A DNA stretch of 64,000 nt from Saururus chinensis (taxonomy: Eukaryota; Streptophyta; Magnoliopsida; Piperales; Saururaceae): positions 26,146,756 to 26,210,755 of the forward strand of contig CP141147.1 in NCBI GenBank assembly GCA_035235625.1. Reading direction: 5' to 3'. Below the pieces are notes generated by a model, which worked only from the letters and a program-made list of their open reading frames with translations, was not told where the DNA came from and did not search any database. Below, piece after piece: positions 1 to 64,000 of this stretch. A program made the translations under genes and the position numbers. Every line of letters starts with the position of its first letter. The stretch's first letter is position 1.

Positions 1-2198
1 ATAACCACCCTCAAAGGAAGAGACTTAGGAGAAAGAGAAAGGAGGATACCCTAAGGAAAGTGAAACCTAGGCTTTCACATCAAATTTATAATCTAAAAAT
101 CACAAAGGTGTGGATTAGGAAGATTGGTTTTAAGTCCTTAAAGGATCAATTAGGGGAGATCAGTAAGAATTTTCACGCCCTATTTTTTTGTTTGCATCTA
201 ACACAAAGGGTTAGTGCTAATTATAGTTTTTTAGATAATAATTATAGGTTTTTGAGGTATAAAATCCTCATATGTGTATAAAGCTCGAAGTAACAAATGT
301 AATGAATCAAAGAACAAGCAAAACGGAGGTCAGGAGTGAAAGTTACGACCTAAGGAAGTATGCCACATAGGCAGAACTCACTTAAAAGTGCATGATAACC
401 TAACTATGTGTGGGATACTTTTGAAGGGTTCATCGATACAGGTCCATTAGTATGAAGAACACACAATTCCGACTTTCGGTAAGAATTTATCACGTTTTGA
501 AGTTGGAAATAGAAAAAAATAAAATATTAGAAAAAGACAAAATGACTCATGCACACACTAACACCAACGGCTGGAGTCAGCCATGCCAGATGGTGCACAG
601 AGCCATGGCATGCTTGGTGGGCCCATACATCATGTGTGTTGGCCACGCATCGTCCTGTGAATGCGTGGGAGGGGGCCTGTGCATCACAAGACCGACCCGC
701 GCCAATGCACGTCACCCTATGAACATGCAAGATGGGTCCTGAGTGCCGCACACCTCAAGGGCTCGCAAAGCATGGCCAACACACACTTGTGTGCCTAAAT
801 TCACTTGCAACTTTTCCCTATAAATAGAGAAGAGTTGTTCAAATTCCGAAAGAGTTATTTTGCCGATTTTGAGTTTTTTTTCCTGTTCAAGAGGCATTCT
901 GATGGTTCTCTACACAATGGAGGGTCTATTCCTTGAGTTGGCAACTTTAGAGGGGGTAACAACCTAGGGCAAGATGAGGCTCTATTCGACACCCTTGGGC
1001 TCAAAGAGAGAGAAGCGGCCAAGAGTAAGAAGAGGCTCCATCCTCTGCCATCAGGCCGCAACGGGAGAAGTGGTCCGTACAAAGAGGAGGCTTCATTTTG
1101 CCAACAAGTTGCAAAGAGAGAGAGACATCCTGAGGCAAGGAGAGATTTTGTTCATCGCCTTCAAGCATGCAAAGAGAGAAATACCCCAGGTAAAGTGTAG
1201 GCTATGTTTGTCTCCTTCTGGCATACAAAGAGAGAAATGTCCTGAGTAAGATGGCCGCCTACTAGCATAGAAAGAGAGACATGCCCCAGGTAAAGGCAAA
1301 ATCTATCTATTGCATACAGGTGTGCAGAGAGAGAAAGAGAGAAGCCCTAAGAAAGGGGAATATCCATCTATCACCTTCCGATGCAATAAGAGAAACATTC
1401 TAGGCTAAGGGAGCTTTTGTCTGCTGCCATTGGGTGGGAAAGGGAGAAAATCACCAGAGCAAGAGGAGGCTCCACCCACCATCTATGAAATTGAAACACT
1501 CGACAACTTAAGAGGAGTAAGTGTTGCTGACCTATTGATTTATGTATGTTTAAATAAATGCATATGTTCCTTAAGTAGTTAACTTAAAGAGTCTGAATGA
1601 GATATTCTTTGCTCTGTTCCAATAAGCTATGCTATGCTCTAATCTGATCTATGCTGATATGTTTTGTTTTGATCCAATTTGTCTGATTTGCTCTGCACTT
1701 ACTCTAATTTGATATGATTTAATATGTTCTAATTTTCTCTAATATGTTATGCTCTGCTATGTATAAGAAAGAGTTGTCTGATTTTGATGATTTATTCGAT
1801 GCATGACTCTGATGATTTATTAGATTTTCGTCTGACTTCAAATAATTTATAATATATAAATATTTTGACATATATAATTTTGTAATGCCTGATGTATGTA
1901 CTAGTCATTAGGTAAAACTACATTTAGATCCAATCGTATTGGAATAACATCGTAGATATTATCCAATATGTACTTAGGCAACCAACATTATGACAACATT
2001 GGCCTGATTCAAATAAAGAATAAAATATAGTTTGTTCTAGCTAGCCTACGCACAACGGAGCACTAAAGCTCATTAGTTGTAGACAAACATTACAGCTCTC
2101 GCACACACAGAAGCTACTCCTGGATAGATTTTTTAAAAATTTTACTTGGGTATTTTTAGAACGTCGGACCGGGTTAGAACGCAACTCGGGCTATTACA
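1..2198 (+). repeat. LTR-like block of a gypsy-type/LARD element (left end not defined)
   Basis: This stretch ends in ...CTATTACA and is followed two bases later by a tRNA-Met-type primer-binding site, so it reads as the 5' LTR of a retroelement on the plus strand. Its organisation parallels the LTRs at 49600-51764 and 53213-55355: a GAAGGGTTCATCGATAC-like segment near 432, then a GC-richer block at 560-780, then a purine-rich run of AGAGGCTCC/AGAGAGAGA units at 960-1490. The left end may lie outside the window. A TCTGAT/GCTCTG-rich stretch fills 1600-1850. I see no coding region; the short open frames here are low complexity. Confidence 0.5.
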
Positions 2199-2200
2199 AA

Positions 2201-2212
2201 TGGTATCAAAGC
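2201..2212 (+). other. Primer-binding site, tRNA-Met type
   Basis: TGGTATCAAAGC sits two bases after the end of the upstream LTR-like block. It resembles the usual plant initiator-tRNA-Met primer site (TGGTATCAGAGC). The same motif follows the LTR at 49600-51764. Confidence 0.6.
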
Positions 2213-2659
2213 TTTGATCTATTTGCGAGTGGGTAATGCTCGAAGAAAGATATTGAATTGATATGAATTCCAATTTTAAATTGCAAATAATTTGAAATTT
2301 TTGTTATGAAAGTGTTGCGTTGTATCTCATATGAATTCCTATATTGGAATAAGAAATGAATTGAAATTTCTATTCTGAATGTGTGGCATTGGAATTGATA
2401 TGAACTCTGACTTCAAGACTTCTGATTTTGAATCAGAAATTATTTAAATTTTTTGTTCTAAATGTGTTACTGATTTAATAGGAACTCCAATTTTGAATCT
2501 AAATTAATTTGAAATTTATGTTCTAAATTTGTTGCAAATATGAATTTCTAAACTTTCTGTTGAGCTAATTCGATTGTGGGTTTATATTTTAAAATGCCAT
2601 TTTGAATGATCTAAAATTTAAAAATTCATATGAATGTAAAATCAAATTTGTTTTGAAAG

Positions 2660-3425
2660 CCAATGGAATTACGAAGGAAAAACCACCAAACACCCATGGT
2701 GTGGAACACGAAGTGTTAATGGATAGCCATACAATTAATTCTATCGGTGTATTGATATAAAATTCAATTTCGAATAGTCTATACCTTGAAAATTCACTTG
2801 AATTTAAAATGAATTATGTTTTGAAAGACGGTATAATTACCAAATAGAATTCACCAAAGGCCCATGTTATGGGACATGGGGCTCGCTTTCATGTTAATTC
2901 TATCGGTGTATTGATACAAAAATTTATGTCAAAAATGTTTGCAATTTCAAATTTTAGTTGAATTCAAAGTAAATTTGTTTTGAAAGGTGGCAGAATTACT
3001 AAAGACGAACCATCAAATATTGTGTCAGTGGATCGCTCTAAGGTCAGTTTTGTCAATATATTGATATTGAAATGAAATTTGATTTTGAATGGTCCTTGTT
3101 TTGAAAAATTGATTTCAAATTGTTTGTAATTTGAAATATTTGCTGGAAATTAGAGTGACTTGGTTTTGAAAAACGATAGAACTGCCAAGAAAAAACCACC
3201 AAACACATGTGTTATGCGACATGACCTGTTAGTGGATAGCTCTACAGTCAATTCTGCCAGTAATTTGATACAAATATTCAATTTAAAAAATGTCCACATT
3301 TTGAAAGTTTGCTTAAATGTAGAGCGAATATGTTTTGAAAGACAATTAAAATTTGTTTAAAGTTAAAACATCGAATATGTATTGAAAGATGATGAAATTC
3401 ATTAAAAGTTAAAAAGAATATGTTT
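2660..3425. repeat. Degenerate tandem repeat, about 160-186 bp unit, 4 copies
   Basis: A unit containing TTTTGAAAG, GAATTAC(C/G)AA, CCACCAAA, a GTTAATGGATAGC-like segment and a TCTATCGGTGTATTGATA-like segment recurs with GAATTAC-equivalent positions at 2666, 2834, 2993 and 3179, giving spacings of about 168, 159 and 186 bp. It lies in the internal region of the retroelement that starts at 2199. Truncated TTTTGAAAGAC copies follow to 3430. Between 2213 and 2660 there is a shorter, weaker repeat of GAATTGATATGAA...TTGAAATTT type. Confidence 0.6.
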
Positions 3426-3486
3426 TGAAAGACTTTGGAAGAAAGAGTTGTCTTATTCCGATGATTTATCTGATGCATAACTCCAA

Positions 3487-4128
3487 CACTACAACAAAAT
3501 GCATCATTAGCAACGCAAATAAAAGCTTCGCTAAAACCTACTACTTGAGACGCATAAATAAACGTCGCAAAAATATTAAATATTAGAGATGCTTGTTTTA
3601 TGTGTCGCTAAAAGTAATCTATTAGCGATGCTTATTATACAATGTTGCTAATACTAGACGTATTAGGGGCGCTTCATCATAAGTGTTGCTAATATATTAC
3701 TATTAGAGATGCTTAAAACAAGTGTCACTAATATTTAATTTATTTTAAAAATAAAGAAAAAAAATTATAACTAGTAGTGACACTTTTTCTTAAACGTCGC
3801 TAATTAATTTTTAAGAATTACAACGCTTGTTAGAAAGCGTCACCACTAGTTATGATATTAGTGATGCATAATAAAAGCGTCACTAATAGTTATGAATTTA
3901 AAATAAAAAAATAAAAATTTATAACTATTAGCAACACAAAAATTAAATGTTGCTAATGTATTACTCTTAGCGATGCTTAAAACAAGTGTCGCTAATAAGC
4001 AATTATGACGGGATTATTATTCATGATTTTAGTGGCCTTTTTTATACGTCGCTAATAACTATTAGCAATGCTTTTAGGACTATATGCAACACTTAAAAGC
4101 ATCACTAATAGTCCTTTTTGTTATAGTG
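3487..4128. mobile_element. CACTA-type miniature transposon (642 bp)
   Basis: The element begins CACTACAACAAAAT and ends TTTTTGTTATAGTG, giving inverted CACTA termini. Its body is almost entirely direct and inverted copies of a subterminal motif (T)TAGCGACG/CGTCGCTAA in diverged forms. Flanking triplets are CAA and CGA, an imperfect 3-bp target duplication. The surrounding sequence (3430-3486 plus 4129-4200) resembles 1765-1850, so the element landed inside a second copy of that repeat. It encodes nothing and would depend on a transposase from elsewhere. Confidence 0.8.
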
Positions 4129-4739
4129 CGATCATTTATTAGCTTTTGTTTGACACTGATGATTTATTAGATTTTTGCCTCACTCTGAATAATTTATTAA
4201 AGTGAGTACCTTCATCACTTATAATGGCACAAAAAGTACCAAAATGAGAAAAAAATATTTTCCTTTAAAAAATGGATGACAACTTTGTGATCATTCTTGT
4301 ACAGTATTGCCTTTAGCCAATTAGAAATACAAGCAACAACTACATGGAAAAAATATAGCCAAGCGATGGTAGAAATGGGCATATGCACGCAATACCCCAA
4401 ACTTCAAAAAGTTCACCAATAAGAATATTTGTAATGGTCATCGTGTTTATGCATGAAAAAGTCCCCATAGGTAAGCATTGGTCACACCTTATACAAAAGT
4501 CATGGGCGTATCTAAAAAGTGTAGGCTAATAGAATCCACGCGGTAAGATCTTTGCAGAAGTCTACTCGGATTAAAAATGACCACCACATGCATGTGCACG
4601 ACAAAAAGAAATAATATTCTGAACCACACTTTCTAGCACACACATCCTAATGAGCTGATATGAGCAATACTTAAACAATTATAAATCATCTCAAGAGAAA
4701 TGTTTAACCTCAACAAAGACTTTTGATCTTTGTTTAGTC
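4129..4739. other. No gene seen
   Basis: After a short continuation of the repeat interrupted by the CACTA element (to about 4200) this AT-rich stretch shows no open frame or motif that I recognise. It is probably decayed retroelement sequence continuous with the gypsy remnant that follows. Confidence 0.4.
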
Positions 4740-5170
4740 CAACGTTCAAGAAATGGACATGCAACTACTAGGATTTTGAATAGGTTGAGTGTCTAAGACA
4801 ATGAAGTCCATTGGCAAGAAAATTTGTCGACCATGATCAAAACATCCTCCCTAACACCAAGTGGGACTTTGATAGATCTATCAATAAATTGTCGTGTTAA
4901 GTATTCCATTTCAACTCTCCTAACCCAAGTTGTTCATACATACAAAAAGGTAGCTAGTTAAACATTAGCACCTAAGTCAAGCAATGCCCTTGCTATAGGT
5001 TGGTCTACAATAACACAATAAATGGTGGGGACTTAAGTTTAGTATTATGTTAAATCATTGAGCTAACGTGTTCAGTAAATAAGACCTTTCTGTGCACATT
5101 CATTTTCCTTTTTGTGGGTGCAAAGGTCTTTAGGAAATTGGACATAAGCAAGAACTATTTGATGGCATCG
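4740..5170 (-). pseudogene. Decayed Ty3/gypsy gag-protease remnant
   Basis: On the minus strand, different frames give fragments of the region running from late gag into the aspartic protease: YVQFPKDLCTHKKEN, then DQPIARALLDLGAN with the protease-type LLDLGA motif, then YEQLGLG and IDRSIKVPLGVREDVLIMVDKF. In many plant gypsy elements these occur in this order. Several frameshifts and stops separate the pieces, so nothing is translatable. No reverse transcriptase or integrase was found next to it. Confidence 0.7.
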
Positions 5171-5709
5171 AGCAATGGATATTAATTTTGACCTTTGGAA
5201 ATATTTCTACTATCTCGTTGAAATTGTTTCCTGACCTGGGTATATGGACCAAATTTCATTGACAGTACATGGTCCACTCAAGTGCGACACTCCTAGATGA
5301 TTGGCCGCTAAAGAGTAGGATGGGGGAGATGATCGTTCAATTGATCCCAGGAGGGCTGGACCAAGTGAGGAACTATTGTTGAAGCTGGTGAAGCTCTATG
5401 TGTTCGCCAAGGAGCCGACTGTGAAGCTTTGAGGCAGGGGCTGCATGTGGAAGCCCTATCACAGGTCTGTAAGGTGTATGTGCATGGGTGATGCTATGGA
5501 CTGGTCGAAGTTAAAGAATTGGGGTCCGAGAAGTCAAGGGCGAACCTAGTTGACCTGGATGGCAGGCTTTTGCTAAGCCTGATTCTTCATCCCTCACCAA
5601 CAAGGGAGATGGAGTAGGGTGTTGCTTAGAGGTAGTGCATGAGGTTGCCTCAGCATAGACTGGGGAATCCTATGGAACAGTGGAGAGTGGGAGGAAGTGG
5701 CAGTCGATG
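5171..5709. other. No gene seen
   Basis: Moderately GC-rich sequence with no convincing frame. It contains scattered purine-rich stretches (GGGGGAGATGATC, AGGAGGGCTGG). It may be more of the adjacent gypsy remnant, but no motif supports that. Confidence 0.3.
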
Positions 5710-5717
5710 CTTAGAGG

Positions 5718-6237
5718 TAGAGGTGTAAACGACATCCATTTTTATCTAGTGTCGTTCGTGTCTGTGTTTGTCAGCACTAAAATAATAAATATTATTTTTT
5801 GTCTATCTATAATGTAAATGGACACAAACAAGGGTTGTCCATGTCTGTAGCAATTTGCTTCTGCCAATTATATATTTTATTATTATTTTTAATTTATACT
5901 AAATTAGTAGCATATATCACACAGTTAAATTTCATAAAAAAATTATAAAAAATACATGTTATACTTTAACATGTCTTCTATAATATTATTATTTACTTAT
6001 TTCATAGATTAGTCTATCCTACTATTATAACAACTTAACTTTTAATCATTTTTTATTAATTACCCTTAATTTGAGAACAAAGTAGTCTATATCAAAATTT
6101 CATATTTATTGTCCATATCCATCCGTTTTTGTCCATGTCCATTACAAACATAAGCAAATAGACAAATACATGATCCACAAAAAAACAAACGGCTGTGGAC
6201 ATGTCTTGTTTGCATCCGCATCTGTCCGCTTATGCTA
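5718..6237. mobile_element. hAT-like miniature element (about 520 bp)
   Basis: An exact 8-bp duplication CTTAGAGG lies at 5710-5717 and 6238-6245. The enclosed DNA starts TAGAGGTGTAAACGAC and its other end, read inward on the opposite strand, starts TAGCATAAGCGGAC, so the ends are weakly inverted and share TAG. Eight-base duplications and TAG-like ends are typical of hAT elements. The inside is AT-rich, with GTCCATGTCC-type motifs near both ends, and non-coding. The weak terminal match keeps confidence moderate. Confidence 0.5.
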
Positions 6238-6245
6238 CTTAGAGG

Positions 6246-6959
6246 GCCGGTGGGACATGCAAAAAGAAAGTCAAAGTCATCTCATGACCTTCTCTATTGT
6301 GCGATCGTTAGTGTGTCATGGAGCAAACAGATAGTTGTTGATGCATGCTAGCTAGAGAAGGCAATGTGCAAAAGAAAATGGTAGTGCAGCATGTGTACCG
6401 ACACATCATCACAGGTGTTGATTATACAAACCAAGGCCTATAAAAGGAGAAAAGGGAGACGGGTAATAAAAGGAAGTGTCCTGTGAAGTTTGGCAAAATG
6501 AATGTGAGTAACATTGGATTTTTGTTCCAAAAAAATGAATAAAAGGAGAAAACTCATCGCAGCAGGAAGGACTCAATGTGGGCGAATAGATGCTAGAGCA
6601 GGGAAATCTGATAGGTGGTGAAGCTTTTGGCAATCTTTGTCATGCCAGAGATTTTTCTAAATATTTTTATACATATTCATAAATATTTTTTGTAATATAA
6701 GGGTTGTAATCCTAAAAAATTGATGAAATTTGAAACCCATGAAAATCATTTTCATAAGAAAGCCATCCTACATAAATCTTGTTTACTTAAATTTTTTAAA
6801 TCATCAAGAGTTTACATCAAATATTCTCATGCATGAATCAAAACAAAAACATTAAAAATAAAATGATATGGGCATGAGCTTAATCACAAAGACATATCCA
6901 AGCATCACTGAGTATAAATTTTATATAAAAACTTTATGAGCTTTCACATATTGTGTTTC
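6246..6959. other. Unassigned; TATA-like site near 6432
   Basis: No coding region recognised. GGCCTATAAAAGGAG near 6427-6441 is a good TATA-box match on the plus strand and may mark a decayed LTR promoter. AT-rich sequence follows to the copia remnant. No transcript can be inferred. Confidence 0.3.
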
Positions 6960-8042
6960 TCTTCAAAAACAACAAAGTCGTTAGGTTATTCCATTCAAAT
7001 CTCCTCATCTAAATCACTATTTAAGAAAGTAGTCTTTATATCTATTTGGTACAACTCTAAGTCTAACTAAGCCACTATAGCTAACAGACACCTAATAGAT
7101 GTAAATCTAGTCACGTGTAAATAGGTTTCCTTGAAGTCAATGTTTCTGACTAGGGTGAAACACTTAGCTACCAGTCTTTCCTCATCTGCTTTGAGCTTTT
7201 TCTTGAATATCCACTTACAACCAATATGTTTTTCTTCATTGGGCAAGTCAACAACTTCGCAAACTTAGTTCTCCATAATTGAATCAATTTCCATTTGAAT
7301 AGCTGATGTCATTCCTTAAAATCTAAACTGTACATTACATGTTCATCAGTTAAAGGTTTATCTATTATTACTTCACCATCTCTTAACATGGTATAGAAGT
7401 CTAGCAACAAGGTTGATGGTCTTCTACCTCTCAACTCCCTTACTTTGACACTCTCCTAGGTTCAGATCCTATAACCACCCTTTAGAAGTTGTAGAGTTTT
7501 ACTCTTCCTCTACTTTAAATAGTTTTACTCTCTTCTTAGGAATTTTAGGGTTCAGGTCATCCTTTAGGGAATAGGCATATCTAGATTCAATGAACTCTAA
7601 TGTCCCATCAGAATTGTATATTGCAAACCTGTAGAGTGTTCATTATACCCTATAAACTTACACTATTATTTTAGGGTCCAGTTTACTTCTACGTTGGTCG
7701 GACACTTTTATATGTGCCTTAGACCCCTACGCTCTAAGATGACCAAAGTCTAGACATCTACTTGTTCATAACTCATAAGGTGTCGTGTTTAATGTTGATA
7801 GCCTTAGAGGTTACATGGTTAAGTATATGCGCAGTGGTGTCTAATGCCTTACCCCAAAAGTTTGTTCTTAGTTCTAACTAAATTAACATGGATCTAACCA
7901 TATCTAGGAGGGTTTTGTTTCTCCTTTCAACAACTCCATTTTGCTGAAGAGTATAAGGCAAAGTGTATTACTGTAGTATTCCTAGGTTAGTAAAATATTT
8001 CTTAAACTCATCAGAGGTGTATTCTTCACCTCTGTCCATTTT

Positions 8043-8650
8043 TAGGACTTTAATTAACCAACCTAACTGATCTCTACTCTAGCCATGAGTTTTTTAAATT
8101 TTGCAAAGGCTTCAGACTTCCACTTTATGAGGTATATATCACCAAACCTAGAGTAGTCATCTATAAATATAATAAAGTATAGCATTCCTTTATGAGTTTG
8201 TATATTTATAAGCCCACATATGTTATTCCCCTCCTTTGTTCATTCTTAGGACTTTAATTAACCAACCTAATTGAGTCTCTACTTTAAGCCTTGAGTTTTT
8301 TTAATTTCTCAAAGGTTTCAAACTTCCACTTTAGGAGGTACATATCACCAAACTTATAGTAGTCATCTATAAATATAATAAAGTACATCATCTCTTTATG
8401 GGTTTGTACATTCATAAGCCCATATATGTTATTCCCCACCTTTGTCCGTTCTTAGGACTTTAATTAACCAACCTAACTGAGTCTCTACTTCAGTCTTGAA
8501 TTTTTTGAATTTCTCAAAGGTTTCATACTTCTACTTTATGAGGTACATATAATCAAACCTAGAGTAGTCATTTATGAATGTAATAATGTACATTATCCCT
8601 CTATAGGTTTGTACATTCATAGGCCCACATATGTCTGAGTAAATGACCTC
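8043..8650 (-). repeat. Threefold tandem duplication (about 205 bp) in copia integrase region
   Basis: The segment starting TAGGACTTTAATTAACCAACC begins at 8043, 8247 and 8453, spacings of 204 and 206 bp. Each copy runs through ...TCAAAGG...CTTCCACTTTA...ATAAATATAATAAAGTA... to the next. The duplication is unusual for a copia integrase and must post-date loss of function, or have caused it. The copies differ at scattered sites, so it is not recent. Confidence 0.85.
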
Positions 8651-8809
8651 TCAAAGTCCTGTAGAACAATTACCCTATGGGAAGGGTTGCCTACTCATTT
8701 TGCAAGTCAAGCAATCTACACACACAATTCCCTAGATAACTTAGGGAGGAGTCTAATGTTGGACATTCTATGTAATTTGTTTAACTTATACATGTCAAAG
8801 TCTTAAATG

Positions 8810-9244
8810 TCACATCAAAGAATAAACATCAGACAAACATGTCACACAATCATACTTAGCTACTACATTAATAGAAGAGTCATCAGATACATCCAATTCA
8901 AATAAACCATCACAAAAAGAAATAGTAAATATAATCTTTTTATTTTTCTGAACAGTTCCTTTTGACCCCTTGAACTTAGTATCAAACTCATTGCTAGTGA
9001 GGAGAGAAATTGAGATAAGGTTCCTCCTTATGGTAGGGACAAAGAGGACATCTGTCAACATCAAATTTATCCCCTGATGATGAGGGATCCTATAGGTGCC
9101 TATAGTAGTCACATCACACAAAATATTGTTTCCCATGTAGATCTTATTATGCCCTAGAGATAGATCAATTACCATGTCACCCCTAATAATAGCCACGTTT
9201 AACTCTAGAATCCAACCACTAGTCCCTTCCATTATAGTCAACAA
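8810..9244 (-). pseudogene. Copia protease-to-GAG-pre-integrase fragment, 144-residue open frame
   Basis: The longest surviving frame of the copia remnant. It begins MLTIMEGTSGWILELN, where a functional copia protease would read WI(L/I)DSGA; the catalytic Asp-Ser/Thr-Gly triad is not present here (ELN instead). It continues with MLTDVLFVPTIRRNLISISLL, the conserved (V)LFVPxxxxNLISxSxL stretch downstream of the protease active site. Substitution of the catalytic motif and truncation mark it as non-functional. Confidence 0.75.
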
Positions 9245-9977
9245 TCATAGCTTCTAAGATAATGCAAACTGTATCTTTGCCTTCCTGATTTGCCTTTCTT
9301 TTAGCTCCCTACTCTTCATTAGGCACTTGTTCTTAAAATGACCCATCTGGCCACATTTAAAACAAGCCCCCTTGAGTTTGTTGTCATTGTTGCCTTTTTT
9401 ACTACATTGGGGTTTCTTACCCCTTTTCTTGAAGTTCCTCTTCCTTTAACTTTGACTACCACCTCCTCCACCCCTCTTAGAGCCACCATGTTAGGTAAGT
9501 TTTCCGAATACACTCAGAGCACTCATATGGTTCTTCATCTCCTGCCCCAAGCCAAACTTGGCAATAAGGTCATCTAGTGTGAATTTCTTATTAGAGATGT
9601 TCAATGCAACAACCACACTCTCCTAAGAGTTAAGGAGGCTATTCAAAATAGTAAAAACACGGATCCCCTCATTTATGAGGTTCTCAAGAATCTCTAGGTC
9701 ACTTGCAATGATGGACATGAAGTTAGTATGCTCAAGCACATTATCCCCTTCCTTCATTAGAGTATTCTAATAATGTGTCTGCAACCACTACAACAAAAAA
9801 GACTATTAGCGACGCATCTAATAGTCTACTAAATGTCGCCAATGACTATTAGCGACGTATAATAAACGTCGCTATAAACATCGAAAAATGTATCGTCACT
9901 ATTATGTATTTGCGACGTATAAACAAAAACATCGCTAATATACCCTTTAGCGATGAATATAAAAGCGTCGCTAATAA

Positions 9978-10146
9978 ATTAATTTCATTTTTTTTAAAAT
10001 GGTTATTCTATTAGCGACACATAGAAAAGTGTCGCTAATAGTTATCATTAGCGACACTTATTTTTAAACATCGCTAATGATAACTATTAGCGACGCTTTT
10101 CTATGCGTCGCTAATAGAATAAACATTTTAAAAAAATTAAATTAAT
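9978..10146. repeat. Large near-perfect inverted repeat in CACTA element A
   Basis: About 80 bp at 9978-10058 is mirrored at 10070-10146 around a short spacer (ACTTATTTTTA-like). Each arm carries smaller palindromes: TATTAGCGACAC/GTGTCGCTAATA at 10009-10040 and TATTAGCGACGC/GCGTCGCTAATA at 10085-10116. The structure could extrude as a long hairpin. Confidence 0.85.
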
Positions 10147-10244
10147 TTATTAATGACGTATACAAAAGTGTCGCTAAAAATAATTATTAGCAACACATAT
10201 GGATGTGTCGCTAAAGAGTAATTTTTTAAAAAAAATCCCTGCTG

Positions 10245-11060
10245 GGCCACTGGGCCCACCAAGGAAGGGAGAGGGGGGTCAAGAGAAGGAGGGAGCAGGG
10301 GGAAGAGAGGGGGAGCATGGGGGTGGGGAATCAGGTTTCGGAGCCGGGAGGGGGGGAATCAGAGGGAGAGAAGGGGAGGGGGGGGCATCCTCCGGCAGCC
10401 CCCAACTCCTCCTCCCCCCCGAAAATCAGAGGGAGAGTAAGGGGGCAGAGGAGGGAGCAGGGGTTGCAAGTGGAGAGGGGGAGATCGGGGCGCTGCCGTC
10501 CTCCAGCCCCGCTCTCCCTGGCTCCACCCTCTCCTTCCTCCACCCAAAATCAGGGGGGGGAGAAGAGGGAGGGGGAACCGGAGGGGTGGGGTGGTGGAGG
10601 ACAGCACCGGGTCTACATGGAGGGGTGCAGCAAAGAGGGGAAAAGGGGACCGGGAGGGAGGAGGGGTGGGGAGCCAGGGGAAGGTCGGGCGTGGGTGAGG
10701 TGAGGCGGAGGCGGCAGGGCGGTAGAGGCAATGGTGCGGCTAAGGCAGGGGTGCGGCGGAGGCGGAGGTGCAACGCAGAGGGGAAAAGGAGGACCGGGAT
10801 GGAGGAGGGGGAACTGGAGGGGGTGGTGGGCCAAGGGACGGCGGGGCGAGGGGAGGCGGAGGCTAAGGGAAGGCGGAGGTAGTAGGCCGGCAGAAGCAGC
10901 GGGGCAACGGAGGCAAAGGTGTGGCACATAGTAGAAAAGGGGGACAAGGAGGGAGAGGGGGTGGGGTTCGGGGCAAGGTGGGGCGAGGGGAGGCGTAGGC
11001 AGAGGCGGCGGGGCGAAGAGGGGAAAAACAGGATTCAGGTTTGGGGGGCTTTATAAGAAA
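10245..11060. repeat. G-rich low-complexity module of CACTA element A
   Basis: Plus strand is dominated by GGGG/GGAGG/GAGAGGGG runs with few pyrimidines and several potential four-run G-tracts. Six-frame translation gives long open frames on both strands (Gly/Glu/Arg-rich one way, Pro/Ser-rich the other), expected from composition and not evidence of a gene. A TTTATAAG TATA-like site follows at about 11050. Element B has an equivalent module at 32830-33410. Confidence 0.75.
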
Positions 11061-11382
11061 GGGTGAGCGGGGAAATTTCTCCTGCATGCAAAATTTTGCC
11101 GTGGGGGGGAATTTCACCTGCACACGAAATTTTGCTGCTTGGGCATTAATTCTCCGGAATAATTATTTTTAAAAAAAAAAAATTTATTAGCCATGCTCCA
11201 TAGGACTATCGCTAATATAAAGCTGTATAGCGACGTATGGTTCTCTACGTCGTTAATAGTTTGTGTATTCGCGACGTACAGTTCCTTGCGTCGCTAATAC
11301 ATCTACTATTAGCGACATATAGCACTATATGTCACAAATAACATTTTATTTTTTTATTTTTAAAATATAAAAATATTTATAA

Positions 11383-13760
11383 TCTTCTCTCTCTCCCCTC
11401 TCCTCTCCTCACCCTCTCCCCTCTCTCTCTCCTCCCTCCCCCCTCTCTCTCTTCCCTCTCTCTCCTCTCTCTCTACTCTCTCTCCTCCCTCTCCTCTCTC
11501 TCTCTACTCTCTCTCTCCTCTCTCTCCCTTCCCTCTCCTCTCTCCCTCTCTCCTCTCCTCTCTCTCTCTCCCCCTCTCTCTCCTCCCTCTACTCTCTCTC
11601 TCCTCTACCTCTCTACTCTCTCTCTCCTCTCTCCTCTCCCCTCTCCCTCTCTACTCTCTCTCCCCCTCTCTTCCCTCTTCTCTCCCTCTCTCAATCCTCT
11701 CCTCTCCTCTCTCTCCTCTCCCCCTCTCTCTCCTCCCTCTCCTCTCTCTCTTCCCTCTCCTCTCTCTCTCCCTTCTCTCTCACCCTATCTCCTCTCTCTC
11801 TCCTTCTCTCCTCTCTCTCTCCCCCCTCTCTCTATTTTATATTTTTTATTTAAAAATAAATGAAAAATAAAAATGTATTAGAGACGTATATGGATATGCG
11901 TAGCTAATACTAAGGGTATTAGAGACGTATATGGATATACGTCGCTAATACCCTTGGGTATTAGCAACACATATCCATATATGTCGCTAGTATGCAAAGG
12001 TATTAGCGACGTATATATACGGCTAATACCTTTTTCATTTTTTAATTAATTTTTAAATAAAAATTTAAAAAAATTTACTCTCCCTCTCCCCTCTCTCCGT
12101 TTTCTCTCTCCCTATCTCCTCTCTCTCGCTTCTCTCTCTCCGTTCTCTCTCTCCCTATCTCCTCTCTCTCCCTTCTCTCTCTCTCCGTTCTCTCTCTCCC
12201 TATCTCCTCTCTCTCTCCCTCTCTCCTATCTCCTCCCTCTCTCTCTACCCTATCCTCTCTCTCATCCCTCTCCCTCTCTCTCTCTTCCCTATCCTCTCTC
12301 TCTCCTCCATCTCCCTCTCCCTCTCCCTCTCTTCCCTCTCCCTCTCTCTCCCTCTCCCTCTCTCCTCCCTCTCCCTCTTTCTCCCTCTGCCCTATCCTCT
12401 CTCTCCCTCTCCCTCTCCCTCTCTCCTCCCTCTCTCTCTGCCCTATCCTCTCTCCCTCCTCCCTCTCCCTCTCCCTCTCTTCCCTATCCTCTCTCTCTCC
12501 TCCCTCTCCCTCTCTTCCCTATCCTCTCTCTCTCCTCCCTCTCTTTCTCTTCCCTATCCTCTCTCTCCTCCCTCCCTCTCTCTTCCCTATCCTCTCTCTC
12601 CTCCCTCTCCCTCTCTCTCTTCCCTATCCTCTCACTCCTTCTCTCTCTTCCCTATCCTCTCTCTCTCCTCCCTCTCCCTCTCTCTCCTTCCTCTTCCTCT
12701 CTCTCTTCCCTATCCTCTCTCTCCACCCTCTCCCTCTCCCTCTCTCTTCCCTATCTTCTCTCTCTCCTCCCTCCCCCTCTCTCTTCCCTATCTTCTCTCT
12801 CTCCTCCCTCCCCCTCTCTCTCCTCCCTCTCCCTCTCTCTCCTCCCTCTCCCTATCTCTCTCTCTCTTCCCTATCCTCTCTCTCCTCTCTCTCTCTCCAT
12901 TCTCTCTCTCTCCATTCTCTCTCCCTATCTCCTCTCTCTATTTTACATTTTTTATTTAAAAATAAATGAAAAATAAAAATATATTAGCGACGTATATCGA
13001 TATACATCATTAATACGCAAAGGTATTAGTGACATATATATGTATATGTCACTAATACCTTTTTTTATTTTTTAATCAATTTTTAAATAAAAAATTTAAA
13101 AAAAATTACTCTCCTTCTCTCTCCCTGTCCTCTCTCTCTCCCTCTCTCTCTCCGTCTCTCTCTCCCTCTCCTCTCTCTATCTCTCTCCTCTTCCTCTCTC
13201 CTTCTTATTCCTCTCACTCTCTCTTCCCTCCCCTCTCTCTCTCTCTTCCCACCCCCTCTCTCTCTCTCTTCTCTCTTCTCTTTCCTCTCTCTCTCTTCTC
13301 TCTCCTCTCTCTTCCATCTCCTCTCTCCCTACACAATATCTCTCCTCTAATTTTAATTTTTTAAGATTTTTTATTCTTTAAATTTTTTTTAAAAAATTTA
13401 TTTTTATTTTAACTATACGCCGTTATTAATATTTATTTTAATTTTTTTTATTTTAAAAATATAAAAATACATAAAAAATTTAAATAAAATTCGTCTCTCT
13501 TCCCTCCCCTCTCTCTCCCCCTCTTCTCTTCCTCTCTCTCTCTTCCCTCTCCTCTTCTCCTCCGTCTCTCTCTCCTCTCTCTCCACCCTCCCCCTCTCTT
13601 CCCTCCCCTCTCTATCTCCCTCTTCCCTCTCTTCCCTCCCCTCTCTATCTCTCTCTTCCCTCCCCTCTCTATCTCTCTCTTCCCTCTCTCACCCCTCTCT
13701 CTCTCTTCGATCCCTCTCTCTCCTCATTCTCTCTCTCTCCATGCACTCTCTTCACTCTCT
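11383..13760. repeat. CT-rich (polypyrimidine) microsatellite field of CACTA element A
   Basis: Roughly 2.4 kb in which the plus strand is almost wholly C and T (CTCTCTCCCTCTCC-type), broken by short AT-rich islands. Islands at about 11830-12075 and 12938-13108 begin TATTTTATATTTTTTATTTAAAAATAAATG or a close variant and carry TATTAGCGACGTATA palindromes. AT-rich spacers without palindromes occur at 13340-13490. No gene. Confidence 0.9.
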
Positions 13761-14403
13761 CTTTTATCGTAAATCATATTTTAAAATTAATAATAAAATT
13801 TAACAAATAAAATATATTATATATAAATAGTGAAATTTTTTTATTATTAATGCTAATTTTTATTGAAAATTTAATATTTATTTATTGTATATATAAATAG
13901 TAAATATTAAATAAAATATATTATATTTAGGAAGTTTATTATAATTTTTTAATATTTATTTATTAAATTAATTTAATTAATAAAGCTATTAATAACGAAT
14001 GTCAACAAACGTCGCTATTGGAAATGGTATTTGCGACACTTATGTAAAAGCATCGCTAATAGTTTAAATGTTTTATTTTTTATTGTTTTTAATTCATAAC
14101 CATTAGTGATGCTTTTTAAGCGTCGCTAATAGTAGGATTATTAGCGAGGCTTTCCTACAAGCGTCGCTATTGCGAAAGCTATTAGCGACGCTTTTTTTTC
14201 TTTTTTTAATTAAAATATATATCTTTTAGTGACTATTGTATAAAGCGTCGCAAATAGGGGCACTATTAGCGACACTTATAATAAAGCGTCGCTAATATAA
14301 TTAGTATTAGTGACGCTTAGCAAAACGTCGCTAATAGTTATTAGCGACGTTGATCGAAGCATCGCTAATAAATGTGTCGCTAATACTATATTTTGTTGTA
14401 GTG

Positions 14404-14690
14404 AACATCTTGATATGAGCCTCTATGTGCTCTCCATACCACCTGACTACTGCCTAATTTCCTTCGTAGTCTTATGCTTTTCAAATAGCATTTCAGCGTT
14501 ACGCTGCATGAAGGTTGGTAGTCCTCATCTAGGCAACCTCCTCCCTAAACTATTCCAAGACATGGGCCAAGTTATCTAAAAAAAGAATGTGTCTGGTCCT
14601 CCTCTTCTAAGTGAGATAGTTGTGGAGTTTAACTTTTCAGTTATACTTAGCTCACTAGCAACCATACAGGACGTCATGGCACAATAAGAA
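14404..14690 (-). mobile_element. Copia remnant, N-terminal gag part beyond the CACTA insertion
   Basis: Continuation of the copia gag interrupted at 9785. On the minus strand broken frames give ELSITEKLNSTT and NAEMLFEKHKTTKEI, placed as expected upstream of the gag fragment at 9500-9785. Joining across the AAC duplication restores the order of gag segments. Stops and frameshifts remain. Confidence 0.65.
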
Positions 14691-16189
14691 AATATGTCTA
14701 CAATCACATATTTAAATAAGGCAATAATTAGCCAAATAAACAATACTGCCTACAGATATTTAATGGATATAAAAGAAGTAGGAGTCTAATTTATCTCATC
14801 ACTAAGAAAATTCACTCTAAGCAATAATCTTGGTGTCTGTGTGCAAATAGAGTGAATTTATTGTTTTACCCTTATGTAGAGTTATCTATGTCAATAATTC
14901 ACTCAATCAATTAGGTAAGCAATATATATACTTACTATGCTAAACAAGCAATAAAAGAGAATGAACTTTACACATAATGATGATGTATACTTCTATCCAA
15001 AAATCAAAAGTTTGAAGTGTGTAAAATTACTAAATTGCCCTTGGGCTAGTCAAACACAAAAATCACATCGAACAATTGAGAAATTTATATCATGCTTCAA
15101 TAACTTCACAAAAATGAGAGTAGGCAAGATTTCAGTAGGGTGAAGTTACTATAATGCCCTTGAAATTAAGTTTTTACAAAACAAGTCCCTCTTAGGGATA
15201 ATTATAGAATAATTCTAGAATCCCAAATCACCCATTCAAAGTTAATTCTAGCCAATTACGGTCCTAAATAACCCATAAAAATGGAAAAAAAATTGATTCA
15301 GAATTGGATGAATTTGGTCCAAATTGACTAAAATAGCCCTAATCTTGAGGATCACGTTTGACATGTTTCTCAAGATAAGATCGCACCCAAATTTGGTAGA
15401 GTACTTTAAACAGTAACTAAAAATCCTATTCAAACATAAATTAAATTACTATCTTGATGAGGGAGATAAATCAAACCATAGCCATGGCCTACCTAAGGAA
15501 GATAAGGGACAAAAAGGTAGTATTTAGTACTCAATCCTCAAACCAGAGCTCCAATACAACTATTGGGTGGCAGTAGCACAAGTCTGGTGGTGAGCCCGGA
15601 GTGTGGATGTGCACCTTTACGTCCCTTATGCTCAATTCACTTGCATCCAAAACAAGAACATACATATAAGTAATGGATCAATTAAAAAATAATTATAATC
15701 AAAACATAAATTAAGAACTACTGACCTTTAGATGCTAATCCCGAAGGATATGACCAATCACCCAATATCAAGTATGACTTTTTTTTATTTCAATTATAAA
15801 CAAGGGAAATTAAAATTATCTCTTTGATGTATTCTTTCTCCTAAGACCAAGAGAAGTATTTTGTTCCTTAGCCAATTTGCTGGGAGAATTGGCTTGATAC
15901 AAGAATTTAAGGAAGAATAAGACAGAAAGATAAGAGAGTCTTGTATATGTGTGCAAAAATCTTAAAGAAGAAACTCTGATCTTCCTTAGGTCGTCATGCA
16001 CACAGAGAGGAGAAAGAGTAACTGATTTTTCTGTTTTCACAAGTCCTATCTCATTCCAACTCTTGATCAGGTGGGGCCCACAACACCCACTCTCCCTCAT
16101 GTATCTCTTAATATTTTGGGTTCAAAAACGTGGGTAGAAACTCATTGACCCAACATATCTTTATTGACTCTTATGTATTAAAAACAAAT
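14691..16189. other. Unassigned; perhaps copia 5' leader/LTR remains
   Basis: By position this would be the 5' untranslated/LTR side of the antisense copia remnant, but I could not find paired LTRs or a primer site. Short open frames (for example 15816-16100 minus) show no recognisable domain. Confidence 0.3.
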
Positions 16190-17560
16190 TTTCAAGGGAT
16201 CAAAAGATGTCTTATAACACCAATTAGTGAAGATGAGATCAAATAGGTCTTATTTTCTGCTCTTGCCAAAAGGCGTCAGGCCCTAATGGGTTCACCAAAT
16301 AATTTCTCACATGCCGTTGGGGCATAATTCATAAGGATGTTTATGCGACTATTTTGGATTCTTTCATAGCCAAAAAATGTTGAGGCCAAGTAAGATTCTT
16401 TCTAGACTCTTATTCCTAAAGAGAAGATGAAAGCCTCTTTTGACAAATTTAGACCAAGCTCCTTGTGTAATTTTATTTACAAAGTTATTACCGAGATTTT
16501 GAAAAATAGATTTACATTAGTTCTACCGTTTATTGTTAGTTATAACCAAGATACTTTTCTAAAAGGGAGATCCATTTCAGATATGATCCTTCTAAGTCAT
16601 GAACTCATTTGCAAGTTCTACAGTAAATAGTGCCAAAAGCAATTTTGTGTTAAAGTTGATTTGCGAAAGGCTTATGATAAAGATAAATGAAATTTTATTA
16701 TTTCTACTCTAAAGGATATTAGTTGTCCTCCCTAGCTAATGAATTGATTGGGTAAAAGAATTTATTTCCACACTTTCCTTAAGTGTGATCATAAATTGTT
16801 CCAACTTCAGATTCTTCTTCAACAAAGGCGGACAATTGTTCCAACGTCAGATTCTTCTTCAACAAAGGCGGACTTCGTCAAGTGCCCTTGCTCTTCATTA
16901 CTCTTGTGCTGTCATGAGGGGTAGTATCATTCCTCCACATTGTTCGTGTGGCCCACCTATTTCTCATTTTCTCTTTGTTAATGATATTTTCTTATTCTCA
17001 GCTGAAAACATTGATTCTGCATAGGGAATGTATATGTTATTTATCATTTTATCTCTTTTTCGGGCATTTCTACAAATAGCCCAAAGAGTAGTATTTTCGT
17101 TCCCAAAAGCTACTTGTTGAAACACACTATTAATTTGCAACATCTTGGGCTTCAAAGAGGAGATCCCTCCGATTCATTATCTCTGGTTGCCACTCTTTTC
17201 AGGTATTTTTAGATCTTTAATGTGCATAATTTTTATTTCTAAATTTTAAAATGAATTGGCTGGTTGGAATAGGAGGCCATTGTCATATGCAGGGTGGAAT
17301 TTCTTTTATTGGTCTTTGCATATTCTACTCCCTACTACTGTTTAAAGCTACCCTTGAATCTATGATATCTAAAGTTCTATGGTCCAGCACCACTCCATAA
17401 AAGAGATTCCACCCTCTCAAATGGGCTGCTATTTGCAAACCTAAGAACGAAGGTGCATTGGGAATTTGTTCTATTACTAATTTTGTATATTAATGAGGGT
17501 AATAACAGATAAAAACTAGCCTCGGATGAAGTGGATTCATGCATTTTATATTAGATGTTC
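16190..17560 (+). pseudogene. L1-type LINE reverse-transcriptase remnant
   Basis: Plus-strand fragments in the order of a plant L1 ORF2: an SALAKRRQGPNGF-like stretch (~16260), FRPSSLCNFIYKVITEILKNR (~16450), FLKGRSISDMILLSHEL (~16555), VKVDLRKAYDK (~16655), a GGLRQ-type motif (~16868), FLFVNDIFLFS (~16970; replaces the usual F(A/V)DD with VND), then AGWNFFYWSLH (~17290) and KWAAICKPKNEGALGI (~17425). Several in-frame stops and frameshifts. A 39-40-bp segment (GTTCCAACxTCAGATTCTTC...) is duplicated in tandem at about 16785-16863. No endonuclease domain seen: 5' truncated, as usual for LINEs. I could not identify a poly(A) tail. Confidence 0.85.
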
Positions 17561-18038
17561 CATACGGGGTTGTCACAATAGTGGAAAGTCCTCATTTTTT
17601 TGAAGGACACTCTAATCAAGTATATCTAATAAAATTAATGATAGTAAGAGTGACCACTTCGATTTGGATACTTGAACATACCCTTTTTCTCTAGTGCCCA
17701 GGAGAAGGTTAATTGGCAGTGATATTAATCCTTTACAAATGTAAACCAGGAATTAATCATTAGATATTACAATGTATGTATGCTAGAAAGCATTGCACTT
17801 TGTTCCATCAGCCATTTAAGAGTATGGTTTTCTATCCTGTGACTTAACATAAAGAACATAACAAGTGGTTCGGACAATGAGAAACTCCGATGTCTAATTA
17901 TTGTCCATTTTAGTCAGACGCAAAGGTCGCAGACACCTCGTACATATTACTTATTTCTTTTATTTTTTTGATGGAGCATAGGACTTGCTAATTAAAAGAT
18001 AAACAACAGGGATTTCCACCCGTAAAGGGAAGCAACGA
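17561..18038. other. Intergenic; 3' flank of the P450 gene
   Basis: AT-rich sequence between the LINE and the P450 stop codon. No gene. The 3' untranslated region of the P450 must lie here on the minus strand, but a polyadenylation site cannot be fixed. Confidence 0.4.
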
Positions 18039-19609
18039 TCAGACTGGCGTTGGAATAATGACTAGTGGCTGCTCCCTCTCCAGAGTGATACCAAACGTAT
18101 CCTTCATGTCAAGTTCTTCTGGCTTCATCCCATTTGGGAGGGACCAATGAAAATTATGGATCAAAGAAGCAAGGATAAGCAGCATCAATCTATTTGCCAG
18201 ACCCACTCCTGGACAAATTCTCCTCCCACCACCAAATGGGGTGAACTTTAAATCGTTCCCCGTGTCGTCCAGGCCGACATCCAAGAACCTGTCTGGCTGA
18301 AACTTGTCTGGATCTGTCCAAACAACGGGATCCCTTCCAATGGCCCAAACATTCACCAGCACTCTACTTCCTTTTGGAATTATGTAGTTCATCACGTTGC
18401 AATCTTCTAATGCTATACGGGGAAGAAGAAATGCGCCTACTGGGTGCAAACGCAGTGTCTCTTTGATGCAGGCATGGAGATACTTGAAGTGGACCAGATG
18501 GACGTCTTTGACCATGTTATCCCCATTTCTTCTATGCCCCACGACGCTTTCTACCTCTTTTCGAACTCTAGCCATGGCTTCAGGGTTCCTCATCAGCTCA
18601 GACATTACCCACTCAGTTGTAGTTATGCTTGTATCCGTCCCTGCAATAAACATATCCTGTAGAAGCAGAGTTTAGCATCCATAACCACAAGGACAGGAGC
18701 AGAACTCCTTTCAGAAAACTCTCAAGTACTCGGGTTGAGATTGCTCACCATGAAGAAAGTCTTCATCTGGATATTAGTAAAACCAATGGAGATCAGCATG
18801 GACAAGATGTCTTGCTTTGAATTTGAGCCCCCCTGCTGCTTTCTTTCAAAGATGAAAGGGTCCCAGATCCCAAACAAATTTTCCATGTTCTCTACCATCT
18901 CCCTCCTTAGCCCTTGAATATCGAACTTGCCCAGTGCTGGGTAGTAGTCTGCAACATTTGGAGCCAGACCCACTTCCATAACTCTGGAAATAAGGCGCTT
19001 AGGGACCAACCCCTCACTATCCTTCTCCAAATCGAAGACATCTCTAGAGAAAAAAACATTGGACAGAATGTTGGAAACAGTTTTGTAAAATAATCCCGTA
19101 ATCTTAATCTCTTCTCCTGGTCTCCGCGAAATGAAACGAAGCAGCTTAGAGATCTTCTCCTCCCTCATCTGCGCTTGCGACTCCAGAGCCTTGACAGAGA
19201 CTATCTCCGTCTTACAAATACTTCTCAATCTCTTCCACCTCTCATCGCACTCCACAGCCCACGGCAGGGAGTAGTCGAGGTAGTTGCCTACTCGGAAAGT
19301 GTCGGGGACGCTCCGTGCCCCCAGAATCCGGTCATGGGCCTTGAGGATCTCGGTGTTGGCGGTTGGGCTGGTGGCGACAATGACGAGCTGCTGTCCTAGG
19401 TTGATAGAGAGAAGCGGGCCGTAGACATGAGCAAGCTTGGCCAGGTCCTCATGAGGCCTTGTCATGCTTAGATGCGGAATGTTTCCTACCAGCGGCCAGC
19501 GCCATGGCCCCGGTGGCAGCCGTCTATTGCGCAGTGACCATGTGAAGGGTAGGAGGAGAAGCCAACACGAAAGGAAGACGATGCTAAGTAAAATATAAAG
19601 CAGTACCAT
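18039..19609 (-). CDS. Cytochrome P450, CYP76/CYP80-like (two exons, apparently intact)
   Basis: Two exons: 19609-18749 and 18656-18039, intron 18657-18748 (92 bp, GTGAGC...CTACAG, phase 0). Predicted product 492 residues, the usual plant P450 length. N-terminal hydrophobic anchor (residues ~1-25) then a basic and Pro-rich hinge with LPPGPWRWPLVGN, so an ER membrane monooxygenase is expected. Helix C WKRLR, I-helix AGTDTS at the start of exon 2, ExxR motif KETLR, PERF-type PDRF, and haem loop FGGGRRICPG with its cysteine are all present. Overall sequence resembles clan-71 families CYP76 and CYP80 (the latter includes N-methylcoclaurine 3'-hydroxylases). The substrate cannot be inferred. The intron at the start of the I-helix is normal for the clan. 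A paralogue, dead, lies at 61394-62961 in the same orientation. Confidence 0.93.
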
Positions 19610-19654
19610 TTTTGTTGCTTGGGGATCTGATTGACTGCTGTTGGTTCTGCTGCC

Positions 19655-19662
19655 ATTTATAG
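19655..19662 (-). promoter_or_regulatory. Probable TATA box of the P450 gene
   Basis: CTATAAAT on the minus strand about 46-53 bp upstream of the P450 start codon. Spacing implies a short 5' leader of roughly 20 bases. Confidence 0.5.
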
Positions 19663-20034
19663 AGCCCTGATGGTAGACAAACTATTGCATTCTTTGAATA
19701 CAAAATTCGAGTTAAGTAAGAAGGGCACAATGTGACTACAAATGAGGAATTGTAACAAGCCAACTGCAACCTTGTACGATCTGGAGTCTTTGCATGGCAT
19801 CCGCCTGAACAGTAACATTCGTTGTGTGGTCGAAAAATGATAAACCTCGTGAGCAACAATGCGTGTGCAGATTGCAGTACATGCTCATGGGAAGGAGCCC
19901 TGAGATTCATTGTGGTCTTACTGCTCGACCCTTAGGCATGCACTGGACAGGTATTATAAGCGCACGGTGTTTGTTATTACCAATTTGTCCTTTTCAGTTT
20001 TTCTGATAAATTCATTGCGATTCTTTTTCTGCTA

Positions 20035-20382
20035 CAATCAGAATTGCGATTCACATGTATTTGGCATCATGCATATCGGTCACCTGAAAATTCTGACTCT
20101 GACCATTTCATTTCATTTGTAAGCTCATAGCTGCTCTATGCACTTCTAGTATCCTCGAGGATTTCACCCCAACCATACTTGTCAAATATGCGGCTTCTTT
20201 CTCTGTTACAATCAGAATTGCGATTCACATGTATTTGGAATCATGCGTATCGGCCACCTGAATTCTCATACCCTAAAATTTGACTGTGACCATTTTATTT
20301 GTAAGTTCATAGCTGCTCTATGCACTTCTACTTACCTCGAGGATTTCACCCCATCCTTACTCGTAAGTTATGCAACTTCTTA
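20035..20382. repeat. 174-bp tandem duplication upstream of the P450 gene
   Basis: CAATCAGAATTGCGATTCAC begins at 20035 and again at 20209 (period 174 bp). Both copies continue through ATGTATTTGG..ATCATGC, CACCTGAA, a CATAGCTGCTCTATGCACTT segment and CTCGAGGATTTCACCCCA. The duplicate lies about 430-770 bp upstream of the P450 start, where it could act as promoter DNA. Copies have diverged with small indels. Confidence 0.85.
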
Positions 20383-20503
20383 CAAGAAGGTGAATTTATA
20401 TGATTGCAATTTGCAAAGCTCGAATCATTTCAGAAATTTTACTAAGTATTTAATTAGATCTGTAGAATCTTCTAGAGGTGTCACCTTGAATCTAAATATT
20501 TGA

Positions 20504-23500
20504 GACATTGAATGTAAGTACAAATAAATTTTTTATTCAGGGATTACATCTCCGAGATTAAAACAAGAATTTAATTACTATAACACTAATTTTTGCATAC
20601 TAGTGCATAAAAGTTTATGATTCTTCCAAAATCTATGCTTTTAAATTCTTTAGTGAGGATTTATAGCTTAGATTTATTCATTGTTTTGGTTTCTTCAAAC
20701 CAGCTTTCAAATATATCCTAAGCTTCATTAGCAATTTTGCAGTGATGAATATTTAGATTGTTCCTAAATTAGGACATTAAAAATTGTATTTTTAGCTTTA
20801 TAAGTTTACTTTGCCCACTTCTTCCCTTCTTCAGCCCATTCCCTTCATCAACTTCAACTCCACATTACCATCAAAATCTGTAGCCGTTGGAAGCTCCCAA
20901 CCTTCAATGGTATACTTTCCGGCAACTATCATCTACAGTACTATGAGATCCTTCAATACTTGATTTGCACCATGCATAGTTTCCACTATAAAAGAGAGGT
21001 GACCATTATATCTTGTTCTCTGTATTTACTTATCCATAAAATCTCAACACAATCAATCAATCCCTAGGTGTATGTCAGATACGAGTTTGGCATATTTTTT
21101 TGGACAAAACTTTGTCCAATTTGTGAGAAACTTTGAATCTTGAAGTGTTAAGTCAATGTAAGTGGTTTGGTCGAGATGACTTCAAAAACGGAGTTGTTGA
21201 AGATTGAAAAATGGTCATATATACCATATTTCCCGAATTAATAGCTCTATTTTGATTTTCAAAATGAATTAATTGTTAGAACATGTTTGACATATATAGT
21301 GTATTAGCTTAATTTAATTAATCAAAACTATATTCATTCAATGTGTGCTTATTTAAATCTTGTGAAGTTTTCGTAATTTATTAGTAATAGTCAAGTCAAA
21401 TTTGAAATTGAAAGATATGAAATATTAGATTATATGTGTTCCAAAATTTAAAGGGGGAAGACATAAGCAATTGAAGTTTCAAGAGAAAGCAGGTATTTAT
21501 TCATGCACATTATCACACACTTTTAGGAATGTCATTGTTTTATCTTACAAGAGTGTTAGAAAAATAATGAATAAAATTGGACAAAAATTGCAAATTATTT
21601 ATAGGCAATTGACCAGTCTAGAGAAGAGATCAATATGCTTTGATTAAAAATTGGATTTTTTTCCAATACATCAAATGGAAAAATTGATCAAGAATAGGTT
21701 TTGTTAGTTCCAAAATATTGAATGATCAATCGCCTATTAAATGGATTGATTGGTTCTACGCCAAGTTTCAAACAATATAGGGAAATATTGATCTCTTATG
21801 GAATGATATAGATCAATCAATGGTATTATTGACTAATTTAGGTCATTCCAAGAACATTTTACTATAAATTAGAACACACAAAACTAAATTGGCTTAAAGC
21901 CCTATATAAGGCCTACGGCAAGATGAAATTAAAGAGGGTGGATAGAATTCTCGAGAGAATTGAAGGTGTAGGTTTAGTTTTTGTTGAAAATTTGATAAAT
22001 TTTCTACTTAATTCCTTCACCACCTTTGTGATTTTATAAGAGATATAAAAGAAAGGTGAGTTAATTGGGTTCATAAGTTATTTATGAATTGAGCTGTGAG
22101 TTGTAAGTTACAACACATCATACAAGGATTGAAGATATGAGTTGATCAAAAAAGACTTTAATTAGAGCATCAAGCAAGATTTTGTGTTAGTGAAGGAGAA
22201 GAGCAAGACTACATTCAAAAGTATCAAAAGGGACATTAATAGCTAAGGGATGTGTAGAGATGAAAGTTTATAAGTCTTACTTTATAGTGCATTGATTAAT
22301 CACCTAAGGCATTGGTTGTGTGGTTTTTCTTGGTTGGGTTTTCACATATAAAATTTCTTGCATATTTGTATGTGATTGATTGATAATTTTTGTTGAGGCC
22401 GGCCACATTTTGTAGCACTTAATAAATGTTTGGGCTAGAGGAATTGTGGTGATCCCATAGTATTCAAAGATATTAAGCTCACATTAATTTTTAGTTCATT
22501 ATAAAAAACCTTATAAAGCTATTAATGTGGGACAAAGGGTATGCATAATATTTAGAAGTGAATAAATAAAGTAGGATTGAATTATGGATGAATATTTGAA
22601 AATTTGAAATATTTTTGTATCATGCTTCCAACGCTAAGGTCCCCATGACTAGATCGCGAGAGCAACACAATGTAGCCTACATAAGGATAATAGTCGTCTA
22701 ACGTAAAATTAGTCATATCTAAAAATCTCACAAATACTACAAATTTCAATTGTATGCCACTTGGGTAGTATTATTACATTAATCTACAATAATAAACTAA
22801 CTAAAGTTCTCATGCTATAACAACCCATGTCACAAACAGATAAGTGTTTATTCATATGAATGAATTTGCATCTCCCAGCACTACTCGAAGGCACATATGT
22901 GTACAAATACATGCATTGGAATATCCACGAAAAAGAAAAGCCACCTGTAAGCGTCTGCCCAAAAAAGATTACACACACAGAGCAATTCACGAACTTGTAA
23001 TTTGAAAACATAAACATATGCATATTGCTATTTCGTAATTATGTTCTGGTTCTTTTTTGGAGATTAACATGTTACTAAGTAGTCAGCTTGCAAACCTATA
23101 ATTGTTGTCCTTGTCTTGCATTACTTGTCAAGAGCTAGGGGTTATGGTCAAATGAATTTTTTTTCCTGAATGGTAATTTATCTTAGGAGCAGAAACAATG
23201 GTAATCCATATCATCTCACAAAGGAAAAAAGTTAATTGTTCTGTTTCAAGTTTCCGTTTAATGAATGAATCACTCGTCCTCAGCTTACAATAATAAAATT
23301 CATTTTTTTTCACTATCCAATTCCCATTTTCTTGATTAATTGGTTTTTTCTGTTGGCTTGGTACTAGAATACCTTCCCAAATTTTGTCAACATCTCAAGA
23401 ATAATGAACAAGGACAACATGATTTTTCCCTTTTAAAAGTATGTCTCTAGCACTATTCAATATTTAACGTTCCTCACTTTAATCAGCAATTGTCAGCTTT

Positions 23501-23727
23501 GGAGAAGTTACAAGTAGACAAATAAAAGAAGCAAAACTAAATGGTGGTCCGCTGTGGGGGCACTCACATGTGAGTGCTCTCAAAAAAGCCCAGCGAGCCA
23601 TGAAGATATGAAGAAATGCTTCAAGCCTTCAACGGTTAGAATCCGTCTTTCAAGTTTATTTGCTTTTGCAACACCCTTTTTTCAAACAGAAATTTAAGCT
23701 TAAAAAGCTGTTATGTCTTGCGGTCAC
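20504..23727. other. Unassigned AT-rich region
   Basis: No gene recognised. Near 20880-20975 one frame (PTFNGILSGNYHLQYYEI) weakly resembles the N-terminus of a copia gag, too little to call. A perfect 16-bp palindrome CACTCACATGTGAGTG lies at 23561-23576. The remainder may include earlier introns of the LACS pseudogene that starts at 23728, but no upstream LACS exon was found. Confidence 0.35.
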
Positions 23728-23850
23728 ATGGAAGTTCCAGCTATAAACTTCCTTCGAGAGAAGGGAGACATCTGCACTACAAGTGGGACTACAGGGGACC
23801 CAAAGGGAGTTCCTTATGACAAATGGTGTTATTATAGCAGAGATCTTGAG
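23728..23850 (+). pseudogene. Long-chain acyl-CoA synthetase (LACS) exon, 5' part, cut by a transposon
   Basis: Plus-strand frame gives REKGDICTT-SGTTGDPKGV (23755-23811), the AMP-binding P-loop of the ANL superfamily as found in LACS (family form DICTIMYTSGTTGDPKG). Three residues are missing before the SGTTG, so the P-loop is shortened. One extra base at about 23812 shifts the frame; the following frame reads MTNGVIIAEIL up to the transposon at 23851. The exon resumes at 49143 after the 9-bp duplication. LACS enzymes activate fatty acids with ATP and CoA. This copy cannot do so. Confidence 0.8.
23842..23850. repeat. Target-site duplication GATCTTGAG, left copy
   Basis: Nine bases identical to 49134-49142. 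Nine-base duplications are the hallmark of Mutator-like elements. Confidence 0.85.
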
Positions 23851-24006
23851 TAAAAAATTTCAAAAATAGACTCCACAAATGTCAGAAATATAAAAATAGG
23901 CAGAGAATTCCAATTTTGCAAATTCTGGACTTTTGCGCACATGCAACCGGGCCACAAGTACCGTGTGAAATGGCATACATGCCCTTTTGCCTTATTAAAC
24001 CTCCCC
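23851..24006 (+). repeat. Left terminal inverted repeat of the MULE
   Basis: Runs from TAAAAAATTTCAAAAATAG through GGCATACATGCCCTTTTGCC to TTATTAAACCTCCCC; matches the complement of 48970-49133 with indels. Confidence 0.8.
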
Positions 24007-25025
24007 ACAAGGAAGCAACTCTAAGGGCTCCGGGTGATCACCCGTAAGCGCTTGCCCCCCTCGCATAGGCGATCGCTCAACTGATTCTCCTCTGCTAACT
24101 CCATGCCCTCACAGTCCACTATCCCTCCGCTTGAAGTCTCCTTTCAAATGATCAACGCGCACCGGCAAAAGAAGTCTTTGGACGAACAGTGGCCTCCAAG
24201 AGATCCTCCTCTCCCCGGCTACCTCTCTCCTGCTCCCCTGTCCTACTCCCACCCACGCTCAAGTCCCCTCCTTGGGCAAATTTCTATTGTCTGTTCACCA
24301 TTGGTGTAACTCTCATCCCGTTGTCCTTCTAAAGCGGCCAACTTTGGACTGCAAGTTGGTGATTGTAAGAATCCAACAGTTATATGCAAGTTCGGGAGGG
24401 TACAAATGTGAAGTGCAAGTTGCAAGGAAAAGGTATTGCTAAAATTTGTGAGAAGTGTTATATTTTGCTATATTTGTATGTTTTGTTAAAGTTATGTGAA
24501 TACGAGAAGATGTATGTTTGCCTAACCAATGGTGGATCCAGGAATTTAAGTTAAGAGTGGTCATTAAATAACCAACTCTAAAAGAATTCAATTCTTACAA
24601 ACTAAGTGTAACTTTTTTCTTAGAAAAATGGCTATATCAATAATAGCACACTAAGACGTCATTATATTTTTAATGCAAGAAGCAACTGATACTTTTATTT
24701 TGAGATACTTATCGAATGGTTTTGAGTAAACATAAAAATGGCATGACAATTAATTTTGTTTTGAAGCATATTGCCTAGCAACAAGACCAACAAATATCAT
24801 GTTGGCTTATTAAATTGATGAATAAAACTACCAATGAGATGAAAAAGAAAATTACCAAGGCAAAATAATTATAGCATAAGAGAGAAATTTTTATGAAAGA
24901 TTGAACATAGGAAAAGATACAGAGTGATGAAGATAAAGAATGTATTCTATTTTCTGTATGTTATATCACTATTTTCGATGCATATGTTAGCCTTTTGATT
25001 TGACTTGATCTTATAGATCACTGTG
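24007..25025. other. MULE interior, left; no gene recognised
   Basis: The first 420 bp are GC-richer than the surroundings and include a 68-residue Pro/Ser-rich open frame (24103-24309, plus) without recognisable domain. Subterminal GC-rich stretches are common where MULEs have captured gene fragments, but I cannot name a source. The rest is AT-rich. Confidence 0.35.
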
Positions 25026-25030
25026 GCAGT
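25026..25030. repeat. Target-site duplication GCAGT of the chromovirus, left copy
   Basis: Identical to 31433-31437 directly after the other LTR. Confidence 0.95.
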
Positions 25031-25894
25031 TGTCACAGGGGTGGAGCCTTCTCTAGCGTCCTCGCCTGTGATGGCCTAGCTGTCTTGCACAACCAGCAGC
25101 CAACTCTCCGTCCTTCCCTCACGTATGCACAGGGGGAAACACGTACACAGCCTACTCAGCCTTCTCTGGTGCAAAGGGGCTCTGCCCAATGCTTGTAAAC
25201 ACAATCCGTCGGTTACAATGGCAGGGAGAAGGGGTGGGGCTGACCAGTCAAAATGCAGGCAGAGAGGGAGCACCTTCTCTCTGGTTCGTCCTCTCTCATT
25301 CTCTTTGGTTTTCTGGGTTTTTGAACATGCCCAGGTCGCCCCAGCCTTCCCCCTTATATAGACTCAGCATACGAGTCCGAGTCCCACTAGGAATACAATC
25401 CCAGCCCAAGCAAATATAGTGTCTTTCCCTGTCCCAACTCTTCCCAGCTCATGGTTGTCCTAGCCAGCCTAGGAAACCTGTGAGGGTCGCCCAAACCAAA
25501 TAGGGAAACCTGTGAAGGAGTCTGACTTCGACTAGGAGTCCAGCGTCCATGAGCTTCTAGAGTTCTGTCATTTGAGGAAACCTGTGCATCATCTCCTACC
25601 TGTACTAGGAGTCGGGCTGTGCTGCCTCCCTGTGTCCTAGTGCTCCTAGGAGTCCGTCCCTAGGGTGTTGTGGCGCCCAACACACCACTAGGAGTCCTGC
25701 CCGCACAGGGACTCTGCCTCAGCCTGCTCTGCAAGGCGAGTGCTCATCCGGAACTGCTCCAACGCTGCTCCCAACATCCAACTGTGCCCAAGGGGCTGCT
25801 CAGGCTGTCCGTCGCCCAAGCTTACTTGGCTGTCCGCTGCCAAGCATAGGGGGTAACCGCCCCCTTGTCTAAGCAAAAAGTGGAGGGGCTAACA
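25031..25894 (-). repeat. 3' LTR of the chromovirus
   Basis: 864 bp. In element orientation begins TGTTAGCCCCTCC and ends CCCTGTGACA. Contains the minus-strand TATA box TCTATATAAGG at about 25352-25362. The pol frame ends 26 bases inside it, at 25869. Confidence 0.97.
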
Positions 25895-28800
25895 GGCCTC
25901 CCCCAACCAATCCCTTCGATGTCCCCGTTGAAGCTAAGTACTCTCGAACCTTGTCTTCGAACTGCCACAACGCGACGTCTCGCTCCCAGCTGTTCTCTGA
26001 CTCCGGAAGACCTTTCCACTTAACCAAGTAGAAAATCCTCCTATTTTTCCTGCTCATCCCTTCAACTCTGCTGTCCAGGATAGCGTCAACCTCCTTCTCA
26101 AAAGTGGTTCTAATCGTAGGTGGTGCTCTCTTCGAAGTACCTCTGCTGGAATCTTCCAAGTCTAAATGAAATGGCTTCAAAAAACTGACATGAAAAATTG
26201 GGTGAAGTTTGAAGCGTTCAGGCAACTCGAGTTGGTATGCTAGCTGGCCAACTCGTCGCTTCACCTCAAAGGGCCCATCGTAGCGCTGTATCAACCCTTT
26301 GTGCACGTCTTTCCTTCGCAGCTTCTTCCAAAGTTGGGGAGTAAGTTTTAGCATAACTCTGTCCCCAACCTGAAACTCAAGTGGTCTCCGGTCTCTGTCC
26401 GCATACTTCTTCATACGCTTGACTGCCTTGGCCAAGCAGTCACGCGCTTCCTCCATTCTCTCAGTCCGCCCTCTTGCCAAGCGATAGGCAGCGGGACACC
26501 TGCCTCCTGTCCACTGTAAGGCCACATCCGCTGGTGTAAGAGGTTGCTGGCCGGTGGCCAACTCAAAAGGACTGCTCCCTGTGGCTGAGCTCGTGTGTAG
26601 GTTATAGCAAAACTGAGCGACCTCCAGCAAGTCTACCCAGTTTTTCTGGTTCGCTGTGACAAAGTGGCACAAGTACTCCTCCAAGATAGCGTTCACCCGC
26701 TCCGTCTGCCCGTCCGTCTGAGGGTGATTGCTGGTCGAAAAGTTAAGCTGAGTGCCTAACATCTTGAACAGCTGAGTCCAAAACCTGCCTGTGAAACGAG
26801 TGTCTTTGTCCCTTACGATATCCATAGGCAGTCCCCAATACTTGACAACGTTTCGGAAAAACAAGTCCGCGGCCGTCTCAGCGCTGCAAGTCTTTGGGGC
26901 TACTATGAACGTCCCATACTTGGAGAAGCGGTCTACAACCACCATAATCGATCCAAAGCCCTGCACAATCGGCAAACCAGTTATGAAATCCATGGACAAG
27001 CTGACCCAAGGTCGGTCTAGGATGGGAAGGGGCTGCAGCATGCCCGCTTCCTTCTGCCTCTCTGTCTTGTCCTGCTGGCAAACCATACACGTCCGTACAT
27101 AATGCTCAACATCTTCTAGCATCTGCGGCCAGAAGTAATTCCGGGACAAGAGAGCATGCGTCCCTCTTGCCCAGGGTGACCTGCCCATGCAGAATCATGG
27201 GTCTCTCTCAGTAACCGGCGCCTCAAACTGCCAGCCAAGGGGATGTAGGGTCATCCTCCCTTCGCATACAGCACCCCCTGCTCCAACCAAAATCTCCGTG
27301 TAGACCCATCCTTCACGGATACGATCAGCCTAAGGCAGACTTGATCGTTCTCCTTAGCTGCTCGTATCTGGTCCAACATGTCCCCTGCAACCTGCACCAA
27401 AGCCGCCATCATAGCCTCTGGGTCCGTCCGTCGGCTGAGGGCATCAGCCACAACGTTGGCTTTGCCCGGCTTGTACTCCAACACGAAATCGAACTCAGCC
27501 AGAAATTCCTGCCAACGTGCCTGCTTGGGAGAGAGTTTCTTCTGCATAGTGAAGTAGCTCGTGGCTACGTTATCTGTCCGGACAAGGAACTTCTCTCCCA
27601 GCAAGTAATGTCTCCATGCTCTAAGGCAATGGACAACCGCAGTCATCTCTTTCTCGTGGACTGAATATCTCTGTTCGGTCTCGTTGAGCTTTCGGCTCTC
27701 ATATGCAACAGGGTGATTAGCCTGGATCAACACACCTCTAATTGCCCGATCGGAAGCGTCAATTTGCACCTCAAAGGGCGCATCGAACTCTGGAAGTTTG
27801 AGCACAAGCTCAGAGGATATGGCATCCTTAAGCTGCTCAAACGCTGTCTGGCACGTCTCAGCCCAGCACCAAGGCCTGTCTTTCTTCAGAAGGTCGGTCA
27901 GCGCTACTACCTTCTTCGAATAATTCCTGATGAACCTTCGATAGTAGTTTTCAAGTCCCAAGAACGATCTCAGCTCTGTCACCTTAGTCGGGACTGGCCA
28001 CTCAGCAATAGCCCTGACCTTCCGCCCATCCATCCTTACGCTACCATCCGCTATGCAATGCCCAAGGAACTCAATCTCCGTCTGTGCAAAGCAGCACTTC
28101 TCAAGCTTCAGAAACAGCTTGTGCTCCATTAGCCTTTCCAACACAATCCTGAGATGGCCAACGTGCTCATCCAAGGACGCGCCGTACACCACTATATCGT
28201 CAAGGTAAACAACCACAAACCGGTCCAAGTAGGGTCTGAATACATCGTTCATCAGAGTGCAAAAGGTGGCTGGTGCGTTCGTCAAGCCGAAGGGCATCAC
28301 TAGGAACTCAAACAGCCCATAGCGTGTCACCATCGTTGTCTTTGCCTCGTCACCCACAGCTATACGTACTTGCCAATAACCCGACCTGAGATCCAGCTTT
28401 GTGAAGTAGGAAGCCTTCGCCAAGCTATCGAACAAGTCAGCCACACGAGGGACTGGGTACTTGTTCTTCACAGTAATCTGATTCAGTGCTCAATAGTCCA
28501 CACATAATCGTAAGGATCTGTCCTGCTTCCGCTGAAATAGGACTGGGGCTCCAAAGGGAGCCTTAGATGGTCTGATAAAGCCCGCCTTCAACAGCTCGTC
28601 AAGATGCTTCCGGAGCTCTGCTAACTCTGGTGGAGCCATGCGATAAGGGGCTCTGGCTGGAGGACGAGTCCCTGGAATCAGCTCAATCGCATGGTCTACA
28701 GTCCGTCGTGGTGGGAGGGTCTGCGGCAACTCTGGTGGCATCACATTCGCAAACTCACTCAGCAACATCTCCACCTTCTCTGGAACGTCCAGGGCTGTGT

Positions 28801-30475
28801 TCTCAGCTTCCACCATCGTGACCAAATAGGTCGAATGGCCCTGCTCAAGGCCTTTCTTCAGCTGAAGCGCAGACACAACCTGCACCTCTGTCTCGCCTTT
28901 GTTCTCAGCAACAAAGCATGGTACCCTCTCGTCACCGATGAGGATTCCCCTAAGATGTGGCATCACGGACACCTTAGACAATCTCATGAAGTCCAGCCCA
29001 AGGATCAACTCGAAGTCATCCAAGGGAACAACGGTGAAGTTCACTCTGCCCGTCCAACCACCAATCCGCACCGGCAAGTCATGGACAACTCCCAGGATAG
29101 GGGCTGCCTCTGAGTTCACTGCCTTGATCCGGGCTTGAGCCTTCTCCGTCTTCAGACCCTAAGCTTTCACACACTTCTCTGCAAGGAAATTATGGGATGC
29201 ACCTGTGTCAACCAGCGCCCGTACTGGCTATTTGTCTAGGACTACATCAACGTATATCAGCCCGCTATGATCTGCCTTCTCCTTTCGGATAGCGCTCACA
29301 ATCTGCATGGGGTTCATATGGGCAGTGACCTCCTCTTCCGAAGAAGAGCCATCCTCCATAACCACAGCGTTCAGCTTCTCCCTCTTCGGGCACTCCTTGG
29401 CACGATGAGGACCTTGGCAGATGAAGCAGGCTATCCCCTTTGATTTGTTGGGTTCAGCCTGTTCACTGCGCCTCCCCTTAGAGTCATTCCTGTGTGCCTC
29501 ACCGTTCCCACCATTCCGTCTGCGTCCGCCCTTGGAGGAAGAGGCCCCCTTGTCTCGTTTCTGTGTGGCTGGTTCAGACCTATAGTCAACCAACCTTTCA
29601 GCCGCTGTGATGGCTGAAGGGAGATCACGTACGTTCTGCCTCCTCAACTCGTTCTGCGCCCAATTCTGAAGACCGGTCAGGAAGTTGAACAACTTGTCCT
29701 CCTCCGTCATGTGTTTGATGTCCAAGAGGAGGGACTGAAATTGTTTAACGTACTCCCTGACTGTCCCCGTTTGCCTCAGCTTCCTGAGAGAGTCTCGTGC
29801 AGCCCACGCCGTGTTCGTGGGGAGGAACTGCTCCCTGAGTTCCTTCTTCATCAACGCCCAGGTCTGGATAAGGGGACGCCCAGTAGCAGCGTCGTCTTCC
29901 AGCCTGGTTCGCCACCAAAGCTTGGCATCTCCTGAGAGATACAAGCTCGTCACCATAACCTTCTCCTCGTCCATAGTATGGGTAATCGCGAAAAACTACT
30001 CCATATCCCAAACGAAGTTCTCAATGTCCTTAGCACTCTGCGAACCAGAGTAGGACTTCGGTTCAGGCACCTTCGCTTTCTTCATGGACTGCCCTGTCTT
30101 GAACCTGGTCTCCGCCTCTGACCCTGCAGGCGAGGAATTCAAAATGGTACGCTCAAGGAGGGCTATTTTGTCCGTCAATTCCTGCACCTTCTCATCAGTT
30201 TTGGTCCTCAGATCTCGCAGTTTTTCCCTCGTGTACTCCTTCGTAGCAAGGGTGTTTGCAGCAACTCGAGCAGCACCTCCGGTGGAAGTGCCTTCTCCAG
30301 CATCATCCGCATAGGCACCTATCTCCAGCAAGGAGAGACGCTGGTCAAAGGCTCCAATACGTTCCTGGACAGAACGCAAGGTAGCCTGGACATCAGCCAG
30401 CGTCCCTGGAGCCAACTTCAGGGCTTCCAGCTTTGTCTCTACCTCTGTCAACCGTGTTAACATGGAGCCGGTCAT
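25869..30475 (-). pseudogene. Chromovirus gag-pol, one frame broken by five stops and a frameshift
   Basis: Starts at 30475 (MTGSMLTRLTEVETKLEAL, coiled coil). Gag capsid at 29974-29600 (GDAKLWWRTRLED), zinc knuckle CFICQGPHRAKEC at ~29430, protease LVDTGASHNFL at ~29200, RT with YLDDIVVYG at ~28190, RNase H ending at [14 protein letters not shown] (~27440), integrase with its three acidic positions (MDFITGL, VRDKDTRFTG, NHPQTDGQTERVN), GPF/Y module and a C-terminal chromodomain (VDAILDSRVEG...FYLVKWKGLPESENSWE, ~26085-25980). Lesions: TAG 29996, TAG 29228, TAG 29159, TGA 28490, TGA 27251, and a one-base shift near 27170 before RTHALLSRNYFW. At four sites the residue expected from the family is Gln (CAG) or Arg (CGA). 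Confidence 0.93.
25895..25908 (-). other. Polypurine tract of the chromovirus
   Basis: On the minus strand GGTTGGGGGAGGCC directly abuts the 3' LTR, the expected primer for plus-strand DNA synthesis. Confidence 0.8.
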
Positions 30476-30568
30476 GGTGTTTCCTTTGCTGTCCGATTCG
30501 GCAAGGAAACCTGGGTTCTAGGGTCTGGAACGTACCTGGTTCGTTCGTATCCCGGCAATGGAACCAAC

Positions 30569-31432
30569 TGTCACAGGGGTGGAGCTTTCTCTAGCGTCCT
30601 CGCCTGTGATGGCCTGGCTGTCTCGCACAACCAGCAGCCAACTCTCCGTCCTTCCCTCACGTATGCGCAGGGGGAAACATGTACACAGCCTACTCAGCCT
30701 TCTCTAGTGCAAAGGGGCTCTGCCCAATGCTTGTAAACACAATCCGTCGGTTACAATGGTAGGGAGAAGGGGCGGGGCTGACCAGTCAAAACACAGGCAG
30801 AGAGGGAGCACCTTCTCTCTGGTTCGTCCTCTCTCTTTCTCTCTGGTTTTCTGGGTTTTTGAACATGCCCAGGTCGCCCCAGCCTTCCCCCTTATATAGA
30901 CTCAGCATACGAGTCCGAGTCCCGCTAGGAATACAGTCCCAGCCCAAGCAAATACAGTGTCTCTCCCTGTCCCAACTCTTCCCAGCCCATGGTTGTCCTA
31001 GCCAGCCTAGGAAACCTGTGAGGGTCGCCCCAACGAAATAGGGAAACCTGTGAAGGAGTCTGACTTCGACTAGGAGTCCAGCGTCCATGAGCTTCTAGAG
31101 TTCTGTCATTTGAGGAAACCTGTGCATCATCTCATACCCGTACTAGGAGTCGGGCTGTGCTGCCTCCCTGTGTCCTAGCGCTCCTAGGAGTCCGTCCCTA
31201 GGGTGTTGTGGCACCCAGCACACCACTAGGAGTCCTGCCCGCACAGGGACTCTGCCTCAGCCTGCTCCGCAAGGCGAGTGCTCATCCGGAACCGCTCCAA
31301 CGCTGCTCCCAACATCCAACCGTGCCCAAGGGGCTGCTCAGGCTGTCTGTCGCCCAAGCTTACTTGGCTGTCCGCTGCCAAGTATAGGGGGTAACCGCCT
31401 CCTTGTCTAAGCAAAAAGTGGAGGGGCTAACA
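30569..31432 (-). repeat. 5' LTR of the chromovirus
   Basis: 864 bp, same length as the other LTR with about 30 differences. TATA box on the minus strand at about 30890-30900 (TCTATATAAGG). Followed by duplication GCAGT at 31433-31437. Confidence 0.97.
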
Positions 31433-31437
31433 GCAGT

Positions 31438-32284
31438 GCATATATAAGTAAAAAAAAGGGCATTAGTAATTTATTGTAGTATGATTTGGCAAATATGAGC
31501 TAGGTAAGACTATCTTATTCAAATTCAGCCCTATTAAAAGTTTAATTTTGAACCAAGTTTATGCTCAAGTCTATTTCAGCATTTGACCAACAATGATCCA
31601 TGCATTTTCCTAATTAAAAGTCTAATTTTGAAACAATAGGTAATTATGTTTGACCAGCTGGGTTTGTACATTTGTAACATTTAGTTTTTAGGGTTGGGTT
31701 CGATTTTACCTAAGAAAATCATTTGTTGGGTTCAAAGTGGTCAAGGTTTTATCTCTAGATGGTCAACGAATAGTATCAAAATTCCTTACTTACCCAAGTC
31801 AAAGGGGGATAGTAAGGTAATTAGAAACACTTGAAAAGGCATAGTCAAGTGGAAATAAAGTAAATAAATGCTAACAGTTAGTAGTTAACTACCAACTATA
31901 CTAATGTGCTACTAAGATAAAGTCATAAATAGCTTGGATATAACTACTTAAAGAGGTTAAAAATAGTTTGATGTGTATGTTTAATTAGTGTACTGTCACT
32001 GAGAAACTTAATTGTTACAATAGTTTTGTCAATTGCTATGTTTGAAGTTCACTCAAGGTGGAAATTAAATATTGGTGTGGAAATTAGTATCCCTATCAGT
32101 GAAATTTGGAACCATTTTTGCCTTACTTCAAAGCAAGTTCTTTCTCAACTGTAGTGTATATGATATTTTGGCAATTCTTTTAATTGAACTCAAGTACCCT
32201 GAGTGATCTATTCGTTTCTTCTTTCAAGCATAAAGAAATTTTATGTCGAGCAACGTTTCCGCACACAGGATAAGCATGAATTAC
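31438..32284. other. MULE interior between chromovirus and CACTA element B
   Basis: AT-rich, no recognised gene. Its right end joins, across CACTA element B, to the splice acceptor of the captured methyltransferase exon at 39290, so part of it should be intron of that fragment. I could not find the preceding exon. Confidence 0.4.
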
Positions 32285-32829
32285 ATGCACTACAACAAAA
32301 TTAACTATCGCTAATAGTACTGTAAGTGTCACTAATAGTTATTAGCGATGTTTACTAAACATCGCTACATGCATCGATAAAAGTGTCATCGCAATTGCAT
32401 ATTAACAACGTATAAATCAAGCATCGCTAAAAGTACAGTATTAGCGACGTTTACTAAGCGTCGCTATTAGTATGGTATTAGCGACGCTTTTGATTCAACA
32501 TCGCTAATAATATAGTATTAACGACATTTATTAAACGTTGCTAATAAAAAATATTTAAATTTTTTTAAAATATAATTTTTTTTTAAATAAATTAAATAAA
32601 TAGTTATTAATGACGCTTATGTAAGCGTCGCGAATGTATATAATATTTTAAAATATATTAAAAATAATTATTCATAAATAAAAAAATAATTTAAAACTAT
32701 TAATGACACTTAGTAAATGCGTCGCTAATAGTACATAAATAAAATATCTATTAGCGACGCTCATATTGAGCGTCGCTAAAAAAAATTAAATAATAAAAGA
32801 AACCACCAAACTGAGTCAGTACCCGGTTT

Positions 32830-33410
32830 GGTTTGGAACAATGGGCATAGGGCAGGGGGGGTTGGAGTAGGGGAGGGAGGTGGTGGGGGACTGGAGGGGG
32901 GATTGGAGCGGGGCGGTAGGGAGGGAAGAGGGGAAGGGAGCGGAGAGGGATGGGACTGGGCGGTGGTGGCCAAAGCAGTGGGGGCCTGGAGTAGAAGGAG
33001 AGAGAAAATGGGGAAGGGTTGAGAAGGGGGAGGGGAGCGAGGGCGGCGGTGGAAGGAGGACCGGAGGCAGTGGGGAGATGAGATGGCGGGCAGCGGCGGA
33101 CAACAGGGAGCAGAAAGGGGAACGGAGGGGGTGTGGAGGTCGGACTAGAGGACAGAGCGGCAGGGGCGGGTGGGCCGAGGAGGATGCAGGGTGGCGGGAC
33201 GGAGAGGAGGTGGGGCGGCGAGGCTGCAAGCGGTGGCGGCAGACGATAGGGAGCAGAAGGGGAATGGAGGGGTGGGGGGATCGTACCAGAGGACGGAGCG
33301 GCCGGGGCGAGTGGCTGAGGAGGAGGCGGGGCGGAGAGGAGGTGGGGTGGAGACGAGGTGGGGTGGCATGGCGGTGGGAAAATGGGGGAGGGGGGCTGGG
33401 TAGATTTATA
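32830..33410. repeat. G-rich module of CACTA element B
   Basis: Plus strand rich in GGGG, GGAGG and GGCGG runs, like 10245-11060 in element A but with more CGG. Open frames of 60-210 codons on both strands are Gly/Arg-rich or Pro/Ser-rich and judged to be compositional. A TATA-like ATTTATAGA follows at about 33402-33410. Confidence 0.7.
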
Positions 33411-33462
33411 GAGGCGGGCAGAATTTCACCTGAGATATTTAAAAAAAACAAAAATTACATTA

Positions 33463-33701
33463 GCGACGCTCACTGTGAGCGTCGCTAATACAAACTAATA
33501 GCGACGTATAAGTGCTTCGTCGCTAATACAACACATATTAGCGACATATACACTTATATGTCGCTAATATTATGATTTTTAGCGATGTACACACTTATAC
33601 GTCGCTAATACAACATAGTATTAGCAACGCATAAGCCTATACGTCGCTAATAATATGTTGTCTTAACGACATATAGTTTATACATCGCTAATACTCCGAT
33701 T
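33463..33701. repeat. Cluster of TTAGCGACG palindromes in element B
   Basis: At least five palindromes in a row, for example TAGCGACGCTCAC/GTGAGCGTCGCTA at 33461-33487 and TATTAGCGACATATA/TATATGTCGCTAATA at 33536-33569. Arms match each other even where the core changes from GACG to GACATA. Confidence 0.85.
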
Positions 33702-33719
33702 TTTAAAAAAAGAAATTCA

Positions 33720-35049
33720 TATCTCCTCCCCTCTCTCTCTCACTCTCTCCCCTCCCCTCTCTCTCTCTTCCCTCTCCTTTCGCTCCCTATCTCCTCCCTC
33801 TCTCTTCTCTCTCTACCCTCCCTCTCCCTTCTCTCTCTACCCTCTCTCTCTTCCCTTTCCTCTCTCTCCTCCTCTCTCTCCTCACTCTCTCTCCTCCCTC
33901 TCCTCTCTCGATCTCCCTATCTCCTCTCTCTCTCCTCCCTCTCCTCTCTCGATCTCCCTATCTCCTCTCTCTCCTCCCTTCTCTCCCTCTCCTCACTCCC
34001 TCTCTCTCTACCCCCTCTCTCTCCTCCCTCTCCTCTCTCTCTCCTCCCTTATCTCTCTCCTCCCTCTCCTCTCTCGATCTCCCTATCTCCTCTCACTCCT
34101 CCCTTCTCTCTCTCTCTCCTCCCTCGCTCCCCCTCTCGTCTCTCTCCCCCTCTCTCTCCTCCCTCCCTCTCCCCCATATCCTCCCCTTCTCTCTCTCCTC
34201 TCTCTCCTCATTCTCTCTCCTCCCTCCCTCTCTCTCCCCCTCTCTATCTCCTCCCTCTCCTCTCTCTCCCTCTCCTCTCTCACCCCTCTCCTCTCTCTCC
34301 TCCCTCACTCTCTCTCTCCTCCACCTACTCTCTCTCTCCCCCTCTCTCTATTTTATATTTTATATTTAAAAAAATTACTTATCATCTCCTCCCTCTCTCC
34401 TCACTCTCTCTCCTACCTCCCTCTCTCTCTCCTCCCTCCCACTCTCTCTCTCCCCACTGTCTCTCCGTATCTCCTCACTCTCTCTCCTCCCTCCCTCTCT
34501 CTCCCCCTTTCTCTCTCTCCTCGCTCTCCTCTCTCTCTCTCCACACTTCTCTCTCTCCCTCTCATCTCTCTCCTCTGTCACTCACTCTCTCTCCTCTATC
34601 TCTACTTTATATTTTTTATTTAATAAAAAATAAAAAAATTATATTAGCGACATATAACCATATACATCGCTCATACTAAGGGTATTAGCGACGTATGGGC
34701 TTATACGTTGCTAATACTCAAAGGTATTAGCAACATATAAAGATATATGTCACTAATACGCAAGGTATTAGCGACGTATATTTGTAAGCTTTGTTAACAC
34801 TTTTTTTTTATTTTTTAATCAATTTAAAAAAATATCTCTTCATCTCCTCCCTCTCCTCTCTCTCTCTCCCCCTCCCTCTCTCTCCCCCCTCATTCTCCCA
34901 CTGTCTCTCCGTATCTCCTCTCTCTCTCCTTCCACTCCTCCCTCCCTCTCTCTCTCCTCCCTTCTCTCTCCCTCTCTCATCTCTCTCCTCCGTCACCCTC
35001 TCTCTCCTCTCTCTCCCCCTCTCTCTACTTAATATTTTTTATTTAAAAC

Positions 35050-35083
<34 letters not shown>

Positions 35084-36410
35084 CGACGTATAACCATATA
35101 CGTCGCTAATACTAAGGGTATTAGAGATGTATACGCTTATACGTCGCTAATATTCGAAGGTATTAGTGACATATATAGATATACGTCGCTAATACGCAAG
35201 GTCTTAGCGACGTATATTTGTAAGTATCGTTTATACTTTTTTTATTTTTTTAATCAATTTAAAAAAAATTAAATAAATTACCCTTCATCTCCTCCCTCTC
35301 CTCTCTCTCTCCTCCCGTCTATCGCTCTCCTCACTCTCTCTCCTCCATCCCTCTCTCTCTCTCCCACTCTCTCTCTCTCCCACTCTCTCTCTCTCCCACC
35401 TCTCTCTCTCTCCTCCCTCCCTCCTCCCTTCTCTCTCTCCCTCTCATCTCTCTCCTCTATCACTCTCTCTCCTCTCCTCTCCTCTCCTCTCCCTCACTCT
35501 CTCCCCCACTCTCTCTCCCCCTCTCTCTCTCCTCCCTCTCCTCTCTCTCTCCTCCCTTCTCTCTCTCCCTCTCATCTCTCTCCTCCGTCACTCTCTCTCT
35601 CCTCTCTCTACCTTATATTTTTTATTTCAAAATAAAAGAAACAATATATACTAGTGACGTATATGCTAATATGTCGCTACTACTCGAAGGTAATAGCGAC
35701 ATATATAGATATATGTCGCTAATACGCAAGGTATTAGCAACGTATATTTGTAAGCGTCAATTTTAACAAATTTAAAAAAAATTAAAAACATATTTAATTT
35801 TTAAAAAAAAATTACACTTCATCTCCTCCCTCCCTCTCTCCCTCCCCCTCTATCCCAGTGTCTCTCCGTATCTCCTCTCTCTCTCCTCCCTTGTATCTCT
35901 CTCCTCACTCTCTACCCCTCTCTCCTCTCTCTCTCCTCCCTTCTCTCTCTCCCTCTCCTCTCTCTCTCCTCCCTTCTCTCTCTCCCTCTCACCTCTCTCC
36001 TCCGTCACACTCTCTCTCCCCCTCTCTCTACTTTATATTTTTTATTTAAAAATAATCAAAAAATATATATATTACCGATGTATAACCCTATACATCGCTA
36101 ATACTAAGGGTATTAGCGACGTATATGCTAATATGTCGCTAATATACGTTGCTAATACACAAGGTATTTGCAACATATATTTGTAAGCGTCGTTAATACC
36201 TTTTTTATTTTTTAATCAATTTTTAAAATATTAAAAAAAATTAAAAAAATTACTCTCTCCTCCCTCTCCTCTTTCTCTCCTCCCTCCCTCTCTCTCTCCC
36301 CTTCTCTCTCTCCTCCCTTCTCTCTCTCCCTCTCATCTCTCTCCTCCGTCACACTCTCTCTCTCCTCTCTCTCCCCCTCTCTCTACTTTATATTTTTATG
36401 TAAAAATAAT

Positions 36411-36459
<49 letters not shown>

Positions 36460-36886
36460 CCGACGTATAACCATATACATCGCTAATACGCAAGGTGTTG
36501 GTGATGTATATTTGTAAGCGTCGTTAATACCTTTTTTATTTTTTAATCAATTCAAAAAAATTTAAAAAAATTACTCTTCATTTCCTCCCTCTCCTCTATC
36601 TCTCCTCACACTCTCTCATCCTTCCCTCTCTCTCTCCTCCCTTTCCACTCTCTCTCCTCCCTCCCTCTCTCTCTCTCTCTCCCTCTCTCCCCCATTGTCT
36701 CTCCGTATCTCCTCTCTCTCTCCTCACACTCTCTCCTCCCTCCCTCTCTCTCTCCCCCCTCTCTCTCCTCCCTCTCTTCTCTCTCTCCTCCCTTCTCTCT
36801 CCCTCTCATCTCTCTCCTCCGTCACACACTCTCTCTCCTCTCTCTCCCCCTCTCTCTACTTTATATTTTTTATTTCAAAATAAATG

Positions 36887-36922
<36 letters not shown>

Positions 36923-37409
36923 TGACAGATAACCATATACATCGCTAATACTAAGGTATTAGCGACGTATATGCTAATACGTCTCTAATACTCGAAGGTA
37001 TTAGCGACATATATAGATATATGTTGCTAATACGCAAGGTATTAGCAACGTATATTTGTAAGCGTCATTAATACTTTTTTTATTTTTTAATCAATTTTAA
37101 AAAAATTTAACTCTTCTTCTCCTCCCTCTCCTCTCTCTCCTCATTCTCTCTCCTCCCTCCTCTCTCTCCCCTGTCTCCTCTCTCTCTCCTCCCTCCCTCT
37201 CTCTCCCCTTCTCTCTCTGCCCCTGTCTCTCTTCCACTGTCTCTCCGTATCTCCTCTCTCTCCTCCCTCTCCTATCTCTCTCCTCCCTTCTATCTCTCTC
37301 CTCTCTCCTCCGTCTCCTCTCTCTCTCCTCCTCTCTCTCCCTCTCATCTCTCTCCTCCGTCACTCTCTCTCTCCCCCTCTCTCTACTTTATATTTTTTAT
37401 TTATTAATA

Positions 37410-37458
<49 letters not shown>

Positions 37459-38640
37459 CGACGTATAAACATATACCACGCTAATACTAAGTGTATTAGT
37501 GACGTATATGCTTATACGTCACTAATACTAGAACCTATTAGCGACGTAGATAGATATATATTGCTAATAGCTTTTTTTGTTTTTAATCAATTCTAAAAAA
37601 ATTTAAAAAAATTACTCTTCATCTCCTCCCTCTCCTCTCTCTCCTCACTCTCTCTCCTCCCTCCCTCTCTCTCCCCCTCTCTCTCGTCTCTCTCCTCTCT
37701 CTCTTCTCCCTTCTCTCTCTCCTCTCCCTCTCTCCTCACTCTCTCTCTTCCCCCCTCTCACTCTCTTCCCTCCCCTCTCACTCTCTCTCTCCTCTTCTTC
37801 TCTCTGTCTTATTCCTCTCTCTCTTCCCTCGCCTCTCCTCTCTCTATGTTCCATCCCCTCTCTATCTCTCTATTCCCTCTCTCTTTCTCTTCTCTCTCTT
37901 CACTCTCTCTCTCTCCTCTCTCTCTTCAATCCTCTCTTTCCCCTCTCTCTCTTCCCTCTTATTTTGATTTTATTTTTTTTAAAAAAAATTAAATAAATAT
38001 CCTCTCTCTTCCCTCCCCTCTCTCTCGCTCTCCTCTTCCTCTCTCCGTCTTATTCCTCTCTCTCTCTCTTCCCTCTCTCTCCTCCCCTCTTTCTCTCTCT
38101 TCCCTCCCCTCTCTATCTCTCTCTTCCCTCTCTCTCCTCTCTCTTCCCTCTCTCTCTCTCTCTCCTCTCTCTCTTCGATCCTTACTCTCCCCTCTCTCTC
38201 TACCCTCTTATTTTAATTTTTTTTATTTTAAAAATTTAAATAAAATTCCTCTCTCTTCCCTCGCCTCTCCTCTCTCTATGTTCCCTTCCCTCTCTCTCTC
38301 CCTCTTTCTCTCTCTTCCCTCCCCTCTCCATCTCTCTTTTCCCTCTCTCTGTCTCCTCTCTCTTCCCTCTTATTTTAATTTTATTTTTTTATTTTAAAAA
38401 TTTAAATAAAATTCCTCTCTCTTCCCTCCCCTCTCTCTCCCTCTCCTCTTCCTCTCTCCGTCTTATTCCTCTCTCTCTCTCTTCCCTCCCCTCTCCTCTC
38501 TCTATGTTCCCTCCCCTCTATCTCTCCTCCCTCTTTCTCTCTCTTCCCACCCTTCTCTCTCTCCTCTCTCTTCCCTCTCTCTCTTCGATCCTCTCTCTCT
38601 CCTCACTCTCTCTCTCCATGCATTCTCTTCACTCTCTCTT
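33720..38640. repeat. Higher-order CT-tract/palindrome array of element B
   Basis: A unit of CT-rich tract, CTACTTTATATTTTTTATTT, often a TA microsatellite, three or four TTAGCGACGTATA palindromes, and an AATCAATTT-A-rich spacer recurs. The TACTTTAT-like landmark starts at 34613, 35027, 35609, 36029, 36384, 36857 and 37384, spacings of 414, 582, 420, 355, 473 and 527 bp. TA runs lie at about 35050-35080, 36413-36456, 36892-36919 and 37411-37454. From 37615 to 38640 CT tracts alternate with plain AT spacers without palindromes. No gene. Confidence 0.9.
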
Positions 38641-39289
38641 TTATTGTAAATTATATTTTAAAATTAATAAAAAATTTAACAAATAAAATATACTATAAAT
38701 AAATAATGAAAATTTAATCTATTATTAATGCTAGTTTTTATTGAAAGTTTAATATTTATTTATTGTATATATAAATAGTAAATATTAAATAAAACATATT
38801 ATATTTAGGAAGTTTATTATAATTTTTTAATATTTATTTATTAAATAAATTTAATTAATAAAGTTATTATTGATGCATGTTAACAAACGTCGCTATTATA
38901 AATGGTATTTGCAACGCTTATGTAAAAGCGTTGCTAATAGTTTAAATTTTAAATTTTTTATTATTTTTAATTCACAACTATTAGTGACGCTTTTGTAAGC
39001 GTCGCTAATAGCAAGCTTATTAGCGACGCTTTGCTATAAGCGTCGCTATTGTGACATCTGTTAGCGACGCTTAATAAAAGCATCGCTTATAGTCATATTT
39101 TTTTTATTTAAAATATATATCTTTTAGTGACGGTTGTTTAAAGCGTCGCAAATATAGGTACTATTAGCGATGCTTATAATAATGTGTCGCTAATATTGTT
39201 AGTATTAGCTACGCTTAGATAAGCGTCGCTAATAAATGCGTCGCTACTGCTACATTTTGTTGTAGTGATGGTTGACTTTTGATATGCAG

Positions 39290-39442
39290 ATTTGGTATGA
39301 TAATGTTCCTCATCTAAAACTTGTTGAATACAAGAAGGATTAGAACTGGGTGCGAATATCTGGTGACTATCTTATCTTTCCAAAGCGTGAAACCCAGTTT
39401 AAAGAGGGAGTTGTTAACTATATTCAATATATAGAGGAGATA
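39290..39442 (+). pseudogene. Exon of a PMT-type (QUASIMODO2-like) putative methyltransferase, captured fragment
   Basis: After a good splice acceptor (GACTTTTGATATGCAG, ending 39289) the frame reads IWYDNVPHLKLVEYKKD, stop, NWVRISGDYLIFP, KRETQFKEGVVNYIQYIEEI. This closely follows the plant PMT/DUF248 family (IWYDNVPHxKL...QNWV...FPGGGTQFxxGxxHYIDFIQ). These are Golgi proteins implicated in pectin methylation. TAG at 39341 replaces the conserved Gln (CAG) and GGG is replaced by KRE. No downstream methyltransferase (DVGCGVASF) exon was found, so only one exon appears to be present. Retention of the splice acceptor shows DNA-level capture rather than retroposition. Confidence 0.75.
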
Positions 39443-39689
39443 TTCCATTTTCTTCTATTTCTTGGACTAAATTTCTGCTTCTTTGAGCAATTGGTATATA
39501 TGTGTGAAATATATATTTTCTTTCAGACTCATTTTTTTTGTTTATGTGTTATTTCATATCATCTAGAATAAAATTTGTTACCTCTAGAATGTCTTAGAAA
39601 TTATAGCAATCCAACGCTTTCTGTAGTCTAATATTATCTTATGATGGCTCCATGTGTTATCCTATTACTCAATTACAACCAAATACATA

Positions 39690-40470
39690 ATTAACTGATA
39701 TGTATTTTTTATTGGTAGGCTAAGAACAATATATATCATTTGTTTTACCAATGTTTTGAAGGATGTGATCTGATTTTCAGCAAGGAGGAGACCATATACC
39801 CTAGTTTATATGGATAAAAAGAAGTTAACTAATATGGCCCAACTATTGACTCGTAGATGTAAGGAGACTTTTTTTTATAAAGTACATTGTGTAGTCATTT
39901 GATCAAGTTAGGTTTATATATGGGTAAATAAATAAGCTTGCATGTGAGTTATATTGTCAAACATATCTTGTGTGTTTGGTGATTAGTATGCATGTCTTTG
40001 ATAGATAATAATAGATGCAAAGTAATTAATTGTGACTGTATTTGTTGTTGGTAGGCTAAGTACGAACGATATATATTATTTGTCTTACCCATGTTTTGAA
40101 AGATGTGATCTTATTTCTAGCAAGGAGTAGACCATAAATCATAGTTTGTATGGATAAAAAGAAGTTAACTGATAAGGCATAACTGTTGACTGATAGATGT
40201 AAGGAGGTCTTTTTTTTCAAAATACATTGTGTGGTCATTATATTTGATCACGTTAGGCATATATATGGGTAGATAAATAAGCATGCATGAGAGTTACATT
40301 GCCAAACATATATTATGTATTCGGTGCTTAGAATGCATGTCTTTGATAGATAATAATAGATGTAAAGTAATTAATTGTGAATATATTTTTTGTTGGTAGG
40401 CTAAGTAAGAACAATATAGCTCAATAGTTTTACCCTTGTTTTGATTGCTTAGTAGCTGTTACATTTCTTC
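39690..40470 (-). repeat. Satellite array, minus orientation (336-345 bp unit, about 2.3 copies)
   Basis: GGTAGGCTAAG starts at 39714, 40050 and 40395 (spacings 336 and 345 bp). The complement of this unit matches the array at 42960-44140, including its TAGCCTACCAACAA, ACCAAACACACAAGAT, AATGACCACACAATGTA and GTCAACAGTTA segments. It is thus the long form of that satellite in opposite orientation. Confidence 0.8.
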
Positions 40471-40503
40471 CTCACCATTAGCGATTTTCTGTTGGCAGGA
40501 TGA

Positions 40504-40616
40504 TTTGATATGATCTTGAAATACCTGACATTTGATGTTTTGAAGCATAATGTTGCAATGGAGATGGTGTTTAAAGCAAGGAGTGAAGTTCTAAACCTGC
40601 TACACAAAGGCTTGTG
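40504..40616 (+). other. Possible coding fragment, unidentified
   Basis: A frame shortly after an acceptor-like TTGGCAG (ending 40498) reads LTFDVLKHNVAMEMVFKARS and then EVLNLLHKGL before TGA. Its composition looks protein-like and one-exon sized, but I do not recognise a family. It may be another captured fragment inside the MULE. Confidence 0.25.
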
Positions 40617-41790
40617 ATAAGGCACACTTCTTTATTCCTTCTAATATACAAATTTTTTGAGTGAAAGTTCTTGTCTGTTTTATCGTTATGTTGTCCTCTC
40701 TGTTTTTTCCCCTTTGGCAACATACTGGCAGGTTTAGTCTCACATCAACAACGTAAGCAAGGTGATGGAGGATGTTAGGTTCATCTTCAAAAGGGATGCA
40801 TGGGGATGTTAGGTTCATCTTCAAAAGAGACAGTTGGACTAGAGGCTACTGGTTTTGTACAGTTGTAGTACTGTATTGTGACTCCACCTAAGAACACAGG
40901 GCCTAAATATAATTCAAAGTCAAGGATAGTCTGAGTTGCTACATTTTTATCCTTTTCCTTTTCGCCTTTTCCACTTGTATGTGGATTTGATGGGTTGTAT
41001 GAAAATTTAATGAGTAGCGTTTTGTCTCACTTGGGGGGAGCATTGTGGCCTTTGTGTCTACAGGTGCTATGGCGATTGTATATTTTCCATCCGTAATACA
41101 AGATAAGTTTTGTGTTGGATATCGAATTGTTCTATGATGTGTTTGGTTTGTTTTGAAGTGTTGACTGATTGGTTTCCATGGCTGCATCGTCTAGGACTTT
41201 AGAGAAGCCAATTTTGAGAATTCTCTATTTGCATGGGATGGTTGACTGTCTTTGTTTTCTTTGAGGGATACCTTCCTCTGACATACGCTTACGCTATTGG
41301 GTCCAATCTGAGGCTTGGGATAGGTATAGTGAGAAGCCGATCATGCCTAATGTGATAGCCACAATATGTGCAGATTTGTGCTCTCCAATGTTGGTAGAGG
41401 TACCATGGGTGCCAAAAAAAATTAGAAGAAATTGGGATTTAAAAATTTTGTGTGAATGAGATATGTGGGGTCTTATATGCATCAGTACAATCATATTAAC
41501 TAGAAGTTTTTTTTTATTACAGTGCAAGACCAAGCCCTGCACCTCTCTTGATATGCTCCTACTAGGATATTTCTATGAAGCAGTTTGCTTAATGCTGAAT
41601 AACTTATATTATTTACTATGATGCTGCCATTTGTATGTCACATGGCTGATACATGTTTTTACTTTAAATTTAATTATAATATCAATTTCTTTTTCTCTTG
41701 GCAAACATAATTTTACGATTGAAAAACCTTGTGGAAACCTTACTTTATATTTATTTATTAAAGTACTATATTTTTATATTATCATTGCAG

Positions 41791-41910
41791 CAAAAGATGG
41801 ATGAAATGTTGAAGAAACTTCCTGAGGGGACGCAATATACCTTGTCTTCAAGTGATTTATTTGCTTAGATCATAGGGAGAAGAGAGAAATGGTCATGTTC
41901 AAATTTCATA
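41791..41910 (+). other. Possible coding fragment, weakly like a plant En/Spm accessory protein
   Basis: After an acceptor-like ATTGCAG, the frame reads KMDEMLKKLPEGTQYTLSSS then DLFA, TAG, IIGRREKW. The pattern (S/T)xxDLFxQ(I/V)(I/L)G resembles the C-terminal part of plant transposase families associated with En/Spm (Ptta-like). TAG would replace a Gln codon. Similarity is by memory of the motif only. Confidence 0.25.
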
Positions 41911-42169
41911 AATGCAAAATGATCTATATATTTCTATTTTGTCATTCAGATATTTTAAAGAACCACTTCTATGTTACTTTAGTTTATGGATGGTTCAATG
42001 GAATGATCGATGTTTATATTATTTTGTTAATATATTCAAACACTATAAAATGTTTATTTTCTAGTCACAGTAAATATAATTATCATTATTTATAATGTTA
42101 TTAAGTGGTCACAATGAATACAATCAACAATTATTTTAAAAAATAACAATGTGGAAATTAACAACGTTT

Positions 42170-42490
42170 TCCCCTCAGGAATGTCACTAATTAGTAATGT
42201 GCAATTGAAACGTCGTTAATAGTGTTTCAATTGCACATTACTAATTATTAGCGACATTCTAAAACACCATTTATTTCTTCTTATGACTTCCTTATATTTA
42301 TATCAATACTTGTAAATGTCGCTAATTGTTATCGAAAAACATCACTAATATTTTTAGCGATGCTTTATAAAACATTGTTATTAATTATAGTTGCGACATT
42401 TTATACAAACGTCACCACAAATGTCACAAATACTTTTAGTGATGTGACATTTACATAAAACGTTGTTAAAAGTATTAGCGACATTTTATA
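42170..42490. mobile_element. Fragment with CACTA-type subterminal motifs, ends lost
   Basis: Diverged GTCGCTAAT/ATTAGCGACATT motifs in both orientations (for example TTGTTATCGAAAAACATCACTAATATTTTTAGCGATGC), plus an inverted CACTAATTAGTAATGTGCAATTG / CAATTGCACATTACTAATTA pair around 42192-42247. No CACTA terminus could be found on either side. It looks like a decayed relative of elements A and B. Confidence 0.5.
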
Positions 42491-42599
42491 TACATAAGTT
42501 AGGTACTATCCACCATATAAGTGCTTCCATCTCATTTAAACATGCTTCACATGCCCATTAGTTCATCGAATAGGAAACCATTAAATGTACTCGAGAGTT

Positions 42600-42960
42600 A
42601 TATTAGTTAGGTACTAACATTTATAAATTGAGCCATATCAGTCAATGCTTTCAGTTTCAAATTTTCCACCATTTCTATTGACTTTCTTCAATTTGATTCT
42701 TAACCACTAATTCCTTCATGTCTAGTTACATCTCAACATGCTTCTCAACTACCATATAAGTGTCCTAAAAGTAAAGATTGAATGTACTGAGAGTTACGTC
42801 ATTTAGGTATTAACAGTTTTCAATTGAGCCATATCAGTCAATGCTTTTAGTCTCAATTTTTTTACTATTTCTGTTGACTTTTTTCAATTTGATTATTAAT
42901 CCCACTCATTCCTTCCTTTCTTACATCCTTCAAATCAATAATAAAACTAATAAGACACAA
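42600..42960. repeat. Two-copy tandem repeat, 196 bp
   Basis: ATTGAGCCATATCAGTCAATGCTT begins at 42627 and 42823. Each copy includes GAGAGTTA...TTAGGTA before it and CTTTTTTCAATTTGATT after it. Confidence 0.75.
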
Positions 42961-44140
42961 TGTAATTCAAAAAATATAAGCCACCTGCCATCTACTAGTC
43001 AACAGTTAATATGTATTAGTTAACTTTGTTCTAACTATATAAACTAGGTCATATGATATCCTCCTCGCTAGATGTCAGATAACATCATTGAAACCTACCT
43101 TGTAAACCTATCTCGCTAAAAAATAATGACCACACAATGTACATCGACAAAAAAAAGCCTCCTAACATCTACCATTCAATAGGCAGCCTATATCAGTTAA
43201 CTTTGTTTTAACCATATAAACTAGATTATATGGTCTCTTGCTCACTAGATATTAAATCACTTCACACTCATGAGTAAAACTAATTATATATATTTTTCTT
43301 ACTTAGCCTACCAACAAATCATATACATTCATGTACTTACTTTTCATCTATTAAAATCTCTTACAAGTATGCACATTAAGCACCAAACACACAAGATAGT
43401 GTTGAAGTTATTACTTACATATACTCTTATTTATCCACCAATATATAAACCTAACTTGCGCAAATCTAATGACCACTCAATGTATTTCGAAAAATAAAAG
43501 CCCCCTACCATCTACTAGTCAATAGTTAGGCTGTATCAGTTAACTTTGTTTTAACCTATACACTAAATCATATTGTCTCCTCCTCACTAAATATCATATC
43601 ACATCATTCAAACCTACCTTGTAAACCCATCTTGCGCAAATCTAATGGCCACACAATATACTTTTAAAAATAAAAAACCTCCTACCACCTATCAGTCAAT
43701 AGTTCGACTATATTAGTTAACTTTGTTTTAACTATATAAACTAGGTCATATGGTCTCTTCCTTGCTAGATTTCAGTTTACACCATTGAAACCTACTTTTT
43801 ACACATATCTTCCTCAAAAATAATTACCACAAAATGTACTTCGACAAAGTTAAGCTTCCTACCATATAGTAGTCAACAGCTAAGCTGTATGAGTTAACTT
43901 TATTTTAACCATATAAATTAGGTCAAATTGTCTCCTCCTCGCTAGATATCATTTCACAATTGAAACCTACTTTCTACACCTATCTTCCTCAAATTTATTT
44001 ACCACAAAAATGTACTTTGACAAATAAAAACCTCATACCATCTACTAGTCAACAGTTAGGATGTATCAATTGACTTCGTTCTAACTAATAAACTAGATAT
44101 TAGATCAAATCATTCAAATCATGAGTTAAACTAAAAGGCT
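42960..44140 (+). repeat. Satellite array, plus orientation (177-bp short and 343-bp long units)
   Basis: The landmark GTTAACTTTG or its variant starts at 43019, 43196, 43539, 43716, 43893 and 44069: spacings 177, 343, 177, 177 and 176 bp. A typical unit has CTACCATCTACTAGTCAACAG, GTATCAGTTAACTTTGTTTT, AACTAGGTCATATGGTCTC, GAAACCTACCTTGTA and ACCACACAATGTACTTCGAC. The long unit carries about 166 bp extra (43290-43450), which is exactly what the opposite-orientation copies at 39.7-40.5 kb also carry. Confidence 0.85.
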
Positions 44141-45887
44141 ATATTCTTCTTCCTTAGCCATTTTAAAATTTAAGGCTTATATATCTTACTTTTTTAGTCA
44201 TTTTAATGAAGAGACATTTTTTTACCAACGAGGCAACGACCTCAAAAGCTCATGATTTTGGGCAAAATAGCTCATTTAGGCTAATTGTAATTTAATTATA
44301 TCCTAGAACATGTATCAGTCTTGCATGACTCCCAAGTCTGAGGATACAATGTTGAGCAATCAGAAGCTCCTTAGAAACTTTATACAGATTAACCATAAAC
44401 CTTTATTTCTTTGCAAAAGTAAAATAGAAATCGAGAATTTGTTGTATAGAATAAGTACAAACCTTATTCATTCGCAAAAGAAAAATTGAAATCGAGAATT
44501 CGAGGCCACCAACATTGCATAATTTAAAATTGAAGGATAAATAAAAAGTGCTTGATAGCAAATCAAAAAGATCATTGACAAGTGCAAGAATAACATCCCT
44601 TTTTTCTCTTTTTTTCCTATTGTTAACAATGGTGCCCAGGTCCTTATGACCCAAGCTCTTTTGTTGCACACTTCTTTAGAACCAGAATATTCTATTTGGC
44701 AAGCAAATGTGGTAAATGACAGTCAATTTATCATATGTACATATTGTTACAAGTTATCTCGTACCATATAGCCCGAAGTTGCATTCCTGATTTTAGTTGC
44801 ATATCCACGAAGTTGCATTCCTGATTTTAGTTGCATATCCACAAAGCTAGGATTCTACAAAAGGAAATGGTTATCCCGATAAATTATTCCGTTCTTTGTT
44901 TAAATGAACCCAATAACTGTGCATTACTCTGGGAAAGCAGTAGATCTTTCATTTCCTTGTAACTTCTAAGTTCCTCTAGTGCATCTATGTCTTTCGAGGC
45001 ATGAAGAATCCTAAAGAACCAAATTGTCCATCAAATTCAGATTTGGAAGACTGAGACATGTAGCTTTGGTCTTGGCGAAGAGGGGGATGTCTTGCCTACA
45101 ACAACATCTTGTGAGGTTCTAGAAGAAGGCAATGCATGGTTGGAACTAGATTCAGGGGTTTCCTTTCTATCAACAGTCATGTTCACAAGAATAAGATAGG
45201 TATATTGTTTACATGAATCTTAAAATAGCACCTTTCAATTATGCAAATGTCAAGGAAGTTTTGAATAGATGAAAACATTATTATGCAAGCTATAAAAAAT
45301 TTGTTTAATTTTGACTAATACAATCCTAAAAGAATCAAGCAAATAAAAAAAACTATCCTACTTTCTACATAAACTCTCCTGTAGCTAGCTATCACAATAA
45401 ATAACTTGCAATCAGTAAGTAGTGTTAACATGTAGAGAAGAGGGCACTCACTTCATAATAGTATAGAACTCAAGCAAGTTGTTCGCTTGCTTGAGTTCTT
45501 GGCACCCAATAGTAATGTGGTGCTAATAACACAATTCTAAGGTACATTCACTTGCTTAGAATTGTGAACACAATTCTAATTGTGAACTCAAGAAAATAGA
45601 ACCAGAAAAATCAACAGAATTAGACATTGCATAACCCCATTGCCGGAAGAAAATAATCCAAATGAAGTTGCTGGTAGGGCTGTGGAGAAATGGTCAGCAC
45701 AAGCTTTTGCTGTTCCACCTTGAATAAGTAGTGGATCCCTTACTGGAATTACCCCTGAGAAGTTCCAAAGCGAGTGCCCTAAAATTATGTGTGTGTCGAA
45801 AGCAAATGAGAAGAATTGATCATCATAAAAAAAAACTAATGAGAAGCTCATAAAATGGTGCACTTTATTCTATGTTATTTATTAAGA
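44141..45887. other. MULE interior; no gene recognised
   Basis: AT-rich. A minus-strand frame around 45060-45180 gives a Ser/Pro-rich stretch (TPESSSNHALPSSRTSQDVV), with SQSSKSEFDGQFGSLGFFMP in another frame just after. It looks exon-like but I do not recognise it. Confidence 0.3.
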
Positions 45888-45888
45888 T

Positions 45889-46030
45889 ATATGCCCCACT
45901 AAAATAGAAAAAAACAACTTTTGTGACCAACCCATATAAAGATAAAGAATTTTTTTCGTATATGCCCCACTCAAATAGAAAAAAACAACTTCTGTAACCA
46001 ACCCATATAGAGCTAAAGATTTTTTCCCTA
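45889..46030. repeat. Two-copy tandem repeat, 71 bp
   Basis: ATGCCCCACT(A/C)AAATAGAAAAAAACAACTT begins at 45891 and 45962, each followed by ACCAACCCATATA and a T-rich end. Confidence 0.8.
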
Positions 46031-46480
46031 CACAAATACAGATATCTATTCCCTGTCACAAAAAAAATGAAGAAAGAATCCAAAAATTGATGCAAAAAAC
46101 ATGCTGGGAGAGGAAGTAGTTGGACAAAATTCTCCCTATTGTCACAGAGAATATTAGTAAATAACTTCCCTCCAAATCCAATATTTAGAAAATATTTTCT
46201 CTTACACTTAAATTAAAACTACCAAAGGCTCATTTGAAGTCCTTAGCAGAGAGATAATCATCAATACATATATTAAGCATTAAGTCCAACAAGATAATGA
46301 ACTAGTCCATAATGTGAAGTACTTGGCAACTATAAATATTGATTGCAAATTATAATCAATGATTGCAACTAAATATTTTGGAATCATTACATGAACAGAG
46401 CTACAATACAAAAAAGTAGAATTGAAAAGGTAGTAGTGATATCATGCACAAGTGAAAATTATACATGATGATTTGCTATA

Positions 46481-47075
46481 AAGGAGAACCTAAAAGAAAC
46501 AACCATGCCAAAGACCAAAAAAATCACAATGCAGAGGAACTCCTACCACAACCCAACCTGGCCAGCAAAACAAATATTAAAACTCAAGAAAATAGAACCT
46601 GAGAAAATAAAAAGAATTACACAGCAAGCAAAGCAAATGTTTCTGGGAAAGCATATCATAAAGTATCTATTTAACAGAACATAGAGAAAATCATGCAAAA
46701 AAAAATTTAAATGGATGTGTTTGAGCAGGAATTGTATGCAATTCTATAAGGTATATATAATTAATGGCAAAAATATAAAGGAGAACCTAAAATAAACAAC
46801 CGTGACAAGACCAAAAAAATCACAGTGCAAAGGAACTCCTACCACAACCCAACGTGGCCAGTAAAATAAATATTTAAACTCAAGAAAATAGAACCTGAGA
46901 AAATAAAAAAAATTACAAAACAAGAAAAGCAAATGTTTCTGGACAAACATATAATAAAGTACCTATTTGACAGAACATAGAGAAAATTATGCAAGAAAAA
47001 ATGTAAATGGAGGTGTTTGAGCAGGAACTGTATTCAATTCTGTACAGGTTCATATAATTCACAGAACACAAAAGG
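46481..47075. repeat. Two-copy tandem repeat, 297 bp
   Basis: AAGGAGAACCTAAAA begins at 46481 and 46778. Copies share AACTCCTACCACAACCCAAC, AACTCAAGAAAATAGAACCTGAG, GCAAATGTTTCTGG and GTGTTTGAGCAGGAA. A partial third copy (CAATTCTATACAGGTTTATATAATTAATGG) lies at about 47131-47165, and a related AACTCAAGAAAATAGAACC occurs near 45586. Confidence 0.8.
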
Positions 47076-47709
47076 AAGACAAATGACATCACATGAACTC
47101 GTAGAAAAAATATATGTAGGTCACACAAAGTACAATTCTATACAGGTTTATATAATTAATGGCAGAATTATGGGAAGAAGAGCTTTTCCATTGGTGTAGA
47201 CAATTGGCTTTTGAAATCAATTTGACTAGAACACTTCCACATGTCACCTCCAATGAATTATTGGACATGTATATAAATGCAAAGAAGACAAAATGAAGCT
47301 ACAGATTTTAGAACCAGAGGCACTGGTTATTGTCAAATGAAGCAACATATGATTTGAATTAGTCAAAGATCCCTGCGTCATTTGAATAGATGGTTCATCT
47401 TCTATTTATTATAGTGTTTACTGGATGCAAAATCCTCTCATGTTAGGGTATATTAGTGACATCTCACTGGTTACTCAGTCTATCTACTATGCTGAAGTTA
47501 TAAGTTTTTGTTTCCCCCCAAATCTGGTTATGTAACATAAAGTATACACACTGAAAGTGAGAAATGGTCCTTAGCAATTTCTATCTGTTATCACCCATCG
47601 GTTTTAAATTTTTAGCAAAGTGAGAAATAGCGGCCTTCATCAGTTTCTATTGGTTATCAACAAGAGATTTTAATTAAAGATTTTTTTTTCTATTGGTCAT
47701 TGGCTTAAG

Positions 47710-47891
47710 ATGTTGAACCTAGGTTCACAAAAGATCAATTTTCCATAAAAACACAAGAGCTTAATGACAAGGTTGAATCCCTTAAGAGGTGCAATGAGGA
47801 CCTTCAATTGAAGCATCTACATACGAGTAATACACTGGCAAACTGCACACCTAGTGACACATATTACATTGAAGAAAATGCAAACTCGTGA
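47710..47891 (+). other. Possible coding fragment, coiled-coil-like
   Basis: An open frame of about 60 codons reads TKDQFSIKTQELNDKVESLK and RCNEDLQLKHLHTSNTLAN before TGA. Heptad-like Leu spacing suggests a coiled coil. No family recognised; perhaps another captured gene piece in the MULE. Confidence 0.25.
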
Positions 47892-48969
47892 AAGAGGATA
47901 TAACGGAGGGATAGTTGCCAAAAGCATAATTCCTGAAAAATTGGATTCACATTCATCGCATATTAGATGTTTAACCTCTTTCATATCACTTTTCCTAAGC
48001 TCAGGCAGTCTGGGAAAAAATCAAGGATGCAGATCAAATAAGCCAAATATCACAAACAAATGCAATCCACAGTCCGCCTTAATATCCTCAGCTAATAGGT
48101 ATTCTGACCACAATCACTGTAACCCATACAAGACAAAGGTTCCATGTGCTAATAGGCATTCACAATAAAGTATATTTGGGCCCATAATAGGTATTTTGAC
48201 CACGATCACTAACCGAGAGAAGAAATTTTCTTTCCAAACAATGATAAAAAAATGAATAATTTGGATATACAATAAGGCAAATTGAACAATTAATTCAAAA
48301 TTTGGAGCATGACAATTAATCTCAACATATAGTTCACACTTTCACCCTTACAGTGAGCAACTTACAGTTTTAGTTTTCAGTTAGACAAATGCAAATATTT
48401 GCTGTGAAATCACAGCTAGTACAAACATTCAAACAATATCATAAATAATTCATAGATAGACTCCTGAGTGGAAGCAATCAGACATCTAAAAAAGGGAACT
48501 TAACAATCAAAGAAAATTATAGCACGCATTCTGAGCCAAAAATAATTGAAACTACCTTAATATTTATTTGGTTATGCAAAAAATAAGGGATCAGGGATCT
48601 GACCTAGCCAATCGATTATGAAGCCTAAGCTTCAGAGGGCCGGTAGATGAAAGCTGCACCAAGGGTGCAAAAGCAATGAAAATCAGCCCTAGGATGGGAC
48701 CGTGAGCATGGGTAGAGGTAGGATAGAGGAGTGGGAGAGAGGAGAATCACCTAGATGAGGTGCGCATTCCTTTATCAGTAGACCGGTAGAGGAGACTTAG
48801 AGCAGCGGGACAGTGGTTGTGACTGCTCAGAGGTGGAGGAGGAGATTGTAGAGGGAGAGATGGGGCCTGGGAGAGGTAGATATGGTTGGCGATGCAACCT
48901 GGTGATCTGTGGAGAGAGAGGACTGCGATCACCCAGAAACCAACAACAGTGGAATTGATTGCATCGAGA

Positions 48970-49133
48970 GGAGAGGTGTTTATTAAGAGAAATGACATAT
49001 ATGCCATTTCGTACTATACATGTGGGGGTTTCGCATGTGCCTAAGTCTACGTTTGCAAAACTGAAATTCCTTGCTTATTTTTGTATTTCTCACATTTGTT
49101 GAGTCTATTTTAGAAATTTTTTTGATCTTGAGC
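48970..49133 (-). repeat. Right terminal inverted repeat of the MULE
   Basis: Complement of the left repeat. Reading inward from 49133: AAAAAAATTTCTAAAATAG, then ACTCAACAAATGTGAG, GAAATGGCATATATG and TTAATAAACACCTCTCC. Confidence 0.8.
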
Positions 49134-49142
49134 ATGGAACAC
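49134..49142. repeat. Target-site duplication GATCTTGAG, right copy
   Basis: Identical to 23842-23850. Confidence 0.85.
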
Positions 49143-49176
49143 CTACTACTGGAAGCAAATAAAGTGGTAATGTTAC
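49143..49176 (+). pseudogene. LACS exon, 3' part after the MULE
   Basis: Continuing from GAGATCTTGAG at the MULE edge the frame reads (A)EILSMEHLLLEANKV and ends at a donor site GTGGTAATG (intron from 49177, 150 bp, to TTGCAG at 49326). The next exon starts VTEEDVFF, giving the LACS-family junction. Phase 0. Confidence 0.75.
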
Positions 49177-49326
49177 CTAGTCAATTTAGGTCAATCCCTG
49201 TTATTCATGATCCTATGTGCTCACTACTCTACTTCGTTGGCTCTAAGCTATTATTCCAACCGCAGATATAATTACCATAATTTGCCTCAAGTAAGCATAC
49301 ATATATAAATCTAACTTGTCTTGCAG

Positions 49327-49434
49327 GTAACTGAAGAAGATGTGTTTTTCTCCTCTGATGTGGTACATGTATTTGATCAGATAATTGAGAAATATTGCAT
49401 CTACAAGGGTGCCTCCATTGGTTTTTTTCGTGGG
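49327..49434 (+). pseudogene. LACS exon (VTEEDVFF...GASIGFFRG)
   Basis: Starts after CTTGCAG. The 36-codon frame VTEEDVFFSSDVVHVFDQII then EKYCIYKGASIGFFRG matches the LACS block that in intact proteins reads (M/V)TEEDVY(L/F)S-YLPLAH-(V/I)FD...G(A/G)SIGFWRG. The conserved YLPLAH is altered to SDVVH, and W of FWRG to F. A GT donor is not seen at the expected boundary after FRG (the sequence runs GGGCTACTCC). Confidence 0.8.
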
Positions 49435-49528
49435 CTACTCCTCTTTCTTCTTCTGTAACCTCCTTTGTTGTTTATTGCCATGTAATCTAAATATGTTCTC
49501 ATGTTTACTTCTTGTGTTACAAATCAAG

Positions 49529-49573
49529 GATGTCCGGTTTTTGGTTGAAGATGTACAAGCATTAAAGCCCACT
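49529..49573 (+). pseudogene. LACS exon fragment (DVRFLVEDVQALKPT)
   Basis: After AATCAAG the frame reads DVRFLVEDVQALKPT, the LACS segment that directly follows GFWRG. After KPT the expected FCAVPRV is absent and a stop follows at about 49592, just before the LTR element at 49600. Confidence 0.75.
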
Positions 49574-49599
49574 CTTATCTTAATCAAGCATTGAATAGT

Positions 49600-49995
49600 T
49601 GTAATGCCATGGAATTTCAATATTTTGAAATTTAAACAGTTTGCACATTAATGAGTTTTAAGGCCCAATAACAGTTTTTCTTAAAAATAGACCATTTCGA
49701 GCACGATTCATTGTAATGAACCTTAAGGTATTTAAAAAGTCTTGGAGAGATGAACATATCGAGACCGAGAACGCATCAATCTGATACCGGGATCGTAGGC
49801 TATTACGTCGGGAAGAATGTCGTAGGTAAGACCCACTTTAATTTGGCAAGAAAACATACCCTAATATAGTCTTATTTCGAAGGGTTAGTTGATACGAGTC
49901 CAACAATACCAAGAACGCACAATTTCAAGTTCAGGGAAAGGAGTTACGCCTGTTTAAAGTTTTAATTTCTTTTTGATTTAAATCCGAATTTATAA

Positions 49996-50085
<90 letters not shown>

Positions 50086-51764
50086 GCGTCAACACTAGGT
50101 ATGCTGCAGGTCATGGCTGCCATGGCTTGCCGTTGGGCAGGCCATGCGGGCCTTACCGCGTGTTCATTGTTGACACACTGCGTGTGTCAGCAATGACGGA
50201 TGATGGTTTTTAGCTGTCGGATGGCACACATCTGACAATCGCATTTCTCGATAAAAAGGGAGGGGTTACCCTTTACATTCACACATTTTTCTCCTCTCTT
50301 CCCCTTTGACCTCTGCTTGTTTCTAAGCTTTAAATGCTTGTTTCTAAACCGTTTCTCGTCCAATTTCTTCCATTCAAAAACCATTCTTTGCTAATTCGAG
50401 GGTGTTGTACGCCGTAGATGGGTCCATTTTTGAGTTAGCTACTCTAAAGGGGAGAAATGACATAGGGTAAGGGGAGGCTCTGTTAACCGCTTTCGGGCCA
50501 GGAGGAAGAATTTGTTCTAGCATAAGGTGAGGTTCCGTCTGCCGTTTTCGAGCCAGAAGGAGAAATCATTCCGATGCAAGGGGAGACTCTGTCTGCCACT
50601 TTCGAGCCCGAAAGGAGATCCTATTTTGGCATGAAGGGAGGTTCTGTCTGCCACTCTAAAGCCCGCAAACGATACTAGTCTCCGACTGTCGACCGTTACT
50701 ATGGTCAATTCAATAGTGTAGGGTAGGTAGTTTTAAGCTCTAATTCCGTGCTACGGCTAGGTGCCCTATTTCGTAATTTATTCTTCTCTTAAATAAAATA
50801 TTATTTTGAAAAAGGATGATATTTATTAGGGGTCGGGCAAACACTAAGATAATAGTGTATTGTACACATCTAAGATGGATTTTATCGTGATACAAGCTTT
50901 AAGATATTATTATTATTTGAATTACATTTACGAATAATTATGACCGGATTTGAATGATAGTTATTTGGTATAAAGCCCAAAAACTAATATCAGTTTTGAA
51001 AGGTAGCTATTTGGTATAAAGCCCAAAAGCTATTGGAGTTACGATTCCTAGGTACCGCCTATTATGGCATAGGCGTGCCCATAAAGTTGGATATTGTGGG
51101 AAGATCCTCTTCATCCTGATCTCATTGCCCCATGAACATAGGTGTATGTCGTTATGGTATTGGAGACATTCTATAAATGATCATTTATTCGATTTTGAAT
51201 TATTTGTCGGCGACATTCTGTGAGCGATGAACTATATGATTTTGAATTATTTATTGGATTCTAGTTACCAACTATTTATCCGAGTTTACCGGATTCTAGG
51301 AAGAACTATTTTATCTGACTTTGCATATAAAAAATGTGTTGGATTCAGTTAGTGGATAATATTATTTTGAGTTGACTTTTAAATATAAATTATCATGAGA
51401 ATATTTTATGAATATTTATTTATGCTTCATGTTTTAGCATGCTAATAGAATTTAACTCTATCTACTAAGTATAATTATATTCACCCATCCTTAGACACTA
51501 CAAGTTCGAACGAAGAAGTTGATATCAATGAAGATCACATATAGAACTTTGAAGGATCTATGCTTTTTATTGTGTTCTAATTTTGGATGTGCGCAACTTT
51601 GATTTTGTTAAGGCATGATAAGCCTTGTTTTGTAATGTTTTTGTAGTCACCTAAATTAATGAATTAGTTACTCTTCTGTGCACGGTTGATCTTATCCCAT
51701 TTTTATTATTACGAATTGGCGGCACTCCGTCCTTTGAAGTAATTTAAAATATCGGGGTGCTACA
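49600..51764 (+). repeat. 5' LTR of the LARD-like element
   Basis: 2165 bp. Includes a TA microsatellite of about 80 bp near 50003-50082 that is nearly absent from the other LTR, and a run of GGGAGGCTC(T/C)GT...TCGAGCC(A/C)GAAGGAGA units (about 60 bp period) at 50450-50680. Confidence 0.88.
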
Positions 51765-51766
51765 AT

Positions 51767-51779
51767 TGGTATCAAAGCC
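51767..51779 (+). other. Primer-binding site, tRNA-Met type
   Basis: TGGTATCAAAGCC two bases after the 5' LTR. Confidence 0.8.
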
Positions 51780-52028
51780 GAGGTTCCACTGTCTACAGAT
51801 GAGTAACTAAGTCTTTCAGGCTATAAAACACAAAAAAAAACTATCGTATGTATTTTTTTATGATTATTGAGTTGTTTATTACATTTTATTTTTTTATTTC
51901 GGTAGATATCTTTTTTTAAATAGATATGCATATGTGACTGGTGATGTTTTGTTTTAAAAATCTATTATTTTTTTATTATTTAGATTAAGTTTGAAAGTAC
52001 AAATATTTTATTTTAATATCATGTTTAG

Positions 52029-52730
52029 ATGTCACCCACTAGTAGAGAAAATGTACTACCATCCGATAGCTCCACCCCGGTTGATTCCACACCTCATGGT
52101 GTGTTAACAACCGAGGATTCTACTTTGATTTTTCTCGACCTAATGATGCAAAAGATGACTGAGCGGCTCCAAGCACAGGGCTATCAAATGAGTCAATCCA
52201 AGAAGGCAAGAGAAAGTAACCTCTAGTGAAATGGACAACTTGCTAGAGCAATTTAAGAAGATTGCACTTGCCTTTAAAAGTGAAGATGGCCCCGAAACTG
52301 CAGAAAAATAGACACTCAAAGTAGAACAAATTTTTATGGTGATGACATTCTGGTGACCAACCGCGGAGAGGAATTTTTTACTAGACAGCAATAACATCAA
52401 ATGGGAAGAGTTTCAAGAAGTTTTGTGTGACAAATATTTTCCTCCTCATGTGCAGGAGAAGAAAGAAAAATAATTTCTAGATCTCCAACAAGGCGGGATA
52501 ACAATTGGCCAATATGAGAACAAGTTTGTCAACCTTCAGCATTTTGCTCCTAACACTTGTCCTATTGAGCTGAAGAAGGCACAAAAATTCATAAGTGTTG
52601 AATAATGGTATGTGAAGCAGAGTTGTAGGCTTTCATCCCTCCACCTTTGCTAAAGCGGTGGAGTTGGCTTCTATTTTTGAACAAGACCATAAGGAATTTT
52701 TAGCAAAGCGAGGGAACTAAGGCTAGAGTA
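52029..52730 (+). pseudogene. Gypsy-type gag remnant of the LARD-like element
   Basis: An initial 65-codon frame (52029-52226: MSPTSRENVLPSDSSTPVDS...) is followed, in shifted frames and across several stops, by NIKWEEFQEVLCDKYFPPHV, EFLDLQQGG-type FLDLQQGGITIGQYENKFVN and LQHFAPNTCPIELKKAQKF. This is the capsid (Retrotrans_gag) core with W(E)xF...KYFP...FLxLxQGxxTxxxYExKF. No zinc knuckle or pol domain follows before the polypurine tract at about 53200. Confidence 0.8.
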
Positions 52731-53199
52731 GTGACACCAAGCTCGATGAGGGTAAACAGAAATCTCTATTCAACAATAGTAATGGTAACTAAAAGTTCCA
52801 GAAATTGACGGGAGAACAACCTCTAGCTATAGAGGAAAAGAAATCATAGAAATGTCTTAGGTGTAATCGATCTTAGGGTATTGGACCCTGCTATTTTTCC
52901 AAAGGACGCTATTCGCTATCGCTCTAAGGGATCTTAGTCATCTAATTTGAGCATCGAAGGTAATTTATTTTTAAAATAAGATAATAATATAATATTAGCT
53001 CTTTTGAGATTAATTTAGAGAAGTTTACCTATTTTGCTTAATGGTTTTCCGATCGAGATACTTGTGCAGCTAGGGGGGAAGTAACCTTATGTTTTAATCA
53101 TATTTTTTCCGTTTACTTATGCTTTATGGATATTGCCATGTTTTTAAGAATGCATTAAGAATAACTATTTTGTACAAATTTCGAGGGCAAAATCTTTGT

Positions 53200-53212
53200 A
53201 AGGGGGGTGGTT
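53200..53212 (+). other. Polypurine tract of the LARD-like element
   Basis: AAGGGGGGTGGTT immediately before TGTAATGG of the 3' LTR. Confidence 0.75.
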
Positions 53213-55355
53213 TGTAATGGCCAAGAATTTCAATATTTTGAAATTTGAACGGTTTGGCCCATTAACTAGTTTTAAGGCCAAATAACGGTTTTAATAAAAA
53301 ATGGACTATTTTGAGCACGATTCATCCGAATGAGCCTTAAGGTATTTGATAAGGCTTGGAGAGATGAATGTATCGAGCCCGAGAATGCATCAATCAGACA
53401 CTGGGATCACAGGCTATTGCCATGGAAAGTGTGTCATGGGCAAGACCCACTTTAATTTGGTAAGAAAACATACCCTTGTGTAATCTTGTTTTGAAGGGCT
53501 CATCATACGAGTCCAACAGTATGAAGAACACGTGATTTTGAGTTTGGGGTAAAGAGTTACGCTTGTTTGAATTTTAAAATTTCTTTTCAATTTAAAAACG
53601 AATTTATAAAAATAAAAATATATATAAATTTTTGTGTCAACATTGCCGACACCATAAGCATCAGCAGGCTGACGCCTTTCCTATAGCAGTAGGTCTGTTG
53701 CAGGCCAGTGATGGCCTACAACAGATTGGGTAGGTCATGGCCGCCATGGCCTACCATTGGGCATGCCATGGCGAGCCTTACCATGTGCATCATTGTTGAC
53801 GCACACTACGTGTGTTAGTAATGACGCATGATGGTTTTTGGATGTTAGATGCAAGCCACATTACATGCACACATTTTTCTCCTCTCTTCCCCTTTGGCCT
53901 CTGCCCATTTCTAAGCTTTAAACACCTGTTTTTATGTCGTTTCTCATCCGAATTCTTCTGTTCAAAAACCGTTCCTAACTAATTTTATGGTGCTCTACGT
54001 CGTAGAGGGGTCTATTTTTTGAGTTAGCTACTCTAAAAGGGAGAAAGAACCTGGGGAGGCTCCGTCCCCATTTTTGGGGTAGGAGGAAGAATTTGTTCTA
54101 GCATAAGGGGAGGTTTCGTCCGCTGCTTTTGAGCTAGAAGGAGCAATCATCCCAACACAAGGGGAGACTCCGTCTTCCACTTCTGAGCCCAAAAGATGAT
54201 CCTATCCCGGCACGAGGGGAGGTCCTAAGCCCATGAACAATACAAGACTCTGACCGCCGGCTGTTACTACAATCAATTTCAAGAGCGAAGGGTAGGTGGT
54301 TTTAAGCTCTAATTTTGTGCTACAACTAGGCATCTGATTTCGTAATTTATTCGTCTCTTAAATAAAATATTATTTTAAAAAGGATGATATTTATTAGGGG
54401 TCAGGCGAATGCTAAGATAATAGTGTATTGTACACCTCTAAGATGGATTTTATCGTGACACGATCTTTAAGATATTATTATTATTTGAATTACATTTACA
54501 AATGATTATGACTAGATTTGAAGGGTAGTTATTTGGTATAAAGCCCAAAAACTACGATTGGTTTTGAAAGGTAGCTATTTGGTATAAAGTACAAAAGTTA
54601 TTAAAATTGTGTCACCTAGGTACTGCCTATTAAGGCATATGGCACACCCATAAAGTTGGATATCATTGGAAGATCTGCTTCATTATGATCTCGCTGCCCC
54701 ACGAGCACGGGTATATGCCGCTCCGGTATCGGAGACATTATGTGAATGATGATTTATCCGATTTTGAATTATTTATCGACAACATTCTATGAACGATGAA
54801 TTATCCGATTTTAAATTATTTATCAGATTATAGTTACAACTGTCTTATCCGAGTTTACACAATTCTTTAAAGAACTATTTTATCTGACTTTGCGTATAAA
54901 AAGTGTGTTGGATTTAGTTAGTGGATAATATTATTTTGAGTCAACTTTTGAATATAAATTATTATGAGAATATTTTATAAATATTTATTTGTGCATTATG
55001 TTATAGCATGTTAATAGAATTTAACTATATCTACTAAATATAATTATACTCACCCACCCTTAGACATTGCAAGTTCGAACAAAGAAGTTGATGTCAATGA
55101 AAATCGTGTGTAGAACTTCGAAAGATCTATGTTTTTCATTTACTTTATTACGTTCTTTTGTTATGTATTAATTTTAGATGTGCACAACTTTAATTTTGTT
55201 AAGGCATGATAAGCTTTGTTTTGTAAAGTTTTTGTAATCACCTAAATTAATGAATAGTTACTCTTTTGTACACAGTTGAACTTGACCCATCTTTTATTAT
55301 TACAAATTGGCAGCACTCCAACCTTTAAAGTAATTTAAAATGTCTAGATGCTCCA
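53213..55355 (+). repeat. 3' LTR of the LARD-like element
   Basis: 2143 bp, aligned to the 5' LTR throughout (for example the GAGCACGATTCAT, CGGTATCGGAGACATT and GTTAAGGCATGATAAGC segments). Followed by AATTTGGTTGC, which weakly resembles the primer site that follows the 5' LTR. Confidence 0.88.
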
Positions 55356-55409
55356 AATTTGGTTGCAATTAGTAAACTAAATCTATTTGATTTGTGCTAA
55401 ATGTGTCGT

Positions 55410-55511
55410 GATGCCAGCAAGTTGAAAAACTTGAAGAAAGGGTTCAAAGAGAATCTCATATCCATGGATTTGGCAAAAATCTTCTTTATTAGTATTTTTT
55501 ACCCTTAACTA
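55410..55511 (+). pseudogene. Probable LACS exon fragment beyond the LARD-like element
   Basis: The frame reads DASKLKNLKKGFKENLISMD and LAKIFF. KLxNLKKGFK fits the LACS segment downstream of the PRVxDR block. The match is short, and the rest diverges or is intronic. It is on the expected side and strand. Confidence 0.4.
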
Positions 55512-56976
55512 AGAACTCGCTATAATTGTTCTCTATGTATGTTTGGAAGCTCAATTTTGACCAATTTGGATATCTCGCAACTTTAAATAATCTGTTTTTC
55601 TCTTACAAAACTTTTAAATTTAGATTGCCGTGCTGGATTACTGATTCATGTCACAACTTAAAATGTCTGGGTGCTGCACTGCATAATTATTTTAAACGTC
55701 GATTCCCACACTGAGTAAATTTGACTGATTTTGAACACAAGTTGATATGTTGTTTAGTGATATTGTATTTCATTGTCGTTATTTGAAGATACAGTTTCAT
55801 GATAACATAGAATTGTAAGAGGGAGAATTTTGAGGAAATGGCGGGGATTTCCACGAGGGCCAGCTGGTCAAAAAAAATTTATCTAGCAAATGAAGAATTT
55901 TATGGATTTTCATCTACCCCTTTCTTAAGCTAATAATCTTCCCATTATTTTTCTGATTAAAGAATCTGTTGCTCCCCTGCCATACTTATGCCATGAAGCC
56001 CTTGTTGTTCTTTGAAAACTCATCTCCCTTTTCCCAAATTCAAATCACTTCTCTTTTACCATACTCTTCGAGATTTTCTTTTCACCCATATAATCTCAAG
56101 CCTTTCCCTTTCCCTACTTCACATCATCCAAGAAACACCTTATATTTATGATGCTATCAATATATCATTTGATGCGGTACTTTACCAACATATACTTGAT
56201 TAGATTCACCCTTTGATTATGTTAGGGATAGATTTTGAAATTTAAAATCTGGCGTATGATTTGGGACTTTGAAGACTATAGACTTTTGTATGTGGTTATA
56301 TGAATGCCATGGAAAATAGGAATTGGTAATGAATGAGTGGAATAGTAGGCAAACAACATACTCTTAAGAGTGCCTCCAATATGTGAATAATGTACAGTTG
56401 TCTCATATGTTGTAAATATATGGAGGAAGCTTTTATTTGTCCCTTAAACAAAGCTGATGGGGAGTAATATTCATGCGAAACGATTTCTATATGTATTGAT
56501 ATGGTTTATACTAATCTGGTTAGTGGTGGTGCTAATATGATGTCAAACAGGTTACTAACCTAGGGTATTGTTAAGAATCGATAATTTAATTATATGCTAA
56601 GTTGTACGATTTCTACTGATCAGCTGATTTCATTAAATTTGTTGTCCAGTTCACCATATGGTAATGTTCAGTGCAACTTGGCTTGTTGTTGTGAACTAGT
56701 TAGCCTAAGAATTTATGGATCCACACCCTATGAAGGTTTGTTTTTAAATGCAGGATTTGCCTCCCTATATCCTTTTTAGTTTCTATGAGTTGATCTGCTA
56801 CTTATCCAAAGGATTTGGCTGCAAATCTTGATGTTACGCAAATAGTAGTCTTGAATTTGAAGTTTTGAATCAGATTTATCAGGTTCAAATCAGTTTTATA
56901 ATATATTAGAATTTTTTAAAGTTCTAAGCTATATTTTTTTAAAAGAAAATTGAGAAACAACAATAGCCTAAGCTGT
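55512..56976. other. No gene seen
   Basis: AT-rich DNA with a few 60-codon frames lacking recognisable motifs. It may include LACS introns, but no further LACS exon was found. Confidence 0.35.
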
Positions 56977-57345
56977 TGCTACTGCAATATGACCGTCACT
57001 AATACTTGTGGTTTTAGCGACGGTCTCTATGGTTGTCACTGACTATGTCATTTTTGCAATGGCTTGGCTATCGCTAAAGGTGGGTTTCAGCAATGGTTGG
57101 TATGATCATTGCTAAATTTCTACAATGGATGTGGCCGTCGCTAAAGGTAATCTAGACGTCACTGATGCTCCAAAGCAGATGGTGCATGTGTTTTTTGCGA
57201 CAATGATAATCATCAATGAAACTATCAGTAATAGGATTAATTGCGACAACCATTAGCATGTTATTGTTACTATTAGCGACGGTTATACCCCTTTACAACG
57301 ATGACTAGTGATTGTCGCTATTGACCTTTTTTTGCAATGTAACTT
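56977..57345. mobile_element. Eroded CACTA-type miniature element, GACGGT subtype
   Basis: Left end TGCTACTGCAATATGACCGTC and, inward on the other strand, right end GTTACATTGCAAAAAAAGGTC: both look like eroded CACTAC(A)TGCAAAA termini. Inside are inverted and direct motifs of GCGACGGT / ACCGTCGCTAA type (for example CGTCACTAATAC, TTAGCGACGG, TAGCGACGGTTA). It has joined directly to a copia gag remnant at 57346, so it probably inserted there. Confidence 0.55.
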
Positions 57346-57553
57346 GAGAATATCATTCTCATCCTTGTCCTTGGTCATAGGTGGATTCCATCCTTTAACC
57401 ACAACCTTCCATGCATTACCATCTAAGGCTTGAATAAAGCCCTCATCCGATTTTTCTGATAGGATAAGTTTTGACTATCAAATAATGGTGGTTGATAAAT
57501 GGGATTTCCCCCGTCTCCATGTTCACCCATATTAAAATTAGAACTAGTCATGA
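57346..57553 (-). pseudogene. Copia gag N-terminal remnant
   Basis: On the minus strand: MTSSNFNMGEHGDGGNPIYQ followed in a shifted frame by FIQALDGNAWKVVVKGWNPP and KDKDENDILK. This is the N-terminal part of a copia gag (pattern FxQAxDxxAWxVVxxGWxPP). It ends at the eroded CACTA-type element, so the rest is lost or displaced. Confidence 0.65.
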
Positions 57554-58940
57554 CAAATCAAGGATAAACAAGTAAGACAAACAAGAGACAACTAAAAATA
57601 AGAAGAAATCTACCTCTAGCAATCAAGCACATAATCAAAATTAGCGCGCAAGCAACTTTCAATCTAAAATTGAAAGCGAAATCAGTAAATTTATCTAAAT
57701 CATGTAAAGAATCTCAGTTATCAATTAAAAGTTTAATAACCTTCACTTTCTTGAATGTCACCGCAGTGCCTCTAACTCAAATACCTTAGTAAGCAATGAA
57801 CTAAAAGATGTGACCTCTATGCGCAAGAAAAATAAAAAAGTAGCATAATATACCAATCCTACAACCACACAAATCAATACAAGCAATTTTTAATGAAGAA
57901 ACTAAAATTATGAAAAACCCCATAGAGCCTATCATTTAGCTAAACTCAATGCACTATGAAGTTTTAGAACTTATAAAACTCAAGACTTACAACCTCTACC
58001 CAAACTAGAAGTCCTTCTTTGGATTATTGTTGGCCACCAAACTCCTTCTTAGTGTCTTTCCCTTTGAACTTGATCTTTGTTTTCTTCACAGCCTTTAATC
58101 AAAGTCCATCTTGATTAATGTTGGTGAAGCTCTACCAAAGTTTTTCTTGATAAGCCTTTAGTAATTCTGTGTGTGTGGTGTGATTTGATCTCACAAAGAC
58201 TCTCTCTCTATTTTATAAGATGATTATAAATCAAATCTCTCACCTTGCATTTGTTTTTCTCTCAATATGATCAAAGATGATGGAAGGAATAAAGCTATCT
58301 TTTTACTTAAAAAATTGTCCTCACATAATTCCAATTCGTCATAATAAGGTTCTTATATACTCGCTAAGTTGGTTAAGGTTTCAAAGTTATAGTTGGAAAT
58401 AAATTGTTCCCAATTTCACTAAAAAAGATACAGAAAAGGCTAAAAAAGAAAGGCAAGGACATAAAAAGATGAAAAATGTTGTTGTTTTTCAATTGTTATT
58501 ATACATGAAATATAATAAAGTTTATCAAATGAGTCAAAAAGGATAACCTTGTCAATGATAGAGTCTAGATAACTTTGTCTCATTTTGATGAGATTAATCA
58601 TGAGAGTTTTAATTTTAAAAGAGTTAAGAGTTAATTGATGCATTTTAAAATATATAAAGGGTGATTTATAGATTACTTGGATGAAGATTAACTATTTCAT
58701 ATGACTAGTTTTCACATTTATTACATATTGTCTATATAAAGACCAAAATACCCTTCTTAAGTGATTTTCCTCCCCTTCTTCCTCTTTTCCATCTTACTCT
58801 TTCCTCTATCTTGTGTCTAGTGACTGCTTTGCATTTGCCTTCCTTCTCCTTCTTCCACCCTTCTTCCTCCCTCTTTTCTCCTTCTTCCTTCCACCTACCC
58901 GCCAACCAAGAAGCATTATTGCAAAAACGTTTTAGCCATA
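57554..58940. other. Unassigned; upstream of copia gag remnant
   Basis: No gene found. By position it could hold the leader and LTR of the antisense copia remnant, but I could not identify a primer site or paired LTR. Confidence 0.3.
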
Positions 58941-58945
58941 TTCTT

Positions 58946-60200
58946 AAAGTTTGATTCACCCATTTTTTTGCTTCATTAAAAAGAACCCTAAGTTAAATTG
59001 ATTACTTGAAATTATTTTAGCTTCACTCATAAATCTCTGTAAGACCTCAACAATACTAAAATGTTTTAGCAATCATTAATCTTGAAGTTTGATCCGGCAC
59101 TGATATTCATTTTTCTACTTCATTTTACATGTCTTAAGTTAAAAAGATTAATTAATTGAAATTATTTTGCGTATATTCCTAAATCCCAAGTTGTAAGACT
59201 TCAAGAATACTATTAACATGTTTCAAAAATATTGTTGAAACATTTTAGCATTATTATTAAAATGTGCTAAAATATTTTAGTAATATTTTTTTAAAGTTTG
59301 ATTAACAAACTATATTCATTTTTATGCTTTATTTTAAAAGAATCTTAAGTTAAAATGATTACTTAATCTAAATTCTTTCCGATATAGTCCTAAATCTCAC
59401 TTTGTCAGACTTTAAGAATAATACTAAAATATTTTAGTAATATTGTAAAAATATTTAATTACAATTTTAAAATATTTTATTCTTGAAGTTTGATTCACTA
59501 ACTCTTTTTTTTAGCTTCATTTTGAAAGAATAGTATGTTAAAATGATTACTTGAAATTATTTTAGCTCCACTCATAAATTAATCTTAAGTTGTAGGAGTT
59601 CAACAATAATGCTATAATGTTAAAATATTTTAGCAATAATGCTAAAATATTTTAGTAGTAATGTTGAATATTTAAGCATTGATCTTGAAGTTTGATTCAA
59701 CAACTATATTCATTTTTCTACTTCATTTTACACTTAACCTAAATTAAAATGGTTACTTCATTGAAATTATTTTTATATATACTTCTAAATCACAAGTTGT
59801 AAGACTTCAAGAATATTGTTAAAACATTTGAGTCATATTTCTGAAATGTTTCACCAATATTGTTAAAATTTGATTATTTTTTCTTCTTCATTGTACAAAA
59901 AACTTAATTTTAAAATGATTACTTAATTAAAATAATTGCAACCAACTTATAAATCTCTAAGTTGTAATACTTCAACAATTTTGTTGAAACATTTTCACAA
60001 TATTACTTAAATGTATCGGCAATATTCTTCCAGTTTGCTTCGACAACTACGTACATTCATTTTCTTGCTTCATTATATGAAAAACTTATGTTAAAATTAT
60101 AATTAATTAAAATTATGATATAAACTGTACTTATACCTAAGTTAAAATGCTTCGACATTATTTTTGAAATGCTTTAGCAATATTTTGGACTTTTGATTCA
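58946..60200. repeat. Degenerate tandem repeat, about 140-210 bp, 8 copies
   Basis: The AAGTTTGATTCA-like landmark recurs at about 58948, 59085, 59294, 59486, 59688, 59866, 60030 and 60189. A typical unit runs AACTATATTCATTTTTCTACTTCATTTTA, (C)TTAAGTTAAAATGATTACTT, GAAATTATTTTA, CTAAATC.CAAGTTGTAAGACTTCAA and several AATATTTTAGCAATA steps. Confidence 0.75.
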
Positions 60201-61393
60201 ACAAATATAGTATTTCTTGCAATGATATTCACAAAAAATAACTTGATTAGAGGTTTCATCAATAATGCTGCAATGATACATCATTAATGTTTCCATAAGT
60301 CCCATAGTCTTTTTTGTGTCGCAAACAATATCCGTACAAATAACATGATTGAAAATAGTAATAGTACAATAATTCCTACTTTCAACTAACATCATCCCAT
60401 GCATTTCCATTTACAAAAAACAACATTGGATACCAATTTAATTTATTAATACACCATTCTTGAGTCAATCGTCATACTCTTTCTAACTACAAGTATGTTA
60501 ATAATATTACGAGAGGACCGTCATGTTTCTTTGTTCTACATATGCTCCATCTTCTTATCAGAACACAGTCTTGGGTGGTTTTTATTCCATGAGAACATTT
60601 TTGGTATTTAAAGGGTTATCAAGTAATGAATGAGACACTTCATCAAATTTGAAGTAATTTGTTGCAATCATATATATATTAATCTATGAAATATTGTGTA
60701 CTTTAAACAATAATGTGACTTCGAAATTGCAAATGCATATTGGCCTAATTTAGTTTTTAGTATTAAGAGACTGTTTGTGTATAAAATTTCTATAAGATTT
60801 CATCAATTATGCCCCAATTTTAAATTATTAAAATCATGTTTATGTGTAGAAGGTCGGTAGAATTAAAATTTTCACTTGGAAGTTGATTCCAACTTGTTTT
60901 AAGTTAAAATCAGTCAAAATCACCAAATTACCTCATGAGGTAATTCCGTTGATTCTATCTTATAGCCCCCATTTCGAAATTAAATTTAAACCTCGAGAAA
61001 CATATCATATAGGTGAAACCCAGTTTAAAATTTCAAAATTACTTACCTTTGTAGGATATTGTTTGATAAAGACTTGAATTTAGGTGCATAATAATACTAA
61101 GAACTTACATATCCGAAAATTAAGTTTAATACGACATCTAAATTTATTCTAAAAAAATTTATTACCATCCGTCATTTATGTTAGACACTAAATTTTTAAA
61201 ATTAATTTTAAAAATTTATATTGCTATTTCTAAAAACTTTAATACCAAAACAACCCTAAATTATAAATGATATAATCAAATCATAAGGTACAGAGGAAGT
61301 GAAGTAGGATATAAATGCAAATAACATTTTCCTTGTAAAATCTTACGGCACAAGTGCAATCATTTTTTCGCAACCAGTTAACGACATGGGCAA
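60201..61393. other. Intergenic, AT-rich
   Basis: No gene or repeat recognised. It contains the 3' flank of the P450 pseudogene. Confidence 0.4.
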
Positions 61394-62961
61394 TCAGCAT
61401 TGTTTTGGAACAAGGACAAGCGGTTCCTCCCTCTCCAGAACCAGACCAAACCTCTCCCTCATGTCAAGTTCTTCTCGCTTATTTCCCTGTGGGAGGGACC
61501 ACTCAAATGTGTGGATCAATGAAGCAAGGATCAGCTGCGTCATCCTTGCGGCCAGTGGCAGTCCTGGACAAATTCTCCTACCTGCCCCAAATGGAGTGAA
61601 CTCAAAATCATTCCCCTTGTAGTCCAAACTAGACCCCATGAACCTCTCTGGCCAAAATTTGCCTGGATCTGTCCAAACTGCAGCATCCCTCCCAATGGCT
61701 CAAACATTCACCATCACTCTACACCCCTTCGGAATTACATAGTCCATCACGTTGCAATCTTCTATTGCTTGCCTGGGGAGAAGAAGCGGGACTGGTGGGT
61801 GCAGACGCAGTGTCTCTTTGATGCATGCCTGGAGGTAGGTGAGGTGGACGAGATGGACCTCTTTTACTGTGCTATCTCCCTTTCTTCTATGCCCCACCAC
61901 CCTTTCTACCTCATTCCGAGCTCTAGTCATGGCTTCCGGGTTCCTGATTAACTCAGACAGTGCCCACTCGATTGTGGCGGTGCTTGTATCCGTCCCAGCA
62001 ACAAACACATCCGGTACAAACAGGGCTCAGCATTTATGAAACTAAGAGAGATGAGAGGCCAAAGAAATCCACTCAGAAAAATAAGTACTCGGATGAGATT
62101 GCTGACCGTGAATAAAGCCCTGAGCTGGAGATCATCAAAACCAGTGGTGAGCAGCATGGACAAGAAGTCTTCCTTTGAATTTGAGTCCCTCTGCTGCTTC
62201 CTTTCCTCCATGAGTGCCTCCCAGATCTTATATACTCTATATGCGTACCCCATACTTTCTCTATTTAGTCCTTGAATGTCAAACCTGCCCAGTGCTGGAT
62301 AAAAGTCTGCAACATTCGGAGCCAGGCCCAGCTCTATAACTCTGGATATAAGGCTCTTAAGGCTCAGGGCCTCATCATTATTCACCAAATCGAAGACATC
62401 CTTAGAGAAAATAACGTTTCCCAGAGTGTTAAAAACAGTTTTAAAAACTAGTTCTGCAATCTTAACCTCCTCCCCTTGTCTCTGCAGAACAGACCGCACC
62501 AGCTGAGAAACCTTCTCCTCCCTCATCTGCGAGTGCAGCTCCAGGGTCTTCACAGAGAACAACTCCGACTTGCAAACACTTCTGAGTTTTTTTCACCTCT
62601 TGTCGCATTCCACTGCCCAAGCCAGTGAGTAGGGAGTGTAGAACCCAATTCTGAAAGTGTGAGGGACGAACCGGGCCGATAGAATTCGGTCCTGGGCCTT
62701 GAGGACCTCGGTGGCAGCGGCCGGGGAAGAGGCCACGACAAGGAGCTCCCTTCCAAGCCAGATAGAGAACAACGGGCCGTGAGAGCAGGCAAGATTGGCG
62801 AGGGCCACGTGAGGCCTTTTGCGGCTTATCTGCAGGAGGTTTCCCACCAGCGGCCAGTGCCATGGTCCCGGTGGCTGCCGTTTACTGTGCATTGTGGGGA
62901 GGAGGTGAAACCAACACCAAAGAAACAGTCCTATCAGTAGCAACAGATACAGTGCTTCTAT
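61394..62961 (-). pseudogene. Cytochrome P450 pseudogene, paralogue of the gene at 18039-19609
   Basis: Exon 1 62961-62107 and exon 2 62011-61394 align along their length with the intact P450 (exon 2 is 618 bp in both). Kept: QPPGPWHWPLVGN, AGTDTS, KETLR, PERF and haem loop FGAGRRICPG. Lost: the start codon aligns with ATA at 62959-62961 (frame IEALYLLLLIGLF against MVLLYILLSIVF); the helix-C Trp after CDKR is TGA (62593-62595); the intron acceptor is CG instead of AG (62012-62013); and the Trp of VNVWAIGRD is TGA (61700-61702). The donor is a weak GTCAGC. No functional product is expected unless unusual editing occurs. Confidence 0.92.
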
Positions 62962-64000
62962 TTCTGTGATGTAATTCCATAATTCTATGTTTGCTCTTGC
63001 TATTTAAAGATTCCAAAGACACTATTTAACTGTTCGCCATACCAGGAGGACAGGACTTTGCGCGGTGCAAAAAACAAATGAGATAAGACTGTGTGTGTGA
63101 CGGGCAACAGTTGCACTCTCCATAATTGCCAGGCCCAGATGTCAGGTGAGTTAATTATATTGGGACCTATCAGGAAGTCTAGAACATTTCCCTCCCGTCT
63201 ACCCCATTTATTGGTGGGCAGTGTTTTTCGTATTCCTTACTTGCAGTGAGTCGAGAGTAAAGAAGCAGCATTTATTTTTGGGACCATATGCATTAATATG
63301 CATGTTAACCTTACAAATTGCATTTCTTACGCAAAGCAAAGTATAAAAAAGGCCTTCTTGAGGGAGTCATCTTGGCTTTCTTCTTATTACGCGGGCTTCC
63401 GGGAATTATATTTAGAACAAAAGAGACTTTATATATCCTCGCTTTTTCTCTACACGGCCTCTCCTCTCCATTAAGTATACGACATATTTGCTTCTCTGCC
63501 TTTCAGCATCACTAAGGTTATTTGAAGCCCATGCCCATTTTGGCTGCTCAGTTGAACTCCCAAAAGCTCCTGGTCAGAGCCTGCTTGAGACAATTTTGTG
63601 CCTTGGTGAATTTAAACAAGGCTTTGTATATTAACACTATAGATTTACCCAATATCTTGTTTTTCACAGGAGCTCCTTTTTCAATTTAATATTTAGTTAA
63701 TTTTTCTTTTAAATTTTATATCGTAATTTATGTTTTATAATAAGTATATTCATTATTTTATTTAAAAGTATTTACAAAAAACATAGACCTTAGTAATGAA
63801 ATGACATAATAAAAAACCACAATGTAGATTAAATTACATAAATTAAAATAAAATTATAACCTAGTGGGCTTTGTCCTCTCTAATAGAGAGATATTGAAGC
63901 TTCTTGTCTTTTGAAAAGAGAGAAGAGACTTGAGAAACCGTGTGGCATGGGACATTAGGTAAAAGGTGTAGTAGATTTCAAATGGCAAAATGAAGACTTA
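62962..64000. other. Upstream flank of the P450 pseudogene; no gene seen
   Basis: A TATA-like TTTAAATAG on the minus strand at about 63000-63008 is where a promoter for the pseudogene would lie. The rest has no recognisable feature; short frames such as 63318-63515 are unsupported. Confidence 0.35.

Follow-up and report, generated by a model that had tools for sequence, protein, structure and literature searches.

A putative Pack-MULE of about 11.9 kb and its nested elements in an exon of an AMP-binding (LACS-like) gene copy of Saururus chinensis

Several kinds of Mutator-like elements (MULEs) have been described that resemble the element discussed here. As summarized in a passage of the review PMC6431247, the rice Pack-MULEs of Jiang et al. 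2004 are all 7 kb or shorter and most are 1-2 kb long, a size that describes these elements but does not define the class. Grapevine MULE families of 11, 11.9, 14.4, 16.2 and 17.7 kb are given in Table 4 of PMC2528002, in a section that is silent on nested insertions in these lengths. The 16.2-kb family, Mutavine-18, has terminal inverted repeats (TIRs) of 230-263 bp and is marked there with a ULP-1 region. The KIU elements of Arabidopsis are non-TIR MULEs, as stated in part of PMC13317346. The portion of PMC3903597 on nested insertions reports them in 36% of the candidate coding MULEs of maize and in 41% of those of rice. Nested MULE insertions, Pack-MULE captures and Ulp1-bearing MULEs have all been described already in the sections cited (PMC3903597, PMC6431247, PMC13317346). 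The locus analysed in this work is an event of an ordinary kind and a clear example of it. It lies in a window of 64,000 nucleotides (64 kb) of Saururus chinensis, contig CP141147.1, positions 26,146,756 to 26,210,755; feature positions below are counted from the first letter of the window. With a probability of about 0.95, a Pack-MULE of about 11.9 kb landed in an exon of a LACS-like gene copy of the AMP-binding family, and a chromovirus and a CACTA-type element came later. The Pack-MULE would have had no recognisable transposase and would already have borne fragments of host methyltransferase-family genes. A MuDR-type transposase, presumably supplied in trans, would have inserted it and thereby duplicated the 9-bp target GATCTTGAG, after which the two other elements would have landed inside it and brought it to 25.3 kb. 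The locus is a worked example with internal controls, namely unbroken paralogous exons, sister copies that have no nested elements, and matching host genes, and through these controls several events at the locus could be put in order. The picture of how MULEs work is unchanged by the finding.

The whole insert, nested elements included, occupies 23851-49123 (25,273 bp, unstranded). Removal of the chromovirus, the CACTA-type element and their extra duplication copies leaves 11,883 bp. Both ends of the insert are abutted exactly by GATCTTGAG, read directly on the forward strand at 23842-23850 and 49124-49132. The preliminary description of this DNA had located the left copy correctly and had placed the right one at 49134-49142, which is 10 bp off. 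The window has just two occurrences of GATCTTGAG, starting at 23842 and 49124, and none of its complement; the right copy is therefore the one at 49124-49132. The duplication is exact over 9 bp and fits the 8-11 bp, usually 9, of MULEs. In a chance control within the window, an exact 9-mer was found within 6x6 shifts in 28 of 20,000 random draws of site pairs, pairs less than 200 bp apart being skipped. By end alignment the left TIR lies at 23851-24006 on the plus strand and the right TIR at 48964-49123 on the minus strand. The alignment, over 156 and 160 bp, has 124 identities, 24 mismatches and 20 gap positions. The inverted ends are thus about 150 bp long and 84% identical at aligned positions, and similarity of a lower grade extends to about 490 bp from the insert ends. 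Long TIRs are a trait of MULEs, though absent from some of them; the trait is present here and distinguishes the element from the Arabidopsis KIU elements, described as non-TIR. Could the exon instead always have been split by a very long intron, with the 9-bp match and the inverted ends arising by chance? Long introns do occur in plant genes. However, the local score of the ends is 125 against a maximum of 30 among 200 shuffled pairs, other copies bounded by the same ends exist elsewhere, and in two paralogues the exon is unbroken, so that this explanation is extremely improbable. The inverted ends, for which the preliminary description had proposed the alignment, and its MULE-type insertion with a 9-bp target duplication were both borne out.

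The exon that is split by the Pack-MULE has its 5' part at 23735-23850 (plus strand; the start is approximate and the part is frameshifted) and its 3' part at 49133-49166 (plus strand), followed by an intron and by the next exon from about 49327. The gene piece in the window matches the AMP-binding family at E=0.064, below the cut-off; for the C9 paralogue, two exons gave matches to 4-coumarate-CoA ligase and to peptide synthetase chains, with E from 0.0024 to 9e-5. From these matches the gene can be placed in the AMP-binding family and given no finer identity; the name LACS comes from the preliminary description. Searching the genome with the joined flanks gave four matches, which are the two window pieces and two full-length matches at 88%, C8:26281658-26281829 (about 71 kb past the window end) and C9:1897135-1897306. 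In both of the latter (L063 and L064) the exon is unbroken and contains GATCTTGAG once. As paralogues and not alleles, they are evidence for the exon as it originally was and not for the window allele. Once the insert and one duplication copy are removed, the frame IIAEIL/SMEHLLLEANKV runs on across the junction, and the reading at the junction is nearly identical in both paralogues. The continuous frame claimed in the preliminary description thus holds at the junction, where the paralogues agree, but not for the gene as a whole. In the stretch of this exon upstream of the junction, the window copy has lost 9 bp and gained 1 bp relative to both paralogues, and there are more indels in the following exon; because of these the gene copy as a whole is out of frame. 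The C9 paralogue reads openly through the two exons examined, and the C8 paralogue is out of frame in the second of them. Since the split copy is frameshifted elsewhere too, the insertion need not have destroyed a working gene. These other lesions had been missed by the preliminary description, as had the multi-copy family and the host gene fragments discussed below.

The element belongs to a multi-copy family whose dispersed copies bear their own duplications. A search of the genome for copies with the same ends had been suggested at the outset and it was productive. A 33-base end core, with up to 3 mismatches allowed, is found at 148 genomic sites, 77 on one strand and 71 on the other, and the same pattern read backwards, as a control, is found at none. 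Searches with the two ends scored the best 40 of 98 and the best 40 of 275 candidates, so the resulting lists are lower bounds. Duplications of 9 bp were found at all seven end pairs that were read. Four are exact (the window element, copies on C2 and C11, and a short C7 element of about 2.2 kb) and three have one mismatch (the copies E1, E2 and E3), that of E1 lying one base off the predicted ends. When 42 mismatched end pairs were compared at the best of 36 shifts, 8/9 was reached once and 9/9 never; the one-mismatch duplications are therefore weak singly. Left ends begin with G in 4 of the 7 pairs and right ends finish with C in 5, whereas the window copy has T as the outermost base at both ends. 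A literature search by topic, made without the species name and covering giant, nested and Ulp1 MULEs and the size and captures of Pack-MULEs, gave no description of this family.

About 11.9 kb travelled as a single unit, because the sister copy E1 (C4:29551010-29562500, 11,491 bp, on another chromosome) is collinear with the insert from end to end and further copies keep pieces of it in order. E1 matches the whole insert in reverse, minus the chromovirus, the CACTA-type element and small gaps. With the nested elements removed, the window element and E1 are 93.2% identical over 11,292 aligned positions (K=0.071) and the largest gap in the alignment is at most 178 bp. The left end of E2 (C4:45205773-45219744) matches, as do the interior probes and the stretch 48865-44658, and E2 has about 2.6 kb of extra sequence near its right end. 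Three interior probes and the right end occur in order in the copy at C4:45.08-45.09 Mb. The window element has a tandem repeat with a unit of about 177 bp (42959-44098, unstranded), and repeats related to it occur both in E1 and in the relative with transposase domains described below. The existence of elements of about 2.2 kb with similar ends (C7:23321378-23323595) would suit a composite, in which two short MULEs flank DNA that never moved as a unit. The collinearity of E1 over the entire interior, its own near-exact duplication, and the outer duplication in the window that spans the full 25 kb leave such a composite hardly any probability. The preliminary description had stated that about 12 kb moved in one event, and the single travelling unit agrees with this. 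It had also called the element very large for a MULE. This is not supported, since the families listed in the grapevine section reach 17.7 kb and a relative of 15.6 kb exists in this genome; a MULE of this size is nothing exceptional, even if it is above the 7 kb reported for the first rice Pack-MULEs. Its overall reading was right on the insertion, the size moved and the order of nesting, and unsupported on exceptional size. A MULE of about 12 kb with no recognisable transposase has thus multiplied, which bears on how much cargo a MULE transposase can move.

Six frames of 39268-48971, 31433-32287 and 23851-25030, which take in all but the last 152 bp of the element, gave no transposase at an E of 0.1 or lower, and neither did six frames of the middle 8.2 kb of E1. 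Membership among the MULEs stands without a MuDR/MULE-type transposase, since non-autonomous members lack one. At least 150 places in the genome have a MULE domain (the best 150 of 2831 candidates were scored). By eye, none of these 150 lies in E1, E2, E3 or the window, and the list is no proof of absence because the decayed domain of a relative on C1 is also missing from it. With so many MULE transposase places in the genome, a source of transposase in trans is plausible. Opposed end cores 10-25 kb apart, picked by eye, pointed to longer relatives of which one was taken for study. This relative (C1:41503030-41518669, 15,640 bp) has ends of 153 bp at 87.6% and a duplication AACCTATTA/AAGCTATTA that matches at 8/9 positions. 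Its link to the family rests on end identity of 71-76% with E1 and on identity of 60-79% between the tandem repeats. All of its stop-to-stop frames are shorter than 140 residues. In the 9.9 kb scanned, one strand has pieces of DBD_Tnp_Mut (E=3e-10), MULE (E=4e-7) and SWIM (E=5e-7) domains, and the other has pieces of an Ulp1 Peptidase_C48 (E=8e-11) and of DUF1985 (E=1e-7, under its cut-off). The transposase and Ulp1 domains of this relative are decayed. Because a relative with similar ends has the remains of a MuDR transposase, the end family is tied to Mutator, and the domains connect it with MuDR-type MULEs of the Ulp1-bearing sort. In its MuDR remains and Ulp1 (C48) domain the 15.6-kb relative is like the Ulp1-carrying MULEs of Arabidopsis, melon, rice and grapevine; the window element, with no transposase or Ulp1 detected, is unlike them. 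The result for the window copy might suit a DNA transposon outside the MULEs that also makes 9-bp duplications, for example a Merlin-like one. Such an origin has only a slight probability, given that the relative with similar ends and internal repeats has MuDR transposase, MULE and SWIM domains.

The MULE carries pieces of host genes of the PF03141 family. The general Pfam scan found Methyltransf_29 (PF03141) adjoining the CACTA-type element at E=3e-12, and in E1 at E=4e-14. This captured fragment 1 comes from a multi-exon host PF03141 gene at C1:58897522-58903190. The identity of 655 bp of this gene is 90.5% to E1 and 89% to the window, where the CACTA-type element separates the match into two parts. 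The first part is at 32063-32287 and the second, which has the exon and the following intron, at 39268-39686 (both on the plus strand). The fragment is one exon with non-coding sequence on either side that may be read as introns. An in-frame stop in this exon is shared by the window and E1 and is absent from the host gene. A DNA probe of fragment 1 found 13 places, which are the window, the host gene, ten others of at least 250 bp and one of 67 bp. At least five of the ten accompany known family ends (C4:44.4, C4:29.56, C4:45.2, C4:45.08 and C7:19.69 Mb). The copies on C2, C3 and C11, which match the interior probes, are absent from the 13 places; fragment 1 was therefore either captured after these lineages split or lost from them. 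A probable fragment 2, at 45612-45771 on the plus strand, is an exon piece of a different host PF03141 gene and is identical at 141 of 160 positions to C8:30486242-30486401, within an exon. It matches PF03141 at E=0.00027 with 20.1 bits against a curated cut-off of 23, and the general Pfam scan had not listed it as a second PF03141 stretch. Fragment 1 retains unspliced DNA, as Pack-MULE captures do, and fragment 2 is uninformative on splicing. Of the 11.9 kb, about 0.8 kb can be assigned to host genes, and the remaining 11 kb or so have no established origin. The element is a large Pack-MULE, because fragments of host PF03141 genes lie between MULE ends, donor-like genes are found elsewhere and no transposase was found. 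Its long inverted ends and 9-bp duplication are like those of Pack-MULEs, as is a host fragment that combines exon and intron sequence, has its nearest gene elsewhere and is shared by several copies; it is unlike the rice Pack-MULEs in its 11.9 kb. That the family took fragments from two different members of one host family of methyltransferases (PF03141) by homology-guided capture is a tentative and rather unlikely idea. If it were true, a first captured piece would help to draw in the next, and the pair would not be due to chance.

The nested chromovirus, a Ty3-type LTR retrotransposon with a chromodomain, occupies 25031-31432 on the minus strand and has a 5-bp duplication, GCAGT. Its LTRs of 864 bp begin and end with TG and CA and are identical at 834 of 864 positions. 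Between them are gag, protease, reverse transcriptase, RNase H, integrase and the chromodomain, the aspartyl protease scoring 24.1 bits and the integrase core 27.1 bits, both slightly below their Pfam cut-offs. The CACTA-type element (32288-39267, unstranded) has the ends CACTACAACAAAAT and ATTTTGTTGTAGTG and a 3-bp duplication, ATG. No Pfam domain was found in the three plus frames scanned, and it is probably non-autonomous. The site of the chromovirus is empty in four left-end loci, L002, L003 (which is E2), L007 and L009; E1 has no chromovirus and about 120 bp are missing beside the site there. The CACTA-type element is absent from E1 as well, and the host gene that donated the stretch runs unbroken through the corresponding site. 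Because both elements are absent from E1 and their sites are empty or unbroken elsewhere, they arrived later than the unit of about 11.9 kb, in agreement with the later arrival that the preliminary description had proposed. Compared with other MULEs that have nested insertions, an LTR retrotransposon and a CACTA-type element have here doubled the length of a transposase-less MULE, from about 11.9 kb to the present 25.3 kb. Substitution in grasses proceeds at 1.3e-8 per site and year, a rate that may not fit this host. The grass rate would give the chromovirus an age of about 1.4 million years and the split from E1 one of about 2.7 million, values that serve for the order of events only.

The AMP-binding (LACS-like) gene copy that is split by the Mutator-like element (MULE) is probably also split by a second, older insertion of the LTR type, about 5.7 kb in length, because direct repeats and a gag match are found to the right of the MULE and similarity to the C8 paralogue of the gene (locus L063) resumes at 55348-55750. 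The direct repeats lie within 49600-55350 with a spacing of about 3.6 kb and are 78-88% alike; they pair 49606-49884 with 53220-53498, 50805-51071 with 54373-54639, and 51078-51377 with 54647-54946, and the gag match lies amid them at about 52.4 kb. Beside the split exon, 23540-23610 matches neither paralogue and surrounds a short palindrome, CACTCACATGTGAGTG; it has the look of a minor insertion or a patch.

Sequence like the ends of the window MULE family is also present on C8 (L063:398-501, 76%), at a distance of about 0.5 kb from where the gene paralogue there matches. In the 15.6-kb relative at C1:41503030-41518669, decayed domains of a MuDR transposase lie on one strand and those of Ulp1, likewise decayed, on the other. 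Read by eye, the CACTA-type element nested in the MULE (32288-39267) consists mostly of tracts rich in TC and of dispersed repeats built around TTAGCGACGT. Repeats like these, also read by eye, occur beyond it at about 42160-42500, where they may be what is left of a further element of this type.

Two P450 gene copies, 18039-19609 and 61636-62562, lie on the same strand about 43 kb apart and are 77-82% alike in their matched parts.
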